64,000 nucleotides of DNA from Burkholderiaceae bacterium (GTDB taxonomy: Bacteria; Pseudomonadota; Gammaproteobacteria; Burkholderiales; Burkholderiaceae_C). The stretch lies in NCBI GenBank assembly GCA_026125795.1, contig JAHCKM010000001.1, positions 1,922,001 to 1,986,000 of the forward strand, written 5' to 3'. The position numbers were made by a program, and so were the translations under genes. This document shows, piece after piece, positions 1 to 64,000 of the stretch (positions are counted from its first letter, which is position 1; the number at the start of each line of letters is the position of its first letter). Under the pieces are notes generated by a model. The model had not been told where the DNA came from. It did no database searches and saw nothing but the letters and a program-made list of their open reading frames with translations.

Positions 1-323
1 TGGGCGTAGCGCTCCGCCTCGCGGTCGGCCAGGTTCACGGTGAACATCTCCAGCGGGAGGAACACCGGCGCCTGCTTCTTGTCATCCCTCTTGCGCTTGT
101 GCTCCTGGACCTCTTCCTGTGCATCGGAGTCGGCCTCTGCGAACTCGGCGTCTTCGGCCGCCTGGGCGTTCTTCTTCATCATCCACCAGGCCGCACCGCC
201 ACCGCCGGCGAGCAACAGCACCAGCGCGGCGGCTGTGATGATCAGAAGCAGCTTCTTCTTGCCCTTGCCTGCAGGCGGGGCGTCTTCGGGCGGGGCTTCG
301 GCAGGAACGGCGGTGGTGGCCAT
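1..323 (-). CDS. fliL: Flagellar basal-body protein FliL (C-terminus cut by window edge)
   Basis: FliL is a small inner-membrane protein at the stator-rotor interface that supports stator function. About 108 N-terminal residues are visible. They comprise a Pro/Ala-rich cytoplasmic start, a lysine cluster (GKGKKK), one hydrophobic segment at about residues 25-48 (LLLIITAAALVLLLAGGGGA), an acidic linker, and the start of the periplasmic FliL fold with the typical FLPLEMFTVNLAD. The start is the ATG read at 323-321. fliMNOPQR would be expected beyond the left edge. The 146 bases separating it from fliK show no clear promoter. Confidence 0.93.
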   Translation of the reverse strand, partial: MATTAVPAEAPPEDAPPAGKGKKKLLLIITAAALVLLLAGGGGAAWWMMKKNAQAAEDAEFAEADSDAQEEVQEHKRKRDDKKQAPVFLPLEMFTVNLADREAERYA

Positions 324-469
324 AAGGTCTTGTTGGGATCACGCGGCCAAAGCGGGCCGCACGTCACTCCAAACGCGATCTCGACAGGTCGATTATTCGA
401 AGCATGGCGGCCCGGGGGCGGCCGGAATAAGCGGCGTTTTTGGGCCAGCTTTGCCGTTCAGCGTCCGTC

Positions 470-1732
470 TCAGGCATAAACATCGACCAGCGAGCGCGCC
501 CAGCGGCGCGGCGTGGCGGCCGTGACTTCGGTGCTGTCGCTGCCCTCGACCGCCGTCGTGCCGCGCGAGCCGCGGCCTTCGGGCGCGCGCTCGCGGCCGG
601 AATCGTTGGCGCCCTGGCCCGAGCGGCCGAACACGCCGCCGCCGGCCAGCGTGAAGCCCGATTCGCGCAGCGCGGCGGCCAGCGCCGGCAAAGACTGTTC
701 GATCGACTCGCGCGTGGCCGCCACGGCGGCGGTGAAGTCGATGTGCGCGGCCTGACCCTCCAGTGCAATCTGCACCGTCACCGGACCCAGCTCTGCGGGA
801 TGCAACTGCAGCCGTGCTTCCTGCACGCCTTCTTTCACCCACAGCGCCACCTGCGCACCGAGTGCGGGCCCGAAGCGGGCATCGTCGGGGGCGTGGCGCA
901 GCGCGGCTTCCAACGGGGCCTCGGTGCGTGGGGTCAGCGGCAGGTGCAGCTCGCGCGCCAACGCGGCGCCGTGTGCGGCCGCCGGCGTCGTCTCGAGCGG
1001 TGTGCGGTCGAACAGCGGTGCGCCCGCCCCGCGGCCACCGGCCGATTGACGCAGCGCAAGCTCGAACGCGCCGTCCTTGCCGCCGCCGGCGGCCGTAGGA
1101 TCGGCGGTCGGCACGCGGCGTTCCATCGTGCCGTCGACCGGCGCGGCCGCAGCGTCGGCCCGCACCGGCAGGCGCATGTCGCGTGCGCTGGTGCGCGGCG
1201 GCACACGCGCGCCGAGATCCGGCACGTCGACGGCTGTGGCCTGCGACGGAAGCTGCATCGCATGGCTTTGCTGCCGCTCGCCCACCGGCGCCGGAAGGGG
1301 TGGCGCCGGGTCGGTGGTCGGTGGCGCGGCATCGCTGGAAAGTGCCTTCGGCGCTGACGCCACCGAAGCTTCATCGGTGTCCGCGGCCGTTGCTTCGGCA
1401 GGCGCTTGAAGTTCGAGCCGGTCCATCAGGTCCGCCACTTCGACGTCCTGGGGCTCGGCATCGCGCGCGGCGCGGCGCACGTCGTGCGGCTTGTGCTCGT
1501 GTGCGGGGCGTGCCGCACTCGGGCGCGAGCGGGGCTCGGCGCGTGCATCCTTGGCCGGCGGCACGTTCGGCGCATCGGTGCCGGGGTCGGCTGCGTCGCT
1601 GCCCTGGGCCTGCTGCAGCAGTTGCGCAAACTCGGCGCGTTCACCGGCGTCGCCGGACGGGCCGGTTGAGCCGGGCGCCGCGCTCGGCACGTCGGGCAGC
1701 GGGCTGCCCGGGATGTTCAGGGTCTGCAACAT
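470..1732 (-). CDS. fliK: Flagellar hook-length control protein FliK
   Basis: FliK measures hook length and switches export specificity from rod/hook to filament substrates by acting on FlhB. The 420-residue product has the typical low-complexity N-terminal two thirds, rich in Ala, Pro and charged residues. A folded C-terminal Flg_hook domain follows (LWVKEGVQEARLQLHPAELG, then VTVQIALEGQAAHIDF). I chose the ATG read at 1732-1730 because CAGGAG lies just upstream; the frame runs 25 codons further without a ribosome site. It is the last gene of the minus-strand fliFGHIJK run. Confidence 0.93.
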   Translation of the reverse strand: MLQTLNIPGSPLPDVPSAAPGSTGPSGDAGERAEFAQLLQQAQGSDAADPGTDAPNVPPAKDARAEPRSRPSAARPAHEHKPHDVRRAARDAEPQDVEVADLMDRLELQAPAEATAADTDEASVASAPKALSSDAAPPTTDPAPPLPAPVGERQQSHAMQLPSQATAVDVPDLGARVPPRTSARDMRLPVRADAAAAPVDGTMERRVPTADPTAAGGGKDGAFELALRQSAGGRGAGAPLFDRTPLETTPAAAHGAALARELHLPLTPRTEAPLEAALRHAPDDARFGPALGAQVALWVKEGVQEARLQLHPAELGPVTVQIALEGQAAHIDFTAAVAATRESIEQSLPALAAALRESGFTLAGGGVFGRSGQGANDSGRERAPEGRGSRGTTAVEGSDSTEVTAATPRRWARSLVDVYA

Positions 1733-1751
1733 GGCGTTCTCCTGTCGGGAC

Positions 1752-2225
1752 TCAAAGTCGCGATTCGCCGTGATCGTGTGCTGCGGCCATGCGGCGTGCA
1801 TGCGCACGCTGCGCGGTCTCGTCGGTGCGTGCCTGCTCGCGGCGTGCGAGCTGGTGTTGCTGCTGCTGCTGGCGGCGCTCGATCAGCTTTTCCATCGATG
1901 CGACGCGACGCTCGTTGTGTTGCAGCACGCTGCGCGCCTGATCGACGCGCATGCGCGCCTGCGCCACCGTGTTGCGCTGCTGCGTGATCGCCTGGTCCAG
2001 GCGCTGAATGAAGCCCTGGTAACACTGCATCAGCGTGACGCTGCCCGGCTCGCGAAAACGCGCACTCCAACGTTCAACGTACTCGCTGCGGTAGGTGTCC
2101 AGCGCCTGCGCCTGCGCATCGGCCTGGCCGGCGGCGCCTTCGGAACGGCTCAACGCCTGAAGGGCCTCGTCGCGCGAGCGGCGCTCGTGTTCGAGCAGCT
2201 GGAGCAGAGCGTGCAGGGTGGGCAT
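1752..2225 (-). CDS. fliJ: Flagellar export chaperone/stalk protein FliJ
   Basis: FliJ is the coiled-coil stalk of the export ATPase, linking the FliI hexamer to FlhA. The 157-residue product is almost wholly helical and rich in Gln, Arg and Glu. It ends in a basic Arg/His/Gln tail with a run of five glutamines (ERRQQQQQHQLA). Length and position directly after fliI fit the family, whose sequence is poorly conserved. Only 5 bases separate it from fliI, which indicates one transcript. Confidence 0.9.
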   Translation of the reverse strand: MPTLHALLQLLEHERRSRDEALQALSRSEGAAGQADAQAQALDTYRSEYVERWSARFREPGSVTLMQCYQGFIQRLDQAITQQRNTVAQARMRVDQARSVLQHNERRVASMEKLIERRQQQQQHQLARREQARTDETAQRAHARRMAAAHDHGESRL

Positions 2226-2230
2226 CTGGG

Positions 2231-3640
2231 TCAGCCGTTGATCAGCGTGCGCAGGTCGAGCCAGCTCTCGTCGAGAGTGGCGCGTTCGTGCATGTCCTGC
2301 TGCAGCAGCGCGGCCAGCGGCAGGTGCAGCCGCACCGCGGCGTCGAGCTCGGCATCGCGCCCTTCGGCATAGGCGCCGAGCTGGATCAGGTCGCGCGCCT
2401 TGTTGTACTTGGCCAGCAGCTGGCGCGCGCGGCGCGCGGCGTCGATCTGCTCGCGCGGTGCCACCGAGGTCATCACGCGCGAGATCGAGCGCTCGATGTC
2501 GATCGCCGGGTAGTGGCCGGCCTCGGCCAGCTCGCGCGACAGCACGATGTGGCCATCGAGGATGCCGCGTGCGGCGTCGGCGATCGGGTCTTGCGGGTCG
2601 TCGCCTTCGCTCAGCACAGTGTAGAACGCGGTGATCGAACCGGCGCCGTGTTGCCCGTTGCCGCTGCGCTCCACCAGCTGCGGCAGCTTGGCGAAGCAGC
2701 TCGGCGGATATCCTTTGGTGGCCGGCGGCTCGCCGATCGCCAGCGCGATCTCGCGCTGCGCCATCGCATAGCGCGTGAGGCTGTCCATCAAGAGCAGCAC
2801 GTGCTGCCCCTGGTCGCGAAAGTGCTCGGCGATCGCGGTGGCGTATGTGGCAGCCTGCATGCGCACCAGCGGCGGCGCATCGGCCGGCGCGGCCACCACC
2901 ACCGAACGCTCCAGGCCCTCGCGCTCGAGGATGTCCTCGACGAACTCCTTCACTTCGCGGCCGCGCTCGCCGACCAGTGCGACGACGATCACGTCGGCCG
3001 CGGTGTAGCGCGCCATCATGCCCATCAGCACGCTCTTGCCGACGCCGGTGCCGGCGAACAGGCCCACGCGCTGGCCGCGGCCGATGGTGACCAACGAATT
3101 GATCGCCCGCACGCCGGTGTCCAGCGGCACGCGGATCGGCTCACGGTCCATCGCATTGATGGGGCGGCGCATCATCGGCTGCGCACGTGCTCGCTGCAGC
3201 GGCCCCATGCGGTCCATCGGCTCGCCGTGCGCGTCGACCACGCGGCCGAGCAGCCCCGGGCCCATCGGCAGGTGCAGGCCGCGGTCCTCGCTGCGACGCC
3301 ACAGCGGGTTGTCGCGGCCGAGCTGCGGCGCGGTCTGCGGCGCCGGACGCGGCACGACGCGCGCGCCGCTGGACAGGCCGTGCACGTCGCCGGTGGGCAT
3401 CAGGTAGGCACGGTCGCCGTGGAATCCGACCACCTCGGCGGTCACCGGCGCGCCGCTCGACGCGTTGACCTCGCACACCGAGCCCACCGGCGCACGCACG
3501 CCGGCCGCCTCGAGCACGAGGCCGGTCACGCGCACCAGCATGCCTTCGCTGACCAGCGACTGCGGCACGGCCGCGTGCGCCTCGAGGTCGACGAGGTATC
3601 GGCGCCAGCGCTCGGCGCGTTGTGTGGCGGGCATCGTCAT
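2231..3640 (-). CDS. fliI: Flagellum-specific export ATPase FliI
   Basis: FliI is the hexameric ATPase of the flagellar type III export gate, homologous to F1-beta. The 469-residue protein has an N-terminal beta-barrel domain, then Walker A GTGVGKS at about residues 197-203, the Walker B region (VLLLMDSLTRYAMAQRE) and the C-terminal helical domain. The start is the ATG read at 3640-3638, whose ATGA overlaps the fliH stop by four bases. The frame is open upstream, but that part is out-of-frame fliH sequence. Confidence 0.97.
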   Translation of the reverse strand: MTMPATQRAERWRRYLVDLEAHAAVPQSLVSEGMLVRVTGLVLEAAGVRAPVGSVCEVNASSGAPVTAEVVGFHGDRAYLMPTGDVHGLSSGARVVPRPAPQTAPQLGRDNPLWRRSEDRGLHLPMGPGLLGRVVDAHGEPMDRMGPLQRARAQPMMRRPINAMDREPIRVPLDTGVRAINSLVTIGRGQRVGLFAGTGVGKSVLMGMMARYTAADVIVVALVGERGREVKEFVEDILEREGLERSVVVAAPADAPPLVRMQAATYATAIAEHFRDQGQHVLLLMDSLTRYAMAQREIALAIGEPPATKGYPPSCFAKLPQLVERSGNGQHGAGSITAFYTVLSEGDDPQDPIADAARGILDGHIVLSRELAEAGHYPAIDIERSISRVMTSVAPREQIDAARRARQLLAKYNKARDLIQLGAYAEGRDAELDAAVRLHLPLAALLQQDMHERATLDESWLDLRTLING

Positions 3641-4332
3641 GAGTCGCCCTCGGGAGCATCCATCCCGTTGCCGTCGCCCCACGGCATCTCGACGCCGACG
3701 GTGGCGCTGGCGCGTGCCCAGCGCGCGCCGATGCGCGCGTCGATCGTGCCCACGTCGGACAGCACGCGGCAACCGCCGCGTTCGATGGCGGCGTCGCTGA
3801 CCAGGCGCGCGCCGCGCGCGGCGATCGCCTCGGCTGCACCGGCTTCCACCAGGGCATGGTCTTGCGGATTCACCTGCACGACGATGTGGCGCGCGCTCAT
3901 CAGCACCGCCTCCACCGCTTCGTGCGCCACGCGCGCGATGCGCCCGGGGTGCGCGTTCAGCTCGTCGCGCACCACCTGCTGCGCGATCGATGCGGCCACG
4001 CGGGTCAGAGTGCGCGCCATGTCGAACTCCAGCCCATCGAGTTGCTCGTCGAACTGTTGCAGCAGCGCGCCGAACTGCGCGGCGTTCTGCTGCAGCACGC
4101 TGCGCTTGAAGTTCTCCAGCGCGGCCAGGCCGTCGCGGTAGCCTTCCTGGTAGCCGGCCTGGTGGGCCGTGTGCAGCAGCGCCTGCTGCTCCGGCGCCTC
4201 GGCCACGGCGGCTTCGGCGGCGCTGCCGAACGCGCCCGGCTTCCAGCTCGCGAAACCCTGCAGCTCCTCGCGCGGGATGAAACGGTGGTGCAGCGACGGA
4301 TTGCCGCCGCCCTTGGGCTTAGACGAACTCAT
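3637..4332 (-). CDS. fliH: Flagellar assembly protein FliH
   Basis: FliH is the peripheral stalk and negative regulator of FliI, and tethers the ATPase to the C-ring. The 231-residue product has a variable N-terminus (HHRFIPREELQGFASWKPG). A GYxxGYxxG segment (AGYQEGYRDGL) follows, then a helical middle and the FliH/HrpE C-terminal domain (MARTLTRVAASIAQQVVRDE). Its 5' end overlaps fliG by 14 bases and its 3' end overlaps fliI by 4 bases, so translation is probably coupled. Confidence 0.94.
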   Translation of the reverse strand: MSSSKPKGGGNPSLHHRFIPREELQGFASWKPGAFGSAAEAAVAEAPEQQALLHTAHQAGYQEGYRDGLAALENFKRSVLQQNAAQFGALLQQFDEQLDGLEFDMARTLTRVAASIAQQVVRDELNAHPGRIARVAHEAVEAVLMSARHIVVQVNPQDHALVEAGAAEAIAARGARLVSDAAIERGGCRVLSDVGTIDARIGARWARASATVGVEMPWGDGNGMDAPEGDS

Positions 4333-5314
4333 CGGCGCCGCCGCTTGCCATCACGATCTGGCCCTCGTCGACCAGACGGCGCACGGTCTTGAGCAGTTCC
4401 TTCTGTTCGGACTCGACCTCCGACAGGCGCACCGGGCCGCGCGACTCCAGGTCTTCCTTCAGCGTCTCGGCGGCGCGTGTGGACATGTTCTTGAAGATGC
4501 GCTCGCGCAGCTCGGGCGAGCCACCCTTGAGCGCGATCACCAGCGACTCGGACTGGATCTCCTTGAGCAGCGCCTGGATGCCCTTGTCGTCGAGCTTGAT
4601 CAGGTCGTCGAAGGTGAACATGTTGTCCATGATCCGCTGCGCCAGGTCGTTGTCGGCTTCGCGGATGTAGTCGAGCACCGAGGTCTCCACGGCGCTGCCC
4701 AGCAGGTTGATGATCTCGGCCGCGGTCTTGGCACCGCCGAGCGAGGCCTTGCGCAGCTTGTCGCCGCCGGCCAGCACCTTGCTCATCACCTCGTTGAGGT
4801 CCTTCAGCGCCACCGGCTGGATGCCGTCGAGCGTGGCGATGCGCACCATCACCTCGTTGCGCTGGCGCTCGCCGAAGGCCTTGATCACCGCCGACGCCTG
4901 CTCGTAGTCCAGGTGCACCAGGATCGCGGCCACGATCTGCGGATGCTCGTTGCGCATCAGCTCGGCCACCGCGCTGGCGTCCATCCACTTGAGGCTCTCC
5001 AGCCCGGACACGTCGCTGCCCTGCATGATGCGATCGATCAGCAGGTTGGCCTTGTCGTCGCCGAGCGCCTTGCGCAACACGCTCTTGACGTACTCATCGG
5101 TGTCGGCCACCAGCATGTGCTGATCGGAGGCCTTGGTGGTGAACTCGGTCATCACCTCGTCGAGCCGATCGCGCGGGATGGCCTTCATCTTGGCAATGGT
5201 CTCGCCCAGGCGCTGCACCTCCTTGGGCGCCAGATGCTTGAACACCTCGGCCGCCTGCTCCTCGCCGAGCGACATCAGCAGGATGGCGGCGTTCTCGATG
5301 CGTCTTTCATCCAT
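4319..5314 (-). CDS. fliG: Flagellar motor switch protein FliG
   Basis: FliG is the rotor protein of the C-ring; its C-terminal domain contacts MotA and generates torque. The 331-residue product has the full set of armadillo-like domains. Visible features include LMSLGEEQAAEVFKHL near the N-terminus, the conserved EHPQIVAAIL motif in the middle domain, and the torque helix with charged residues (MFTFDDLIKLDDKGIQALLK). Length matches the family. Unlike the other genes of this operon it is separated from the upstream gene, fliF, by a 174-base gap. Confidence 0.97.
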   Translation of the reverse strand: MDERRIENAAILLMSLGEEQAAEVFKHLAPKEVQRLGETIAKMKAIPRDRLDEVMTEFTTKASDQHMLVADTDEYVKSVLRKALGDDKANLLIDRIMQGSDVSGLESLKWMDASAVAELMRNEHPQIVAAILVHLDYEQASAVIKAFGERQRNEVMVRIATLDGIQPVALKDLNEVMSKVLAGGDKLRKASLGGAKTAAEIINLLGSAVETSVLDYIREADNDLAQRIMDNMFTFDDLIKLDDKGIQALLKEIQSESLVIALKGGSPELRERIFKNMSTRAAETLKEDLESRGPVRLSEVESEQKELLKTVRRLVDEGQIVMASGGADEFV

Positions 5315-5398
5315 GACGTGATCCGATAGCAGGAGCGCGGCATGCCGGAGCGCATGCCCAAGCGGACGCCGCGGATCCGGCTCTGCCGGGCCGCTGGC

Positions 5399-5456
5399 GC
5401 CGCCCCCTTGAGGGGGGTGAGCTCGACGACGAACAGTCCGGGGGACTGTTCGTCGC
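5399..5456. repeat. GC-rich repeat and perfect 13-bp hairpin in the fliF-fliG gap
   Basis: The 174-base gap between fliF and fliG holds a short palindromic core (CCCCCTTGAGGGGG at about 5403-5416). A perfect inverted repeat follows, CGACGAACAGTCC at 5427-5439 and GGACTGTTCGTCG at 5443-5455 with a GGG loop. Read on the minus strand, the first part resembles the GC-rich repeat found at other gene junctions here. No T-tract follows, so it is not a canonical terminator, and fliG must be expressed across it unless it has its own promoter. Confidence 0.6.
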
Positions 5457-5488
5457 TGCGAACGCCGCTAGGCCGCTACGGGGGTGGT

Positions 5489-7153
5489 TCATGCTTCCCT
5501 GCTGACCCAGTCGCGCACGATGTGCGCCACCGCGGCCGGGTTCTGCCGGGCCAGCGCACGCGCATCGGCCAGGTGTTTCTCCGACTGCGGCGAGGCCAGC
5601 GCCAGCGTCGCGCTCGGCTCCGGCGGCGCCAGCGGGTCGGCCACCACGGCGTCGAGCTGGCGACCCACCGGCGTGGCGGTGGCGGCCTTCAGGGCCGGCT
5701 TGATCAGGCCCGAGAACACGAGCAGCGCGACGATCGCCAGCGCGGTCGGCACGGCGGCGGCGCGCACCAGGTCGAGCAGCCAGGGCTGCTGCCACATCGG
5801 CGTGGCCTCGACCAAGGGCCGAGTCTCGGTGCGGAACGGTGCATTGATCAGCTTGAGCGAGTCACCGCGTTCCTTGCTGAAACCGATGGCCTCCTGCACC
5901 AGCGCGGTCAGCTTCTCGACCTCGTCGTTGGTCAGCGGCGTGCTGGTGGTCTTGCCCTTGGCATCGGTGACGACGCGGTGGTTCACCACCACGGCGGCAT
6001 TCAGGCGCTTGATGTTGCCGGTGGCGTTGCGCGTCACGCGCACGGTCTTGTCGACCTCGTAGTTCACCACGTTGTCGCGCCGCAAGGGGCCGCCCACCGC
6101 GGCGGCCGAGACGGCCGGCGCGGACGCGCCGCCGATCTGCGCGGTGGCGGGTACCGGCGGCTGGTTGCTCAGCGCTCCGGGTACGCCCGAGGGCGTGCTG
6201 CTCGCGCCGTTGTTCGACTCCGACATCTGCTGGCTGCGCACGGCGGCCGGCGCGCCGCCCTGGTTGGGCTTGAACAGCTCGTCGGTCGCTTCGCTCTGTG
6301 CGAAGTCGATCTCGGCCGTGACCGTGGCACGCACGTTGTCGCGTCCGACGATCGGCTCGATGATGCCGACCACGCGCTTGATGTAGCTTTGTTCCACCTG
6401 CTGCACGTACTGCAGCTGGTGGGCATCGAGGCCGGCGCTCGGGCCGTCGGCGGCGCTGCCCGACAACAAGGTGCCGCTCGAATCGAGCACGCTCACCGAC
6501 TTGGGGCTCAGTTCGGGCACCGAGGCGGACACCAGGTGGACGATGCCGGCGATCTGTGCGCGCTCGAGCGTGCGGCCCGGATGCAGTTGCACCAGCACCG
6601 AGGCGCTGGGCTTCTGTTGTTCGCGGAAGAAGCCGTTCTGTTGCGGCAGCGCCAGGTGCACGCGCGCGCTCTGCACCGCGGCCAGCGCGCTGATCGAGCG
6701 CACCAGCTCGCCCTCGAGGGCGCGCTGCCAGGTCATGCGCTCCTGGAACTGCGTCTGGCCGAAGCGCGCGTTGTCGAGCAGCTCGAAGCCGGCGGTGGAG
6801 CCCTTGGGCAGGCCGATCTGCGCCAGCTTCAGGCGCGCGTCGTGCACCTTGTCGGCGGGAACCAGGATGGCGTTGCCCCCGTCGGCGTGTTTGTACGGCA
6901 CGTTCATCTGCGACAGCTGCGCCAGGATCGCGCCACCGTCCTTGTCGGTCAGGTTGGCGTACAGCACGCGGTAGTCGCCGCTCCTGCTCCACAGGGCCAG
7001 CGCGGCGACCACCGCGGCGATCGCGGCCACGCCCAGGGTCAACATCACCATCGCCTTGACCGGCACCGCGGTCAGGCGTGCCATGAATCCGTCGGCTCCC
7101 GGACCGGCTCGCATGGCGCCGGTGGCAGCAGTGGTGGTCAGCGCGTTGTCCAT
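5489..7153 (-). CDS. fliF: Flagellar MS-ring protein FliF
   Basis: FliF forms the MS-ring in the inner membrane, the base on which rotor and export gate assemble. The 554-residue protein has a first membrane segment at about residues 34-56 and two YscJ/FliF ring-building regions (SGDYRVLYANLTDKDGG; FELLDNARFGQTQFQERM). An Ala/Ser/Gly/Pro-rich periplasmic loop, a second membrane segment near residues 450-470 and a FliG-binding tail (ARQNPAAVAHIVRDWV) follow. The start is the ATG read at 7153-7151. It is divergent from fliE across 212 bases that must hold both promoters. Confidence 0.97.
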   Translation of the reverse strand: MDNALTTTAATGAMRAGPGADGFMARLTAVPVKAMVMLTLGVAAIAAVVAALALWSRSGDYRVLYANLTDKDGGAILAQLSQMNVPYKHADGGNAILVPADKVHDARLKLAQIGLPKGSTAGFELLDNARFGQTQFQERMTWQRALEGELVRSISALAAVQSARVHLALPQQNGFFREQQKPSASVLVQLHPGRTLERAQIAGIVHLVSASVPELSPKSVSVLDSSGTLLSGSAADGPSAGLDAHQLQYVQQVEQSYIKRVVGIIEPIVGRDNVRATVTAEIDFAQSEATDELFKPNQGGAPAAVRSQQMSESNNGASSTPSGVPGALSNQPPVPATAQIGGASAPAVSAAAVGGPLRRDNVVNYEVDKTVRVTRNATGNIKRLNAAVVVNHRVVTDAKGKTTSTPLTNDEVEKLTALVQEAIGFSKERGDSLKLINAPFRTETRPLVEATPMWQQPWLLDLVRAAAVPTALAIVALLVFSGLIKPALKAATATPVGRQLDAVVADPLAPPEPSATLALASPQSEKHLADARALARQNPAAVAHIVRDWVSREA

Positions 7154-7365
7154 TTGTGTGCTGTAGCTTGAGGCTGCGGGAGGGTGATGCGCACGACACG
7201 GTGCAACACCCGAAACAGCGGGATGAAGTGGATTGTTCGTTCCGCCGCTGTCCGTGTATGGGGTGAACAGCCGCGAATTCGCGCTTCAGTTCGCCCCATC
7301 GCGGCCGATGGTCCGCGCCTACAGTGCAGTTGTCACGCTGGCGCGGTTACACGCCGGAGGCTTGC

Positions 7366-7698
7366 ATGAGACTAGAGCTCAAACCGTTCGATTTCGCACA
7401 AGCGGTGGCGCGCGCGGGCCTCAAGCCCGACGGCACGCCGCTGGTGAGGCCACCGGCGGCCGACACGACACCGGGTGTCAGCTTTCAGAGCGCGATGAGC
7501 AAGGCGCTCGGTGCGGTGAGCCAGCAGCAGCGCACCGCGGAGGTGTTGCAGCGCGAGTTGCAGCTGGACAACCCGTCGGTGAGCCTGGAGCAGACGATGG
7601 TGGCGATGCAGAAGGCACAGATCGGGTTCCAGGGCGTGCTCGCCGTGCGCAACCGACTGGTTTCCGCCTACAGCGAGATCATGAACATGCAAGTCTGA
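7366..7698 (+). CDS. fliE: Flagellar hook-basal body complex protein FliE
   Basis: FliE links the MS-ring to the proximal rod and is among the first rod proteins exported. The 110-residue product has the usual FliE C-terminal half (VSLEQTMVAMQKAQIGFQ, then VRNRLVSAYSEIMNMQV). I chose the ATG at 7366 because GGAGG lies 5 bases upstream. It is a single-gene unit followed by two strong inverted repeats and faces the pilin-like genes on the other strand. Confidence 0.95.
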   Translation: MRLELKPFDFAQAVARAGLKPDGTPLVRPPAADTTPGVSFQSAMSKALGAVSQQQRTAEVLQRELQLDNPSVSLEQTMVAMQKAQIGFQGVLAVRNRLVSAYSEIMNMQV

Positions 7699-7703
7699 CG
7701 GGC

Positions 7704-7733
7704 GATGCGGAATTGCTGGCGCAATTCCGCATC
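7704..7733. terminator. Perfect 12-bp inverted repeat after fliE
   Basis: GATGCGGAATTG (7704-7715) and CAATTCCGCATC (7722-7733) pair perfectly around a 6-base loop, starting 6 bases after the fliE stop. No T-run follows. It is probably a transcript end or stability hairpin between convergent transcription units. Confidence 0.55.
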
Positions 7734-7746
7734 GAGTCTGATCGGT

Positions 7747-7779
7747 GTGACAAAGCCCGGCGAAGCAGGGCTTTGTCAC
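7747..7779. terminator. Second perfect 12-bp inverted repeat between convergent genes
   Basis: GTGACAAAGCCC (7747-7758) and GGGCTTTGTCAC (7768-7779) form a perfect stem with a 9-base loop. Being symmetrical and between fliE and the minus-strand pilin-like operon, it could serve both directions. It lacks a T-tract on either strand. Confidence 0.55.
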
Positions 7780-7885
7780 ATGAGGGACCCGGCTGCGTGT
7801 TACTTCGCCGGGTCCGACAAGCGGGCGACTCAGTCGCCGCTCACCGATCACTCTCAGCGGAGATTGCGCAGCAATTCTTCGCCGC

Positions 7886-8407
7886 TCAGATACAGCGCGG
7901 ATAGTCGAGCGAGCGGCCTTCCGGCGCGCAGATGCTGGCGCGGCCAAGCGGCGTCACATTCACACGCAGCGCTCCGCCGTTGGCAGAGACGAACTCCGCT
8001 GCAAAACCCGCGGAGGCGAGCGTGTTGCGGCCATCGAAGCTCGTGCTGACGCCGCGGATCATCCTGATGCCGGGATAGTCGGCACCATGCACCACGTGAA
8101 GCGTGCTGCCGCTCGGGGGATTGGTGCAGTCCACACCGGCGACCGGGCCAACCGCCCAGCACCACGTGGCACCCGGTGCTACCGTCACGTGCACGGTGCC
8201 CGCGCCGGCACGCACGCTCTCGAGCCGCGCGTTGCCGAGGCCCAGCGCCAGATCCTCGGCGGCGGTGCGCAGCCGCGCACGCGCCATGGCGTCGCCGAAC
8301 GAGGGCAGGGCGATGCTCATCAGCGCAACAAGAATCGCCAGAGTGATCACGCATTCGATCAGCGTGATGCCGCGCGCACGGCGCGCCGCAACGGCCGACA
8401 TTGCCAT
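7886..8407 (-). CDS. FimT/GspH-family minor pseudopilin
   Basis: This 173-residue product has a type IV prepilin leader. The basic MAMSAVAARRARG is followed by ITLIE, with cleavage expected after the Gly, and then a hydrophobic helix (CVITLAILVALMSIALPSF). The rest fits the GspH/FimT fold, with Cys pairs (TWCWAV...VDCTN; SICAP...YPRCI) that could form disulfides. Such proteins are minor tip subunits of type IV pili or type II secretion pseudopili and need PilD peptidase, not seen here. It starts one base after the upstream pilin-like gene's stop and ends the fliS-fliT-ycgR transcript. Its role in a flagellar locus is unknown. Confidence 0.82.
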   Translation of the reverse strand: MAMSAVAARRARGITLIECVITLAILVALMSIALPSFGDAMARARLRTAAEDLALGLGNARLESVRAGAGTVHVTVAPGATWCWAVGPVAGVDCTNPPSGSTLHVVHGADYPGIRMIRGVSTSFDGRNTLASAGFAAEFVSANGGALRVNVTPLGRASICAPEGRSLDYPRCI

Positions 8408-8408
8408 C

Positions 8409-8828
8409 TCAGGGGTTCCAGCAACGAGCCGATGGCTCGTAGGCGACGGCACCGTTGGTCACGCGCAGCGTGAGCTGCGAGCAGCCGGGGTCCTTGGCCT
8501 GGTCACGATCGGGCAGTGCCATGGCGCGCGCTTCGAAGCTGTGCGGCGCTTCGCTGAACATCGTGATGCGGTACATGCCGCGCTCGCTGACGCCCATGCC
8601 GGCGCCGCCGAGCTGCTCGAGCCGCAGCGCGAAGCTGCCGTGGCGGACGAGGTGCTGGGCCTGCGCCTGCTGCACGCGCTGCAGCGCGCTCACCGCATCG
8701 TTGCGCTGCGTGCGCTCGAGATGATTCTGGTAGGAGGGCAGCGCCAGTGCCATCGTCACGCTGCCCATCAGGCAGGCCACGCAGATGTCGATCAGTGTCG
8801 ATCCACGTTGTTTTGCTGGCCGATTCAT
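8409..8828 (-). CDS. PilE/ComP-like type IV pilin protein
   Basis: This 139-residue product has a short basic leader (MNRPAKQRG) followed by STLID and a hydrophobic helix (CVACLMGSVTMALALPSY), then YQNHLERTQRNDAVSALQRV typical of type IV pilin-like proteins. Two cysteines near the end (DPGCSQ, SARCWNP) fit a pilin disulfide loop. Position +5 of the mature protein, normally Glu, is Asp, and +1 is Ser rather than Phe or Met. It lies 16 bases downstream of ycgR on the same strand. Whether it is a working subunit is not clear from sequence. Confidence 0.8.
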   Translation of the reverse strand: MNRPAKQRGSTLIDICVACLMGSVTMALALPSYQNHLERTQRNDAVSALQRVQQAQAQHLVRHGSFALRLEQLGGAGMGVSERGMYRITMFSEAPHSFEARAMALPDRDQAKDPGCSQLTLRVTNGAVAYEPSARCWNP

Positions 8829-8844
8829 CGCTGCACGCCGTCGG

Positions 8845-9609
8845 TCAATCCAATGAAAGAAGCCGCCTGCGCTTCTGTGTCTGGTCAATGTAGCGTTGCA
8901 GCGCGCGCTGGGCCGGTGGCTGCACGTGCATGAATTCACAGCCCAGTCTCGAGGCGCGTGACGGGTTCTGGATCGCCGTGACATGGTGCAACTGCAGGTC
9001 GGCGTCGAAGCGCGTGTCGGCATCGAGCTCGATGCGCACGTTACGAATCTCGAGGCCGGCGGCCAGCGGCGGCACATCGCCTGGCAACAACAACGCGCAG
9101 CCGCCGATCGACACGTCGAGCACGCGCAGTCCCAGTTGCATGTCAGGCAGCGACGGATGGCGCAGTAGCGCCGTGGGAGTGCCGCGACCAAGCGTGCGCA
9201 CGCGAAACGAGCTGCGCCTCTGAAAGCGGTACATCTCGCGCGGCAGCCTGCATTGAAGCGCGCATGACGTGGCGCTGCGCACCAGCACCAGCTGATCGGC
9301 GTCGAACTGCAGCTTCACGGCGTCGAGATAGGCCACGCAGGTTGCCTCTTCATACTCCAGCAGTGCCTGCAGCTGCGGGCTGTCGGCGTCGGCGCTGAAG
9401 TTGATGCGCGACTGCGCGCTGTCGATGGTCCAGATCACCGTGGTGAGGTTGGTGCCGTGCGGCCCGCTCAGGTGCACCGGCGTGGCGTCGGTGACGAGCT
9501 GCTTGAGCAGGGCCACGATCTCGCGCTGCGACTGGATGCGGAACTCGGCGTACGGGTCGATGCCGCCGATGGCGTCGAGCACCGCGGGCTGGGTAAACAA
9601 CGAGGACAT
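8845..9609 (-). CDS. ycgR: Flagellar brake protein YcgR (PilZ, c-di-GMP binding)
   Basis: YcgR binds c-di-GMP through its PilZ domain and slows the motor at the MotA/FliG interface. The 254-residue protein has the N-terminal YcgR domain at about residues 10-120, then the PilZ signature: RRSSFR (RxxxR at 132-136) and DVSIGG (DxSxxG at 165-170). The start is the ATG read at 9609-9607. It follows fliT by 14 bases and belongs to the fliS transcript. Several c-di-GMP enzymes are encoded at the other end of the window. Confidence 0.92.
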   Translation of the reverse strand: MSSLFTQPAVLDAIGGIDPYAEFRIQSQREIVALLKQLVTDATPVHLSGPHGTNLTTVIWTIDSAQSRINFSADADSPQLQALLEYEEATCVAYLDAVKLQFDADQLVLVRSATSCALQCRLPREMYRFQRRSSFRVRTLGRGTPTALLRHPSLPDMQLGLRVLDVSIGGCALLLPGDVPPLAAGLEIRNVRIELDADTRFDADLQLHHVTAIQNPSRASRLGCEFMHVQPPAQRALQRYIDQTQKRRRLLSLD

Positions 9610-9623
9610 CGCTTCAGCCCGGC

Positions 9624-9923
9624 TCAGTGCAGCGTGCGCCCCTTGCCGGCGAGCACCAGGTCGATCTGGTCGAGCCATGGCTCGGCGAGGTGGCGGATCT
9701 CGGCGTCGCGCAGCAGGATGCGCTGCATGATGCGAGTGCGTGCCTGTGCATCGGCGGGCTGCAGGGTCTCGCCGCGCGCCGCCTGCTTGAGTTGGCTGAT
9801 CAAGAGGCCGCAGGCGCCTTCCAGGCGCACCACAAGGTCCCAATCGCCCGCTTTGGCGGCGCTCAGCATGTCGGCGCTGGCGCGCTCGATCGCTTCGTAG
9901 TAGCTCAGCAGCGGGGAGTTCAT
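9624..9923 (-). CDS. fliT: Flagellar export chaperone FliT
   Basis: FliT is the export chaperone of the filament cap FliD, and in enterics also an FlhDC antagonist. The 99-residue, all-helical product begins MNSPLLSYYEAIERASADML and ends with a FliT-like helix (EIRHLAEPWLDQIDLVLAG). Sequence conservation in this family is low, so the call leans on size and on position between fliS and ycgR. The start is the ATG read at 9923-9921. Confidence 0.82.
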   Translation of the reverse strand: MNSPLLSYYEAIERASADMLSAAKAGDWDLVVRLEGACGLLISQLKQAARGETLQPADAQARTRIMQRILLRDAEIRHLAEPWLDQIDLVLAGKGRTLH

Positions 9924-9961
9924 CGTGCGGCCCCTCAATGGCTTCTTGTGGCTTGTGGTGT

Positions 9962-10390
9962 TCAGTGCGCCGGGCGATCGGCCGAGACCTGCGGGCCGAT
10001 TGCGCGCCAGGCGTCGTGCAGCGGTTGAACCAGCGCGATGCACTCGGCCACCGCGGCGTCGTCGCGGTTCAGGTTGGCGTGCGTCAAGCGCAGCGTCACG
10101 TAGCGGTAGAGCTCATGCAGGTCATGCGCCAGCTGTCCGCCGGCGGTCAGGTTCAATCCTGCGCGCAAACCCTCCTCGACGATCCGCACGGCACGGCCGA
10201 TGGCACGGCCTTTTTCCTGCACGTCGCCGCTGGCGATGGCGCCGCGCGCACGCGTGCAGCTGGCCAGGAACTCCTCGAACAGCATCTCCACCAGGCGGTG
10301 CGGGTTGGCCGAGTTGACCCCGGTGTCAACCTTGACCGCCTGGTACAGGCCGGCGATGGAGCGCATGTCGGGGCGTTGTTGAGCGAACAT
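9962..10390 (-). CDS. fliS: Flagellin export chaperone FliS
   Basis: FliS binds the C-terminal region of flagellin and keeps it monomeric before export. The 142-residue product has the family core (YQAVKVDTGVNSANPHRLVEMLFEEFL) and helical tail (LYRYVTLRLTHANLNRDD). I chose the ATG at 10390-10388; upstream in-frame TTG and GTG codons are less well placed relative to the AAAGGGA ribosome site. It heads a minus-strand run (fliS-fliT-ycgR and two pilin-like genes) behind its own sigma-28-type promoter. Confidence 0.93.
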   Translation of the reverse strand: MFAQQRPDMRSIAGLYQAVKVDTGVNSANPHRLVEMLFEEFLASCTRARGAIASGDVQEKGRAIGRAVRIVEEGLRAGLNLTAGGQLAHDLHELYRYVTLRLTHANLNRDDAAVAECIALVQPLHDAWRAIGPQVSADRPAH

Positions 10391-10426
10391 CACAATCCCT
10401 TTCAAGGATCGGTGCGGTTGCTCTTG

Positions 10427-10454
10427 TTATCGGCCGGGCGCGGCGGCGACTTGA
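10427..10454 (-). promoter_or_regulatory. Sigma-28 (FliA) promoter of fliS
   Basis: On the minus strand TCAAGTCG, 12 bases, then GCCGATAA: an excellent sigma-28 match with a full -10 element. It lies in the 111-base gap between fliD and fliS, about 37 bases before the fliS start. Confidence 0.85.
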
Positions 10455-10501
10455 GTGTGCTTGCACGACTGTGAGTGGACACAGCCGGCGAAGAGGGGCC
10501 G

Positions 10502-11947
10502 TTATTTGACGCTGCTGGCCGCGAGAATCGCCATCTGCTGCGTGACGTAGTTGGACAGGCTCTGCAGCTGGCCCATCTGCGCGTCGAGCGAGGTGTATTG
10601 TTTGCGCAGGCGTGCCTCGGCCAGCGCCACTCGCACCTCCAGCTCGGCCTGGCGCTTCTCGTTGCGGCTGATGCGCTCGCGCAGCCCTTCACTGCGGCTG
10701 GCGATCGAGCCGTCGACGCCAATGGCCGCATCGGCCTGCTGGCGAAAGAGCGTGGCAAAGCCGTTGTTGGCGGGAACCACCGTGTCGCTGCTGGAGAACA
10801 GCTTCTTCAGCTCGCCGAGATTGGCCAGGCCGTTGTCGAGCTTGGCGTTGTCCAGCGTGATCGAGCCGTCCTGCTTGACATCGAAGCCGATGTCGGCCAG
10901 GCGGGTGAACATCGTCGAGGCGCTGCTGTTGCCGCGCAACGTGGCGCGCAGCGCCGCCCGCAGGCTCACCGCCGCACTGTCGCCTTGCAGCGTGCCGGCG
11001 GTCTTGCTGGCGGCGTCGTACTTGGTCTGCGCTGCCAGCTCCTTGTTGAGGTCGTTGTAGGCGGTGACGAAGGCCTCGATCTTCTTCTTGATCGCATCTT
11101 TGTCGGGCGCGGTGGTCACTTCGATTGCCGACGCGGTTTGTTGCTTCAGCGTCAGCGTCATGCCGTCGACGATGTTCGACAGCGTGTTGCTGGTCGAGCT
11201 GACCGGCACACCGTTGATCAGCGCCGACGCGTTGGCGGCGGCCAGCGCCTTGGCCATCGTGAGCACGCCCACCGACGGGTCGTAAGCCAGCGCCGACAAG
11301 CCGCTCGTATCGACGTTGTTGCCGTCGGTGTCGGTCACGGTGAGCTTGAAGCCATTGACCGCGCCGGTGGCGGTGGAACGGAACACCAGCCGCGCACCCG
11401 AAGCGTCGGTGAGCACGGTTGCGGTGATGCCCGCGTTGGCGGCGTTGACCATGTCGCGCACCTCGGCCAGCGACTTGGCGGGCGGGCCGACCGTGATGTC
11501 GATCGCCGCGCTGTCGGGCTTGGCCGTGAAGGTGGTGTTGTCCTGTGACCACGTGCCGAGTTCGATGCGGATCGTGCCTTCGCCGACCAGGTCGGTGGCG
11601 GCGGTGTAGGTCTTGGACGTGTTCGACTGCGCCTTCGCCAGGCTCAGCACCTGCACGCTGTAGCTGCCGGGCAGGTTGTTGGCGTCGGTCGTCACCGCCA
11701 CGGCATCCGTGTCGCTCGACGTGCCGGCGGTCTGGTTCCAGGTGCTGGCACTCGTGAGGGCGGACGCGGCATCGCGCAGCGCCGACAGGTTGGACTGCAA
11801 CTTGCCAAACGCCGACAGCTTGGTCTGCAGCGACGTGGCTTGCGATTGGAGCTGGACGATCGGCTGGCGCTCGATCGCGACCAGCTGGGTCACGATGCTG
11901 TTGACGTCCAAACCGCTGCCGACGCCTGGCGATGAAATCGTAGCCAT
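10502..11947 (-). CDS. fliD: Flagellar filament cap protein FliD
   Basis: FliD (HAP2) forms the filament cap that folds flagellin as it emerges. The 481-residue protein begins with the usual N-terminal region (MATISSPGVGSGLDVNSIVT; LVAIERQPIVQLQSQ). It carries the variable surface domains in the middle and ends with a coiled-coil helix (QYTSLDAQMGQLQSLSNYVT). Its leader is very short: the promoter -10 lies only about 25 bases before the ATG. It is read in the same direction as fliS but each has its own sigma-28 motif. Confidence 0.96.
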   Translation of the reverse strand: MATISSPGVGSGLDVNSIVTQLVAIERQPIVQLQSQATSLQTKLSAFGKLQSNLSALRDAASALTSASTWNQTAGTSSDTDAVAVTTDANNLPGSYSVQVLSLAKAQSNTSKTYTAATDLVGEGTIRIELGTWSQDNTTFTAKPDSAAIDITVGPPAKSLAEVRDMVNAANAGITATVLTDASGARLVFRSTATGAVNGFKLTVTDTDGNNVDTSGLSALAYDPSVGVLTMAKALAAANASALINGVPVSSTSNTLSNIVDGMTLTLKQQTASAIEVTTAPDKDAIKKKIEAFVTAYNDLNKELAAQTKYDAASKTAGTLQGDSAAVSLRAALRATLRGNSSASTMFTRLADIGFDVKQDGSITLDNAKLDNGLANLGELKKLFSSSDTVVPANNGFATLFRQQADAAIGVDGSIASRSEGLRERISRNEKRQAELEVRVALAEARLRKQYTSLDAQMGQLQSLSNYVTQQMAILAASSVK

Positions 11948-11972
11948 GGCTTTGCCCTCTTTCGCCTTCGAC

Positions 11973-12000
11973 GTATCGGCCGGCGTTCAGCCGAACTTGA
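11973..12000 (-). promoter_or_regulatory. Sigma-28 (FliA) promoter of fliD
   Basis: On the minus strand TCAAGTTC, 12 bases, then GCCGATAC. The -35 half is identical to that of fliC2 and the spacing is the same. The GAGGG ribosome site and the fliD ATG follow within 26 bases. Confidence 0.85.
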
Positions 12001-12012
12001 GTGAAATAGGTC

Positions 12013-12041
12013 ACGCCCCGACGGTCAATGCGTCGGGGCGT
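12013..12041 (-). terminator. Hairpin terminator candidate after fliC1
   Basis: A perfect 11-bp stem (ACGCCCCGACG / CGTCGGGGCGT) with a 7-base loop lies 22 bases after the fliC1 stop and before the fliD promoter. The downstream minus-strand sequence is only weakly T-rich, so termination may be partial. Confidence 0.6.
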
Positions 12042-12063
12042 TCCATTCGTTAGCGGTGTTTGC

Positions 12064-12870
12064 CTAGCTGCGCAGCAGCGTCAGCACCTGGCTCGGCAGC
12101 TGGTTGGCCTGCGCCACCATCGCCGTGCCGGCCTGTTGCAGGATTTGCGCGCGCGCCAGTGCGGCGGTCTCGGCGGCGAAGTCGGCGTCCATGATGCGGC
12201 CGCGCGCGGCGCTCTGGTTCTCGCCGGTGATCTGCAGGTTGGTGATGGCGAACTGAAAGCGACTCATCGCGGCACCGTAGGTGGCGCGGTTGGTCGAGAT
12301 CGAGTCGAGCGCCACGTCGATCGCGGCCAGCGCGGTCGACGCGTTGGCGGCGGTGGTGATGTCGCCACCCACCGTGGTCACGGTGGCGGTGGTGACGGTC
12401 AGCGTGTCGCCGTTGTTGGGGCCGATCTGGAACGTCTTGCTGCCCGCACCGGCGCCGACGATGGCGGTGCCGTTGAACTTGGTCTGTGATGCGATGCGCG
12501 CCACTTCGGCCGAAAGCTGTTGGTACTCGGTGTCGAGGTTGGCACGGTCACCGGTTCCGTTGGAGCCGTTCTGGGCCTGGATCGCCAGCTCGCGCATACG
12601 CTGGAACACGTCGGTCATCGTGGCCAGCGCGCCTTCAGCGGTCTGGGCCAGCGAGATGCCGTCATTGGCGTTGCGGATCGCGACGTTGATGCCGCGGATC
12701 TGCGCGTTCATGCGGTCGGCGATGGCCAGGCCGGCTGCGTCGTCCTTGGACGAGTTGACGCGCAGGCCCGAGGACAGGCGCTGCAGCGACACGGCCAGCG
12801 ACTCCTTGGACATCGACAGGTTGCGCTGGGCGTTCAGCGACGAGACATTGGTGTTGATGGTCTGAGACAT
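12064..12870 (-). CDS. fliC: Flagellin FliC, copy 1
   Basis: This is the filament subunit. The 268-residue protein has the full D0-D1 N-terminal region (INTNVSSLNAQRNLSMSKES; LQRLSSGLRVNSSKDDAAGL) and C-terminal region (QSAARGRIMDADFAAETAAL, QANQLPSQVLTLLRS). Only a short central part remains, so the outer D2/D3 domains are missing. It differs from copy 2 at roughly 30 positions by hand comparison. An AGGAG ribosome site precedes the ATG. I find no sigma-28 motif in the 255 bases upstream, only the copy 2 terminator, so its expression route is uncertain. Confidence 0.95.
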   Translation of the reverse strand: MSQTINTNVSSLNAQRNLSMSKESLAVSLQRLSSGLRVNSSKDDAAGLAIADRMNAQIRGINVAIRNANDGISLAQTAEGALATMTDVFQRMRELAIQAQNGSNGTGDRANLDTEYQQLSAEVARIASQTKFNGTAIVGAGAGSKTFQIGPNNGDTLTVTTATVTTVGGDITTAANASTALAAIDVALDSISTNRATYGAAMSRFQFAITNLQITGENQSAARGRIMDADFAAETAALARAQILQQAGTAMVAQANQLPSQVLTLLRS

Positions 12871-13023
12871 GCGCACTCCTTCGAGTTGTGAGCCGGCGAC
12901 CGCGGCCGCATGGCCCGTCGTCGCGTCCCGGGCTGATGGGCAGCCCGCATGCAACAGTTTTCGGCAGCTTGACGGGCAGGCATCGAGCGATGTGCAGGAC
13001 GAAAGCCGGCCAGTTCGGTTCCG

Positions 13024-13055
13024 AAAAGAAAAAACGCCACCGCGAGGGTGGCGTT
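13024..13055 (-). terminator. Rho-independent terminator after fliC2
   Basis: On the minus strand AACGCCACC, a 5-base loop and GGTGGCGTT form a 9-bp stem followed by TTTTTTCTTTT. Two further GC-rich hairpins lie between the fliC2 stop and this stem. It is the clearest intrinsic terminator in the window and should uncouple fliC1 from fliC2, at least in part. Confidence 0.88.
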
Positions 13056-13125
13056 CAAGAAAGTGCCGCCCCGAAGGGCGGCGCACAAGGAGACGGGTCC
13101 GCGCAGCGGACCGTCTTTCTTGTTG

Positions 13126-13929
13126 TTATCTCAGCAGCGCGAGCACCTGGCTCGGCAGCTGGTTGGCTTGCGCCACCATCGCCGCACCGGCTTGCTGCAG
13201 GATCTGGGCACGCGACAGGCTGGCCGTCTCCGAGGCGAAGTCGGCGTCCATGATGCGGCCGCGGGCAGCGCTCTGGTTCTCGCCCGTGATCTGCAGGTTG
13301 CCGATCGCGAAGCTGAAGCGGCTCATCGCGGCGCCGTAGGTGGCGCGGCTGGTCGTGATGGTGTCCATCGCCGTGTCGAGAGCGCCGACAGCCGTCGAGG
13401 CGTTGGCGGCGGTCGTCAGGTCGCCGGCCACCGTGGTCACCGTCGATGTGGTGACGGTCAGCGTGTCGCCGTTGTTGGGACCGATCTGGAAGCTCTGCGC
13501 ACCCGCGCCGGCGCCGACGATGGCAGTGCCGTTGAACTTGGTCTGCGAGGCGATGCGCGTGACTTCGGCCGACAGCTGCTGGTATTCCGTGTTCAGGTTG
13601 GCGCGGTCGCTGGTGCCATTGGAACCGTTCTGCGCCTGGATCGCCAGCTCGCGCATGCGCTGGAACACGTCGGAGATGGTGGCCAGCGCGCCTTCAGCGG
13701 TCTGCGCCAGCGAGATGCCATCGTTGGCGTTGCGGATCGCGACGTTGATGCCGCGGATCTGTGCGTTCATGCGGTCGGCGATGGCCAGGCCGGCGGCGTC
13801 GTCCTTGGACGAGTTGACGCGCAGGCCCGACGACAGGCGCTGCAGCGATACCGACAGCGACTCTTTGGACATCGACAGGTTGCGCTGTGCGTTCAACGAC
13901 TGCACGTTGGTGTTGATGGTCATTGACAT
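13126..13929 (-). CDS. fliC: Flagellin FliC, copy 2
   Basis: A second filament subunit, 267 residues, with the same D0-D1 architecture (INTNVQSLNAQRNLSMSKES; LPSQVLALLR at the end) and a minimal central segment. The start is taken at the first ATG of ATGTCAATG, with AAAAGGAG seven bases upstream. It has a near-consensus sigma-28 promoter and its own terminator, so it is probably the main flagellin. It is surrounded by export/cap genes and by the sugar-modification cluster that starts divergently upstream. Confidence 0.96.
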   Translation of the reverse strand: MSMTINTNVQSLNAQRNLSMSKESLSVSLQRLSSGLRVNSSKDDAAGLAIADRMNAQIRGINVAIRNANDGISLAQTAEGALATISDVFQRMRELAIQAQNGSNGTSDRANLNTEYQQLSAEVTRIASQTKFNGTAIVGAGAGAQSFQIGPNNGDTLTVTTSTVTTVAGDLTTAANASTAVGALDTAMDTITTSRATYGAAMSRFSFAIGNLQITGENQSAARGRIMDADFASETASLSRAQILQQAGAAMVAQANQLPSQVLALLR

Positions 13930-14070
13930 GACAGGACTCCTTTTAGGTTGAAACGAATCCGGCTCTTTCAGCCGCCGGGTTTGCCCGACGCCGGAGTCGC
14001 CGTGGGCCTCTTGCAGCCCGTCAGTCCCTCCAACCGGACCACGTCCCCCTTGCGGGAGCCGTTGCATGCC

Positions 14071-14098
14071 TTATCGGAGGTGACCAAACCGAACTTGA
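14071..14098 (-). promoter_or_regulatory. Sigma-28 (FliA) promoter of fliC2
   Basis: On the minus strand TCAAGTTC, 12 bases, then TCCGATAA. The leader to the ATG is about 140 bases, much longer than for fliD, leaving room for mRNA-level control. Confidence 0.85.
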
Positions 14099-14223
14099 GG
14101 GGCTTCCCGGTTCTGTTTCGGCGATCGGAGCGTGAACGAATGCGCTTGGTGCGAACAACAGGGCCACGAATGCGGCGCTTTTCGCTTTTTCCGCCGGCAT
14201 CGATTCCGGCTCACCATCAACAG

Positions 14224-15327
14224 ATGCTTGGTCTTTCGCTGGTGATGGTCGCGCGCAACGAGGCGCGCTGCATTGAACGCTGCCTGACGAGCGTGCGGGC
14301 GCACGTCGACGCGATGCTCGTGCTCGACACCGGGTCGATCGACGGCACGCCCGAGATGGCGCGGCGCCATGGCGCGCGCGTGGAGCACTTCGCTTGGTGC
14401 AACGACTTTGCGGCGGCGCGCAATGCCGCTCTGGCCCACGCCGACGCCGACTGGTCGCTGGTGCTCGATGCCGACGAGTGGCTCGTCGATGGCGCAAGCG
14501 CGTTGCAGATGCTGCGCACGCAAGAGCCGTCTTATATAGGTGTGCTGCGCGTCGACAACCTGTACGGGCCCGACGCCGAGCACGCGTCGCGCTCGGCGAG
14601 CTGGCTGTCGCGGGTGTTGCCGCGCGGCGCACGCTACGAAGGCCGCATCCACGAACAGCCGTCTGCGCGCTGGCCGCGCCGTCGCCTGGCCGCCGTGGTG
14701 CTGCACGATGGCTACATGGACGCCGCGATTCGCGACAAGCAGGGCCGCAACGAGGCCTTGCTTCACCTGGCCTTGCGCGAGCGGCCCGACGATGCCTACC
14801 TTCACTATCAGCTCGGCAAGGACCTGGAGCTGCGCCGGCGTTTCGGCGAGGCGTGGCCGCACTACCAGCGCGCGCTCGCCGGCGCGGCGTGCAGCGATCC
14901 GTGGCGTCACGACCTTGTGTTGCGCAGCCTGTTCACGTTGAAGAAGCTGAGCCGGCACGGCGAGGCCGTGGCGCTGGCGGAGGCCGAGATGCCTGCCTTC
15001 GGCGACTCCCCCGACTATTGTTTTGCGCTCGGCGACCTGCTGCTCGATTGGGCGGCGCACGATCCGTCGCGCGCTGCCGGGTTGGTGCCGTTGATCGAGT
15101 CGGCGTGGCAACGCGCCGTCGCGATCGGCGAGCGGCCGGAGCTGCCCGACAGCGTGCACGGGCGCGGCAGCTTCCTGGCCGCGCACAACCTTGCCGTGCT
15201 GTACGACGGCTTGCGCCAGCCCGAACGGGCGCACCACTGGCGCGAGCGCGAACAGACGATGCGCGCTGCCGCGATCTTGTGCGCGCCCGGAAGTGCACCG
15301 CAAGCGCGGCTCAGTTCCGGCGCTTGA
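14224..15327 (+). CDS. Family 2 glycosyltransferase with C-terminal helical repeats
   Basis: The 367-residue product starts with a GT-A fold typical of family 2 (LSLVMVARNEARCIERCL). A DTGSIDGT motif and the metal-binding DxD (LDADEW) follow, then helical TPR-like sequence (DAYLHYQLGKDLELRRRFGE). This layout is common in glycosyltransferases near flagellin or surface-polysaccharide genes. The start is uncertain: the ATG at 14224 begins the conserved fold but has no clear ribosome site, while the ATG at 14140 has GGAG upstream and would add 28 residues. Divergent from fliC2, it opens the sugar-modification cluster. Confidence 0.85.
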   Translation: MLGLSLVMVARNEARCIERCLTSVRAHVDAMLVLDTGSIDGTPEMARRHGARVEHFAWCNDFAAARNAALAHADADWSLVLDADEWLVDGASALQMLRTQEPSYIGVLRVDNLYGPDAEHASRSASWLSRVLPRGARYEGRIHEQPSARWPRRRLAAVVLHDGYMDAAIRDKQGRNEALLHLALRERPDDAYLHYQLGKDLELRRRFGEAWPHYQRALAGAACSDPWRHDLVLRSLFTLKKLSRHGEAVALAEAEMPAFGDSPDYCFALGDLLLDWAAHDPSRAAGLVPLIESAWQRAVAIGERPELPDSVHGRGSFLAAHNLAVLYDGLRQPERAHHWREREQTMRAAAILCAPGSAPQARLSSGA

Positions 15328-15370
15328 CGCGCGGACGGCGTCGTTACGCTGTGCGGGGAAGTCCTCCGCC

Positions 15371-17305
15371 ATGTCGACGCTCGTCCTGCCCGAACCCACG
15401 ATCGCCCGCGGTGCACAGGCGCGCCGCGCGCACCAGCACTTTCTGGCCGGCCGTGCTCACGCGGCGCGCGAGCAGTGGCCGCACGCGGCCAGGGCGTTTG
15501 CACAGGCCGCCGACCTGTCGCGCGATGCGGCCTACGCGCTGACCGCCGCGCATGCATCGATCAAGGCCGGCCAGGCCGACCTGGCGCTGCCGCGCCTGCG
15601 CGCGCTGCGCCGTGTGCATCCGGAGCTGACGCTGGCTTACACGCTGGAGTCGCATGCCTGGCTCGACATCGGCCGCGCCGACGAAGCGGCCAGCGTGCTG
15701 GAAACCTTGCCGGCGACAGCGCCACGCGACCATATCTACCAGGTGTCGCTCGCGGTGGCGCTGCAGCGGCTGAATCGGCACGAGCCCGCGGTGCAGGCCT
15801 TCCTGGCGGCGCTGGCTCTGAAGATCGACGACGCGCTGTCGCACTTTCGCATGGGCATGTCGTTCAAGGAGCTGGGCCTCAAGGCCGAGGCCGCCGAATG
15901 CGTGCGCACCGCGCTGGCCCTGGGGCTTGGCACGAGCGAGCTGTCGGCGCGGGCGCTGCTGGTGTTCCTCGAGCGCGAGGCCTGCCGCTGGGACGAGGCC
16001 GATCGCGAGCTGGCGGTGTTGCGCGCCGCCGTGCAGGCCGCACCGTGCGACGCCGCGGTGGAAACCGGCGCCTTCGTGCATGCGGTGCTGGTCGACGACG
16101 CTGTCGAGCAGCGCAAGGTGGCGTCGCTGTACGCGCACCACCTACAGGCGCGCGCGGTGCCGCTGCCGCGCCGCCCGGCGCGTGCGCACGACGGCAGGCT
16201 GCGCATCGGGTACCTCTCGGCCGACTTTCATCAGCACGCCACCAGCCAGCTCGCGGTGCAGATGTTCGAGGCGCACGATCGCCAGCGCTTCGAGGTGACG
16301 CTGTTTTCTGCCGGCCCGGACGACGGCACGTCGCTGCGCCGCCGCATGCAGGCAGCCACCGAGCACTTCGTCAACCTGCACGGGCAGGGCACGGCGCAGA
16401 TGGCGGCCGAGATCCGCGCGCGCCGGATCGACATCCTGGTCGACGTGAAGGGTGCCACCTACGGCAGCGTGATGGCCGTGATGGCGCACCGGCCGGCGCC
16501 GTTACAGGTGAACTGGCTCGGTTTCCCGGGCACCAGCGGTGCGCCCTACATCGACTATCTGATCGGCGATCCGGTGGTGACGCCGCTGGAGCATGCGGCG
16601 CACTTCAGCGAGTGCATCGCGCAGATGCCGCTGTGCTACCAGCCCAACGACAGCCGGCGTGTGCTGCCGCAAGCCGCAACGCGTGCCGACTGCGGCCTGC
16701 CCGAGGGCGCGCTGGTGTTGTGCGGCTTTCACCAGTCGTACAAGATCTCGCGCGAGGTGTTCGCGGCCTGGTGCCGCTTGCTGCATGCGCTGCCGCACGC
16801 GGTGCTGTGGTTGCTGCGCTGGAATGCCAACGTGCAGGAGGCCCTCACCGCGGCCGCCGTCGCGCACGGCGTCGATCCGTCGCGCCTGGTGTTCGCGCCG
16901 CTGCTGCCGGCCGACCAACACCTGTCACGCCTGAGCGCGGCCGATATGTTTCTCGACGCCTGGCCGTGCAACGCGCACACCACCGCCAGCGAGGCGCTGT
17001 GGGCCGGCGTGCCGCCGGTCACCGTGGTGGGCGAGACCTTTGCGCAGCGCGTGGCGGCGAGCCTGCTGCGGGCGAGCGGGCTGGACCAGCTGGCCTGTGC
17101 CGACGTGGCGCGGTACGAGCACGCCGTGCGGCAACTGGCGGCGGATCCGGTGCTGCGTGACCAACTGCGCAACCGGCTCATCGCGCAGCGATCGCACGCA
17201 TTGTTCGACGGCGTGCGCTTTGCGCGCGACATCGAGGCGCTGTTCCAGCGCATGTGGGAGCGCGCCGTCGCCGGCCTGCCGCCCGCACACCTGCCGGCGC
17301 ATTGA
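15371..17305 (+). CDS. TPR-containing SPINDLY/OGT-like glycosyltransferase (GT41)
   Basis: The 644-residue protein has an N-terminal TPR superhelix (about residues 15-240) and a C-terminal GT-B catalytic region of the O-GlcNAc transferase/SPINDLY type. Recognisable motifs include RIGYLSADFHQHA, VNWLGFPGTSGAPYIDY, GFHQSYKI and TASEALWAGVPPVTV. Such enzymes add single sugars to Ser/Thr of proteins. Next to flagellin genes they are plausible flagellin O-glycosyltransferases, but the acceptor here is an inference. The 43-base gap to the preceding gene suggests co-transcription. Confidence 0.88.
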   Translation: MSTLVLPEPTIARGAQARRAHQHFLAGRAHAAREQWPHAARAFAQAADLSRDAAYALTAAHASIKAGQADLALPRLRALRRVHPELTLAYTLESHAWLDIGRADEAASVLETLPATAPRDHIYQVSLAVALQRLNRHEPAVQAFLAALALKIDDALSHFRMGMSFKELGLKAEAAECVRTALALGLGTSELSARALLVFLEREACRWDEADRELAVLRAAVQAAPCDAAVETGAFVHAVLVDDAVEQRKVASLYAHHLQARAVPLPRRPARAHDGRLRIGYLSADFHQHATSQLAVQMFEAHDRQRFEVTLFSAGPDDGTSLRRRMQAATEHFVNLHGQGTAQMAAEIRARRIDILVDVKGATYGSVMAVMAHRPAPLQVNWLGFPGTSGAPYIDYLIGDPVVTPLEHAAHFSECIAQMPLCYQPNDSRRVLPQAATRADCGLPEGALVLCGFHQSYKISREVFAAWCRLLHALPHAVLWLLRWNANVQEALTAAAVAHGVDPSRLVFAPLLPADQHLSRLSAADMFLDAWPCNAHTTASEALWAGVPPVTVVGETFAQRVAASLLRASGLDQLACADVARYEHAVRQLAADPVLRDQLRNRLIAQRSHALFDGVRFARDIEALFQRMWERAVAGLPPAHLPAH

Positions 17306-17438
17306 ACCCGCCGATCTGGCGTGCCATCACCCTGCATCTCGGCGCGTTGAGCCGAAGGCCGCGCGCCTACCCTTGCTCGTGCAGGCGGCGCCCACGCCGG
17401 GCGCTGCGCACGTCGCAACACGAACGGCCAGACCTCCC

Positions 17439-18965
17439 ATGCTTCCTCCAATCCATCTGTGCATCGTGCAGCCGCTCGGCTACGTGCACTCGTTGGGCCT
17501 GCTCGACCCGGCACGCTACTTCCGCTACCAGTTCCGCCGTTTCGGTGCCAGGGTGACGATGGCCAAGAACCGGCTGCGCCATGACGCGGTGAACTTCGTG
17601 TTCGGCGCGCACCTCGGTTTCGAGACCGGTCTGCGCGAGCGGCATGCGTGCGTGTTCGTCAACCTCGAGCAGCTCGGCGACGGCGGCGCCCGCGTATCAC
17701 AGGACTACCTGGACCTGCTGCGCACGTCGGCGGTGGCCGACTACGACGCCGACAACGTGCCGGCCTACGCGCACGATCTCGATGCCGTGCCGGTGGCGCC
17801 GATGGGTTATGCGCCGTACCTGGCAACGACCGACGCGCTGCCGTTGGTGCAACGGCCGATCGACCTGCTGTTCTTCGGCAGCCTCAACGAGAGGCGCCGC
17901 GTTCTGATCGGGCGCATCGAGGCGCAAGGCGTGCAGGTGTCGATGTTCGACTCACCGCTGTACGGCGAGGAGCGCGACCATTTCATCGGCCAGGCCAAAG
18001 CGGTGCTGAACATGCACTTCTACGATTCGAGCCGCTTCGAGCAGGTGCGCGTGGCGCACTGCCTGTCGCTCGGCACGCCGGTGATCTCGGAGCGCGGCGC
18101 GGCCAGCCGGCCGCAGGCCGCGTTCGAGGACAGTGTGTGGTGGCTGCAGCGGGCCGATGCGATCGAAAGTTTCTTTCGCGACGAGTTCAAGAGCGACGCA
18201 TGGGTGCAGCAGGCGCAGCGCTCGATCGAGCGCTTTCGCAACGCCGACCCGGTGGAGGCCTATGGTGACCTGCTGGCCTTTGCCGCCGGCTTCGGCCGCG
18301 CCCACCATGAGCGCCGGCCGACGGCGCCGTGGCGGCCCACGCGCATCCACATCGGCTCGGGCAAGGACTACAAGCCCGGCTGGCTCAACGTCGACGTGCT
18401 GCCACGCGCCGAGCCCGACCTGGTGCTCGACCTGGCGCAGCCGCAGACCTGGCCGCTGCTGGCCGACACCCCGATCGCCGGCGCGGTGGAGTTGCACGAA
18501 GGCCAGGCCGACGTGATCGTTGCCAACAACGTGCTCGAACACGTGGGCGACCTGCCGCGCCTGATGACCCATGCGCTGCAACTGCTGCGCGAGGGCGGCA
18601 AGGTGGTCGTCGAGGTGCCATACGAGCACGCGCCCACCGCGTGGCAGGACCCGACGCACGTGCGCGCGATGAACGAGAACTCGTGGATCTACTACTGCGA
18701 CTGGTTCTGGTACCTCGGCTGGTTCGAGCACCGCTTCCAGGTCGAACAATCGTGTTATCTCGACCTCGAGCTGCGCCCTGCGCCGCGTGAGCGGGCCGCG
18801 TTCATGAAGGTGACCTTGGTGAAGGTGGCCACCACGCCGCGCGAGCGCATGACGGCGCGCACGATGAGTGCCGGCATCCAGGTGCCGGACGACACCGTCG
18901 ATTCGGCATGGCTGTACAAGGCGCGGCCTGCCGTCGCGCCGTCCGTGGTGGCCGACGCGGCCTGA
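17439..18965 (+). CDS. Glycosyltransferase-methyltransferase fusion
   Basis: The 508-residue product appears to have two modules. Residues 1 to about 290 resemble CgeB-type/GT-B glycosyltransferase-like proteins (IDLLFFGSLNERRRVLIGRI; VLNMHFYDSSRFEQVRVAHC; SLGTPVISERG). From about residue 300 a class I SAM-dependent methyltransferase follows, with IHIGSGKDYKPGWLNVDVLP as the SAM-binding entry. VIVANNVLEHVGDLPRLMTH and GGKVVVEVPYEH complete that fold. It could add and then methylate one sugar of a flagellin glycan. Start ATG at 17439; the preceding 133 bases hold no obvious signal. Substrate unknown. Confidence 0.75.
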   Translation: MLPPIHLCIVQPLGYVHSLGLLDPARYFRYQFRRFGARVTMAKNRLRHDAVNFVFGAHLGFETGLRERHACVFVNLEQLGDGGARVSQDYLDLLRTSAVADYDADNVPAYAHDLDAVPVAPMGYAPYLATTDALPLVQRPIDLLFFGSLNERRRVLIGRIEAQGVQVSMFDSPLYGEERDHFIGQAKAVLNMHFYDSSRFEQVRVAHCLSLGTPVISERGAASRPQAAFEDSVWWLQRADAIESFFRDEFKSDAWVQQAQRSIERFRNADPVEAYGDLLAFAAGFGRAHHERRPTAPWRPTRIHIGSGKDYKPGWLNVDVLPRAEPDLVLDLAQPQTWPLLADTPIAGAVELHEGQADVIVANNVLEHVGDLPRLMTHALQLLREGGKVVVEVPYEHAPTAWQDPTHVRAMNENSWIYYCDWFWYLGWFEHRFQVEQSCYLDLELRPAPRERAAFMKVTLVKVATTPRERMTARTMSAGIQVPDDTVDSAWLYKARPAVAPSVVADAA

Positions 18966-18974
18966 GGGGCAACG

Positions 18975-19727
18975 ATGTCCGTGGCGTCTCGCTTCGACAA
19001 CCTCGACTACGACGCCTTTCGCGCGCTGGCCGGCGATCCTTCGTTGAGCCGCCACGAGAAAGTGGGTTTCCCGGACAGCTACCGCCAGGGCAAGGAAGAA
19101 GCGATCTTCCGCGATGTGCTGGCCAAGGTCGGCGCCCTGCAACGGCATGGTGCGCGCGTGATCGAGATCGGCCCCGGCTGCAGCCAGCTGCCGGTGATGC
19201 TGGCCGGCCGCTGCGCCGAGCGCGGCAGCCAGCTGATCTGGGTTGACAGCGCCGAGATGCTCGCGCTGCTGCCCGATGCGCCGCAGGTGCGCAAGGTGCC
19301 GGGGCGCTTTCCGCAGGCGCTGCAGCCGCAGATGCACGAGCTGGCCGGCACGCTCGATGCGATCGTCGCCTACAGCGTCGTGCAGTACGTGTTCGCCGAG
19401 GGTAACGTGTTCCAGTTCCTCGACACCTGCCTGGGGCTGCTTGCACACGGCGGCGAGCTGTTGATCGGCGACGTGCCGAATCAGACCATGCGCAAGCGCT
19501 TCTTCGCCAGCCCGGTGGGCGTGGCCACGCACCAGCGCTACACCGGCCGCGACGAGCCGCCCGAGGTGCAGTTCAACCGCCTCGAGCCCGGCCAGATGGA
19601 CGATGGCGTCGTGCTCGCGTTGCTGGCGCGTGCGCGCGCACAGGGCTTTCATGCGTGGGTGCTGCCGCAGGCGACCGACCTGCCAATGGCCAACCGGCGC
19701 GAGGACATCCTGATCCGCCGGCCTTGA
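18975..19727 (+). CDS. Class I SAM-dependent methyltransferase
   Basis: The 250-residue protein carries motif I (VIEIGPGCSQLPVML, about residues 62-76), an acidic ribose-binding position after beta-2 (IWVDSAEM) and a motif IV-like DAIVAYSVVQYV. The remainder (GGELLIGDVPNQTMRKRFF) fits a small-molecule or sugar methyltransferase rather than a protein one. It lies 9 bases after the fusion gene and 10 before the acyltransferase, clearly within the sugar cluster. Substrate unknown. Confidence 0.82.
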   Translation: MSVASRFDNLDYDAFRALAGDPSLSRHEKVGFPDSYRQGKEEAIFRDVLAKVGALQRHGARVIEIGPGCSQLPVMLAGRCAERGSQLIWVDSAEMLALLPDAPQVRKVPGRFPQALQPQMHELAGTLDAIVAYSVVQYVFAEGNVFQFLDTCLGLLAHGGELLIGDVPNQTMRKRFFASPVGVATHQRYTGRDEPPEVQFNRLEPGQMDDGVVLALLARARAQGFHAWVLPQATDLPMANRREDILIRRP

Positions 19728-19737
19728 GGAACGATCC

Positions 19738-20415
19738 ATGGCGAAAGCACGCAAGCTCGTGATCGGCGGCGCTTCGGCATTTGCCGAGATCGCGCGCGAA
19801 TACTTCGATGCCGACTCCGACTATCAAGTGGTCGGCTTCACGGTCGAGCAGGCGCATCTGCAACAGAGCGTTCTGCATGGCCTGCCGGTGGTCCCGTTCG
19901 AAGCGCTCGAGCAGCACTTTGCGCCGGCCGACCATGCGTTCCATGCCGCGGTCACCTACACGCAGCTCAACCGCCTGCGCGCACGCCTGGCGGCATCCGC
20001 CAAGGCGCGCGGCTACGCGCTGGCCTCGTACGTCAGCTCGCGGGCGTTCGTCTGGCGCAACGTGCAGTTCGGCGAACACTGCTTCGTCTTCGAGGACAAC
20101 ACCGTGCAGCCGTTCGTGCGCATCGGCGACAACGTGGTGCTGTGGAGCGGCAACCACATCGGCCACCATTCGGTGATCGAGGACCATTGTTTCGTGTCGT
20201 CGCACGTGGTGGTGTCGGGTTTCTGCCGCGTCGGACGCGCGAGCTTTCTCGGCGTCAACGCCACGCTGGCCAACAACGTGACGCTGGGCAAGGACAACTG
20301 GGTCGGCCCCAACACGGTGCTGATGAAGGACACCGCCGACGGCGCGCTGTTCAGGTCCGAGCAGTCCGAGCCGGCGCGCGTCAGCGCCCCACGCTTCTTT
20401 CGGGTGGCGGCGTGA
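19738..20415 (+). CDS. NeuD-like sugar O/N-acyltransferase (left-handed beta-helix)
   Basis: The 225-residue product has the NeuD/PglD layout: a nucleotide-binding-like N-terminal half (KLVIGGASAFAEIAREYFDA) and a hexapeptide-repeat C-terminal half. Repeats are visible in VWRNVQFGEHCFVFEDNTVQ, NHIGHHSVIEDHCFVSSHVV and FLGVNATLANNVTLGKDNWV. These enzymes transfer acetyl or other acyl groups from acyl-CoA to sugar amino or hydroxyl groups. It could N-acylate the amino sugar produced by the FdtA/FdtB pair downstream. Its stop overlaps the next gene's GTG start. Confidence 0.82.
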   Translation: MAKARKLVIGGASAFAEIAREYFDADSDYQVVGFTVEQAHLQQSVLHGLPVVPFEALEQHFAPADHAFHAAVTYTQLNRLRARLAASAKARGYALASYVSSRAFVWRNVQFGEHCFVFEDNTVQPFVRIGDNVVLWSGNHIGHHSVIEDHCFVSSHVVVSGFCRVGRASFLGVNATLANNVTLGKDNWVGPNTVLMKDTADGALFRSEQSEPARVSAPRFFRVAA

Positions 20416-21335
20416 CGTGGACCAAACGCGGCCTGGTGTGGGGACCCGACGGGTCGCTCGAATGGGCTCGCACGCATGCCACTTGTCCCACGCCGCTGGA
20501 GCGCCGCGACGGCAGCCTGCGGCTGTACCTGCAGTGCCGCGACGGCCAAAACGTGGGCCGCATCGGCTGGGTCGATGTCGACCCGGTGGAGCCGACGCGT
20601 GTGCTGCGCACGGCGCACGCACCGGTGCTCGACGTTGGTGCCCCCGGGTGTTTCGACGACAACGGCGTCTTCCCGACCTCGGTGGTGCGGCTCGACGATG
20701 GCCGCCTGTACCTGTACTACGTGGGCTTCGAGCTGTGCCACCAGGTGCGCTACCGCCTGCTCACCGGGCTCGCGGTCAGCGACGACGATGGCGAGACCTT
20801 CCACCGCCTGCGCAGCACGCCGATCCTCGAGCGCTCGTCGGCCGAACTGCACATCCGCGGCGGTGCTTTCGTGCGGCGCGAAGACGGTCGTTTTCGCATG
20901 TGGTACGTGGCCGGCAGCCGGTGGGAATCCATCGAGGGCAAGCCGATGCCGGTGTACGACCTGCGCCACCTCGAGTCGCAAGACGGTGTTCAGTGGGCGC
21001 CTGAAGGGCGCGTGGTGATGCCGATCGATGCCACGCGCGAGCACGGCTTCGGTCGGCCCTACGTCACCCGCGACCCGCAGGGCTACCGCCTGCACTACTC
21101 GATCCGGCGCCTCCAGCCGGCGCGCTACCGCATGGGTTTCGCGCGCTCCGACGATGGACTCGCCTGGTGCCGCGAGGACGAGCGCCTCGGTCTCGACGTC
21201 AGTCCTGGTCAGTGGGATGGTGACAGCATCTGCTATGGCGCCGAGCTGCGGAGCGGCGCGCGCACGTTCCTGTTCTACAACGGCGACGACTTCGGAGCGC
21301 GCGGCTTTGGCGTCGCTGAGTTGAACGCGCCATGA
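20412..21335 (+). CDS. GH43/GH130-like five-bladed beta-propeller protein of unknown function
   Basis: The 307-residue product shows repeated blade-like segments typical of the glycoside hydrolase 43/130 fold: DNGVFPTSVVRLDDGRLYLY, LTGLAVSDDDGETFHRLRS, RREDGRFRMWYVAGSRW and FGRPYVTRDPQGYRLHYS. Start is GTG at 20412, overlapping the previous stop in GTGA; the next gene overlaps by ATGA. Such proteins recur inside surface-sugar and flagellin-modification clusters, where a hydrolase is unexpected; they may instead act as transferases or isomerases. No activity can be assigned. Confidence 0.72.
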   Translation: MTWTKRGLVWGPDGSLEWARTHATCPTPLERRDGSLRLYLQCRDGQNVGRIGWVDVDPVEPTRVLRTAHAPVLDVGAPGCFDDNGVFPTSVVRLDDGRLYLYYVGFELCHQVRYRLLTGLAVSDDDGETFHRLRSTPILERSSAELHIRGGAFVRREDGRFRMWYVAGSRWESIEGKPMPVYDLRHLESQDGVQWAPEGRVVMPIDATREHGFGRPYVTRDPQGYRLHYSIRRLQPARYRMGFARSDDGLAWCREDERLGLDVSPGQWDGDSICYGAELRSGARTFLFYNGDDFGARGFGVAELNAP

Positions 21336-22285
21336 CGCGCGTGCGCTCCTACGGTGCGGCGGACGCCGAACGCTGGGACTCGCTGTGCGAGCGCGCCCAC
21401 GGCGCCACGTTTCTGCACACGCGCCGCTTTCTGTCGTACCACGACGATCGGTTTGTCGACCGCTCGCTGGTGTTCGAGGACGACGGCGGACAATGGCGCG
21501 GCGTGATGCCGGTGGCGCAGGACCGTGACGACCCGGCGCATTGGATCTCGCATCCCGGCATCACCTACGGCGGCGTGCTGCACGACGGCGCGCTGCGCGG
21601 CGCCGCCATGCTGCAGGCGCTGCAATCGGCCTGTGCGTGGGCACGCGAGCACGGTGCCCGGCGCCTAGGATTCAAGGTGGTGCCCCACATCTACCACCGC
21701 GCACCGGCGCAGGACGACTTGTATGCGCTGTTCCGCCTGGGGGCGCAGCGTGTGCGCTGCGACCTCGCGAGCTGCATCGATCTGTCCGAACGCCTGGCGG
21801 TCAGCGAGCGCCGCCGGCGCGGATTGAAGAAGGCGCAGCGTGCAGGCCTCGAGCTGCTTGCCGGCTGCGAGCATCTTGCTTCGCTGTGGCCGGTGCTGGA
21901 GCAGAACCTCGAGCAGGCGCACGGCCGCCGGCCGGTGCACCGACTCGAAGAGATGCAGAAGCTGGCCGAGCGCTTTGTCCACCCGATCCAGTGCCGCGTG
22001 GCACTGCATGAAAAACGGGTGGTCGCCGGCCTTGTTCTGTTCGTGACGCCGCGCGTGACGCACGGACAATACATCGCATCGAGTGAGGAAGGCCAGGCTC
22101 TCGGCGCCCTGGACCTGCTGTTCCACCACGCGATCGCCGAGGCACAAGCCATGCAGCAACGCTTCTTCAGTTTCGGCATCAGCACCGAAGACGGCGGTCT
22201 CGTGCTCAACGAGGGGTTGCACGAGTTCAAGAGCGGGTTCGGCGCCGGCGCGGTGGTGCACGAGTGCTACGAGGTGATGCTGTGA
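21332..22285 (+). CDS. GNAT/FemAB-fold acyltransferase-like protein
   Basis: The 317-residue product resembles BioF2-like/FemAB double-GNAT proteins. It has an N-terminal lobe (WDSLCERAHGATFLHTRRFL), a central region with an Arg-rich helix (SERRRRGLKKAQRAG) and a C-terminal lobe (VVAGLVLFVTPRVTHGQYIA; LDLLFHHAIAEAQAM). These transfer acyl or aminoacyl groups. In this setting it may acylate the amino group of the dideoxy sugar. It is coupled to the propeller gene by an ATGA overlap and is followed by a 97-base GC-rich palindromic gap. Confidence 0.7.
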   Translation: MTRVRSYGAADAERWDSLCERAHGATFLHTRRFLSYHDDRFVDRSLVFEDDGGQWRGVMPVAQDRDDPAHWISHPGITYGGVLHDGALRGAAMLQALQSACAWAREHGARRLGFKVVPHIYHRAPAQDDLYALFRLGAQRVRCDLASCIDLSERLAVSERRRRGLKKAQRAGLELLAGCEHLASLWPVLEQNLEQAHGRRPVHRLEEMQKLAERFVHPIQCRVALHEKRVVAGLVLFVTPRVTHGQYIASSEEGQALGALDLLFHHAIAEAQAMQQRFFSFGISTEDGGLVLNEGLHEFKSGFGAGAVVHECYEVML

Positions 22286-22382
22286 ACGGCGCACGGCCGT
22301 TCCGAAGGCGTTTGCTCCCCGGGAGCCATGAAGGGGCTCGTCCCGAGCCTCGGGGGACGGCGCGTAGCGCCAAGGAGGCCAG

Positions 22383-22844
22383 ATGAACGCCCGGGTGCCG
22401 GCGCAGGCACTGGCTGCCGCGGCCATGAACGCGCCGTCGATCGACCGCTGCCGCATGCTCGACCTTCCGAAGATCCACGACCCACGCGGCAACCTCACGT
22501 TCATCGAGAGCGACCGCCACGTGCCGTTTGCGATCCAGCGCGTGTACTACCTGTACGACGTGCCGGGTGGCTCCGACCGCGGCGGTCACGCGCACAAGTC
22601 GCTGCACCAGTTCATCATCGCGATGTCGGGCAGCTTCGACGTGGTGCTCGACGACGGCAAGGACAAGCGCCGCGTGCACCTGAGCCGCTCGTACAACGGC
22701 CTGTACCTGTGCCCGATGATCTGGCGCGAGCTCGACAACTTCTCGTCCGGGTCCGTCTGCATGGTGTTGGCCTCGGCGCCGTTCGACGAAAGCGACTACA
22801 TCCGCGACTACGCGCAGTTCATGCGCGCGCGCTGGTGTCCATGA
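22383..22844 (+). CDS. fdtA: FdtA/WxcM-type dTDP-4-oxo-6-deoxyglucose 3,4-ketoisomerase
   Basis: The 153-residue cupin of the FdtA/QdtA family moves the keto group of dTDP-4-oxo-6-deoxy-D-glucose from C4 to C3. Characteristic sequence: [32 protein letters not shown] with the active-site His residues, and [19 protein letters not shown]. The next gene, overlapping by ATGA, is the matching aminotransferase. FdtA and QdtA cannot be told apart reliably by eye, so the product could be the Fuc3N or Qui3N series. RmlA and RmlB are not in the window. Confidence 0.85.
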
Positions 22845-23944
22845 TTCCGTTTCTCGACCTGCAACGCATCAACGCCGGCTTCGAACCGGCGCTGAAGCAG
22901 GCGGTGGGCCGCGTGCTGGCATCGGGACGCTATGTGTTGGGCCCCGAGGTCGAGGCCTTCGAATCCGAGTTTGCCGCCTATTGCGGCGCGCGGCATTGCA
23001 TCGGCGTGGCCAACGGCCTGGATGCGCTGCACCTGATCCTGCGCGCATTCGACGTCGGCGCCGGCGACGAGGTGATCGTGCCATCGCATACCTTCATCGC
23101 CACCTGGCTGGCGGTGAGCCAGACCGGCGCGACGCCGGTGCCGGTGGAGCCCGGTGCCGACGGCTTCCTGATCGACCCGGCTCGTGTCGAAGCCGCCATC
23201 ACGCCGCGCACGCGCGCGCTGATCGCCGTGCACCTGTACGGACACTGTGCCGACATGCAGCCGCTGCGGCAGATCGCGCAGCGCCACCACCTGCGGCTGA
23301 TCGAGGATGCGGCGCAGGCGCATGGCGCGCGCGACCTGGGCCGCCGCGCCGGCAGCCTGGGCGACGCCGCTGCGTTCAGCTTCTACCCTGGCAAGAATCT
23401 GGGGGCGCTCGGCGACGGCGGCGCGATCACCTGCGACGACGAGGCGCTGGCGCGTCAGTTGCGCCGACTGCGCAACTACGGCTCGCTTGAGAAGTACCGC
23501 CATGACATCGCAGGCGTCAACTCGCGCCTCGACGAGATGCAGGCCGCGGTGCTGCGCGTCAAGCTGGAGCGGCTCGACGCCGACAACGCACACCGGCGTG
23601 TGCTGGCAGCGGTCTATACCGACGCGCTGCGCGGTTCGTCGCTGGCACCGTGGCCGGTGCGCGCGCACAGCGAACCCGTGTGGCATCTGATGACGGTGCA
23701 GCACGACGCGCGCGCGACGCTGATCGCCGCACTCGCCGCCAAGGGCATCGAATGCGGCGTGCACTATCCGCTGGCCTGCCACCGGCAAGGCGCCTACGCG
23801 GCGCGGCGCTGGCCGGCATTGCCACGTGCAGAGCAGTTGGCTGCGCGCGTGCTGAGCCTGCCGATCGGCCCGCACCTGAGCGCGGACGACGCGCGCACCG
23901 TTGCACGCTGCGCGTTGCACGCCAGCGAAGCCGTCGCCGCGTAG
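22841..23944 (+). CDS. fdtB: DegT/DnrJ/EryC1 aminotransferase (FdtB-like)
   Basis: The 367-residue PLP enzyme adds an amino group to the 3-keto sugar nucleotide made by the upstream isomerase, giving dTDP-3-amino-3,6-dideoxyhexose. Family features are [11 protein letters not shown] at the start, [26 protein letters not shown], the PLP lysine in [17 protein letters not shown] (K185), and [14 protein letters not shown]. Length is normal. It ends the plus-strand part of the sugar cluster; only 12 bases separate it from the convergent glycosyltransferase. Confidence 0.88.
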
Positions 23945-23956
23945 GCCAGGGTGGCG

Positions 23957-24952
23957 TCAGGCCGCCACGGGTTCCGGCTGCAGTTGGCTGGCGGAGTCGG
24001 TGTCGGTCTGCAGCAGGCGCTGCCAGTAGCCGCCGAACGCGGCACGCAGTGCGTCCGGCTGCTGGGCGTGCGCCTGTACCAAGGCGAAGAACTCGGCAAG
24101 AGCGGGGTCGCCGGCATAACGCTGGATGCAGTGGTTCACGGTGATGGCCAGTGCCGACATCAGCTGCGGATCGTCGATGCGGCCGATGTCGTGCGCGCCC
24201 AAGGCCAAAGCCACCCACGCGAGGTATCCGCACTTCAGCCCATGCGACTGCGACTTGGCGGTGTTTTGCTGCGGATGGCTGCGAAAGCCGCTCAGGTGGT
24301 CGCGCAGGAACGCGATCGGCGCTTGCTGCGAGACGTCGAGCAGCACGCCGATGTCGGCCAGCCCGTAGTACGACAGGCCGCCGATCCTGGCGTCGAGCAG
24401 ACGCTGCACGGCCGCCTGCGACAGCACGCAGTTGCTGAACTCGCCGAGCCAGTTCTGGCATTGCGGGATGGTGGTGGCGAACATCGCGTCGGCTTCAATC
24501 GCCAGCACGCGGTGCGGCTGCTGCTCCACCACCGCGGGCAGCGGCAGTGCGGCGACCGGGCGGCCATCGGGACCGGTGAGCCAGCGTTGGCTCACCGAAG
24601 CACCCAGGGCCATGCTGCCGTGTGCCATCGCGTGCATCCGGTAGAAGTCCGGGTAGATCACGTCGTCGTCCATGTGCAGATGGACCAGCGGCGTCTGCGT
24701 GCCGCAGTGGAGCAACAGGTGACGGATGTTCTGGAACGCGCCGCGGCGCGGACCCTGCACCACGGTGAGGTCGAGTCGCTCGATCAGCGCGTCGAAGGCC
24801 CCGCGGCGGATCTGCTCGGTGATGAAGGCACCCGGGCTGTCGTCGGACAGCACGACGCGAAAGTCGGTCCGGCTCTGCGTGCGCAGGCCGAGAAACAGGT
24901 CAGCGAGGTGCTCGCTCTTGTAGGCCGGGATCAGCGTGGTCAGCAAGGTCAT
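23957..24952 (-). CDS. Family 2-like glycosyltransferase
   Basis: The 331-residue product begins TLLTTLIPAYKSEHLADLFL and contains FRVVLSDDSPG and a metal-binding HMDDDVIYP, all typical of a GT-A glycosyltransferase. The C-terminal half is helical and shows no second domain I can name. It is co-directional with the next minus-strand gene, 10 bases apart. Acceptor unknown, probably part of the flagellin or surface glycan pathway. Confidence 0.78.
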   Translation of the reverse strand: MTLLTTLIPAYKSEHLADLFLGLRTQSRTDFRVVLSDDSPGAFITEQIRRGAFDALIERLDLTVVQGPRRGAFQNIRHLLLHCGTQTPLVHLHMDDDVIYPDFYRMHAMAHGSMALGASVSQRWLTGPDGRPVAALPLPAVVEQQPHRVLAIEADAMFATTIPQCQNWLGEFSNCVLSQAAVQRLLDARIGGLSYYGLADIGVLLDVSQQAPIAFLRDHLSGFRSHPQQNTAKSQSHGLKCGYLAWVALALGAHDIGRIDDPQLMSALAITVNHCIQRYAGDPALAEFFALVQAHAQQPDALRAAFGGYWQRLLQTDTDSASQLQPEPVAA

Positions 24953-24962
24953 CGCGGGGTCC

Positions 24963-26417
24963 TCATGCGGCCGTCCGAGCCCGGCCGTCGATCACGCCGC
25001 ACAGCGTGTGGATCGGCCCGAAGCCAGGATACTTGGCCGCCAACATGCCGGCCGATGCGTGGAACGCGGCGGGCAGCGTGTGGTCGGTGTGAGAGTTGTG
25101 GAACAGCGGCAGCCGCACGATGCGAGGGAAGAACCGGTGCGCGCAGATCGCCTGCAGGCACAGGTCGGTGGCCCACAGGTGCCAGCCGAGTGCCGGGTCG
25201 ATGGACAGCAGCGACTCGCGCGGCAGCACCAGCGCCAGCTCGTCGATCGACACCGCCGCATCGTTCGCGGGGTTGTCAAAGCGGCTGCTGCGGTCGATCA
25301 CGAAGCCGGCATGCTCGTAGCCGTGTGTCGCTGCGTTGACGCCGATGCCGGCAAAGCCGATCAGCGTGCGCGGCCGCTGCTCCGGCGCGACCGCATCCAG
25401 CAGCGCCGCGAGCCGGGTGCCGAACGACGGCGCGAAGTAGACGTCCTGGTGGCACAGCAGCACCCAGTCCTCGTGCGCGTGCTCCAGCGCTCGGGCCAGC
25501 GCATCGGCGGCGCTGGCGGCGCGGCGCACCGAGATCACCCGCGCGGCCACTTCCTTCAGGCCCGGTGAACACTCCACGTTGACGCGCAGCTGCGCGTCGC
25601 GCGTGGTCGGCACCACAACGGCAAAGTTGGCGGCGCGGCGCTCCTCGGGTGCCGGCTCGAACGGCGCGGCCAGCGACGGCGCCGCATCAAACGGCGCCGA
25701 GGCGTGCACGATCGCACGCTGCATGTGCCAGTGCCTTTGGGCGGTCGCGGCAGGCACACCGATGGCCGCGGCCAGCGCGAGCGCACTTTGCGCGATCGTG
25801 TCGCTGCGCGGTTCGTCCCAGCAGGCGTCGGCCAGGGTCGGCATCCAGCCGGCATCCATCAACAGTTTGGTCGCCGAGGCGAGACTGCGGTGGCGCAACG
25901 GTGTGCCGGCCAGCGGTCCCGCGTCATCGTCGGTCAGATCGGCCTCGACGAAGCGCTGCAGCATCTCGAGCGACGTGGCGATGGTCAGATCGAGCGCCAA
26001 CACGCTGTTCACATGCGCACGTGCGCGCAGCATCCGCAGCACCGCGGCGGGCTCATCGAACGGATCGATGCCTTGTTCGAGCACGATCAGGTCGAAGGTG
26101 CCGCCGATGCTCTGCAGGGCATCGATCCCGTCGAACGGGTGCCACTCGCTGGACGGGTTGGCGCCGAGGTAGGCGTCGCGCAGCACCACGTCGCCTGAAT
26201 CCCATGCCAGCACGCGCGGTACCGGCGGCAGGCTTCTGCGTAATGTGTCACGCGCCGCGGCACCGAGCCGTCGGTTGCGGTGGTGCGGCATCGATGCGCC
26301 GCCGCCGATCAGGACGAGCGCGGGCGGCTGCGCCGCTGCGATGTTCGAAGGGAGGCCCATGGCGCGATGATCGAGGTGCGCGAGCCCGTTCGATCCATCG
26401 AGCAGCGGCACGCTCAC
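24963..26417 (-). CDS. Large glycosyltransferase-like protein, two-domain
   Basis: The product is up to 484 residues. Its C-terminal half resembles a family 2-like glycosyltransferase (SAADALARALEHAHEDWVLL, CHQDVYFAPSFGTRLAALLD). The N-terminal half has a Rossmann/methyltransferase-like pattern (FDLIVLEQGIDPFDEPAAVL). The start is uncertain: the frame opens at a GTG (26417) without a ribosome site, and an ATG at 26360 is an alternative. It is divergent from flhD, so its promoter shares the 179-base gap. Substrate unknown. Confidence 0.65.
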   Translation of the reverse strand: MSVPLLDGSNGLAHLDHRAMGLPSNIAAAQPPALVLIGGGASMPHHRNRRLGAAARDTLRRSLPPVPRVLAWDSGDVVLRDAYLGANPSSEWHPFDGIDALQSIGGTFDLIVLEQGIDPFDEPAAVLRMLRARAHVNSVLALDLTIATSLEMLQRFVEADLTDDDAGPLAGTPLRHRSLASATKLLMDAGWMPTLADACWDEPRSDTIAQSALALAAAIGVPAATAQRHWHMQRAIVHASAPFDAAPSLAAPFEPAPEERRAANFAVVVPTTRDAQLRVNVECSPGLKEVAARVISVRRAASAADALARALEHAHEDWVLLCHQDVYFAPSFGTRLAALLDAVAPEQRPRTLIGFAGIGVNAATHGYEHAGFVIDRSSRFDNPANDAAVSIDELALVLPRESLLSIDPALGWHLWATDLCLQAICAHRFFPRIVRLPLFHNSHTDHTLPAAFHASAGMLAAKYPGFGPIHTLCGVIDGRARTAA

Positions 26418-26596
26418 GGCCCAGTTTCGTCACGCATGCCGCGTGCAGACCTCACGCCGGCCTGTCAGCGCGCTTCCGACACCGGCCTTGGAAGATCCGG
26501 GACTGAAGATCGCGAATCGCACCGATGTTCTGCGGATCGATCGATCTCTACAGTCTCACCCATCGAAAGAGGCCCGAGGGCCAGGAGCCAACCGCA

Positions 26597-26920
26597 ATGA
26601 CCGCCGACCAAGTGCTTGCCGAGATTCGCGAAGCGAACCTGTCTTACCTGATGCTGGCGCAGACGCTGATCCGCAGCGACCGCGAACAGGCGCTGTTCCG
26701 CCTGGGGCTGGGCGAGGACAACGCGGCGCTGATCGACGCACTGACGCCGGCGCAGATGATGAAGATCGCCTCCAGCAACACGCTGTTGTGCCGCATGCGC
26801 TGCGACGACGAGTTGGTGTGGTCGCTGCTCACCAACCACGGCAAGCCGGCCGCCAACGACGGTGTGTCGCGCCTGCATGCATCGATCCTGATGGCTGGTC
26901 GCCATCAGGAAGCCGCATAA
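26597..26920 (+). CDS. flhD: Flagellar master transcriptional regulator FlhD
   Basis: FlhD joins FlhC as the FlhD4C2 activator of class II flagellar operons. The 107-residue product matches the family throughout (MTADQVLAEIREANLSYLML; AQTLIRSDREQALFRLGL). The start is the ATG at 26597, preceded by CCAGGAG at a rather long distance. The 179-base region upstream contains overlapping GATC/CGATCGAT repeats near 26533-26546, but no promoter I would assert. flhC follows after 28 bases. Confidence 0.95.
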   Translation: MTADQVLAEIREANLSYLMLAQTLIRSDREQALFRLGLGEDNAALIDALTPAQMMKIASSNTLLCRMRCDDELVWSLLTNHGKPAANDGVSRLHASILMAGRHQEAA

Positions 26921-26948
26921 GAAGAGATCCGCTGCCGGAGCACACGCC

Positions 26949-27497
26949 ATGCGAGTCAAGAGCATCCTGACCGAAGCCAAGCAGATCGAACGTGCGGTGG
27001 AGTTGATCCGCCTCGGCGCTCGACTGCAGGTGCTGGAAAGCGAAACCGATCTGAGCTACGAGCGCCTGCTGCGCCTGTACAAGGAGGTCGCAGGCAAGAG
27101 CCCCAGCAAGGGTCAGCTGCCGTTTTCCACCGACTGGTTCATGACCTGGCAGCCCAACATCCACGCCAGCCTGTTCCTCAACATCCACGAGTACCTCAAC
27201 AAGGCAGCCGAGATCGACGAGATCGACACCGTGATCAAGGCCTACAAGCTCTACCTGGAACAGATCACCGCACAGTCGCTGGAGCCCCAGCTGTCGGTCA
27301 CGCGCGCCTGGCGGCTGGTGAAGTTCGTGGACAACGGCATGCTCACGATGACGCCATGCTCCAAGTGCGGCGGCCACTTTGTCACCCATCCGCACGAGAT
27401 CGCGCGCCACTATGTGTGCGGCATGTGCAATCCGCCAGCGCGCGCCGGCAAGGGCCGCCAGGTGGGCTCGCTGCGCGCATCGGCCGGCATCCATTGA
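26949..27497 (+). CDS. flhC: Flagellar master transcriptional regulator FlhC
   Basis: FlhC is the DNA-binding partner in FlhD4C2. The 182-residue protein has the conserved core (QIERAVELIRLGARLQVLES) and the zinc site formed by C137, C140, C157 and C160 (CSKC...CGMC). Length matches betaproteobacterial FlhC. Its presence means the class II flagellar operons here are probably FlhDC dependent rather than FleQ/sigma-54 dependent. Confidence 0.96.
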   Translation: MRVKSILTEAKQIERAVELIRLGARLQVLESETDLSYERLLRLYKEVAGKSPSKGQLPFSTDWFMTWQPNIHASLFLNIHEYLNKAAEIDEIDTVIKAYKLYLEQITAQSLEPQLSVTRAWRLVKFVDNGMLTMTPCSKCGGHFVTHPHEIARHYVCGMCNPPARAGKGRQVGSLRASAGIH

Positions 27498-27730
27498 TCG
27501 CACCGCAACCGTTATCCTGCCATCGGCTCGGGTCCACCGAAGGCAGTCTTCCGAGGACCTGCGTTTGGTTGTTTGTCTCCTCCTAGTGGCACGCAGTTCT
27601 TGTGCCTTTTGCGGCGCGTCGCTCTGCAGCACGCGCCGTGTTTCTTTGTGGCTCCGGCCGGCGTTTGCGCAAAACGGGCTTCGTGGCAACGGCCTGGCGG
27701 CCGTTGTACGCATGTGGTGCGCGGTCGCGG

Positions 27731-27757
27731 TCAAGCTGGGCACCCGGCGGCCGATAT
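27731..27757 (+). promoter_or_regulatory. Sigma-28 (FliA) promoter of the HD-GYP-like gene
   Basis: TCAAGCTG, 11 bases, then GCCGATAT, ending 39 bases before the GTG start. It lies in the 299-base gap after flhC. The rest of that gap holds no gene and no other signal I can support. Confidence 0.78.
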
Positions 27758-27796
27758 GCCGGACGGCACCCGTTGCGGCTTGAGCCGAGTTGTCCC

Positions 27797-29002
27797 GTGA
27801 ACCTGATCGCCTTCTCCAAACAGTACTTGCGCCTCGATGAGGCGCTGCCGTTCGGGGTGCGCGATCGCACCGGCCGGCTGCTGCTGGCCGCCGGCCAGCG
27901 CATCGACAACGCCAGGCGCTTGGCCGAGCTGCGCGACCTGGAGCTCTACACCGACGAGGAGGAGTCCAGCGATTGGCGGCGCCGTCTGGCCTTGACGGTC
28001 GATACGATGGTGCGGCAAAACGCCACGCTGAAAGCCATTGCCGAGGCGCGCCCCCCGGGCGACGAGGCGCGCGACGGCGCGGCCGCCGAAGCATCGATCA
28101 CCGAGCAATGGACACAGTTGGCGCACGCGCTCGACGCCGCGTTGCGCGAGCCTGATGCCGGCGGCGCCTGGGTCGCGCGCGTGCGCCTGGTGCAAGAGCG
28201 CGCACGCGCGCTGGCGCAGCGCCGCCTCGATGGGTCGCTGTACCACCTGATCTACACCGCCGGCCACTCGACCGCCAGCTACAGCAGCCACCACGCCTTG
28301 TTGTGCATGCTCATGGCCGGCGAGTGCGCGCGCACCGCGGACTGGAGCGCGCTGGAGGTCCAGAGCCTGGAACGTGCCGCGTTGACGATGAACGTGGCGA
28401 TGAAACGCCTGCAGGACGAGCTGGCCGCACGCGACCTGGCGATGACGCCGGACCTGCGCGAGCAGATCCGCCGGCATCCCGAGGCCGGCGCCAGCATGTT
28501 GCACGCAGCCGGAGTCGACGATGGGCTGTGGCTCGATGCGGTGCGCCTGCACCACGATGACCGCGCCAAGGCCACGGCCTTCGAAGCGCTGACACCGGTC
28601 GAGCGGCTGGCGCGGCTGCTCCGGCGCGTGGACATCTTCACGGCCAAGATGAGCTGCCGCGCCACGCGCACGCCGATGTCGCCGGTGCAGGCGGCGCGCG
28701 AGGCCTGCCTGGGCGTCAACGGCCAGCCCGACGAGATCGGCGCCGTGCTGCTGAAGGCGGTGGGGCTGTACCCGCCGGGCAGCTTCGTTGAGCTGGTGAG
28801 CGGCGAGCGCGGCATCGTGATCGCACGCGGTCGGCGCGCCAACCTGCCGATCGTCGCCGTGCTGGTCGGAACCAGCGGCACGCCGCTGGGCGAGCCGGCG
28901 CTGCGCGACACGGTGGAAAAGCGCCACGCGGTGAAGGCCGCGGTGGCGAGCCAGGCGGTGCGCGTGATCCCGCCGCACGACAAGTTGCTGGCGTTGCGTT
29001 GA
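27797..29002 (+). CDS. Degenerate HD-GYP domain protein
   Basis: The 401-residue product aligns with the HD-GYP layout but lacks its catalytic signature. A DUF3391-like N-terminal region (NLIAFSKQYLRLDEALPFGV) precedes a helical domain with SSHHALL near residue 163. Where LHDIGK is expected it reads LTMNVAM; RRHPEAGASML is kept, HHE is HHDD, and GYP is absent. Metal binding and c-di-GMP hydrolysis are therefore unlikely, so a binding or scaffold role is inferred. Start is GTG at 27797, beyond a sigma-28 motif. It sits between flhDC and motAB. Confidence 0.78.
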   Translation: MNLIAFSKQYLRLDEALPFGVRDRTGRLLLAAGQRIDNARRLAELRDLELYTDEEESSDWRRRLALTVDTMVRQNATLKAIAEARPPGDEARDGAAAEASITEQWTQLAHALDAALREPDAGGAWVARVRLVQERARALAQRRLDGSLYHLIYTAGHSTASYSSHHALLCMLMAGECARTADWSALEVQSLERAALTMNVAMKRLQDELAARDLAMTPDLREQIRRHPEAGASMLHAAGVDDGLWLDAVRLHHDDRAKATAFEALTPVERLARLLRRVDIFTAKMSCRATRTPMSPVQAAREACLGVNGQPDEIGAVLLKAVGLYPPGSFVELVSGERGIVIARGRRANLPIVAVLVGTSGTPLGEPALRDTVEKRHAVKAAVASQAVRVIPPHDKLLALR

Positions 29003-29058
29003 CCGATGTCACGCGCCGCCCGCGTGCAACCGATCGTGTCCGCGGCGGTGTAACGCGC

Positions 29059-29085
29059 TCAAGGCGATGCACGCAGGGCCGATAA
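29059..29085 (+). promoter_or_regulatory. Sigma-28 (FliA) promoter of motA
   Basis: TCAAGGCG, 11 bases, then a full-consensus GCCGATAA. It gives a leader of about 195 bases that runs through the long GC-rich repeat before motA. Confidence 0.85.
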
Positions 29086-29136
29086 GTCAACAGGCGGCGC
29101 TGTAGTCCGAAGCACGCGCGTGTCAGGAACGCACAC

Positions 29137-29284
29137 ATGAGACCCCCTCGCTCACTTTCTTGGCTGCGGTCGGCGCTTTGCGCCTTCACATCGCTGCGCG
29201 ATGTGAGCCTACGCCGCAACCTTCGGTTGTCGCTGCCCCTCAAGGGGCAACGTCATCGCCTGCGGGCGGCCGGGCGGCGCTGAC
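29137..29284 (+). repeat. GC-rich junction repeat upstream of motA (long form)
   Basis: It begins CCCCCTCGCTCACTTTCTTGG and ends CTGCCCCTCAAGGGGCAACG...GCGGGCGGCCGGGCGGC, the two ends of the junction repeat. Between them lie extra short hairpins, including a perfect TCACATCG/CGATGTGA stem at about 29187-29205. Its last bases touch the motA start region, which has no purine-rich ribosome site of its own. Confidence 0.7.
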
Positions 29285-29285
29285 C

Positions 29286-30149
29286 ATGTTCGTCGTCATC
29301 GGCTGGATCGTCGCGCTGGGTTGTGTGTTCGGGGTGTTCATCGCCCACGGCGGCAACATCAGCGTCGTGCTCAAGGCCTTGCCGTTCGAGATGCTGACCA
29401 TCATGGGCGCGGCGATCGGGGCGTTCATCGCCAACAACCAGATGAAGGTGCTCAAGGCCTCGGCCGCGGGCCTGGCGAGCTGCTTCAAGGGCAGCAAGTA
29501 CACGAAGGCGCGCTACATGGAGCTGATGGCGCTGCTGTACGACATCCTGCAGAAGGCCCGCAAGGAGGGCCTGATGTCGATCGAGAAGGACGTCGAGGAT
29601 CCGCACAACTCGCCGCTGTTCCAGAAGTACCCGACGGTGGGCAGCGACCACCACGTGACCGAGTTCATCACCGACTACCTGCGCATGATGGTGTCGGGCA
29701 ACCTCAACGCGCACGAGATCGAATCGCTGATGGACAGCGAGATCGAAACCCACCACCACGAGGCGCATGCGCCGGTGGGGGCGCTGCAGCGCCTGGCCGG
29801 CGGCCTGCCGGCCTTCGGCATCGTGGCCGCGGTGCTCGGCGTGGTGAACACCATGGGTTCGGTGGGGCAGCCGCCGGCGGTGCTGGGCGCCATGATCGGC
29901 TCGGCGCTGGTCGGCACCTTTCTCGGCATCCTGCTCTCCTACGGCATCTTCGAGCCGCTGGCCGGGCTGCTGGAGCAGAAGGTCGACGAGAGCGGCAAGG
30001 AGCTGCAATGCATCAAGACCACGCTGCTGGCCTCGATGCAGGGTTATGCGCCGCAGGTGGCGATCGAGTTTGGGCGCAAGGTGCTGTATTCGACCGAGCG
30101 GCCGAGCTTTGCCGAGTTGGAAGGGCACGTGAAGGGGAAGAAGGCCTGA
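29286..30149 (+). CDS. motA: Flagellar motor stator protein MotA
   Basis: MotA forms the proton-conducting stator pentamer and pushes on FliG. The 287-residue protein has four hydrophobic helices (VVIGWIVALGCVFGVFIAHG; IMGAAIGAFIANN; LPAFGIVAAVLGVVNTMGS; AMIGSALVGTFLGILLSYGI) and a charged cytoplasmic loop between helices 2 and 3. Start is the ATG at 29286; upstream is GGGCGGCGCTGACC, without a Shine-Dalgarno-like stretch. Its stop codon lies in the loop of a perfect hairpin. Confidence 0.96.
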   Translation: MFVVIGWIVALGCVFGVFIAHGGNISVVLKALPFEMLTIMGAAIGAFIANNQMKVLKASAAGLASCFKGSKYTKARYMELMALLYDILQKARKEGLMSIEKDVEDPHNSPLFQKYPTVGSDHHVTEFITDYLRMMVSGNLNAHEIESLMDSEIETHHHEAHAPVGALQRLAGGLPAFGIVAAVLGVVNTMGSVGQPPAVLGAMIGSALVGTFLGILLSYGIFEPLAGLLEQKVDESGKELQCIKTTLLASMQGYAPQVAIEFGRKVLYSTERPSFAELEGHVKGKKA

Positions 30150-30163
30150 CGGCCTTCTTCCCC
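30134..30163 (+). other. Perfect 13-bp hairpin with the motA stop codon in its loop
   Basis: GGGGAAGAAGGCC (30134-30146), loop TGAC holding the motA TGA, and GGCCTTCTTCCCC (30151-30163). The stem is perfect, stable and not followed by a T-run. It could attenuate transcription between motA and motB or protect the motA 3' end and so set stator-subunit ratio; that is inference. Confidence 0.7.
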
Positions 30164-30235
30164 TGCGGGATGAACGTGGGCACCCCCTGCCCCCCGCCGA
30201 GCGGGGGTTCCAGCTAGAAAGACGAAGGAATACCA

Positions 30236-31189
30236 ATGGCCGGCGACTCGAAGAAGCTGCAGCCGATCATCGTCAAGAAGATCAAGAAGGGCGGCCACGG
30301 GCATCATGGCGGCGCCTGGAAGATCGCCTATGCCGACTTCGTGACGGCGATGATGGCGTTCTTCCTGTTGATGTGGCTGCTCGGTTCGACCACCGAGGGC
30401 GACAAGAAGGGCATTGCGGACTATTTTCAATCGCCGCTCAAGGTGGCCATGTTCGGCGGCTCCGGCGCCGGCGATGCATCACACGTGCTCAAGGGCGGCG
30501 GCACCGATCTCACGCGCACCACCGGCCAGGTCAAGAACGGCGAGGTCGAGTCCGATCGCAAGACGATCAACCTGAAGGCGCTCAAGGACGAACAGATCCG
30601 CGCCGAGATCGCGCGGCTGAAGTCGCTGCAGGAGAAGATCGACGGCGAGCTGCTCAACAACCCGGGCTTGGGCGCGTTCCGCTCGCAGATCATGCTGGAG
30701 CTCACGCGCGACGGGCTGCGCATCCAGATCGTCGACGCGCACAACCGGCCGATGTTTGCCAGCGGCTCGTCGGTGGTGCAGCCGTACATGCAGGAGCTTC
30801 TGCGCACCATCGGCGGCGTGTTGGCCGAGGTGCCGAACCGCCTCACGCTCGAGGGCCACACCGATGCCACGCCGTTCTCCGGCGGCGAGCGCGGCTACAG
30901 CAACTGGGAGCTGTCGGCCGATCGCGCCAACGCGTCGCGCCGCGAGCTGCTGGCCGGCGGCCTGCCCGAGGACCGCGTGCTGCGCGTGCAGGGGCTGGCA
31001 TCGAGCCAGCTGATGGTGCGTGACAGACCCGACGATCCGATCAACCGCCGCATCAGCCTGGTGGTGATGACGCGCGAGGCCGAGGATGCGATCTTCCGGC
31101 CGCAGTTGGCACCGCAGGCCGGGCAGGAGCCGTCGATCAAGCCCGAGCGGCCGACGCTGGTCTCAAGTCAACCGGTGTTGGGCCGATAG
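30236..31189 (+). CDS. motB: Flagellar motor stator protein MotB
   Basis: MotB is the stator partner that anchors to peptidoglycan. The 317-residue protein has a basic N-terminus ([20 protein letters not shown]) and one membrane helix ([19 protein letters not shown]) carrying the proton-binding Asp (D34, equivalent to E. coli D32). The plug region and OmpA-like domain ([35 protein letters not shown]) follow. motA lies 86 bases upstream across a stop-codon hairpin and a partial GC-rich repeat. The last codons overlap the cheY promoter. Confidence 0.96.
31163..31189 (+). promoter_or_regulatory. Sigma-28 (FliA) promoter of cheYZ inside the end of motB
   Basis: TCAAGTCA, 11 bases, then GCCGATAG. 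The -10 element ends exactly on the motB TAG stop, so the last nine codons of motB double as the promoter. It leaves about 49 bases to the cheY ATG. Confidence 0.78.
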
Positions 31190-31238
31190 ACAAGTTGCAA
31201 CAGCGCCGGCGAATCCGGGCGCCCTGAAGGACCGTTCC

Positions 31239-31631
31239 ATGAGCAACCAAGCCGACCTCAAGTTCCTGATCGTCGACGACTTCTCGACGATGCGCCGCAT
31301 CGTGCGCGGCCTGCTCAAGGAGATGGGCTGCAACAACGCCGAGGAGGCCGAGGACGGCGCCGTGGCGCTGGCCGCGCTGAAGGCGCAGAAGTTCGACTTT
31401 GTGGTGTGCGACATCAACATGCCCAACATGAACGGCTTCGACTTTCTCAAGGCCGTGCGCGCCGACGAGGCGCTCAAGCACATCCCGGTGCTGATGGTCA
31501 CGGCCGAGGCGCGCAAGGAGGACATCGTGCTGGCCGCGCAGACCGGCGCCTCGGGCTACATCGTCAAGCCGTTCACGAAGGCGACCCTGGAAGAAAAGGT
31601 TCAGAAGATCATCCAGAAAATCGCGGCATGA
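31239..31631 (+). CDS. cheY: Chemotaxis response regulator CheY
   Basis: CheY-P binds FliM and changes rotation direction. The 130-residue single receiver domain shows the acidic pocket D13/D14 ([11 protein letters not shown]), phospho-acceptor D58 ([12 protein letters not shown]), T88 (VLMVTAEA) and K110 (YIVKPF). The start at 31239 follows GAAGG. Its stop overlaps cheZ (ATGA). The kinase cheA and the other che genes are not in this window. Confidence 0.96.
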
Positions 31632-32341
31632 ACATGGGCCCCCACGCTCGCACACGGCACTCGCTGCCCCCCGAGGGGGCTGAGCCCGCTTGGGGCGGCC
31701 CGGCGCGGTCTCGCATCGACGACATCGAAACGCTGGTCGCGCAAGCGCCGGTGACGGCGTCACCCGAGGTGTTCCAGCAGCTCGGCGCGATCACGCGCAT
31801 GCTGCACGACACGCTGCAGCAGCTCGGCGTGATGCCCAAGCTGCAGGTCGCCGCCGAGGGGCTGCCCGACGCGCGCAGCCGGCTCAACTACATCGCCAAC
31901 AAGACCGCGCAGGCGGCCGAGAAGGTGCTTGATTCGGTCGACCATGCCAAATCCGAACACCAGCGGATCGCCGCCGAGACGCGCCGCCTGGCCGCCTCGC
32001 TGACGGCCGACCCGGTACGTGCCGTGGCCTCCGGTGCGGTGATGAACTTCGTCGGCGACGTCGAGGCGCGCACCAAGCGCATCGACCAGCACCTCACCGA
32101 CATCATGCTGGCGCAGGACTTTCACGACCTCACCGGCCAGGTGGTGGCCAAGGTCGTCACGCTGGCCACCGATCTTGAAGACAGCCTGCTCAAGTTGTTG
32201 ATGCAGGTGGTACCGCCCGAGCAGCGTGCAAAAGTGGACACGTCGGCCCTGCAAGGCCCGGTGGTCGACGCCAAGGGCCGGGCCGACGTGGTGTCCAACC
32301 AGGGCGAGGTCGACGACCTGCTCGCGAGTCTGGGTTTCTGA
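31628..32341 (+). CDS. cheZ: CheY-P phosphatase CheZ with repeat-derived N-terminus
   Basis: CheZ dephosphorylates CheY-P. The 237-residue product has the four-helix core ([40 protein letters not shown]), the catalytic segment [16 protein letters not shown] (Asp and Gln of DLTGQ) and the CheY-binding tail DDLLASLGF. The first roughly 27 residues ([20 protein letters not shown] onward) are encoded by a copy of the junction repeat. Starts at 31628 (ATGA overlap) or 31634 are possible, as is a later GTG at 31752. Without the extension its length is close to E. coli CheZ (214). Confidence 0.93.
31632..31708 (+). repeat. GC-rich junction repeat inside the cheZ 5' end
   Basis: The layout matches other copies: CCCCCACGCTCGC, then CTCGCTGCCCCCCGAGGGGG as the palindromic core, then GCTTGGGGCGGCCCGGCGCGG. 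It is translated as the CheZ N-terminus unless cheZ starts further downstream. Confidence 0.72.
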
Positions 32342-32356
32342 CCGGCGCTCGGCTGT

Positions 32357-32384
32357 AAAAAGGGCCGGCGGAAGGCCGGCTTTT
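32357..32384 (+). terminator. Intrinsic terminator after cheZ
   Basis: AAAAAGG-GCCGGC, loop GGAAG, GCCGGC-TTTT: six GC pairs extended by G-T and A-T pairs, starting 16 bases after the cheZ stop. It separates motAB-cheYZ from flhB. Confidence 0.8.
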
Positions 32385-32449
32385 CGGGCTTAAGAACTCT
32401 GCGCCGTCGGCACGATGGCGGAATCGATTCGTCGTTCCGCCGGGATGAA

Positions 32450-32526
32450 ACCGCCCCCACGCTCACTTTGTTCGCTGCCCCCCGAGGGGTCGCGTCAGTG
32501 CCTTCGGGCGGCCGGGCGGCACTGAC
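32450..32526 (+). repeat. GC-rich junction repeat upstream of flhB (reference copy)
   Basis: This is the most regular copy: CCCCCACGCTCACTTTGTTC, GCTGCCCCCCGAGGGG, spacer, then CCTTCGGGCGGCCGGGCGGC and ACTGAC directly before the flhB start. The same 3' end precedes motA. Confidence 0.75.
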
Positions 32527-32528
32527 AT

Positions 32529-33683
32529 ATGGCCGACCTGCAAGACAAGAACTTACCGGCGTCACACCGGCGCATCGCCAAGGCGCGCGAAGACGGCCAG
32601 GTGGCGCGTTCGCGCGACCTGGCGCATCTGCTGCCACTGGCGGCGGGCGTGGGCCTGATGGTGGCGCTGGCGCCGTGGGCGATGCACGGTGCCCATCAGC
32701 TGCTCGGCGAGGCCTTGAGCTTCGATGCCGCGGCCGTGCGCTCGCCCGACGCGATGCTGCAGGCGCTGGCGCCGCAGGTCCGGCGGCTGTTGATCGTGGT
32801 GGTGCCGATGGGCGCGCTGATGGTCGCGTTGGCCATTGCTGCCGCGGTGGCCGCGGGCGGCTGGAACTGGAGCTTCAAGCCGCTGCAGCCGTCGTTGGGC
32901 AAGCTCAATCCGTTGTCGGGATTGGGGCGCATGTTCTCCAAGCAGCATCTCCTCGACACGCTGAAGGCGTCGCTGCTGTCGATCGTGCTGGGTGTGATCG
33001 GCGCGTTGTTCCTGAGCCATTCGATGGCGCGCTTCCACGACGCGCTGGCGCTGCCGTTGCCGCGGGCGTTGTCGCACACCGCGCAGGCGGTGGTGGCCGG
33101 CGTGCTGCTGCTGCTGTTGGCGCTGGGTGTGTTCGCCGCCGTGGACGTGCCGCTGCAGCGCCACCTGTGGCTCAAGCGGCTGATGATGAGCCGCCAGGAG
33201 GCCAAGCAGGAGATGAAGGAGCTCGAGGGCAACCTCGAGGTCAAGGCCAAGGTCAAGGCGCGCATGCGCGAGATGGCCAAGCGTCGCATGCTGGCCAACG
33301 TGCCGAGGGCCGACCTGGTGGTGATGAATCCCACGCACTACGCGGTGGCACTCAAGTACGACGACGCCACCATGGCCGCGCCGCGCGTGATCGCCAAGGG
33401 CGCCGACCTGCTGGCGATGCGCATCCGCGATCTGGCTCGCGACGCCAAGGTGCCGGTGTTGCGCGCACCGCCGCTGGCGCGGGCGCTCTACGCCCACTGC
33501 GAGATCGATCGCGAGGTGCCGGCGGCGCTCTTTGCCGCGGTGGCCCAGGTGCTGGCCTACGTCTACCAGTTGCGCGCGGCGCTCTCCGGCAAGGCGCCGA
33601 TGCCGCAGGCGGTGCCCGAGCCGGCGATCCCACCGGGATTCGATCCGCACGAGAAGCCCGCTGAGTCGGAGGCCTCCGCATGA
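32529..33683 (+). CDS. flhB: Flagellar export switch protein FlhB
   Basis: FlhB is the export-gate protein that changes substrate specificity after autocleavage. The 384-residue protein has four membrane helices between about residues 35 and 215. The cytoplasmic domain carries the self-cleaving NPTH (VVMNPTHYAVALKY, N267-H270). A Pro/Glu-rich tail is typical. The start is the ATG at 32529, only a few bases after the GC-rich repeat and without a clear ribosome site. Its end overlaps flhA by ATGA. Confidence 0.96.
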   Translation: MADLQDKNLPASHRRIAKAREDGQVARSRDLAHLLPLAAGVGLMVALAPWAMHGAHQLLGEALSFDAAAVRSPDAMLQALAPQVRRLLIVVVPMGALMVALAIAAAVAAGGWNWSFKPLQPSLGKLNPLSGLGRMFSKQHLLDTLKASLLSIVLGVIGALFLSHSMARFHDALALPLPRALSHTAQAVVAGVLLLLLALGVFAAVDVPLQRHLWLKRLMMSRQEAKQEMKELEGNLEVKAKVKARMREMAKRRMLANVPRADLVVMNPTHYAVALKYDDATMAAPRVIAKGADLLAMRIRDLARDAKVPVLRAPPLARALYAHCEIDREVPAALFAAVAQVLAYVYQLRAALSGKAPMPQAVPEPAIPPGFDPHEKPAESEASA

Positions 33684-35758
33684 ACGGGCTGCTCAAGCAA
33701 TGGTTCGGCGCCCGTGCCGACACCGTCAAGGGCATCATTGCACCGCTGTTCATCGTGCTGGTGCTGGCGATGATGGTGCTGCCGCTGCCGCCGCTGATGC
33801 TCGACGTGCTGTTCACGTTCAACATCGCGATCGCGCTCACGGTGATGATGGTGGCCGCGCGCATGGTGCGGCCGCTGGACTTCGCCGCGTTCCCGTCGGT
33901 GCTGCTGATCACCACGCTGCTGCGCCTGTCGCTCAACGTGGCCTCCACGCGCGTGGTGCTGATGGAAGGCCACACCGGCGCCGGTGCGGCCGGCCAGGTG
34001 ATCGAGTCGTTCGGCCACTTCCTGATCGGCGGCAACTTCGCCGTCGGCCTGATCGTGTTCGCGATCCTGGTGGTGATCAACTTCATCGTCGTCACCAAGG
34101 GCGCCGAGCGCATCGCCGAGGTGGGCGCGCGTTTCACGCTCGACGCGATGCCCGGCAAGCAGATGGCGATCGACGCCGACCTCAACGCCGGCCTGATCGA
34201 CGAGACCGAGGCCAAGCGCCGCCGCGCCGAGGTGGGCGAGGAAGCCGAGTTCTTCGGCTCGATGGACGGCGCGTCCAAGTTCGTGCGCGGCGACGCGGTG
34301 GCCGGCATCCTGATCCTGATCATCAACATCGTCGGCGGCTTCATCATCGGCGTGGCGCAGCACGGCCTCTCCGCCGGCCAGGCCGCCGAGAGCTACGTCC
34401 TGCTGGCGGTGGGCGATGCGCTGGTGGCGCAGATCCCGGCGCTGCTGATCTCGGTGGCCGCGGCGATGGTGGTGTCGCGCGTTGGCAAGCAGCACGACAT
34501 CGGAACGCAGATCGGCACGCAGGTGTTCGGCTCGCCGCGTTCGCTCGGCGTGGCCGGTGCGATCGTCGGCACGCTCGGCCTGGTGCCCGGCATGCCGAAC
34601 GGCGTGTTCATCGTGATCGCGTCGGCGCTCGGCTGGCTCGCCTGGTGGCTGCATCAGCGCGAGAAGGTGCGTGCCGCGCAGGCCAAGGCGGCGCCGGCGC
34701 CGATCGCCGCGCCCAACGGCGAAGCGAGCTGGGACGATCTGCAGCCGGTCGACACGCTCGGCCTGGAGGTGGGTTACCGGCTGATCGCGCTGGTGGACAA
34801 GGAGCGCCAGGGCGACCTGCTGGCGCGCATCAAGGGCGTGCGCAAGAAGTTCGCGCAGGACGTGGGCTTCCTGCCGCCGCCGGTGCATATCCGCGACAAC
34901 CTCGAGCTCAAGCCGAGCATGTACCGCATCACGCTGCGTGGCGCGGTGGTCGGCGAAGCCGAGGCCTTTCCCGGCATGTGGCTGGCCATCAACCCGGGCG
35001 GCGCGACGCTGCAGCTGCCGGGCACACGCGTCACCGACCCGGCGTTTGGACTGCCCGCGGTGTGGATCGAGGAGCGCCAGCGCGAGCAAGCCCAAATGGC
35101 GGGCTTTACGGTGGTTGATTGCGCCACCGTCGTGGCGACCCACCTTTCACACTTGATGCAAGTGCATGCGGGCCGTCTGCTCGGCCGCGTCGAAACCCAA
35201 TCGCTCGTCGAACACGTGACCAAGCTCGCGCCCAAGCTCATCGAAGACGTGGTGCCCAAGATGGTGGGCATCGCCACCGTGCAGAAGGTGCTGCAGCTGC
35301 TGTTGGAGGAGGGCGTGCACATCCGCGACATGCGCTCGATCACCGAGTGCCTGGCCGAGCATGCCGCGACGGTGACCGATCCCGGCGAGCTGGCGCGCCG
35401 TATCCGTGTGCACCTCGCGCCGGCGATCGTGCACCAGATCTACGGCCCGGTGCGCGAGCTCGAAGTGATTGCGCTGGAGCCCGACCTCGAACGGCTGGTG
35501 ACGCAGGCGCTGACCTCGCCGCACGGTGTGGCGCTGGATCCCGGCGTGGCCGAGACGCTGTCGCGCGAGGCCGCCAACAGCGCCAAGTACCAGGAAGACA
35601 TGGGCCATCCGGCGTGCCTGCTGGTGCCCGACCCGATCCGTGCCGCGATGGCGCGCCTGCTCAAGCGCTCGGCGCCGCGCATGCGCGTGCTGAGCCACAG
35701 CGAGATCCCTGAAACCCACTCCATCCGCATCGGTGCGGTCATCGGAGGAACAGCATGA
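33680..35758 (+). CDS. flhA: Flagellar export gate protein FlhA
   Basis: FlhA is the nonameric export gate. The 692-residue protein has eight membrane helices in the first half. The FHIPEP signature region shows as MVRPLDFAAFPSVLLITTLL, RLSLNVASTRVVLMEGHTGA and GAERIAEVGARFTLDAMPGK. The large cytoplasmic domain (YRLIALVDKERQGDLLARIK; GLPAVWIEERQREQAQMAGF) completes it. Both ends overlap neighbours by ATGA, which indicates tight coupling of flhB-flhA-flhF. Confidence 0.97.
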   Translation: MNGLLKQWFGARADTVKGIIAPLFIVLVLAMMVLPLPPLMLDVLFTFNIAIALTVMMVAARMVRPLDFAAFPSVLLITTLLRLSLNVASTRVVLMEGHTGAGAAGQVIESFGHFLIGGNFAVGLIVFAILVVINFIVVTKGAERIAEVGARFTLDAMPGKQMAIDADLNAGLIDETEAKRRRAEVGEEAEFFGSMDGASKFVRGDAVAGILILIINIVGGFIIGVAQHGLSAGQAAESYVLLAVGDALVAQIPALLISVAAAMVVSRVGKQHDIGTQIGTQVFGSPRSLGVAGAIVGTLGLVPGMPNGVFIVIASALGWLAWWLHQREKVRAAQAKAAPAPIAAPNGEASWDDLQPVDTLGLEVGYRLIALVDKERQGDLLARIKGVRKKFAQDVGFLPPPVHIRDNLELKPSMYRITLRGAVVGEAEAFPGMWLAINPGGATLQLPGTRVTDPAFGLPAVWIEERQREQAQMAGFTVVDCATVVATHLSHLMQVHAGRLLGRVETQSLVEHVTKLAPKLIEDVVPKMVGIATVQKVLQLLLEEGVHIRDMRSITECLAEHAATVTDPGELARRIRVHLAPAIVHQIYGPVRELEVIALEPDLERLVTQALTSPHGVALDPGVAETLSREAANSAKYQEDMGHPACLLVPDPIRAAMARLLKRSAPRMRVLSHSEIPETHSIRIGAVIGGTA

Positions 35759-37263
35759 ACGTCAAACGCTTTATCGCTCGCAGTTCCCGCGAGGCCTTGA
35801 ACCAGGTGCGCATGGCCTTCGGGGCCGATGCCGTCGTGCTGTCCAACAAGCCGTGCGACGCCGGGGTGGAGGTGCTGGCGATGGCCCCCGAGGGTATCGC
35901 GCAGATCGAGCAGGCCGCCGAAACAGCGCCGCGCCAGGTCGCGCCCGCGCCGGCCGCCGCCACCGCAGCACCGAGCAAGCAATCCACTGCCGCCGCGCAA
36001 GCGCCGGTCGAGCAGGATGTGCAGCGCCTTGCGATGAGCACGCTGTCGTTCCAGGACTACGTGCGCGAACGCCTGCTGCGCCGCCGCCGCGCGGCGATGC
36101 AGCCCGAGGCACCCGAGACCGTGATGCCGACGTTCGAAGAGCGCGCACCGGTCGCTGCGGCGCTGCAAACGCCGACGCCGGTCACGCCGCAGCCGATGCC
36201 GCAGCCCGTGCAAGCGATCGCCGCCGCCCCGGCGATGCCGATCGCCGTGCCCGCTGCGCGCGAGCCGCTGCGCCTGCCTGAGGCGGTCCCGTCGCTCGCC
36301 GACCCCACCGCTGCGCAGCGCGAACAGGCCGCGGTGATGAACGAACTGCGCTCGATGAAGGGCCTGATCGAGGACCGCTTCAGCGCGCTCGCGTTCATGG
36401 AACAACTGCATCGCAACCCGCGGCAGTCCAGCCTGAGCCAGCGCCTGCTGGAGTCGGGCTTCTCGCCGGCGCTGGTGCGCAAGCTGGTCGAGCACCTGCC
36501 GGCCGACGCCACCGACGAGATCGCCTGGGCGCAAGGCGTGCTGTCGCGCAACCTGCAAAGCGACGAGGCCTCGCTGCCGATCGAGGATCTGGGCGGCGTC
36601 TACGCGCTGATCGGTGCCACCGGCGTTGGCAAGACCACCAGCACCGCGAAGATCGCCGCGTCGTTCGCGGCACGCCACGGCGTGGCGAACCTCGGCCTGA
36701 TCACGCTCGATGCCTATCGCATGGCGGCGCACGAACAGCTGCGCGCCTACGGCCGCATCCTCGGCGTGCCGGTGCACACGGCGCACGACCGCGCATCGCT
36801 CGACGATCTGCTGGAGCTGCTGGCCGGCAAGAAGCTGGTGCTGATCGACACCGCCGGCATGGCGCAGCGCGACCAGCGCACGCGCGAGCTGCTCGACATG
36901 CTGGCGCACCGCGCGATCCAGCGCCTGCTGGTGGTCAACGCCGCGTCGCAGGGCGAGACCATCGAAGACGTGATGCAGGCCTACGGGGCCGCAGGCTGCC
37001 GCGGTGCCGTGCTGTCCAAGATCGACGAGGCGGTGAAGATCGCACCCGCGCTCGATGCGCTGATCCGCCACAAGCTGCGCGTGGTCGGCGTGGCCAACGG
37101 CCAGCGCGTGCCCGAAGACTGGCACCGCCTGTCGTCGCAGGCACTGGTGCAGCGCGCGCTGCGTCCGGTGTCGAGCCCGGCCTGGCGTGTCGAGCCGGCC
37201 GAAGTCAACCTGCTGTTCGCCGCCGCGCAGCGCAGCGCGATGCCGGCCGCGGCCTGGCGTTGA
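35755..37263 (+). CDS. flhF: Flagellar SRP-type GTPase FlhF
   Basis: FlhF is an SRP-family GTPase that marks the pole and sets flagellar placement. The 502-residue protein has the N-terminal B domain (VKRFIARSSREALNQVRMAF), an Ala/Pro-rich linker and the NG domain. G1 is GATGVGKTTSTAKIAASF near residue 286, followed by LITLDAYRMAAHEQL, LIDTAGMAQRDQRT and SKIDEAVKI. Its presence suggests polar flagella. The FlhG-like regulator follows 11 bases downstream. Confidence 0.96.
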   Translation: MNVKRFIARSSREALNQVRMAFGADAVVLSNKPCDAGVEVLAMAPEGIAQIEQAAETAPRQVAPAPAAATAAPSKQSTAAAQAPVEQDVQRLAMSTLSFQDYVRERLLRRRRAAMQPEAPETVMPTFEERAPVAAALQTPTPVTPQPMPQPVQAIAAAPAMPIAVPAAREPLRLPEAVPSLADPTAAQREQAAVMNELRSMKGLIEDRFSALAFMEQLHRNPRQSSLSQRLLESGFSPALVRKLVEHLPADATDEIAWAQGVLSRNLQSDEASLPIEDLGGVYALIGATGVGKTTSTAKIAASFAARHGVANLGLITLDAYRMAAHEQLRAYGRILGVPVHTAHDRASLDDLLELLAGKKLVLIDTAGMAQRDQRTRELLDMLAHRAIQRLLVVNAASQGETIEDVMQAYGAAGCRGAVLSKIDEAVKIAPALDALIRHKLRVVGVANGQRVPEDWHRLSSQALVQRALRPVSSPAWRVEPAEVNLLFAAAQRSAMPAAAWR

Positions 37264-37274
37264 GAGGTACGTCG

Positions 37275-38042
37275 ATGAGCCCCGCGTTTGGCACTTCCTC
37301 CCACGCTGACCAGGCCGCCGGCCTGCGCCGCATGTTCGGCGCGTCGCGCAAGCAATTCATCGCACTGGCGCACAACGACCAGGTCGAGCAGAGCGCGCTG
37401 GTGATCGACCGCCTGTGCGGTGCAGCGGCCGCCCTCGGCCTGCACACGCTGGTGGTTGACGCCGCCGACAACGCGCCCGCGCCGCACGAGATGGCGCTGA
37501 TCGACCTGCCGTCGTGCATCGAGGCGCTGTCCGACGACGTGTCGTACGTGGCTGCGCGCGGCCTGCCGATCCGCCATGTCGATTCCCAAGGGCGTTGCGG
37601 CGGATTCCTCGATGCGCTGCAGGCCGCGGCGCCGCAGGCCGATCTGGTGCTGGTGCACGCCGGCACGGTGGACCTGACGCGGCTGTTCTCGCACCAGCGG
37701 CTGCGTCCGCTTCTGGTGGGCGCCGACACGCCGCGCGCGATGACCGAGGCCTACGCCACGCTCAAGCGGCTGGCACAACGCCCCGGCTGGCTGGCGCACG
37801 ACCTGTTGATCGTGGCCGACCCGCACGGGCCGCGCACGGCGCGGCTGGGCGAGAGCCTGGCCGAATGCGCCGAGCGCTTTCTCGGTGCGGCGATCCACGA
37901 TTGTGTGGTGATCGATCCGCGCACCGAGCCGCAGGCCGCCGATGCGCGCCTGGTGCACCTGCTGCGCGCGCAGATGGCGCAAGACCTGCTGCACGACAGC
38001 GCGTTGACGCCGCTGGCGCAACCCGCGCCGGCGGTGCACTGA
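37275..38042 (+). CDS. flhG: FlhG/FleN-like protein lacking the P-loop
   Basis: By position, length (255 residues) and fold this is the MinD-like FlhG that limits flagellar number. The N-terminal FlhF-activating motif is present (ADQAAGLRRM, DQAxxLR). The deviant Walker A expected next (KGGVGKT) is absent: the segment reads QFIALAHNDQVEQSALVIDR. The following strands (LHTLVVDAAD; ADLVLVHAGTVDLTRLF) keep the Rossmann-like pattern. ATP-driven dimerisation is therefore unlikely, though FlhF GTPase stimulation may persist. Start is ATG at 37275; the next gene is fliA. Confidence 0.82.
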   Translation: MSPAFGTSSHADQAAGLRRMFGASRKQFIALAHNDQVEQSALVIDRLCGAAAALGLHTLVVDAADNAPAPHEMALIDLPSCIEALSDDVSYVAARGLPIRHVDSQGRCGGFLDALQAAAPQADLVLVHAGTVDLTRLFSHQRLRPLLVGADTPRAMTEAYATLKRLAQRPGWLAHDLLIVADPHGPRTARLGESLAECAERFLGAAIHDCVVIDPRTEPQAADARLVHLLRAQMAQDLLHDSALTPLAQPAPAVH

Positions 38043-38084
38043 CCGAATCTGTTGTTGAAACGAAGACTCGCGGAGAGCCTTTTC

Positions 38085-38798
38085 ATGTACACCGCCAAGG
38101 GCCAGCTATCGGACTCCAACGTCCTGCTCAAGCAGTACAGCCCGCTGGTGCGCCGCCTCGCGCACCAGATGATCGCCAAGCTGCCGGCCAACGTCGAACT
38201 CGACGACCTGATCCAGGTCGGCATGATCGGCCTCAACGATGCGCTGTCGCGCTTCGACGCGGCGCAGGGCGTGCAGTTCGAGACCTTCGCCACCCAGCGC
38301 ATCCGAGGCGCGATGCTCGACGAGCTGCGCGGTGGCGACTGGATGAGCCGCGGCGATCGGCGCCACCAGCGCGCGATCGAATCGGCGGTGCACAAGCTGG
38401 AGCAGAAACTGCAGCGCGCGCCCAACGAAAGCGAGATCGCCGACGAGATGGGCATGATGCTGGCCGACTACCAGGAGCTGCTCGGCAAGGTCCGCGGCAC
38501 GCAGCTGTTCTACCTGGAGGACTTGTCGGGGGAGGACGGCGACGACTTCCTCGACCGCCACGTCGCCGACGAGGGCGCCAATCCGCTCGACATGCTGCAG
38601 GACCTGCGCATGCGCGAGGCGCTGGTCGACGCGATCGGCAAGCTGCCCGAGCGCGAGCAGCACGTGATGAGCATGTACTACGAGCACGACATGAACCTCA
38701 AGGAGATCGCGGCCGTGCTCGGCGTCACCGAGAGCCGCATCTGCCAGCTGCACAGCCAGTCGATCGCGCGCCTGCGCAGCAAGCTGCGCCAGTGGTGA
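38085..38798 (+). CDS. fliA: Flagellar sigma factor FliA (sigma-28)
   Basis: FliA directs RNA polymerase to late flagellar promoters. The 237-residue protein contains region 2 (HQMIAKLPANVELDDLIQVG; FETFATQRIRGAMLDELRG), region 3 and a region 4 helix-turn-helix (LKEIAAVLGVTESRICQLHS). CGGAGAG precedes the ATG at 38085. The cognate motif is seen at seven sites in this window, and the anti-sigma factor FlgM is also encoded here. Confidence 0.97.
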   Translation: MYTAKGQLSDSNVLLKQYSPLVRRLAHQMIAKLPANVELDDLIQVGMIGLNDALSRFDAAQGVQFETFATQRIRGAMLDELRGGDWMSRGDRRHQRAIESAVHKLEQKLQRAPNESEIADEMGMMLADYQELLGKVRGTQLFYLEDLSGEDGDDFLDRHVADEGANPLDMLQDLRMREALVDAIGKLPEREQHVMSMYYEHDMNLKEIAAVLGVTESRICQLHSQSIARLRSKLRQW

Positions 38799-38842
38799 CG
38801 AGACGAGCACGAAGCAACAACCCACTTTTTGCGAGCAATGCC

Positions 38843-40195
38843 ATGTTTGCTCTATTTCGCAAGACCCAGGATCCCGAACCGCAGAGCGTCAGCCATGCGC
38901 AGCCGGCCGACGGCCCCGATGCGCGCGCGCTGATCAACGGCATCAACCGCGAGGCCTCGACGCTCGGGCGCGACGCCGCCGAAGTGCGTGGAGCGATCGA
39001 CGACACCATCAAGGCCGCCGGCGCGCAGGCGCAGCAGGTGCAGGCGCTGGCGCGCCAGCTCGGCGAGATCACCCAGGGCCAGCACGCCATCGTGGAGGAG
39101 ACGGGCGCCGGCGCACAAGCGGTGGAACGGGCGCGCGAGGCCATCCACACCGTGGGTGGCGAGGTGTCGGGCATCGTCTCCACGCTGCGCGACGTGTCGC
39201 AGGCGGCCGGGCAGATCACCAAGATCGCGCTGCAGACGCGGCTGGTGGCGTTCAACGCGTCGGTCGAGGCCAAACGGGCCGGCGAGGCCGGGCGCGGCTT
39301 CAGCGTGGTGGCCGACGCGGTACGCGAACTGGCGCAGAAGGTCGACGAGTCGTCACGCAACATCATGGAAACCGTGGGCCAGCTCGACTCCCGAATCGAG
39401 GCGTTGGCGCGCGAGATCCAGCGCCGCGACGACGGCCAGGGCCAGGGCGCCGTGCACCAGGCGCTCGACGAACTCGTGCAGGGTGTCGAGCGCATCAACG
39501 CCGCTGCCGCCAAGAGCCAGGAGATGTGCGGCGGCCTCGATCGGCGCATGGGCGAGATCGAGCGCGAGATGCTCGGCACCAACACCACGCTGTCGTCGGC
39601 GATGCAGCGCACGGAAGCGTTCCTGCGCGTGTCCGAGCGCATGATCGAGGTGACGGCCGCATGCGGCATCGAGACCGCCGACTCCAGGTTCATCAGCGCG
39701 GCGCAGGACGCGGCCGGTCGTATCGCGGCGTTGCTGTCGCAGGCCGTGCAACAGGGCCAGGCGACGCTGGACGAGCTGTTCGACGAGCAGTACGTGCCGA
39801 TCGCGGGCACCGACCCGCAGCAGCACATCACGCGCTTCGCCAAGCTGGCCGACCGCCTGTTTCCCGCGGTGCAGGAGCAGATGCTCGGCTTCGACCCGCA
39901 GATCGTGTTCTGCATCGCGAGCGACCGCAACGGCTACATCGCCTGCCACAACCAGAAGTACAACCACCCTCAGCGCTCGGGCGACGTGGTGTGGAACACC
40001 GCCAACTGCCGCAACCGTCGCATCTTCAACGACCGCACGGGCCTGGCCTCGGCGCGCAACACCAAGCCGTTCCTGCTGCAGACCTACCGGCGCGACATGG
40101 GCGGCGGCCAGTTCGTCCTTCTCAAGGAAGCGGCCGCACCGATCTCGGTAAACGGCCGGCACTGGGGCGGACTGCGCCTCGCCTACCGGTTCTAG
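38843..40195 (+). CDS. Soluble methyl-accepting chemotaxis protein with C-terminal sensor domain
   Basis: The 450-residue product has no membrane segment. Its N-terminal half is a chemoreceptor signalling hairpin (ITKIALQTRLVAFNASVEAK; RAGEAGRGFSVVADAVRELA). The C-terminal 110 residues form a Cache/PDC-like sensor (FDPQIVFCIASDRNGYIACH; RNTKPFLLQTYRRDMGGGQF). This order, signalling first and sensor last, is the reverse of standard receptors but occurs in Burkholderiales. It probably joins cytoplasmic receptor arrays; the ligand is unknown. It begins 44 bases after fliA and may be in the same transcript. Confidence 0.85.
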   Translation: MFALFRKTQDPEPQSVSHAQPADGPDARALINGINREASTLGRDAAEVRGAIDDTIKAAGAQAQQVQALARQLGEITQGQHAIVEETGAGAQAVERAREAIHTVGGEVSGIVSTLRDVSQAAGQITKIALQTRLVAFNASVEAKRAGEAGRGFSVVADAVRELAQKVDESSRNIMETVGQLDSRIEALAREIQRRDDGQGQGAVHQALDELVQGVERINAAAAKSQEMCGGLDRRMGEIEREMLGTNTTLSSAMQRTEAFLRVSERMIEVTAACGIETADSRFISAAQDAAGRIAALLSQAVQQGQATLDELFDEQYVPIAGTDPQQHITRFAKLADRLFPAVQEQMLGFDPQIVFCIASDRNGYIACHNQKYNHPQRSGDVVWNTANCRNRRIFNDRTGLASARNTKPFLLQTYRRDMGGGQFVLLKEAAAPISVNGRHWGGLRLAYRF

Positions 40196-40229
40196 GCGCC
40201 GAAAGAATCGCTGCGCGATCGTTCGGCGC
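40196..40229. terminator. Bidirectional hairpin between convergent genes
   Basis: GCGCCGAA (40196-40203) pairs with TTCGGCGC (40222-40229), with an inner ATCGC/GCGAT stem. It fills exactly the space between the chemoreceptor stop and the kinase stop on the other strand. No T-run. Confidence 0.55.
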
Positions 40230-42398
40230 TCAAGCGGCGATCTCGCGCGACGGTGCAACCGTCGAATCGAGCGGCTGCGGCTGCGACACGTCGGGCAGCG
40301 TACCGGCGATCGTGCTGTTGGCCGCCTCGCGCGAGCCCAGGCTGAACTCGAAGCAAGCGCCCTGGCCCAGGTCGCCGATGGCGCGAATGGCGCCGCCGTG
40401 GCGCTGCACGATGCGCTGCACGATGGTCAAACCGATGCCGGTGCCCTGGAACTCGTGATCATCGTGCAGCCGGTGAAATGGCTGGAACAGGCGCGATGCG
40501 CGCGCGGCATCAAAGCCGGCCCCGTTGTCGCGCACCTGGAACACGAGCTGGCCGTTGGGCCCGAGCACGCTGCACAGCGCCACCACCGCGTCGGGCGTGC
40601 GGCGGGTGAACTTGGCGGCGTTGCCCAGCAGATTGGCCAGCACGATGCGCATCTGGCTTTCGCTGGCCCAGGCGGTGAGGCCCGGTTCGATCTGCCAGCG
40701 CACCGGTGCCACGCGCTCCACCGGGGGCAGCGTGTTGATCACTTCTTCGGCCAGCCGGCTCAGGTCGACCGGCGCGCGTTCGATCGCCTCGCTGGAGCTG
40801 CGTGCCAGCGCCAGCAGCGCCTCAAGCGTGGTGAGCATCTCCTGCGTGGCGCGCACCTGCAGGTCGAGCAGCTCGTTGACCTCGGACCCGCCGTGTTCGG
40901 CCAGGCGCCGGCGCAGCAGTTCAGCCAGCCCCTGCACATGGCCGATGGGCGTGCGCAGCTCGTGCGCCAGGTGGCGCGCAAAGGCCTCGAGATCCCGATT
41001 GGCAAACTCGAGCTCGCGCGTGCGCGCGGCCACCGCCGATTGCAGCTGGCGGTTGTGCTGCACCAGCATCTGCTCGGCCTTCTTGCGCAGCGTGATGTCG
41101 CGGCCGACCCCGTGGTAGCCGAGGAAGCGGCCGTTCTCGTCGAAGCGGGGTGCGCCGCTGACCGACACCCACAGCGCGGTGCCGTCGTTGCGCACGATCT
41201 GGAACTCCAGCGCATGGAACGGCCGGCCGGCATCCATGTCGGCACGGTGCGCGCGCCACTGCGCCTCGGTGAGCGCCTGCGGGTACAGCTCCCAGCGCGT
41301 GCGGCCCTCGGCCACCTCGGCCAACTGGCCGAGCCGGCGGCGCTGCTCTTCGTTGGGCTGCATGAAGCGGTGCTCGGCATCGGTGATCCAGTACCAGTCG
41401 GCCGACAGCCCGGCCAGCACCGCGTAGCGCTGCTCGCTCGCCTGCAGGCGGCGGAACGACTCCTTGTGCACCGTGATGTCATGCCCCACGCCTTCGTAGC
41501 CGGAGAAGCGGCCGTCGCGGTGGTAACGCGGCCGCCCGCTGAGCGACATCCAGCCGCGTGCGCGCCCGCCCAGGCCATCGACCTCGAACTCGAGCTCGCG
41601 AAAGCTCTCTTGCCGATCGAGCATCTGATTGAACGCGGCCCAGCCGCCGATCGGCGGGTGTACGAAGCCCAGCTCGTCGTGTCGGCGCCCGAGCACATCG
41701 CCCAGCGCACGATCGGCCGGCTTAACCATCGGTGCCTCGGCCGACAGCGACGACAGGCGATGGCGCTCGTCGGACTCCCAGTACCACTCCTGCGACAGCT
41801 CCACGCGCGCCTGCCAGCGGCGCTCCTGCTCGCCCATCACGCCTTCGACCTGATTGGCCAGGTCGCCGAAGGCCGAAGGCTCGGCCGGCGGCGTTTCTCG
41901 CATGCGTTCCACCGCCTGTCGCCACGCTCCGCGCTGCAACTCGCGCGCGGTGCGGCGCAACGTGTCGGCCGCCAGCTTGCGCGCGCGGCGTTGCACCAGC
42001 ACCAGCGAGATCAGCGCGCCGAATGCGAGGGCGGAGGGGAACAGCACGATGAACAGCTGCGTGCGCGCGCGTTCATCGAGGCCCGGGCCGGCGAGCAGCG
42101 GAACCACCGCGGCCAGCGCCACCGCCACCGCCACGCCGCACAGCACGCCGAGAGCCCAGCTCATCTGCTTCAGGCGTGCCGAGGTGGAGGTGCGCGCCGC
42201 ATCGGCCGGCGAGGTGTGCGGCCACGGCATGGTTTCGGCGGTGGATGGCGTGGGCCGCGACGAGCGCGACGGACGCGTGGACGGTCGACTGGGTCTGCTT
42301 TCTGAGGCCACCAGGTGTCCTGACTCCAATGCCGGTTGCTGCAAGCAGCGCGGTCGCTCCCCTTCGACCGCTTGAAAGCGATTGTCACACGATTGCAT
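40230..42398 (-). CDS. Membrane sensor histidine kinase with two PAS domains
   Basis: The product is up to 722 residues. Two membrane helices (ALGVLCGVAVAVALAAVVPL; LFIVLFPSALAFGALISLVL) are followed by two similar PAS domains. Each ends in a GVGxDIT motif (YEGVGHDITVHKE; YHGVGRDITLRKK). A HisKA with AHELRTPIGH (His about residue 479) and a HATPase domain (NLLGNAAKF, DNGAGFDAARA, GTGIGLTIVQRIV) complete it. There is no receiver and no neighbouring regulator, so the partner is unknown. The start is uncertain because the first about 55 residues are low-complexity. Confidence 0.85.
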   Translation of the reverse strand: MQSCDNRFQAVEGERPRCLQQPALESGHLVASESRPSRPSTRPSRSSRPTPSTAETMPWPHTSPADAARTSTSARLKQMSWALGVLCGVAVAVALAAVVPLLAGPGLDERARTQLFIVLFPSALAFGALISLVLVQRRARKLAADTLRRTARELQRGAWRQAVERMRETPPAEPSAFGDLANQVEGVMGEQERRWQARVELSQEWYWESDERHRLSSLSAEAPMVKPADRALGDVLGRRHDELGFVHPPIGGWAAFNQMLDRQESFRELEFEVDGLGGRARGWMSLSGRPRYHRDGRFSGYEGVGHDITVHKESFRRLQASEQRYAVLAGLSADWYWITDAEHRFMQPNEEQRRRLGQLAEVAEGRTRWELYPQALTEAQWRAHRADMDAGRPFHALEFQIVRNDGTALWVSVSGAPRFDENGRFLGYHGVGRDITLRKKAEQMLVQHNRQLQSAVAARTRELEFANRDLEAFARHLAHELRTPIGHVQGLAELLRRRLAEHGGSEVNELLDLQVRATQEMLTTLEALLALARSSSEAIERAPVDLSRLAEEVINTLPPVERVAPVRWQIEPGLTAWASESQMRIVLANLLGNAAKFTRRTPDAVVALCSVLGPNGQLVFQVRDNGAGFDAARASRLFQPFHRLHDDHEFQGTGIGLTIVQRIVQRHGGAIRAIGDLGQGACFEFSLGSREAANSTIAGTLPDVSQPQPLDSTVAPSREIAA

Positions 42399-42510
42399 GC
42401 GTTCATCGCAGGCCGATGCAACGCGTGGCGGCCACGCGACTCAGGGAGCGGGTCTTCACGCATCCACCGTTGCGCGCAGGCGCACACGGCACAGATACAG
42501 CCGTCGCGGC

Positions 42511-42930
42511 TCAGGCCTTCAGTGCGCCTGCGTTGGCGCGACGCGGCGTGTGCGTGCCGTCGGCGCCGTACACCGCAACGGCCGATGTCGGGATCAGCAC
42601 GTCGATCGCGCGGTCGAGCGCGGCGGTGGCACGCGCCAGCGCATCGCGTTGCGCCGCCACCTGGGCACCGGCCAGCGCGAGGCGGCGGCGCAGGTCCAGC
42701 GGCGTGGCGCCGTGGCGTGCGGCGTGACGAAAGCGCTCGAGCGCCTGCGACAGCGCACGCTGCAGCGCTGCGGCATGCAGCTCGATGCAGCGCATGTCGC
42801 GTGCGCCGAGCGCGGCCTGCAGATCATCCAGGTGCTGTTCCACGCGCTGCAGCACGGCTTCGAGTTCGTTGTCGGAAACGACTGCGCCCGCGTGCGTCGC
42901 GGGCGTCAGTTGCACGGCCGGCTGGCCCAT
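42511..42930 (-). CDS. flgN: Flagellar export chaperone FlgN
   Basis: FlgN is the export chaperone for the hook-filament junction proteins FlgK and FlgL. The 139-residue helical product (SDNELEAVLQRVEQHLDDLQ; AALQRALSQALERFRHAARH) fits in size and position behind flgM. The family is poorly conserved, so the call leans on context. A short disordered tail rich in Arg and Ala ends the protein. Confidence 0.82.
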   Translation of the reverse strand: MGQPAVQLTPATHAGAVVSDNELEAVLQRVEQHLDDLQAALGARDMRCIELHAAALQRALSQALERFRHAARHGATPLDLRRRLALAGAQVAAQRDALARATAALDRAIDVLIPTSAVAVYGADGTHTPRRANAGALKA

Positions 42931-42947
42931 CGGATGCGCCGCGCCGT

Positions 42948-43238
42948 TCAGTTGGAGCCGCGCTGCAGCAGCTCGCGCGCGTTGTGAATCAGCTTGTCGG
43001 CGATCGCATCGGCGTCGATGCGGAAGCTGCCGTCGCGGATCGCCCGGCTCAGGCGCTCGACCTTCTGCGCATCGAACGCACCGTCGGACCCGACGCTGGC
43101 CAGCACGCCGGCCGCGGCCGACAGCTCGACCTTGGCGCTGGGCTCCGGCGATGCCGCCTGCGCGCCGCTGGCCGGGGCCTTGCGGTCGGTGGCGGGCGTT
43201 GCCAGGTTGGCTTTGTTCTCGAGCGGACCGATCTTCAT
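42948..43238 (-). CDS. flgM: Anti-sigma-28 factor FlgM
   Basis: FlgM holds FliA inactive until it is exported through the finished hook. The 96-residue product has a disordered N-terminus (MKIGPLENKANLATPATDRK) and the sigma-binding C-terminal helices (KVERLSRAIRDGSFRIDADA, IADKLIHNARELLQ). I prefer the ATG read at 43238-43236, with GGAG six bases upstream, to the GTG four codons earlier. It carries its own sigma-28 promoter, which would give feedback control. Confidence 0.93.
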   Translation of the reverse strand: MKIGPLENKANLATPATDRKAPASGAQAASPEPSAKVELSAAAGVLASVGSDGAFDAQKVERLSRAIRDGSFRIDADAIADKLIHNARELLQRGSN

Positions 43239-43283
43239 CTTGGACTCCACGCGGTGAGCATCCGCACCGCTGTGATGAGTTGG

Positions 43284-43310
43284 GTATCGGACGGTTGGCG
43301 GCGGACTTTA
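43284..43310 (-). promoter_or_regulatory. Sigma-28 (FliA) promoter of flgMN
   Basis: On the minus strand TAAAGTCC, 11 bases, then TCCGATAC, about 46 bases before the flgM ATG. The -35 half is closer to the enteric TAAA form than the TCAAG form used elsewhere here. Confidence 0.78.
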
Positions 43311-43373
43311 GCCATCTCGATGCCTTTGCGGCGGGCCCCCTGCGAATTCGGGGGTTCGCGTTCGTTTGTAACG

Positions 43374-43449
43374 ATCATGGGTGCACCCCTGGCGCTTCGC
43401 GCCTCCCCGCCTAGCGGGGGCTGAGCCCCTTCGGGCGGCCGTGCGGGGC
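43374..43449 (+). repeat. GC-rich junction repeat between flgM and flgA
   Basis: CACCCCTGGCGCTTCGCGCC, CTCCCCGCCTAGCGGGGG and CCCCTTCGGGCGGCCGTGCGGGG, ending directly at the flgA stop codon. Just to the left is CCCCCTGCGAATTCGGGGG, a further short hairpin (about 43337-43355). Confidence 0.68.
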
Positions 43450-44187
43450 TCACAGCGCCACCTCCACCTGCCGGTTGGCCGTGGCGCGGCCGACCACGAC
43501 ACGGCCACCTTCGGTGCGCACCTTGACCGGCTGGCCTTCGATGCCGGGGCTCAGCGCCAGACCATCGGAGCTGATCGCAAACCCCGGCCCGGCGCCGACG
43601 ATGCGCACCGTGTCGCCGGCGGCAAACCACTGGCGCGCTTTCAGATCGCCTTGGCGCAGCACGTGGCCTGGCATGAGCGCACGTGCCAGGGGCCGGCCGA
43701 GCGCGGCCTGCGCCTGCAGGATGGGTGGGCTCCGCTCGGCGGCGATGTCGACCTCGTCGAGGTGCAGATGTTCTGCCTTGACGATCGTGCCGAATGCGAG
43801 CGGCTGGTTCACCGTCCAGGCTTGTGCGAACACTTTGACCGTCACCGGCAGAAAGACGCTCCAGCGCGCGCCCTCGACGCAGCGCAGGCCGACCTGCGCG
43901 CGGCCCCACAAGCGCGCGCCGGCGGGCAGATACGGCGTGATGCGCGTGCAGGGCGCAAGCTTCAGCCGCGGGTCGATCGATCCCACGTCGACTTCGACCC
44001 GCGTGCCCTCTGGCATGCCGGCGGTGGATTGTTGCGCCAGCTGCCGGATCTGCGCCTGCCAGGCCTCGACGCTCTTCGGTTGAGCGGCCGCCGCGCCGGC
44101 CGCACCCAGCAGCGCCAGAAGCGCCGCGCGCCTCAGCGAGACACGCAGGTGCGGCAGCGATCGAACTGACTTGTTCACGGGCTGCAT
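43450..44187 (-). CDS. flgA: P-ring assembly chaperone FlgA
   Basis: FlgA is a periplasmic chaperone for FlgI polymerisation into the P-ring. The 245-residue protein has a basic N-terminus and a hydrophobic signal segment (RRAALLALLGAAGAAAAQP). The FlgA C-terminal SAF-like domain follows (PLAFGTIVKAEHLHLDEVDI; ARALMPGHVLRQGDLKARQW; GDTVRIVGAGPGFAISSDG). It is divergent from flgB across 171 bases, where class II promoters for both operons would be expected; I see no clear core motif there. Confidence 0.93.
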   Translation of the reverse strand: MQPVNKSVRSLPHLRVSLRRAALLALLGAAGAAAAQPKSVEAWQAQIRQLAQQSTAGMPEGTRVEVDVGSIDPRLKLAPCTRITPYLPAGARLWGRAQVGLRCVEGARWSVFLPVTVKVFAQAWTVNQPLAFGTIVKAEHLHLDEVDIAAERSPPILQAQAALGRPLARALMPGHVLRQGDLKARQWFAAGDTVRIVGAGPGFAISSDGLALSPGIEGQPVKVRTEGGRVVVGRATANRQVEVAL

Positions 44188-44358
44188 GGTCGGTGCCCAG
44201 GGGTGCTCGCGGTGCTCCGATATGGCCCGCCAAAGCGGCTCTTATCGCGCTTAGGTCGCGACGCCGGCTGCCCACAATGGTCCCACGCTGCCCTCGTCCG
44301 GCGTGCGATCCGTCACGGTTCGCAGGCTGGGGTCAGCGGCGATGAAAGGATCCACGCC

Positions 44359-44763
44359 ATGCGGCTGACCGACGCGCTCGACTTCCAGACCCAGGCCCTG
44401 GTGCTGCGCGCCGAGCGCCAGCGCCTGATTGCCAGCAACATCGCCAACGCCGACACGCCCGGCTACGTGGCGCGGGACATGGATTTCGCGCGCGCGCTGC
44501 GCGAGGCCACCGGCCAGGCGGCGGCGGTGGCGCCCACCGCCACGAAAGCAGGCCACCTGCAGTTGGCCGGCGGTGCACGCGCCGAGCCCAACCTGCTGTA
44601 CACGCGCCCGGCGCAGAACAACCTCGACGGCAACAGCGTCGACATGGACCGCGAGCGCGCGGCGTTCGCCGACAACACGGTGAAGTACGAGGCCACGCTG
44701 CGTTTCATCAACGGCAGCATGCGCACGATGCTCGACGCGATGAAGTCGCACCACCAGGCATGA
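44359..44763 (+). CDS. flgB: Flagellar proximal rod protein FlgB
   Basis: FlgB is a proximal rod subunit. The 134-residue product has the rod-protein N-terminal motif (ERQRLIASNIANADTPGYVA) and the C-terminal helix (DNTVKYEATLRFINGSMRTM). AAAGGA lies upstream of the ATG at 44359. It opens the flgBCDEF block; a GC-rich repeat separates it from flgC. Confidence 0.96.
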   Translation: MRLTDALDFQTQALVLRAERQRLIASNIANADTPGYVARDMDFARALREATGQAAAVAPTATKAGHLQLAGGARAEPNLLYTRPAQNNLDGNSVDMDRERAAFADNTVKYEATLRFINGSMRTMLDAMKSHHQA

Positions 44764-44836
44764 GGCCCCGGCGTTCACCTCGTTCGCTGCTCCGCGAGGG
44801 GGCCCGGCCGGCCCGGCGCGGCCCGGCCCCGGCTGA
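44764..44836 (+). repeat. GC-rich junction repeat between flgB and flgC
   Basis: It starts right after the flgB stop: GGCGTTCACCTCGTTCGCTG, CTCCGCGAGGGGG, then a G/C-only stretch of CCCGGCC units and CCGGCTGAAGG. The flgC ribosome site (CGGAGG) lies outside it. Confidence 0.65.
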
Positions 44837-44866
44837 AGGCGCAGCAAACCAACACGGAGGCACACG

Positions 44867-45271
44867 ATGAGCCTGTTCCAGATCTTCAACGTCGCCGGCA
44901 GTGCCACCAGCGCGCAGACGCAGCGGCTGAACACGGTGGCCTCCAACCTGGCCAACGCCGACACGGTGGCCGGCCCCGACGGCCAGAGCTACAAGGCGCG
45001 CCAGGTGGTGTTCCAGACCCAGCTGATGGGCGAGGTGGGCGCCGCGGGCGTGCGCGTGAGCACGATCGCCGAGGACAACACGCCCGGCCGCCGCGTGCAC
45101 GACCCCAAGCACCCGAGCGCCGACGAGCAGGGCTACGTGACCTACAGCAACGTCAATCCGGTGGAGGAGATGGTCAACATGATCTCGGCCTCGCGCTCGT
45201 ACCAGAACAACGTGGAAGTGATGAACACGGCCAAGAACCTGCTGCTGAAGACGCTGCAGCTGGGTCAGTGA
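44867..45271 (+). CDS. flgC: Flagellar proximal rod protein FlgC
   Basis: FlgC is a proximal rod subunit. The 134-residue protein has the family start (FQIFNVAGSATSAQTQRLNT; VASNLANADTVAG) and the YVTYSNVNPVEEMVNMISAS / RSYQNNVEVMNTAKNLLLKT C-terminus. CGGAGG precedes the ATG. flgD follows after 17 bases. Confidence 0.96.
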   Translation: MSLFQIFNVAGSATSAQTQRLNTVASNLANADTVAGPDGQSYKARQVVFQTQLMGEVGAAGVRVSTIAEDNTPGRRVHDPKHPSADEQGYVTYSNVNPVEEMVNMISASRSYQNNVEVMNTAKNLLLKTLQLGQ

Positions 45272-45288
45272 TCACCGGCTGAATCCGC

Positions 45289-45939
45289 ATGGCCACCCAC
45301 CCCATCTCATCGAACAGCGGCGCGGCCAGCACGGCGGGCGTCAGCAATGCGAGCGCCAATGCCAGCAGCGAGGACCGTTTCCTCAAGCTGCTGGTGGCCC
45401 AACTGAAGAACCAGGATCCGCTCAACCCGATGGACAACGCGCAGGTCACGAGCCAGATGGCGCAGATCCAGACCGTGAGCGGCATCGAGAAACTCAATTC
45501 GACCGTGCTCGGGCTCAACACCCAGTTCGCACAGCTGCAGACCCTGGGTGGCGCGGCGCTGGTCGGCCGCAACGTGTTGATCGAGGGCAACCGCATGGCG
45601 GCCATCGACGGCGCGGGCCATGGCGGCTTCGAGCTGGCCTCGCAGGCCGACCGCGTCACGCTCGAGGTGCTCGACGGCGCCGGCCGGGTGATCGACTCCG
45701 TGAACCTGGGTGCGCACGCCAGCGGCCGTCACAGCTTCGACTGGACCCCGCCGGCTGGCGTCGACGCGAGCCACGCCGCCAAGTTCCGCATCAGCGCCAC
45801 ACTCGGCGCCAACGCAGTGGCACACACCACCTACACGCAGGATCGAGTGGACGCCGTGAGCGCCGGCGTCGACGGCCTGGTGCTCGAGCTGACGCACGCC
45901 GGCCCGGTGGGCTACGACAAAGTCAAAGTCTTCGATTGA
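45289..45939 (+). CDS. flgD: Hook scaffolding (hook cap) protein FlgD
   Basis: FlgD caps the growing hook. The 216-residue protein has the conserved N-terminal block (RFLKLLVAQLKNQDPLNPMD; AQVTSQMAQIQTVSGIEKLN). The Fibronectin-III/Tudor-like C-terminal region follows (RVTLEVLDGAGRVIDSVNLG; HSFDWTPPAGVDASHAAKF). Length is typical. It lies between flgC and flgE, 10 bases from flgE. Confidence 0.95.
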   Translation: MATHPISSNSGAASTAGVSNASANASSEDRFLKLLVAQLKNQDPLNPMDNAQVTSQMAQIQTVSGIEKLNSTVLGLNTQFAQLQTLGGAALVGRNVLIEGNRMAAIDGAGHGGFELASQADRVTLEVLDGAGRVIDSVNLGAHASGRHSFDWTPPAGVDASHAAKFRISATLGANAVAHTTYTQDRVDAVSAGVDGLVLELTHAGPVGYDKVKVFD

Positions 45940-45949
45940 AGGAGAACCC

Positions 45950-47212
45950 ATGAGCTTCCAACAAGGTCTGTCCGGCCTGAATGCCACCGCCAAGAGCCTC
46001 GAGGTGATCGGCAACAACATCGCCAATGCGGCGACGCCGGGCGCCAAGGCCGCGCGTGCCGAGTTCTCCGACGTCTATGCCGCCGCGCTCAACGGCGCCG
46101 GCGCCAATCCGATCGGCATCGGCGTCAACCTGGCGGCGGTGTCGCAGCAGTTCACGCAGGGCAATATCCTGACCACCGAGAACCCGATGGACCTGGCCAT
46201 CAACGGCAACGGGTTCTTCCAGGTGACCGATGGCAGCAACCCGGTGACCTACACGCGCAACGGCCAGTTCAAGATCGACCGCGACGGCTACATCATCAAC
46301 AACCAGCTGCAGCGGCTGCTCGGCTACCCGGCCGACGGCACCGGCGCGATCCAGCCGGGTGCGGCGCGCGCCCTGCAGCTGCCCACCTCGGGCATCAACC
46401 CGCAGGTGACGACCGGCATCGACATGGAGTTCAACCTCGATTCGCGCGCCGGCACCACCGCGCCGACGTCGGGTCCGCAGATCGACTTCACCGATCCGAG
46501 CACCTACAACAACGCGACGTCGCTGAACGTGTACGACCAGCGCGGGCAGGACGTGGCACTGACGTTCTACTTCCAGAAGTCGGCCACCGACACCTGGAAC
46601 GTGTTCGTCACCGCCAACGGCACCACGGTGGGCGGCACGACCGCCGCGCCGACACCGATCACGACGATGACCTTCCCGGCCAGCGGCGCAGCGCCCACCG
46701 CGCCGGCCGCGCCGATCGCGCTGAACGTGCCGGCTTCCACCAATGCAGCGGGTGCCGCGACGCTGCCCATCCCCGGCATCCAGCTCGACCTGACCAGCGC
46801 GACGCAGTTCGGCACCGGTTTCGGCGTGACCGACATGTCGCAGGATGGCTTCGCACCGGGCCAGCTCAACAGCATCGCGATCGAAAGCAACGGCATCGTG
46901 ATGGCGCGTTACTCCAACGGCCAGAGCCGCCCGGCCGGCCAGATCGAGATCGCGAGCTTCCGCAACCCGCAGGGCCTGCAGCCGCTGGGCGGCAATGCCT
47001 GGTCGCGCTCGTTCACGTCGGGAGACCCGGTGCTCGGCACGCCCGGCACCGGCAACTTCGGCGTGCTGCAGTCCGGCGCGCTGGAAGAGAGCAACGTCGA
47101 CCTGACCGGCGAGCTGGTCAACATGATCACCGCGCAGCGCATCTACCAGGCCAACGCGCAGACCATCAAGACCATCGACCAGACGATGCAGACCTTGGTG
47201 AACATGCGCTGA
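45950..47212 (+). CDS. flgE: Flagellar hook protein FlgE
   Basis: FlgE builds the hook. The 420-residue protein has the rod/hook N-terminus (FQQGLSGLNATAKSLEVIGN; NIANAATPGAK), the FlgE core (PMDLAINGNGFFQVTDGSNP; VTYTRNGQFKIDRDGYIINN) and the C-terminal helix (ELVNMITAQRIYQANAQTIK). The central domain carries an Ala/Pro/Thr-rich stretch. AAGGAG precedes the ATG. Confidence 0.97.
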   Translation: MSFQQGLSGLNATAKSLEVIGNNIANAATPGAKAARAEFSDVYAAALNGAGANPIGIGVNLAAVSQQFTQGNILTTENPMDLAINGNGFFQVTDGSNPVTYTRNGQFKIDRDGYIINNQLQRLLGYPADGTGAIQPGAARALQLPTSGINPQVTTGIDMEFNLDSRAGTTAPTSGPQIDFTDPSTYNNATSLNVYDQRGQDVALTFYFQKSATDTWNVFVTANGTTVGGTTAAPTPITTMTFPASGAAPTAPAAPIALNVPASTNAAGAATLPIPGIQLDLTSATQFGTGFGVTDMSQDGFAPGQLNSIAIESNGIVMARYSNGQSRPAGQIEIASFRNPQGLQPLGGNAWSRSFTSGDPVLGTPGTGNFGVLQSGALEESNVDLTGELVNMITAQRIYQANAQTIKTIDQTMQTLVNMR

Positions 47213-47248
47213 TCGAGCGCTCGAGACTTGCACTGATCGGGGGTGGCG

Positions 47249-47971
47249 ATGGACCGCATGATCTACCTGTCGATGACGGGCGCCAAGGCGACCATGCAGC
47301 GCCAGGAGGTGCTGGCCAACAACCTGGCCAACGTCTCCACGCCGGGCTTTCGCGCCGAACTCACCGCGTTTCGCGCGGTGCCGGTGCTTGGGCAAGGTGC
47401 ATCGACACGCGTCTACGCGCTGGAGTCGACGCCGGGCTACAACGCCGAGCCGGGCGCGGTGCACGCGACGGGCCGCAACCTCGACATCGCGATGAAGGGC
47501 AATGCCTGGCTCGCGGTGCAGGGGCTCGACGGCACCGAGGCCTACACGCGCGGCGGGGCGCTCGACCTCAACAACGAGGGCCTGTTGGTCACCAAGACCG
47601 GCCTCACCGTGCTGGGCGACGGGGGTCCGATCACGATTCCGGCCAATGCCCAGGTGCAGATCGCGCCCGATGGCACGGTGAGCGCGGCCGTCGGCAACGC
47701 CAGGCCGCAGACGGTGGGCAAGCTGAAGCTGGTGACGCCCGAGACGCCGCTGCAACGCGGCGAAGACGGCCTGTTCCGCGCGGTAGAAGGCGACCTGAGC
47801 GCCGACCCCAATGCGCGCGTGCAGGACAGCGCGCTCGAAGGCAGCAACGTCAGTCCGGTGGAGACGATGATTGCGATGATCGCCGCCGCCCGACAGTTCG
47901 AGCAGCAGATGAAGATGGTGCACAGCGCGCAGGAGAAGGAGCAGGCTGCGACCAAGTTGCTCAGCAGCTGA
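47249..47971 (+). CDS. flgF: Flagellar basal-body rod protein FlgF
   Basis: FlgF is a proximal rod subunit. The 240-residue protein has MDRMIYLSMTGAKATMQRQE, VLANNLANVSTPGFRAEL, DIAMKGNAWLAVQGLDG and the C-terminal helix (MIAAARQFEQQMKMVHSAQE). I take the ATG at 47249 with GGGGG upstream rather than the in-frame GTG at 47243. A terminator follows, so it may end the flgBCDEF transcript. Confidence 0.95.
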   Translation: MDRMIYLSMTGAKATMQRQEVLANNLANVSTPGFRAELTAFRAVPVLGQGASTRVYALESTPGYNAEPGAVHATGRNLDIAMKGNAWLAVQGLDGTEAYTRGGALDLNNEGLLVTKTGLTVLGDGGPITIPANAQVQIAPDGTVSAAVGNARPQTVGKLKLVTPETPLQRGEDGLFRAVEGDLSADPNARVQDSALEGSNVSPVETMIAMIAAARQFEQQMKMVHSAQEKEQAATKLLSS

Positions 47972-47993
47972 TCGCGCTGACGCTCGCCACAAG

Positions 47994-48017
47994 AAGCGCT
48001 GCCCCGGCAGCGCTTTT
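47994..48017 (+). terminator. Intrinsic terminator after flgF
   Basis: AAGCGCTGC, loop CCCG, GCAGCGCTT followed by TT (T-run of four in total), starting 22 bases after the flgF stop. It divides the flg run into flgBCDEF and flgGHIJKL. Confidence 0.78.
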
Positions 48018-48073
48018 CGCTTGATCCCGCCGCTCAAGCCCGACGGATCATGGCTCCAAACTTCCGTGGAGAT

Positions 48074-48146
48074 CATGATGCCCGCACGCTCACTGCGTTC
48101 GCTGCCCTCCGAGGGGGCGCGCAGCCTCCTCGAGGCGGCTCGTCGG
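48074..48146 (+). repeat. GC-rich junction repeat upstream of flgG
   Basis: ATGATGCCCGCACGCTCACTG, CGTTCGCTGCCCTCCGAGGGGG, then a spacer and CTCGAGGCGGCTCGTC. It closely matches the flhB and cheZ copies in its first half. The flgG ribosome site GGAGG follows immediately. Confidence 0.7.
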
Positions 48147-48154
48147 AGGCTGCC

Positions 48155-48937
48155 ATGATGCGTTCGCTCTGGATCAGCAAGACCGGGATGGAGGCGCAGC
48201 AGACGCAGCTCGACACCATCGCGCACAACCTCGCCAACGTGGGCACCAACGGCTTCAAGCGCGGCCATGCAGTGTTCGAGGACCTGATCTACCAGAACCT
48301 GCGCCAGGCCGGCGCCAACAGCTCGGAGCAGACGCAGTTGCCCACCGGCTTGCAGGTGGGCTTGGGCGTGCGGCCGGTGTCGCTGTCGCGCAACTTCACG
48401 CAGGGCAACCTGCAGCAGACCGGCAACACGCTCGACCTCGCGGTCAAGGGCAGCGGCTTCTTCCAGATCCAGATGCCCGACGGCTCCGTGGCCTACACCC
48501 GCGACGGCGCGTTCCAGGTGGATGCGCAGGGCCAGCTCGTCACCAACAACGGCTTCGTCGTGCAGCCCGGCATCACCATCCCGGCCAACGCGCAGAGCGT
48601 GACGATCGCCGCCGACGGGACCGTCGGCGCGTTGTTGCCGGGCCAATCGGCGCCCACGTCGGTGGGCCAGCTGCAGCTGGCGTCGTTTGCCAACCCCGCG
48701 GGCCTCGAGCCGCGCGGGCAGAACCTGTTCACGGAGACCGCCGCCTCCGGCACGCCCAACGCCGCCGCACCCGGCAGCAACGGGCTCGGCACGCTGGCGC
48801 AGGGTTATGTCGAGACCAGCAACGTCAACGTGGTCGAGGAACTGGTGGCGATGATCCAGACGCAGCGCGCCTACGAGATCAACTCCAAGGCGATCCAGAC
48901 CTCGGATCAGATGCTGCAGCGGCTCGGGAACCTGTGA
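48155..48937 (+). CDS. flgG: Flagellar distal rod protein FlgG
   Basis: FlgG forms the distal rod. The 260-residue protein matches the family along its length: [60 protein letters not shown], and [20 protein letters not shown]. Start ATG at 48155, eight bases after GGAGG. Its stop overlaps the flgH start. Confidence 0.97.
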
Positions 48938-49608
48938 TGAGAGCCTTCATGCCCATCGCGGTGCTGCTGGCACTGGCCGGCTGTGCCAGCGAGATCCAGC
49001 GTGTGCCCAAGGTCGACGTGGTCGACGCCACGCACGCCGAGCCGGCGGCGGTGATGGCGCCGGTGCGCAACAACGGCGCCATCTTTCAGGCCGACCGCTA
49101 TCGGCCGCTGTTCGAGGATCACCGCGCGCGCCTGGTGGGCGACACCCTCACGGTGACGATCACCGAGAAGGTGAGCGCGACGCAGAAGTCGACCAGCACG
49201 GTGGACAAGGCCGGCACGGTGGAGGCCGGCATCACCGCACTGCCGCTGGTCAACCCCAACTCGTTCGGCCGTGCCAGTGCCGCCGCCAACAGCAGCAACA
49301 CCTTCACCGGCAAGGGCACGACCGAGAACAGCAACGACTTCTCCGGCACGATCACCGCCACCGTGGTGCGCGTGCTCGCCAACGGCCACCTGATCATCGC
49401 CGGCGAAAAGCAGATCGGCGTCAATGCCAACGTCGACGTGCTGCGCTTCTCGGGCCAGGTCGATCCGCGCGCGATCGCTCCGGGCAACACGGTGCCGAGC
49501 ACCGCGATCGCCAACGTGCGCATCGAGCAGCGCGGCCGCGGCCAGCAGGCCGAGGCGCAGTCGATGGGCTGGCTCGCGCGCTTCTTCCTCAGCCTGTGGC
49601 CGGTGTGA
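48937..49608 (+). CDS. flgH: Flagellar L-ring lipoprotein FlgH
   Basis: FlgH forms the outer-membrane L-ring. The 223-residue protein has a lipoprotein signal (MPIAVLLALAGCAS, lipobox LAGC) and the family core (LFEDHRARLVGDTLTVTITE; GTITATVVRVLANGHLIIAG; EKQIGVN). The ATG at 48937 overlaps the flgG TGA; an in-frame GTG one codon earlier is possible. It leads directly into flgI. Confidence 0.96.
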   Translation: MRAFMPIAVLLALAGCASEIQRVPKVDVVDATHAEPAAVMAPVRNNGAIFQADRYRPLFEDHRARLVGDTLTVTITEKVSATQKSTSTVDKAGTVEAGITALPLVNPNSFGRASAAANSSNTFTGKGTTENSNDFSGTITATVVRVLANGHLIIAGEKQIGVNANVDVLRFSGQVDPRAIAPGNTVPSTAIANVRIEQRGRGQQAEAQSMGWLARFFLSLWPV

Positions 49609-49615
49609 GCCTGCG

Positions 49616-50785
49616 ATGAGCACCACGCAATACGACATGTTGTACGAGCGGCCGCAGGCGCAGCCGAGCGAGCGCGCCGTGCACCGCCTGGTATGGCTGG
49701 TCGTCGCGCTCGCCGGTTTGTTGTTGTGCTGGCCTTCGCACGCGGCGCGCATCAAGGAAGTGGCCAGCGTGCAGGGCGTACGCCCCAACCAGCTCACCGG
49801 CTATGGCCTGGTGGTCGGCTTGGACGGCACCGGCGATCAGAGCACGCAGGCGCCGTTCACGGCGCAAAGCATCATCGCGATGCTGCAGCAGATGGGCGTG
49901 AGCCTGCCCAGCGGCACGCAGATGCAGCTGCGCAACGTGGCCGCGGTGATGGTCACCGCCGAGTTGCCGCCGTTCGCGCAGCCCGGCCAGCGCATCGACG
50001 TGGGCGTGTCGTCGGTGGCCAACGCCAAGAGCCTGCGCGGCGGCACGCTGATCGCCACGCCGTTGAAGGGCGCCGACGGCCAGATCTACGCACTGGCGCA
50101 AGGCAGCCTGGTCGTCGGCGGCGCCGGTGCAGCGGCCGGCGGCTCCAAGGTGCAGATCAACCACCTCTCGGCCGGGCGCGTGCCGCAAGGCGCAACGGTC
50201 GAGCGCAGCGTGCCCACGCCGCTGCAGCAAGGCGACTGGCTGCAGCTCGACCTGAACGCAGCCGACTTCAACACCGCGCGCGAGGTGGCGCGCGCCATCA
50301 ATGCGGCCAAGGGCGGTGGCACCGCGCAGGCGCTGGACGCGCGGGTGGTGCGCGTGCGCATGCCGATGGAGCCCGACGAGCGCGTCGCCTTCCTGGCCGA
50401 CATCGAGAACCTCGCGCTCACGCTGGCCAAGCCGGCCGCCAAGATCGTGCTCAACGCGCGCACCGGTTCGGTGGTGATGAACGAAGCGGTGACGATCGGT
50501 GCCTGCGCGGTCGCGCATGGCTCGCTGTCGGTCACGATCACCTCCACGCCGCTGGTGAGCCAGCCCAACTCGTTCAACAACAGTGGGCAGACCGTTGTGG
50601 CCGAGAAAGCCGACATCACGATCGCGCAGCAGGGCGGCACGCTGATGCAGATGAACGCCGGCGCGCAGCTGAGCGACGTGGTCAAGGCGCTGAACGCGCT
50701 CGGTGCCACGCCGCAGGACCTGCTCGCCATCCTGCAGGCCATGAAGAGCGCCGGTGCGCTCAATGCCGAGATCGAGGTGATCTGA
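49616..50785 (+). CDS. flgI: Flagellar P-ring protein FlgI
   Basis: FlgI forms the periplasmic P-ring. The mature part begins ARIKEVASVQGVRPNQLTGY with the conserved GLVVGLDGTGDQS and ends QDLLAILQAMKSAGALNAEI. The signal helix (LVWLVVALAGLLLCWPSHA) is preceded by about 22 extra residues if the ATG at 49616 is used (389 residues). The GTG at 49679 would give a normal-length signal peptide, so the start is uncertain. Its stop overlaps flgJ. Confidence 0.95.
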   Translation: MSTTQYDMLYERPQAQPSERAVHRLVWLVVALAGLLLCWPSHAARIKEVASVQGVRPNQLTGYGLVVGLDGTGDQSTQAPFTAQSIIAMLQQMGVSLPSGTQMQLRNVAAVMVTAELPPFAQPGQRIDVGVSSVANAKSLRGGTLIATPLKGADGQIYALAQGSLVVGGAGAAAGGSKVQINHLSAGRVPQGATVERSVPTPLQQGDWLQLDLNAADFNTAREVARAINAAKGGGTAQALDARVVRVRMPMEPDERVAFLADIENLALTLAKPAAKIVLNARTGSVVMNEAVTIGACAVAHGSLSVTITSTPLVSQPNSFNNSGQTVVAEKADITIAQQGGTLMQMNAGAQLSDVVKALNALGATPQDLLAILQAMKSAGALNAEIEVI

Positions 50786-51648
50786 TGGTTTCACCCGTAG
50801 GCCTCGCCGGCGACGCGCGCAGCCTGCAGGCATTGCGCCATGAGGCGGCGCGCGACCCGAAGGTCGCGGCCAAGGAAGCCGCCAAGCAGTTCGAGGCGCT
50901 GTTCATGCAGGAGCTGATGAAGAGCATGCGCGCGGCGCAAGTGGGCAGCGGATTGTTCGACAACGACGCCAGCCGCATGGGCACCGAGATGCTCGACGCG
51001 CAGATGGCCACGTCGTTCGCCGGCCGCCCGGGGGGCCTGTCCGAGATGATCGCCCGGCAGCTCGAGCGGCAGATGGGGCTGAACCCGGGGCCGATCCCGA
51101 AGCTCGACACACAAGCGCTGGTGCTGCAAACGCCAGAGCAGGCGGCGCGCGCGGCGCGTGCGCCACGCATCCCCGAGAAGACGGCCGCGGCGTTCGTGCA
51201 ACAGCACGAGCAGGCAGCCGCCGCGGCCGAGCGCGCGAGCGGCATCCCGGCGTCGTTCATGCTGGCGCAGGCCGGCCACGAATCGGGATGGGGCCGCCAC
51301 GAGATCAAGCGTGCCGACGGCACGCCGGCGCACAACCTGTTCGGCATCAAGGCAGGTGCCAACTGGAAGGGCCCGGTGGCCGAGGTGACCACCACCGAAT
51401 ACGTCAACGGCGAACCCAGGCGCATGGTGCAGCGCTTTCGTGCCTATGCGAGCCACGCCGAGTCGTTTGCCGACTATGCGGCTCTGATGAAGACCCAGCC
51501 CCGCTACCAAGCCGTGGTGGCGGCCGGCAACGATCCGCGCGCTTTCGCGCAAGGGCTGCAGCGTGCAGGTTATGCCACCGACCCACGCTACGCCGACAAG
51601 CTGAGCGGCGCCATTGCCACCACGCAGCGCCTGCGCGGCGTGACCTGA
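50785..51648 (+). CDS. flgJ: Rod-capping peptidoglycan hydrolase FlgJ
   Basis: FlgJ caps the rod and cuts a passage through peptidoglycan. The 287-residue protein has the N-terminal rod-binding domain (AAKQFEALFMQELMKSMRAA; MLDAQMATSFAG). The C-terminal glucosaminidase-type domain has its catalytic Glu in LAQAGHESGWGRHEIKRADG, followed by HNLFGIKAGANW. Both domains are complete, as in other beta/gammaproteobacteria. Confidence 0.95.
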   Translation: MVSPVGLAGDARSLQALRHEAARDPKVAAKEAAKQFEALFMQELMKSMRAAQVGSGLFDNDASRMGTEMLDAQMATSFAGRPGGLSEMIARQLERQMGLNPGPIPKLDTQALVLQTPEQAARAARAPRIPEKTAAAFVQQHEQAAAAAERASGIPASFMLAQAGHESGWGRHEIKRADGTPAHNLFGIKAGANWKGPVAEVTTTEYVNGEPRRMVQRFRAYASHAESFADYAALMKTQPRYQAVVAAGNDPRAFAQGLQRAGYATDPRYADKLSGAIATTQRLRGVT

Positions 51649-51664
51649 AGAGAAAGGACCGGCC

Positions 51665-53623
51665 ATGAGCGCCTCGGGGCTGATGTCGATCGGCGTTCGC
51701 GCGATGAACGCCAACTACCTGGGCTTGCAGACCAGTGGTCACAACATCGCCAACGCCGGCGTCGAGGGCTACACGCGCCAGCAGGTGGAGCTGCAGACCG
51801 CACTCGGCCAGTTCACCGGTGCCGGCTTCTTCGGCAAGGGCGTCGACGTGAAGACCGTCGCGCGCGTGTATGACCAGTTCCTGACGCGCGAGGCAATGAC
51901 TTCGCGCGCGCAGTCGTCGTTCGACACTGCGCGGCTCGACCGCTTGCAGCAGCTCGAGTCGTTGTTCGCCGGCGGCGACGACGGCATCGGCCAGTCGGCC
52001 GGCGCGTTGCTCAACGCGATGGTCGATCTGGCCAGCCACCCGCAGGATCTGGCGTCGCGCAATGTCGTGCTCGGTCGCGCCGGCGAGCTTGCCACGCGCT
52101 TTTCCAGCGCGGCGGCGCAGCTCGACGACATTCAGTCCGGCGTGACGCAGGAGCTGGGCGCACTGGTGACGCAGGCCAACGAGATCACGCGCCAGATCGC
52201 CAGCGTGAACGAGCGCATCGCGGTGGCGCAGGGCAGCAAGCACACGCCCAACGATCTGCTCGATCTGCGCGACCGTCTGTTGTCGGACCTGTCGTCGCTC
52301 ATCCAGATCACCACGGTCGCGGCCGACGACGGCTCGGTGACCGTGTTCGCCGGCGGCGGCCAGCGGCTGGTGCTGGGCAGCCAGGCATCGCCGCTGCAGG
52401 TGGCGCCCGATCCGAACGACGCCTCGCGTGCCGCGCTCGGCATCGTCGGGGGCGGTACGGTGCGGCCGCTGTCGGCCGCGCTGGTCGGCGCCGGATCGAT
52501 CGGCGGCCTGCTGCGTTTTCAGGACGAAGATCTGGTGCGCGCACGCACGATGCTCGGCCAGCTCGCCGCCGCGATCGCCGGCAGCCTCAACAACCAGCAG
52601 GCGCTCGGACTCGACCTCGGCGTGCCGCCGGGCGCGGGCGCGCCGCTGTTTTCGATCGGTGCGCCACAGGCGCTGCCGGCTGCGAGCAACGCCCGCACCG
52701 GTACCGGGGCGTTCGTCTCGACGGTCACGCTGACCACGGTCGATGCGTCGCAGCTGCTTGCCAGCGAGTACGACCTGGTGAACGACGGAGCGGCCTGGCA
52801 GCTGACGCGCCGGCTCGACGGGTTCACGCAGACCGTGGTCGATGACCAGGTGGTCGACGGCTTTCGCATCGACCTCGGAACGCCGCCGCCGGCGGCGACC
52901 GACCGCTTCCTGCTGCAGCCGGTGACGCGCGCGGCCGGCTCGATGGCGCGTGTGCTCGCCGACCCGCGCGGCATCGCCGCAGCCTCGCCGGTCACCGCCG
53001 GCGTGGGCGGCAGCAACACCGGCAGTGCCACGGTCGCCCGCTTGAACGTCGTGAGCACGAGCATCGACCCGACGCAGAGCGCGACCATCACGTTCACGTC
53101 GGGCACCGGGGCCTACAACTGGGAGCTGCGCGATGGCACGACCAATGCGCTGCTCAGCAGCGGCACGGGCACCTGGAGCGCCGGACAGCCGATCGCGCTC
53201 AACGGATTCGAACTCAGCCTGGCCGGCGTGCCGGCCTCGGGCGACGTGTTCACCGTGGCGCAGACCGCGTTCCCGGCATCCAACAACGGCAACGCGCTCG
53301 CGCTGGCCAACCTGCGTGACGCGATGCTGGTGGGCCGAGTCGGCAATGGCGCGGGCGGCTTGACCGGTGGCATGAACGTCACCGATGCATGGGCCGCGGC
53401 CATGGCCGACATCGGCGTGCGCGCACAAGGCGCGATGACGGCATCGTCGATCTCCACGCAGGTGGCCGATGCCGCGAAACAGGCCTGGTCGGAACGCTCG
53501 GGCGTGAACCTCGATGAAGAGGCCGCCAAGCTGATGTTCTACCAGCAGGGCTACCAGGCTGCAGCCAAGATCCTGCAGGTGGCGCAGACCTTGTTTGACT
53601 CCCTGCTCGACGTCACGAACTGA
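51665..53623 (+). CDS. flgK: Hook-filament junction protein FlgK
   Basis: FlgK (HAP1) is the first junction zone protein. The 652-residue protein starts with MSIGVRAMNANYLGLQTSGH, NIANAGVEGYTRQQVELQT and ends with SGVNLDEEAAKLMFYQQGYQ, AAAKILQVAQTLFDSLLD. It is about 100 residues longer than enteric FlgK because of an enlarged variable central region. AGAAAGGA lies upstream. FlgN is its likely chaperone. Confidence 0.96.
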   Translation: MSASGLMSIGVRAMNANYLGLQTSGHNIANAGVEGYTRQQVELQTALGQFTGAGFFGKGVDVKTVARVYDQFLTREAMTSRAQSSFDTARLDRLQQLESLFAGGDDGIGQSAGALLNAMVDLASHPQDLASRNVVLGRAGELATRFSSAAAQLDDIQSGVTQELGALVTQANEITRQIASVNERIAVAQGSKHTPNDLLDLRDRLLSDLSSLIQITTVAADDGSVTVFAGGGQRLVLGSQASPLQVAPDPNDASRAALGIVGGGTVRPLSAALVGAGSIGGLLRFQDEDLVRARTMLGQLAAAIAGSLNNQQALGLDLGVPPGAGAPLFSIGAPQALPAASNARTGTGAFVSTVTLTTVDASQLLASEYDLVNDGAAWQLTRRLDGFTQTVVDDQVVDGFRIDLGTPPPAATDRFLLQPVTRAAGSMARVLADPRGIAAASPVTAGVGGSNTGSATVARLNVVSTSIDPTQSATITFTSGTGAYNWELRDGTTNALLSSGTGTWSAGQPIALNGFELSLAGVPASGDVFTVAQTAFPASNNGNALALANLRDAMLVGRVGNGAGGLTGGMNVTDAWAAAMADIGVRAQGAMTASSISTQVADAAKQAWSERSGVNLDEEAAKLMFYQQGYQAAAKILQVAQTLFDSLLDVTN

Positions 53624-53646
53624 CTCGAACCGAAATTGAGGCCTCG

Positions 53647-54843
53647 ATGACCCGCATCTCCACCGCCAGCCTGTTCGAGACCGGCGTGCACACGCTGCAG
53701 GAACGCCAAAGCGAACTCAACAAGGCGCAACAGCAACTCACCAGCGGCAAGCGCATCCACAGGCTGTCGGACGATCCTTCGGACGCGGCGCGCGCCGAGC
53801 GCGCGCGTGCCGCCGAGGCGCGCGCCGTGGCCGACCAGCGCGCCATCGATGCCAGCCGCGCCGCGCTCTCGCAAGTGGAGGGTGCGTACGGCGACGCCAC
53901 CGAGCTGCTGCAGCAGGCGCGCGAGCTGATCGTGGCGGCCGGCAACACCAGTTATGGCCCGAATGAGCGGCGCGCGATCGCCCAGCAGTTGAACGGCATC
54001 CGCGCGCAACTGCTGCAGGTGGTCAACCGCGGCGACGGCGCCGGCGGCCATCTGTTGGGTGGGCAGGGCGCAGGCGGCCCGCCGTTCGTCGATGCACCGG
54101 GCGGTGTGACCTATGTCGCGGCACCGGGCAGCGCGCAGACGGCGTCGAGCGAGTCCTTGCCGCTGACGGCCGACGGCGGCGCCGCCTACCTGGCCGCGCG
54201 CAGCGGCAACGGCGTGTTCGAAACCGGTGCCGCCACGTCCACCGGCACGGCGTGGATTGACGCCGGCCGCGTCACCGATCCGAGCCAGCTCACCGGGCTG
54301 CCGTACAGCGTGCAGTTCACCGTGGCGGGCTCGACCACCACCTACTCGGTGCTGCGCAACGGCGCGGCCACAGCGCTCACCAACGTCCCGTACGTCGCAG
54401 GCCAGGCGATCCAGATCGACGGCATGGCCTTCACCGTGAACGGCGCACCGGCGAATGGGGACAACTTCACGGTGGTGCCGTCGAGCGCCGACCTGTCGGT
54501 CTTCGACACGCTCGATGCAGTTGCGGCCGTGCTGAACAACGCGACGGCGAACGTGGGCCAGATCAATCAAGCCGTTGCCAACGGTTTGCGTGACATTGAC
54601 GCAGGGGCCGCGCAACTCGACAGCGCACGTGCCGAGGCTGGCGCGTGGTTGCAGCGGCTCGACAACGTGGAAACGCGCGTCGGCGGTCAGAAGCTGCTGG
54701 CTCAGGAAGAGCGATCGAATGCCGAAGACCTGGACATGGTGCACGCCATTTCAGACTTCCAACTGAAACAAACGGGCTACGATGCCGCGCTAAGGGCTTA
54801 TTCGCAGATGCAGCGCCTGTCGTTGTTCAACTACCTCGGCTGA
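53647..54843 (+). CDS. flgL: Hook-filament junction protein FlgL
   Basis: FlgL (HAP3) is the second junction protein, related to flagellin. The 398-residue protein has MTRISTASLFETGVHTLQER, the coiled D0-D1 region (LNKAQQQLTSGKRIHRLSDD) and the C-terminal helix (DLDMVHAISDFQLKQTGYDA). It ends the structural flg block; a signalling gene follows after 16 bases. Confidence 0.95.
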   Translation: MTRISTASLFETGVHTLQERQSELNKAQQQLTSGKRIHRLSDDPSDAARAERARAAEARAVADQRAIDASRAALSQVEGAYGDATELLQQARELIVAAGNTSYGPNERRAIAQQLNGIRAQLLQVVNRGDGAGGHLLGGQGAGGPPFVDAPGGVTYVAAPGSAQTASSESLPLTADGGAAYLAARSGNGVFETGAATSTGTAWIDAGRVTDPSQLTGLPYSVQFTVAGSTTTYSVLRNGAATALTNVPYVAGQAIQIDGMAFTVNGAPANGDNFTVVPSSADLSVFDTLDAVAAVLNNATANVGQINQAVANGLRDIDAGAAQLDSARAEAGAWLQRLDNVETRVGGQKLLAQEERSNAEDLDMVHAISDFQLKQTGYDAALRAYSQMQRLSLFNYLG

Positions 54844-54859
54844 TTCACAACAGACGCGC

Positions 54860-56050
54860 ATGAACGACCACCCTGTATTCGGCCAAGTCGTCCTTGGCTA
54901 TTCACCGATGGTGGATCGCCATCGCGCCATCACGGCCTCCCGGCTCACGGTGTTCCCGAGCCGACCCGATATCACGCCCAACGCGGCCGACTTGTTGGCC
55001 GCAGTGGCCGAAGTGTGGCCTGCCGACGGCGGCCGCGTATCGCTCAACGTGGCGAGCGAAACCGCGCTGCATGAGCTGGTGCAGTTCCAGCCGGCGCCCA
55101 ACGTGATGGTGGAGATCCCGGCGTTCATGGCCTGCGATGCCGGCAACAGCGCCGCTCTGCAGGCCATGCATGCTGCGGGAAGCACGCTGCTGATCAAGGG
55201 CCGGCCGCTGTCGCCGCTGCCGCGCGAGGTGCTGCCGTGCTTCGCGTATTCGATCATCGACCTTGCCGACGAGCGTCGCGACGGCACGCCGCCGCCGGGC
55301 AGCGCGCAGCGCACGATCCCGCACATCCAGTCGGGCGTGCGTACGCTGGCCGACCTGGAGCTGTCGTTCCAGCGCGGCGCGCTCGCCGTGCTCGGCTGGC
55401 CGATCGACGATGTGGTGGCCAACAACGGCAAGAGCGGTTCGCGCCCCGAGCTGCAGTTCATCGTCGAGCTGATCAATCGGGTCGACCGCGAGGAGCCGGC
55501 CGACCGGCTCGAGCAGGTGTTGAAGACCGACCCGACGCTGGCCTTCCGGCTGATGCGCTACATCAACTCCCCGGCATTCGGCCTGAGCGTGGAGATCAGC
55601 TCGTTCCGCCACGCGATCATGGTGCTGGGCTACAACCGTCTCAAGCGCTGGCTCGCGCTGCTGCTGGCCTCGGCCAGCAAGGATCCCAACGTCAAGCCGG
55701 TGATGTACGCGGCGGTGCGCCGCGGCCTGCTGATGGAAGAGCTCGGCCGCGCGACGGCCGATGCCGACCAGCGCGGCGAGATGTTCATCTGCGGCGTGTT
55801 CTCGCTGCTCGATCGACTGATGGGCCAGCCGATGGCCGATCTCATGCGCTCGATTCCGGTGCCCGATGCGGTGCGTGCGGCGCTGGTCGACGCAAGCGGC
55901 CCTTATCACAGCCAGCTCGAACTGGTGCGCGCGGTGGAGGCCGAATCGGTGTTCGACATCCGCGCCGCTGCCGAAGCCACGATGCTCGGACTGCCGGAGG
56001 TCAACCGCGCCGTGCTGCGCGCATTGGCTGGAGCCAAGCAGCTCGATTGA
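54860..56050 (+). CDS. EAL-HDOD (degenerate EAL) signalling protein
   Basis: The 396-residue product has the layout of YuxH-type EAL-HDOD proteins. The first 190 residues look like an EAL fold start (VVLGYSPMVDRHRAITASRL), but the ExL and metal-binding residues are missing (VMVEIPAFMACDAGNS), so it should not hydrolyse c-di-GMP. The rest is an HDOD domain (DPTLAFRLMRYINSPAFGLS; FRHAIMVLGYNRLKRWLALL). Such proteins act as regulatory partners. Only 16 bases from flgL, it may be co-transcribed with it. Confidence 0.85.
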   Translation: MNDHPVFGQVVLGYSPMVDRHRAITASRLTVFPSRPDITPNAADLLAAVAEVWPADGGRVSLNVASETALHELVQFQPAPNVMVEIPAFMACDAGNSAALQAMHAAGSTLLIKGRPLSPLPREVLPCFAYSIIDLADERRDGTPPPGSAQRTIPHIQSGVRTLADLELSFQRGALAVLGWPIDDVVANNGKSGSRPELQFIVELINRVDREEPADRLEQVLKTDPTLAFRLMRYINSPAFGLSVEISSFRHAIMVLGYNRLKRWLALLLASASKDPNVKPVMYAAVRRGLLMEELGRATADADQRGEMFICGVFSLLDRLMGQPMADLMRSIPVPDAVRAALVDASGPYHSQLELVRAVEAESVFDIRAAAEATMLGLPEVNRAVLRALAGAKQLD

Positions 56051-56090
56051 GCGGCAGCATTTGATCCATATCAAACGAGAGCATCGCGCC

Positions 56091-56558
56091 ATGACCTTGA
56101 GCGCCAACGGCCAGCTGAGCGACCCCCACACCATGCTCGATGCCGCGGCGCTGGCGCGGCTTTCCGAGCTCGATCCCACGGGCGACGGCACGCTGGTGCA
56201 GCGCGTGCTGGCCACCTACGCCACCTCGCTGGAGCGTTCGCGCAGCGAGCTGTCGCGGGCGCGCCAGCCGATGCAGCCGGAGGTGTTGCGCCACCTGGCG
56301 CACACGCTGAAGTCATCGTCCGCCAGCGTGGGCGCACTGGCGCTGTCGGCGCTGTGCGCGCAGGTGGAACACCGCGTGCGGGTGCTCAACGAACGAAGGG
56401 CCGCTCCCGAGTTCGTTGAACCCCCGCGGGGGGCCGGCCGGGCTCTGACCGGCCCCGGGGCCGCAGACGACCCGGGCGACATCGATTCGCTGCTCGACGC
56501 GATGCTGGCTGAAATGCGGCGTGTTTCGGACGCCGTGCAGGCTATGCTCCAAGTCTGA
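56091..56558 (+). CDS. Histidine phosphotransfer (HPt) protein with in-frame repeat insert
   Basis: The 155-residue single-domain HPt protein has its phospho-accepting H71 in HLAHTLKSSSASVGALAL. It would shuttle phosphate between a hybrid kinase and a receiver, possibly the REC domain of the next gene. Between the third helix (ALCAQVEHRVRVLNERR) and the last helix (DIDSLLDAMLAEMRRVSDAV) lies an insert of about 25 residues rich in Pro, Gly and Ala. It coincides with palindromic GC-rich DNA. I infer an in-frame repeat insertion in a loop. Confidence 0.83.
   Translation: MTLSANGQLSDPHTMLDAAALARLSELDPTGDGTLVQRVLATYATSLERSRSELSRARQPMQPEVLRHLAHTLKSSSASVGALALSALCAQVEHRVRVLNERRAAPEFVEPPRGAGRALTGPGAADDPGDIDSLLDAMLAEMRRVSDAVQAMLQV
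56386..56455 (+). repeat. GC-rich palindromic element inside the HPt gene
   Basis: TCAACGAAC (56386-56394) pairs with GTTCGTTGA (56411-56419), then CCCCCGCGGGGGG, then GGGCCGG (56431-56437) pairs with CCGGCCC (56449-56455). Composition and palindromic layout resemble the junction repeats, though sequence identity to them is limited. It is translated in frame. Confidence 0.6.
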
Positions 56559-56604
56559 GCGTCCCCCCGGCTGTCCGCCTGCACCGACGGCGAGCCTCGC
56601 GAAC

Positions 56605-58848
56605 ATGCTGTCCATCGAATCCGGCGCCCACGATCCTCTTCACCGGCCCAAGCTGCTGCTGGTGGACGACGACGAAGTGAGCCTGATGCTCATCGCCGCG
56701 GCGCTGCGCGACCGCGGCTTCGACGTGACCGAGGCCTGCAGCGGCGACCGTGCGCTGCAACTGCTGAGCGAACGCTCGCCCGATGCGGTGGTGCTCGACG
56801 CGATGATGCCGGGCCGCGACGGCTTCGAGGTCTGCCGCATGCTGCGCGCCACGCCGGGCCATGAGCACCTGCCGGTGCTGATGCTGACCGGGCTCGACGA
56901 CAACGCGTCGATCACGCGCGCGTTCGAAGCCGGTGCCACCGACTTCTTCGTCAAATCGCACCAGTGGAGCCTGCTGGCTGGGCGCCTGCACTACCTGCTG
57001 CGCGCGTCGCAGACGCGCCAGGAGCTCGAGCGCAGCAAGGCCAAGCTGGCGCGCGCACAGGATCTGGCGCGCATGGGCAGCTTCGACTGGAGAAGGGGGC
57101 ACGATGACGTGACGGGCACCTTCATGCTGTCGCCCGAGGGACTGCGCGTGTTCGGCATGCCGCCGCACGGCGTGCTGTCGATGCGCCAGTTGCTGCGCAT
57201 GGTGCCCGAGGCGGAGCGGCAAGGACTGGCGCGCATCCTGCGCGACGTGCTGCGCACGAGTTCGGTGCTGGCCACCGACGTGCCGGTGACGGTGGTCGAT
57301 GGCCGTCAGCGCATCGTGCACGTGGAGGCCGAGCCCGAGTTCGACGAAACCGGGCACTGCTTCGGCTACACCGGCATCGTGCAGGACGTGACCGACCGGC
57401 GCGCCGCCGAGGACCGCATCCGCCATCTGGCCAACTTCGACGCCCTGTCGGGCCTGCCGAACCGGCGCCAGCTGATGTGGCGTGCCGAACGCGCGCTCGA
57501 GGCCGCACGACGCAGCGGCCACCAGGTGGCGCTGCTGATGATCGACATCGACCGCTTCAAGGTCATCAACGACACGCTGGGCCACGCCGCCGGAGATGAT
57601 CTGCTGGTGGAGGTGGCGCGCCGCCTGCGCGCCTGCGTGCGCCACTCCGACCAGGTGATGGAGGGCACGCTGGAGTCGCAGGGCTCGCGTTCCCACCGCT
57701 CGCTCGAAGCGGTGGGCCGGCTCGGCGGCGACGAGTTCGTCGCGCTGCTGCCCGAGGTGAGCAGCGAGGCCGATGCCGAGCGCGTGGCGCAGCGCATGCT
57801 CGATGCCACGCGCGAACCCATCTTCGTCGGCGGCCAGGAGTGTTTCGTCACCGCCAGCGTCGGCATCGCGATGTTCCCGCGCGACGGCGCCAGCGTGGCC
57901 GACCTGATGCGCAACTCCGACGTCGCGATGTACTCGGTCAAGTCCGCCGGCCGCAATGCGCAGGCGCTGTACACGCCGCACCTGTCCGGGCGTGGGCGAG
58001 AGAAGCTGGAGCTGGAGAGCGCGCTGCACAAGGCGATCGAGCGCGACGAGCTGGTGCTGCACTACCAGCCCAAGATCGACGTGCGCGCGGCGCGCATGGT
58101 GGGCGTGGAGGCGCTGATGCGCTGGAACCGCAACGGCACGCTCGTGCCGCCGGGCGACTTCATTCCGCTGGCCGAAGAAACCGGCCTCATCGTGCCGCTG
58201 TCTGAGTGGGCCGTGCGCGAGGCGGCACGCCAGGCCAAGGCCTGGCAGGTCAGCTTCGGTTTTGCCGATTCGGTGGCGGTCAACCTGCCCAACCGATTGT
58301 TCGAGCGGTCGGACCTGGTCGAGCACATCCACCAGGCGGTGTCGACGTACGGCGTCCCGCACCGCGCGATCCAGCTCGAGATCACCGAGACCGGCCTGAT
58401 GCGCGACCTGCAGAACGTGATCCCGTCGCTGCATCGCCTGAACGAGATCGGCGTCGAGATCTCGATCGACGACTTCGGCACCGGCTACTCGTCGCTGGCC
58501 TACCTGACGACGCTGCCGATCTCCGAAGTGAAGATCGACCGCGGCTTCGTGCGCGACCTCGGCATCACGCCGCAAAGCTCGGCGGTCGTCACCGCCATCA
58601 TCGCGCTGGCACGTTCGCTCGGTCTGCGCGTGGTGGCCGAAGGCGTGGAGAACCTGCGCCAGATGGAGGTGCTGCACCGCCTCGGCTGCGGCGTGATGCA
58701 GGGTTATCTGTTCAGCCGGCCGATCCCGCCTGATGATTTGGAGGCGTGGCTGAGGAACACCATCCTGCCGCGGCGCGCCCCGTGGATCGGCCAGGCGGGC
58801 GCGCTCGAAGCCGCTGAGGCCGCCCGCGCGCAGACGCTCGGCGGCTGA
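56605..58848 (+). CDS. REC-PAS-GGDEF-EAL response regulator
   Basis: The 747-residue protein combines a receiver (D21-D23, phospho-acceptor D65 in VVLDAMMPGRDG, K117), a PAS domain (about 165-290), a GGDEF domain and an EAL domain. The GGDEF motif is intact (RLGGDEFVALLPE, about 374-378). About 20 extra residues separate RHSD from it, which probably removes the inhibitory I-site. The EAL motif is intact (VGVEALMRW, about 502), as are QLEITETGL, DDFGTGYSSL and VAEGVE. Both synthesis and hydrolysis of c-di-GMP are possible. The upstream HPt gene is a likely phosphodonor. Confidence 0.9.
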   Translation: MLSIESGAHDPLHRPKLLLVDDDEVSLMLIAAALRDRGFDVTEACSGDRALQLLSERSPDAVVLDAMMPGRDGFEVCRMLRATPGHEHLPVLMLTGLDDNASITRAFEAGATDFFVKSHQWSLLAGRLHYLLRASQTRQELERSKAKLARAQDLARMGSFDWRRGHDDVTGTFMLSPEGLRVFGMPPHGVLSMRQLLRMVPEAERQGLARILRDVLRTSSVLATDVPVTVVDGRQRIVHVEAEPEFDETGHCFGYTGIVQDVTDRRAAEDRIRHLANFDALSGLPNRRQLMWRAERALEAARRSGHQVALLMIDIDRFKVINDTLGHAAGDDLLVEVARRLRACVRHSDQVMEGTLESQGSRSHRSLEAVGRLGGDEFVALLPEVSSEADAERVAQRMLDATREPIFVGGQECFVTASVGIAMFPRDGASVADLMRNSDVAMYSVKSAGRNAQALYTPHLSGRGREKLELESALHKAIERDELVLHYQPKIDVRAARMVGVEALMRWNRNGTLVPPGDFIPLAEETGLIVPLSEWAVREAARQAKAWQVSFGFADSVAVNLPNRLFERSDLVEHIHQAVSTYGVPHRAIQLEITETGLMRDLQNVIPSLHRLNEIGVEISIDDFGTGYSSLAYLTTLPISEVKIDRGFVRDLGITPQSSAVVTAIIALARSLGLRVVAEGVENLRQMEVLHRLGCGVMQGYLFSRPIPPDDLEAWLRNTILPRRAPWIGQAGALEAAEAARAQTLGG

Positions 58849-58849
58849 G

Positions 58850-60502
58850 ATGAGCACCGGCATCACCCCGGCGCAGATCGCCAAGGCCGCGTTGCGCCGG
58901 CTGGCGATGCAGCAGCTCGAGCCGACGCCGGAGCACTTTGCCAAGGCGTATGCGCAGGAGGCCGGGAGCGGCCTGACGCCAGCGCGCGAGACGGCGCCGC
59001 CATCGGAGTCGGGCCGCGCCTGGGCCGCGTTGATCGAGCGCCTGTCCAAGGGGCTGGAGCGCGGCGGCAAACACTGGACCGGCGCGCGCAAAAAGCAGAG
59101 CCTGCAGCGTGTGCTCGACGGCAGCCGCGCCGATGCCGGCAAGCTGCAGCAGCGTCTCGGCCAGTTGATGGCCGCCTGGGACGACGACAGCGCGGCCAAC
59201 GAAGTGGAGCCCAGCGGCCTCGCGCCGCTTGATGAGGCAGCCGAAGTCGCTGCCGCAGCGTCGGCCCCGGCGATCACGCCGATTTCTTTGGAGACCGCGC
59301 CGCAGGCTCCGGCTGCATGGGAGCCGTTGCTGCACGAGCTGGGCAGCACGCTGCACGTGGCGCTGCCGCCCGACCGCTCGGGTGCCACCGCGCTGGCCGA
59401 TGCGCTGTGGGCAGCGGCTGGACGACTGGCGCGCGAGGGTGCGCATGCCGAGGTGGTGGCCGAGGTGGAGCGCCTGTGCGAACGGGCGCGCGCCCACCTG
59501 TCGCACCGCCATCAGTTGCTCGACGAGCTGACGCTGCTGTGCCGCTCGCTGACCGAGGGTCTGGGGGAGCTGGCCGAAGACCAGAGTTGGGCTCGCGGCC
59601 AATGCGATGCACTGCGCGAACGGTTGGGTGAGGGCCTGAGCGTGCGTGGTATCCATGCGGCCGCCGAGATGCTGGCCGCCACGCGCGCCAAGCAGCACGA
59701 GCTGCGCGCCGACCGCGAGGCGGCCCGCAACGCGCTCAAGGCGATGATCCAACGCATGCTGGCCGAGATCGGCGAGCTCGGCCAGCACACCGGGCGCTTC
59801 ACCGACAACGTGCAGCGCTACGCGCACACGATCGAACAGGCCGACTCGCTGCAGAGCCTGGCCGGCGTGGTGCAGGAGATGGTGGCCGAGACGCGTGCGG
59901 TGCACACGGTGGTCGATGGCGCGCGCGAGCGGCTGAGCGAGGAGCATGCACGCGCCAGCGAACTGGAGCGACGCGTGCTCGAGCTCGAAAGCGAGCTGCG
60001 CCGCCTGTCCGACGAGGTGTCGACCGACGCGCTGACGCAGGTGGCCAACCGGCGCGGTCTGCTGCAGGCCTTCGAAGCCGAACGCTCGCGCTCGCAGCGC
60101 GAGGGCAGCGCCCTGGCGGTGGGCCTGATCGACATCGACAACTTCAAGAAGCTCAACGATTCGCTCGGTCACGCCGCCGGCGACGAGGCGCTGAAAGCCC
60201 TGGCTGTGCGCACCAAGCAGAGCTTGCGTCCGATCGACCACGTGGCGCGCTTCGGCGGCGAGGAGTTCGTCGTGCTGCTGCCCGGCGCGGGCGTCGAGGA
60301 AGGCCAGCAGCTGCTCACGCGTCTGCAGCGCCAGCTGACCGCCAGCCTGTTCATGCACGATGGGCGCGAAGTGTTCGTCACCTTCTCGGCGGGTGTCACC
60401 GCGTTTCGCGACGGCGAGGCGCTCGACACGGCGCTCGAACGAGCCGACCGCGCGCTGTACGAGGCCAAGCGCAGCGGCAAGAACCGCACCTGCGTTTCTT
60501 GA
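58850..60502 (+). CDS. Diguanylate cyclase with long helical N-terminus
   Basis: The 550-residue protein has a helical N-terminal region of about 370 residues without a domain I can name (ITPAQIAKAALRRLAMQQLE; PTPEHFAKAYAQE). A coiled-coil segment (RLSEEHARASELERRVLELE) and an active-type GGDEF domain follow. FGGEEF (about 469-473) is preceded by RPID, a proper RxxD inhibitory site five residues upstream. It should make c-di-GMP with product inhibition. It starts one base after the preceding gene's stop. Input to YcgR and motility is a reasonable inference. Confidence 0.88.
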   Translation: MSTGITPAQIAKAALRRLAMQQLEPTPEHFAKAYAQEAGSGLTPARETAPPSESGRAWAALIERLSKGLERGGKHWTGARKKQSLQRVLDGSRADAGKLQQRLGQLMAAWDDDSAANEVEPSGLAPLDEAAEVAAAASAPAITPISLETAPQAPAAWEPLLHELGSTLHVALPPDRSGATALADALWAAAGRLAREGAHAEVVAEVERLCERARAHLSHRHQLLDELTLLCRSLTEGLGELAEDQSWARGQCDALRERLGEGLSVRGIHAAAEMLAATRAKQHELRADREAARNALKAMIQRMLAEIGELGQHTGRFTDNVQRYAHTIEQADSLQSLAGVVQEMVAETRAVHTVVDGARERLSEEHARASELERRVLELESELRRLSDEVSTDALTQVANRRGLLQAFEAERSRSQREGSALAVGLIDIDNFKKLNDSLGHAAGDEALKALAVRTKQSLRPIDHVARFGGEEFVVLLPGAGVEEGQQLLTRLQRQLTASLFMHDGREVFVTFSAGVTAFRDGEALDTALERADRALYEAKRSGKNRTCVS

Positions 60503-60587
60503 GCACCCCCGAAGCGTTTTAGCGGGCCGCCTCCCGCCTCCGCGGTGGCATAGTCGCGCACCCAGCGACCATCCACCGCCCACGCCC

Positions 60588-62333
60588 ATGCGACTGCCCA
60601 ACCTGCTCGCCACTCCGCGCGGCCGCCTGGCGGCGTTCTTCTTTCTCTACATCACCGAAGGCATCCCGCTGGGCTTTGCCGCCACCGCAGTGGCCACGCA
60701 GCTGCGCCGGCAGGACGTGGGGCCGGCCGAGATCGGCGCTTTCGTCGGCTCGTTCTATCTGCCGTGGGCCTTCAAGTGGGCCTTCGGTCCCTTCATCGAC
60801 GTGTTCGCCTCCGATCGATTGGGGCGGCGGCGCGGCTGGATCATCGTCACGCAGGTGCTGATGGCGCTCACGCTGATGTCCACTGTGCTGCTGAAGCTGC
60901 CCGAGCAGCTGGTGCTGTTCACGATCATCCTGCTGGTGCACAACACGTTCGGCGCGATGCAGGACGTGGCGATCGACGCGCTGGCGGTGAACTCGCTGGC
61001 CGAGCACGAACGCGGTCTGGCCAACGGGCTGATGTTCGCCGGCGCGGCGATCGGGCAGGCGATCGGTGGCGCCGGCGTGCTGTTCCTCGCCAGCTACACC
61101 GGATTTCAGCCGACGTTTTTCTTCGTCGCCGGCTGCATTCTCGCGGTGACCCTGTTCGTCGCGTTGCCGATGCGCGAGGTGCCCGGCGCGATGCGTGTCA
61201 TCGCGCAGGGCGTGTCGCGCTGGGCCCATGCGGCGGGCCAGATGCGTGCCTTCGCGGTGGAGTCGTTCCGTTCGTTCCTCGGCACGCGCGGCGCCTACCT
61301 GGCCCTGGCGTTCGCGCTGTTGCCGTCGGGCGCAATGTGCCTCGGGCTGGCGCTGCAATCGAACCTTGCCGTCGAGCTGGGCCTGAACGACAACCAGGTC
61401 GCGGCGCTGAACCTGTGGTCCGGCATCATCCAGGCCGGATTCATGGTGGTGGGTGGCTTCCTGTCCGACCGCTGGGGCCGGCGCCGCATGCTGGCGCTGT
61501 ACATCGTGCTGATGAGCGTGCCGGTGCTGTACCTGATGTCGGTGCTGCAGCAGCACGGCTGGGTGATGCCGCAAAGCGCGGCCAATCGCTCGGTGGCGCC
61601 TGCCGTGCTGGTGACCGCGCTGTGGGTGGCGACGCTCACCTACGGCGTGGCACTCGGCCTGATGTATGGCACGCGTTCGGCGATCTTCATGGACGTGACC
61701 AACCCGGCGGTCGCAGCCACGCAGTTCACCGCCTACATGGCGCTGCTGAACCTGAACATCGCCTACTCGGCGACCTGGCAGGGTATTGCGATCGAGGCGA
61801 TCGGTTATCCGAACACGATGCTGATTGATGCCATCTTTGGCCTGGCGTGCCTGCTGCTGCTGCCGTGGATCCGGGCCGTGCGCGGCAACCTGCCCGACGG
61901 CGGCGCGCCGCTGCGCGCGCGCATCAGCGCGGTGATCCTCGGCGCGGCCTGCATGATGTGGGTGCCGTACCGCCTGGGAGCGGGTGTGCTCGGTGCGGCG
62001 GCACCGATCTTCGAAACCGCTTTCACCGTGGTGTTCGTCGCATCGGCGCTGTTCCTGCTCGCCGGGGCCGCCGTTCTGAAGCGCGCATCGCCAGCTCTGC
62101 TGCGTGCCGGTGCCTGGATGGCGCTGCTGCTGATGTTGATGTATGCGCGGCGCTGGAGCGGCCAGCTGGCGGCACCATGGGCCGAGTGGGCCGGCTACCT
62201 GATCCTGGTGGTGCCCGTGGTGGCCGGCGTGCTGTTGCTCGCGCTGGCGGCCCAGGCCTGGCGCGAGTTGGCGGGGGCGGCAGCGCCGGCAGGTGTCGGT
62301 GCCGTGCCTCAGACCAGCGCTTCGATCAGATAG
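60588..62333 (+). CDS. MFS transporter, AmpG-like
   Basis: The 581-residue membrane protein has at least 12 hydrophobic helices. Its start is typical of the AmpG/PAT subgroup of the major facilitator superfamily (AAFFFLYITEGIPLGFAATA; SFYLPWAFKWAFGPFIDVFA; DRLGRRRGWIIVTQ), with QDVAIDALAV and GGFLSDRWGRRRML. AmpG imports muropeptides; whether this one does is not shown by sequence. The C-terminus has extra helices. It seems unrelated to flagella, and its 3' end overlaps the convergent gene by 25 bases. Confidence 0.8.
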   Translation: MRLPNLLATPRGRLAAFFFLYITEGIPLGFAATAVATQLRRQDVGPAEIGAFVGSFYLPWAFKWAFGPFIDVFASDRLGRRRGWIIVTQVLMALTLMSTVLLKLPEQLVLFTIILLVHNTFGAMQDVAIDALAVNSLAEHERGLANGLMFAGAAIGQAIGGAGVLFLASYTGFQPTFFFVAGCILAVTLFVALPMREVPGAMRVIAQGVSRWAHAAGQMRAFAVESFRSFLGTRGAYLALAFALLPSGAMCLGLALQSNLAVELGLNDNQVAALNLWSGIIQAGFMVVGGFLSDRWGRRRMLALYIVLMSVPVLYLMSVLQQHGWVMPQSAANRSVAPAVLVTALWVATLTYGVALGLMYGTRSAIFMDVTNPAVAATQFTAYMALLNLNIAYSATWQGIAIEAIGYPNTMLIDAIFGLACLLLLPWIRAVRGNLPDGGAPLRARISAVILGAACMMWVPYRLGAGVLGAAAPIFETAFTVVFVASALFLLAGAAVLKRASPALLRAGAWMALLLMLMYARRWSGQLAAPWAEWAGYLILVVPVVAGVLLLALAAQAWRELAGAAAPAGVGAVPQTSASIR

Positions 62334-63940
62334 GGACCCTGGCTGGCGAAACCGCGCTCGGTCTCGCGGATGAACGCCTCGGGCGTCTGCACGCTGGCGC
62401 CTGGCATGCCGTGGCCTCTGGCGATGGCGACCCAGTCGAGCGCGGGCGCGTCGAGCGTCAGCATGCGCGTCGCCTTGGGGCCGCTAACGGCGTGAACCCC
62501 CTGGCTCGCTGCTGCGTGCGCGTCCCCCCGAGGGGAATCGGCCGCTTCGGGCGGCCGGGCGCGGCCGGCGCCCACGCTCTTCAGCTCGCCTTGCAGGATG
62601 CGGTAGGCACGGTTCGCGAACACAACCACCACCACCGGCAGCGACTCGCGCGCGATGCTCCACAGGGCTTGCAAGGTGTACATCGCGCTGCCGTCGCCTT
62701 CCAGCGCCAGCACCGGCCGACCCGGCGCGCCAATGGCCGCACCGAGCGCGGCCGGCAATCCGAAGCCGATCGCGCCGCCCATCACCGTCAGCCAATCGTG
62801 CGGCGCGGCAGCGGCGAAACGGTTGCCGAACGCGCGGCCCGATGTGACGGCCTCGTCGACCACGATCGTCTGCTCCGGCAGCAGTGCAACCAGCGCGTGG
62901 CCGATCAGATCGGCATCGAGCGTAGAAGCGCGGCGCAACGCATCGAGGTCGACCGCTGTCGGCGTATCGGGCGGCACGGCGCGGGCACCGAGTTCGTCGC
63001 ACAGCGCCTGCAGCGCGGCGGGCACGTCGTCGCGTGCGTCGCACAAGGTCTGCAGCGCGCAGCCGGCCGCCTTGAGCTGGCTCGGTTTACCCGGATAGGC
63101 AAAGAAGCCGATAGGTTCGGTGGCGCCGGCCATCACGAGACAATCGGCACCCTTGAGCTTGTCGAGTGCGGCGTCGGTTGCATACGGGAGACGCTCCAGG
63201 CGCGTGCGACCGCGGCCGCCTGCCGTGCGCGGGCTGTAAAACTCCGCCATGACTCGACAGCCGGTCTTACGCGCGATCGCCGCGGCGAGCGGCGCGCCGC
63301 GTTCGCCGACGCCGGCGGCGCCCACCAGCAGCAGCGCACGTTCTCCGAGCCGGGCGAGGGTCCGCGCGCACGCGCGCACCGCCTCGTCATCAGCAGGCTT
63401 CAGCGGTACCCGATCGGGGACGCGCGCGATGGCACCGCCAGGACCCCATGCGGTGTCAGCCGGCAGCGCGAGCGTCGCGATGCGGCCGAGCGCGCCGTCG
63501 CGCGTGGCGGCGATGGCCTGTGCGCCGGCAGCCGCCACGTCGAGCGAACGTTTGCAGGTGTACACCCAATGCGATACCGGCCTGGCGATGCCTTCGAGGT
63601 CGCTCTTGAGCGGTGACTCGAAACGCACGTGGTCCGTGGCGTGATCGCCGACGATGTTGACGATGCCCGAGCAGGCCTTCTTTGCGTTGTGCAGGTTGGC
63701 CAGGCCGTTGCCCAGGCCGGGCCCCAGGTGCAGCAGCGTGGCCGCCGGCTGACCCGTCATGCGGTAGTAGCCGTCGGCGGCCCCGGTCACCACGCCTTCG
63801 AACAGGCCGAGCACGCAGCGCGGCCCGTCGATGCGGTCGAGCGCCGCCACGAAGTGCATTTCGGACGTGCCGGGGTTGGCGAAGCACACGTCGACGCCGT
63901 TGGCGGCCAGCGTGGCCACAAGGGATTCGGCACCGTTCAT
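62309..63940 (-). CDS. ThDP-dependent acetolactate synthase-like enzyme with repeat insert
   Basis: The 543-residue protein belongs to the ThDP family of acetolactate synthase and benzoylformate decarboxylase. It has VDVCFANPGTSEMHFVAALD, the cofactor-activating Glu in LGLFEGVVTGAADGYYRMTG, and the ThDP/Mg motif ALEGDGSAMYTLQALWSIAR...FANRAY. At about residues 459-485, where relatives read directly from VGAG into a PG/P-KA-ML segment, there is an insert of about 27 residues (from RARPPEAADSPRGD) encoded by a junction-type repeat. The substrate is unknown. AAGGA precedes the ATG read at 63940-63938. Confidence 0.85.
   Translation of the reverse strand: MNGAESLVATLAANGVDVCFANPGTSEMHFVAALDRIDGPRCVLGLFEGVVTGAADGYYRMTGQPAATLLHLGPGLGNGLANLHNAKKACSGIVNIVGDHATDHVRFESPLKSDLEGIARPVSHWVYTCKRSLDVAAAGAQAIAATRDGALGRIATLALPADTAWGPGGAIARVPDRVPLKPADDEAVRACARTLARLGERALLLVGAAGVGERGAPLAAAIARKTGCRVMAEFYSPRTAGGRGRTRLERLPYATDAALDKLKGADCLVMAGATEPIGFFAYPGKPSQLKAAGCALQTLCDARDDVPAALQALCDELGARAVPPDTPTAVDLDALRRASTLDADLIGHALVALLPEQTIVVDEAVTSGRAFGNRFAAAAPHDWLTVMGGAIGFGLPAALGAAIGAPGRPVLALEGDGSAMYTLQALWSIARESLPVVVVVFANRAYRILQGELKSVGAGRARPPEAADSPRGDAHAAASQGVHAVSGPKATRMLTLDAPALDWVAIARGHGMPGASVQTPEAFIRETERGFASQGPYLIEALV
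62490..62572 (+). repeat. GC-rich junction repeat inside the ThDP-enzyme gene
   Basis: GTGAACCCCCTGGCTCGCTG, CGTCCCCCCGAGGGG, CGCTTCGGGCGGCCGGGC: the same ordered blocks as the flhB and flgM/flgA copies, including a shared 13-mer CTTCGGGCGGCCG. It lies opposite to the direction of the gene it interrupts, yet keeps the frame. Confidence 0.75.
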
Positions 63941-64000
63941 CGCGTTCCTTTTCGGAAGGAGCGACGATGCTATCTCCACCAAGCGAACGCCGCGGATCTG

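What the first reader, a model, noticed from the sequence alone, without database searches (positions are those of the whole stretch)
29137..62572. Dispersed GC-rich palindromic repeat family at flagellar gene junctions
At least seven copies share ordered blocks: C4-6-ACGCTCACT, (G)TTCGCTG, a CCCCCCGAGGGGG core, and CTTCGGGCGGCCGGGCGGC. They lie before motA (29137), inside cheZ (31632), before flhB (32450), in flgM-flgA (43374), in flgB-flgC (44764), before flgG (48074) and in the ThDP gene (62490). Partial or related copies are in fliF-fliG (5399), motA-motB (30181) and the HPt gene (56386). The clear copies are all in plus orientation. This looks like a REP/MITE-like family that marks operon junctions; I recall GC-rich elements of this kind in Burkholderiales but know of no description of a function.
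Basis: partly seen in the sequence, partly recalled or inferred. Interest (0 to 1): 0.7.

Follow-up and report, generated by a model that had tools for sequence, protein, structure and literature searches.

The report
Repeat forming mini-genes at gene starts
A short hairpin-rich DNA repeat, scattered through the genomes of many Betaproteobacteria, usually sits right at the start of a gene and reads as a tiny gene of its own that ends where the real gene begins, which may be how cells tolerate it even inside essential operons.

Summary
The repeat is real and larger than the finding: 74 core hits in the genome, 0 for the reversed core; at least 149 copies by covariance model. REP/RAYT is not supported: no Y1 transposase in the genome or five sampled congeners, and no copy at six Y1 loci of relatives. 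Of 87 copies with a co-directed downstream gene, 74 have an ATG within 14 nt upstream (6-15 in shifted windows) and 61 form a short ORF through the element stopping within -12..+6 nt of the gene's start, mostly TGACATG or ATGA. The upstream gene's stop abuts that ORF's start in 40 of 59. Twelve of 19 comparable junctions in a congener are cleanly empty. The design recurs in other genera. Best reading: a dispersed palindromic mini-cistron, kept where it preserves termination-reinitiation. It is probably the BRE repeat of Hot et al. 2011 (identity not proven); the mini-cistron architecture looks new. How it spreads is unknown, and no translation was measured.

The parts
29137..29283 (+). extended copy before motA: short ORF of 48 codons plus stop (ATG 29137, TGA 29281-29283); motA ATG at 29286
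   Evidence: R1 57 bits at 29205-29289; ORF coordinates; G005 motA start lacks it; MotA domains in the protein read from 29286
31628..31718 (+). copy at the 5' end of cheZ, open in frame with CheZ (N-terminal extension; CheZ domain starts at residue 47)
   Evidence: R1 72 bits at 31632-31718; Pfam CheZ 47-237
32445..32525 (+). copy before flhB: short ORF ATG 32445 to TGA 32523-32525; flhB ATG at 32529
   Evidence: R1 97 bits; empty junction in G005
43377..43457 (+). weak copy whose 3' end overlaps the stop codon of flgA (minus strand)
   Evidence: R1 29 bits, E 4.8e-4; flgA end
44760..44870 (+). copy between flgB and flgC: short ORF ATG 44760 to TGA 44868-44870, overlapping flgC ATG at 44867 (ATGA)
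   Evidence: R1 42 bits at 44759-44841; empty in G005
48075..48158 (+). copy before flgG: short ORF ATG 48075 to TGA 48156-48158, overlapping flgG ATGATG at 48155
   Evidence: R1 85.7 bits; G005 flgG start lacks it
   Evidence: R1 32 bits
62490..62574 (+). copy inside a minus-strand TPP enzyme gene, read through in frame as about 28 extra residues in the C-terminal domain
   Evidence: R1 47 bits; Pfam TPP_enzyme_C spans 166 residues for 138 profile positions

Best explanation
The repeat is a dispersed palindromic element (R1 matches mostly 77-114 nt; extended forms longer) that behaves as a mini-cistron. Usual order: start codon, short linker, CCCCCACGCTCACTTCGTTCGCTG, a CCCCCCGAGGGGGG hairpin, a second hairpin with variable but complementary arms, stop codon, next gene's start codon. 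Inferred working: ribosomes finishing the upstream gene, or loading at the old start site, translate the short ORF, melt the two hairpins, stop at the stop codon next to the gene's ATG and reinitiate there (translational coupling). Copies that keep this chain are tolerated even in dense or essential operons, e.g. between the genes of ribosomal proteins S13 and S11; others survive as in-frame inserts within proteins or near gene ends. Shown: copy number, architecture, covarying arms, empty sites. Inferred: that the ORF is translated and coupled, that selection rather than target choice causes the pattern, and that the element spread by transposition.
For: ATG within 14 nt upstream in 74 of 87 copies with a co-directed downstream gene, 6-15 in ten shifted windows; 5 of 21 in copies facing an opposite gene, 1-6 in shifted windows (Fisher p 1.3e-7). 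ORF stop within -12..+6 nt of the gene start in 61 of 87 (28 at -4, 13 at +1). Of the 74 with a linker ATG, 54 couple; with linker offsets swapped between copies the mean is 31.7, maximum 44, 0 of 1000 reach 54. Six more of 14 re-read failures couple when the true start of extended copies or another gene start is used (post hoc, no control). Upstream gene's stop within -4..+10 of the linker start in 40 of 59. Extended copies with an extra 70+ nt keep the frame in 4 of 5 of the motA type, and in L015 and L023. Arms covary: 10 of 16 consensus pairs have changes on both sides. G005: 12 clean empty junctions of 19 flank pairs. Elsewhere: ATG in 61 of 82 and 43 of those 61 coupled; other genera of the family, ATG in 16 of 19 (2.5 in shifted windows), 14 of 16 coupled; 6 of 6 plasmid or chromid copies inspected, of 14 records. 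S13-S11 and FliL-FliM junctions confirmed by Pfam.
Against: No ribosome or reporter data. 26 of 87 copies fail the strict test and 20 still fail after re-reading. The hairpins are not unusually stable for their composition in the six folded (z -1.4 to +0.2). Shine-Dalgarno-like 4-mers are equally frequent before both starts (19 of 61 each), so dependence on coupling is not shown by loss of an SD. The peptide shows no sign of selection: three frames are used and the main variable sites are the same in each group. No fixed target-site duplication. Gene starts come from codon statistics, not annotation, except in one record. One of the 19 congener junctions (L169) holds a related repeat about 100 nt upstream, so old insertions may exist.
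Confidence: 0.62

Rival explanations
1. A domesticated regulatory leader: the short ORF plus hairpins is kept because it sets or senses translation of the downstream gene, like attenuator or uORF leaders.
For: Recurrent position, covarying hairpins, wide distribution.
Against: Orthologous junctions differ: the 12 clean G005 junctions lack it; it precedes unrelated genes; the peptide shows no selection; copy number runs from 0 to at least 149 within one family.
Confidence: 0.15
2. An element whose insertion machinery actively targets start codons or stop-start overlaps; selection plays little part.
For: Exact placement at ATG; slight excess of matching bases after the two ATGs (0.81 vs 0.49 nt; 7 of 2000 shuffles reach it); one 9-nt match, ATG included, at L189.
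Against: Copies facing opposite genes lack the ATG (5 of 21), and 8 of those 21 lie well inside genes, read through in frame, so ATG is not an obligatory target; no fixed-length duplication; before the ATGs there is no excess.
Confidence: 0.15
3. REP element mobilised by a RAYT transposase.
For: Palindromic, dispersed, GC-rich; Y1_Tnp genes, many RAYT-like in length, exist in 15 of 17 other-genus relatives searched.
Against: No Y1_Tnp in own genome or in five congeners (three of these are only 68-85% complete), although copies are plentiful there; no element at the six Y1 loci examined (best 10.1 bits).
Confidence: 0.03
4. Plain transcription terminators or mRNA-stability hairpins at operon junctions.
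For: GC-rich hairpins between genes.
Against: In most listed copies the second hairpin is followed by a start codon, not a T run, before a co-directed gene (seen in the sequences; no terminator scan was run).
Confidence: 0.05

Closest known systems
BRE, Beta-proteobacterial repeat element (Hot et al. 2011, PMC3110155; section 14 read)
   Same: 75-91 bp, GC-rich, tandem copies with few bases between, reported in Bordetella, Azoarcus and Comamonadaceae, usually intergenic, some overlapping ORF ends, some inside coding sequence. Our family: tandem spacing 74-94 nt, GC 0.62-0.84, hits in records titled Achromobacter, Azoarcus, Aromatoleum, Rhodoferax, Variovorax, Rubrivivax.
   Different: The section proposes no function and mentions no start-codon placement or short ORF; it counts at most 29 copies in a genome. 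Sequence identity could not be checked: its alignment is in a figure and its list in a supplement, neither held.
Rickettsia palindromic elements (RPE) and other bacterial MITEs with ORFs (review PMC2229807, passages seen)
   Same: Small palindromic elements with open frames found fused in frame inside proteins; here the TPP enzyme and cheZ copies.
   Different: Here the main site is the start codon, with a separate short ORF ending at the gene's start rather than a fusion.
REP/RAYT and GTAG/CGTC-tagged REPs (PMC3733652, passages seen)
   Same: Dispersed palindromes; CGTC REPs are also said to lack a dedicated transposase; the paper lists Bordetellae among REP-like families without terminal tags.
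   Different: Two hairpins rather than one 20-40 bp palindrome; terminal stem arms vary; no RAYT association. A conserved unpaired tag was not tested.
Translational coupling by termination-reinitiation at ATGA/TGATG overlaps (PMC6728339, PMC10666635; listing and abstract starts only); Salmonella intergenic small ORF promoting a Mg2+ transporter (PMC8092293) and bicistronic-design leaders (PMC5995908), listing and abstract starts only
   Same: Stop and start codons overlapping or very near; a short first cistron before the gene.
   Different: Those are gene pairs, one natural small ORF, or engineered leaders; here the first cistron is a repeat present in many copies.

Membership tests
REP/RAYT | cognate Y1 (RAYT) transposase in the genome | tested here: not met
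   PF01797: 0 in own genome, 0 of 5 congeners, three of them 68-85% complete
REP/RAYT | copies flanking the RAYT gene | tested here: not met
   6 Y1 loci of relatives examined: best R1 score 10.1 bits, E 0.67
MITE | terminal inverted repeats over the whole element | tested here: not met
   consensus structure has two internal hairpins, no outer pairing
MITE | target-site duplication of fixed length | tested here: inconclusive
   weak excess after ATG, none before, no fixed length
MITE | presence/absence at orthologous sites | tested here: met
   12 clean empty junctions of 19 flank pairs in G005
BRE (Hot et al. 2011) | same nucleotide sequence | not testable with these tools
   BRE sequences lie in a figure and supplement not held; lexA-junction attempts in two unnamed genera did not reach a recognisable Bordetella
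BRE (Hot et al. 2011) | length, GC, tandem arrays, Betaproteobacterial range | tested here: met
   against section 14
translationally coupled short ORF | ORF stop overlapping or adjacent to next start codon | tested here: met
   61 of 87; linker-offset shuffle 0 of 1000
translationally coupled short ORF | short ORF translated; gene depends on it | not testable with these tools
   no ribosome or reporter data
known RNA family (Rfam 15) | match at gathering score | tested here: not met
   0 matches in the window

The most novel reading that the evidence does not exclude
A class of selfish mini-cistrons: a mobile palindrome that settles between the stop and start codons of operon genes, supplies its own coupled short ORF with start, hairpins and stop, and so spreads through essential operons across Betaproteobacteria without breaking them, each insertion adding a new translated peptide and a new control point.
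Probability: 0.4. Interest if true: 0.78.

Novelty: new variant of a known kind. Interest (0 to 1): 0.6.

Why it matters
If right, at least some sixty genes of this one genome (61 of the 87 copies examined), and many more in other Betaproteobacteria, are translated through a repeat-borne short ORF. That would bear on start-codon calls, searches for small proteins, and ideas of how dense operons tolerate insertions. It also gives a repeat published without a function a concrete, cheaply testable one, with natural filled and empty junction pairs as controls.

Tried and rejected
REP/RAYT: rejected, see membership test. Rfam: no match in the window. Phage carriage: 0 of 50,697 phage records; plasmids 14 of 72,556 records, 13 of the 14 over 500 kb (one 90-nt query). 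Target-site duplication: weak. Peptide selection: third-position variation is the same in copies read in other frames, so no support. SD loss: no difference. Unusual RNA stability: none in six folded. BRE identity: tried through lexA junctions in two unnamed genera chosen by repeat hits; best model match 16.8 bits in 30 loci of the first; the second had 2.8-3.9 Mb genomes that I judged not to be Bordetella and did not pursue. Literature searches that could have shown a prior description of start-codon or short-ORF placement; none seen in their listings, in an open-access library that lacks most subscription papers. Rows dropped before counting 113 copies: partial matches, matches under 42 bits, some overlapping tandem units, and duplicates of one place, out of 101 and 29 matches; copies of the at least 149 that I did not fetch are not in the context counts.
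Full report
Observation. The core CGCTGCCCCCCGAGGGG occurs 13 times in the window with up to 3 mismatches against 1.28 expected, and 74 times in the 6.57 Mb genome with up to 1 mismatch against 0 for the reversed pattern. A covariance model from 29 copies (R1) gives 149 matches at E<=0.1 in the genome; the search scored only 150 candidates, so this is a lower bound. The fliF-fliG and motA-motB sites are not found at E<=1. Of the 149 genome matches 5 lie in the window, against 1.45 expected (P 0.016).

Anatomy. Short linker, CCCCCACGCTCACTTCGTTCGCTG, hairpin CCCC....GGGG, then a second hairpin whose loop (CTTCGGGCGGCCGGGC and variants) is conserved while its arms vary with compensation: 10 of 16 consensus pairs have changes on both sides, e.g. 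C-G 14, A-U 8, G-C 7 at one pair. Tandem arrays of two or three units exist.

Context. For 113 copies with flanks, codon statistics place the downstream gene on the same strand in 87, opposite in 21, unclear in 5 (sign test of 87 against 21, 1e-10). Among the 87, an ATG lies within 14 nt before the element in 74; ten shifted windows give 6-15. Among the 21 opposite copies it is 5, shifted windows 1-6. Reading from a linker start (ATG 54, GTG or TTG 7), the frame is open through the element and stops within -12..+6 nt of the gene's start in 61 of 87: 28 at -4 (TGACATG type), 13 at +1 (ATGA), 5 at -2. The other 26 are 20 uncoupled, 5 without a linker start and 1 without a gene start. Swapping linker offsets among the 74 copies with a linker ATG gives 31.7 coupled on average and at most 44, against 54 observed. 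Of 14 failures re-read, 6 couple when the start of extended elements or another gene start is used (post hoc). The upstream gene's stop lies within -4..+10 nt of the short ORF's start in 40 of 59, most often TGA-N-ATG. So the element is typically bracketed by stop-start junctions on both sides. Three frames occur, MxxPPRSLRSLPPEGA most often; the peptide shows no sign of selection. Extended variants with an extra block of 70 nt or more keep the frame in 4 of 5 copies of the motA type (L168 does not) and in L015 and L023.

Window copies. Short ORFs: motA 29137-29283, flhB 32445-32525, flgC 44760-44870, flgG 48075-48158. The cheZ copy is an in-frame N-terminal extension (CheZ domain from residue 47). 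The 62490 copy is antisense in a TPP enzyme gene and adds about 28 residues within the C-terminal domain. The 43377 copy abuts the flgA stop codon. Among the 21 opposite copies, 10 are read through by the opposite gene, 8 of them well beyond the element; in the others that gene's stop lies inside the element or within 78 nt of it.

Empty sites. In congener G005 (one search lists a contig of the same length as its C1, titled an Ideonella sp. MAG), 19 own copies have both flanks matched in the 1.2 Mb fetched; 12 junctions are short, clean and lack the element, including flhB, flgB-flgC and FliL-FliM (L167). Of the other seven, L137 (S13-S11) is visibly empty but with a broken flank match, L049 has a different hairpin, L169 has a related repeat about 100 nt upstream, and L031, L142, L054 and the cheZ copy do not give a comparable junction. 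Seen from the gene side, the motA, flgG and L060 starts also lack it. At L158 (two transporter permeases) the empty junction is TGATG; the filled one reads TGAAATG, element, TGA, 8 nt, ATG. At L137 the copy sits between the S13 and S11 genes (Pfam), its stop 6 nt before the S11 ATG.

Distribution. R1 at E<=0.001: 22 of 24 genomes of the same family including own, 0 of 16 from other families. Core with up to 1 mismatch, order-wide: 42 of 399 genomes; the reversed control hits once in each of 2 genomes; two other genomes of the family have as many core hits as this one. In 111 copies from 98 of its 112 stretches, 61 of 82 with a co-directed downstream gene have the ATG (57 over six shifted windows, 9.5 each) and 43 of those 61 are coupled (codon table of the own genome, no shuffle). 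In 30 copies from other genera of the family, 16 of 19 have the ATG (2.5 per shifted window) and 14 of those 16 are coupled. Six plasmid or chromid copies inspected, from Burkholderia, Paraburkholderia and Variovorax, all show a short ORF ending at a next ATG; in the one annotated stretch that ATG is the annotated CDS start.

Mechanism. Shown: position, frame, both stop-start contacts, covarying hairpins, presence/absence at orthologous junctions. Inferred: translation of the short ORF, opening of the hairpins by the ribosome, reinitiation at the gene. The established basis is coupling at ATGA/TGATG overlaps (PMC6728339, abstract start only). I favour survivorship over target choice because opposite-facing copies mostly lack the ATG. 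How copies arise is unknown: no RAYT found, no fixed target duplication.

Known versus new. The closest published repeat is BRE (PMC3110155, section 14), which matches in size, GC, tandem habit and host range but was given no function; identity was not testable here. In-frame palindromic elements are known from Rickettsia (PMC2229807, passages). A repeat-borne, translationally coupled short ORF at start codons was not seen in the listings of searches. Hence: new variant of a known kind.

Noticed in passing
window 30178-30215: A different GC hairpin (GGGCACCCCCTGCCCCCCGCC...GGGGGTTCCAG) lies between motA and motB; one near-identical copy occurs in congener G005 (L109:14319) at another junction, so it may be a second dispersed family.
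   Followed up: partly
L015, L023, L052:772, window about 5399: Some copies carry a nested hairpin of the type CAGTCC...GGACTG; the elements look modular, and the insert keeps the short ORF open in L015 and L023.
   Followed up: partly
L212-L215: RAYT-like genes of several relatives sit beside what looks like the glutamate synthase gene (named from recall); GGGTCAGA or TCTGACCC motifs unrelated to this element appear near them.
   Followed up: no
L133:1501-1742: Three tandem copies with a 78-nt (26-codon) unit keep one open frame ending at the next gene's GTG start.
   Followed up: partly
window 29137-62574: Five of the 149 genome matches lie in this 64 kb against 1.45 expected (P 0.016); the flagellar region may be locally rich in them.
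   Followed up: no
L059, L060, L011 and window 48140-48158: One arm type puts a GGAGG inside the second hairpin just before the gene's ATG, so the ribosome-binding site might be hidden until the short ORF is translated (sequences).
   Followed up: no
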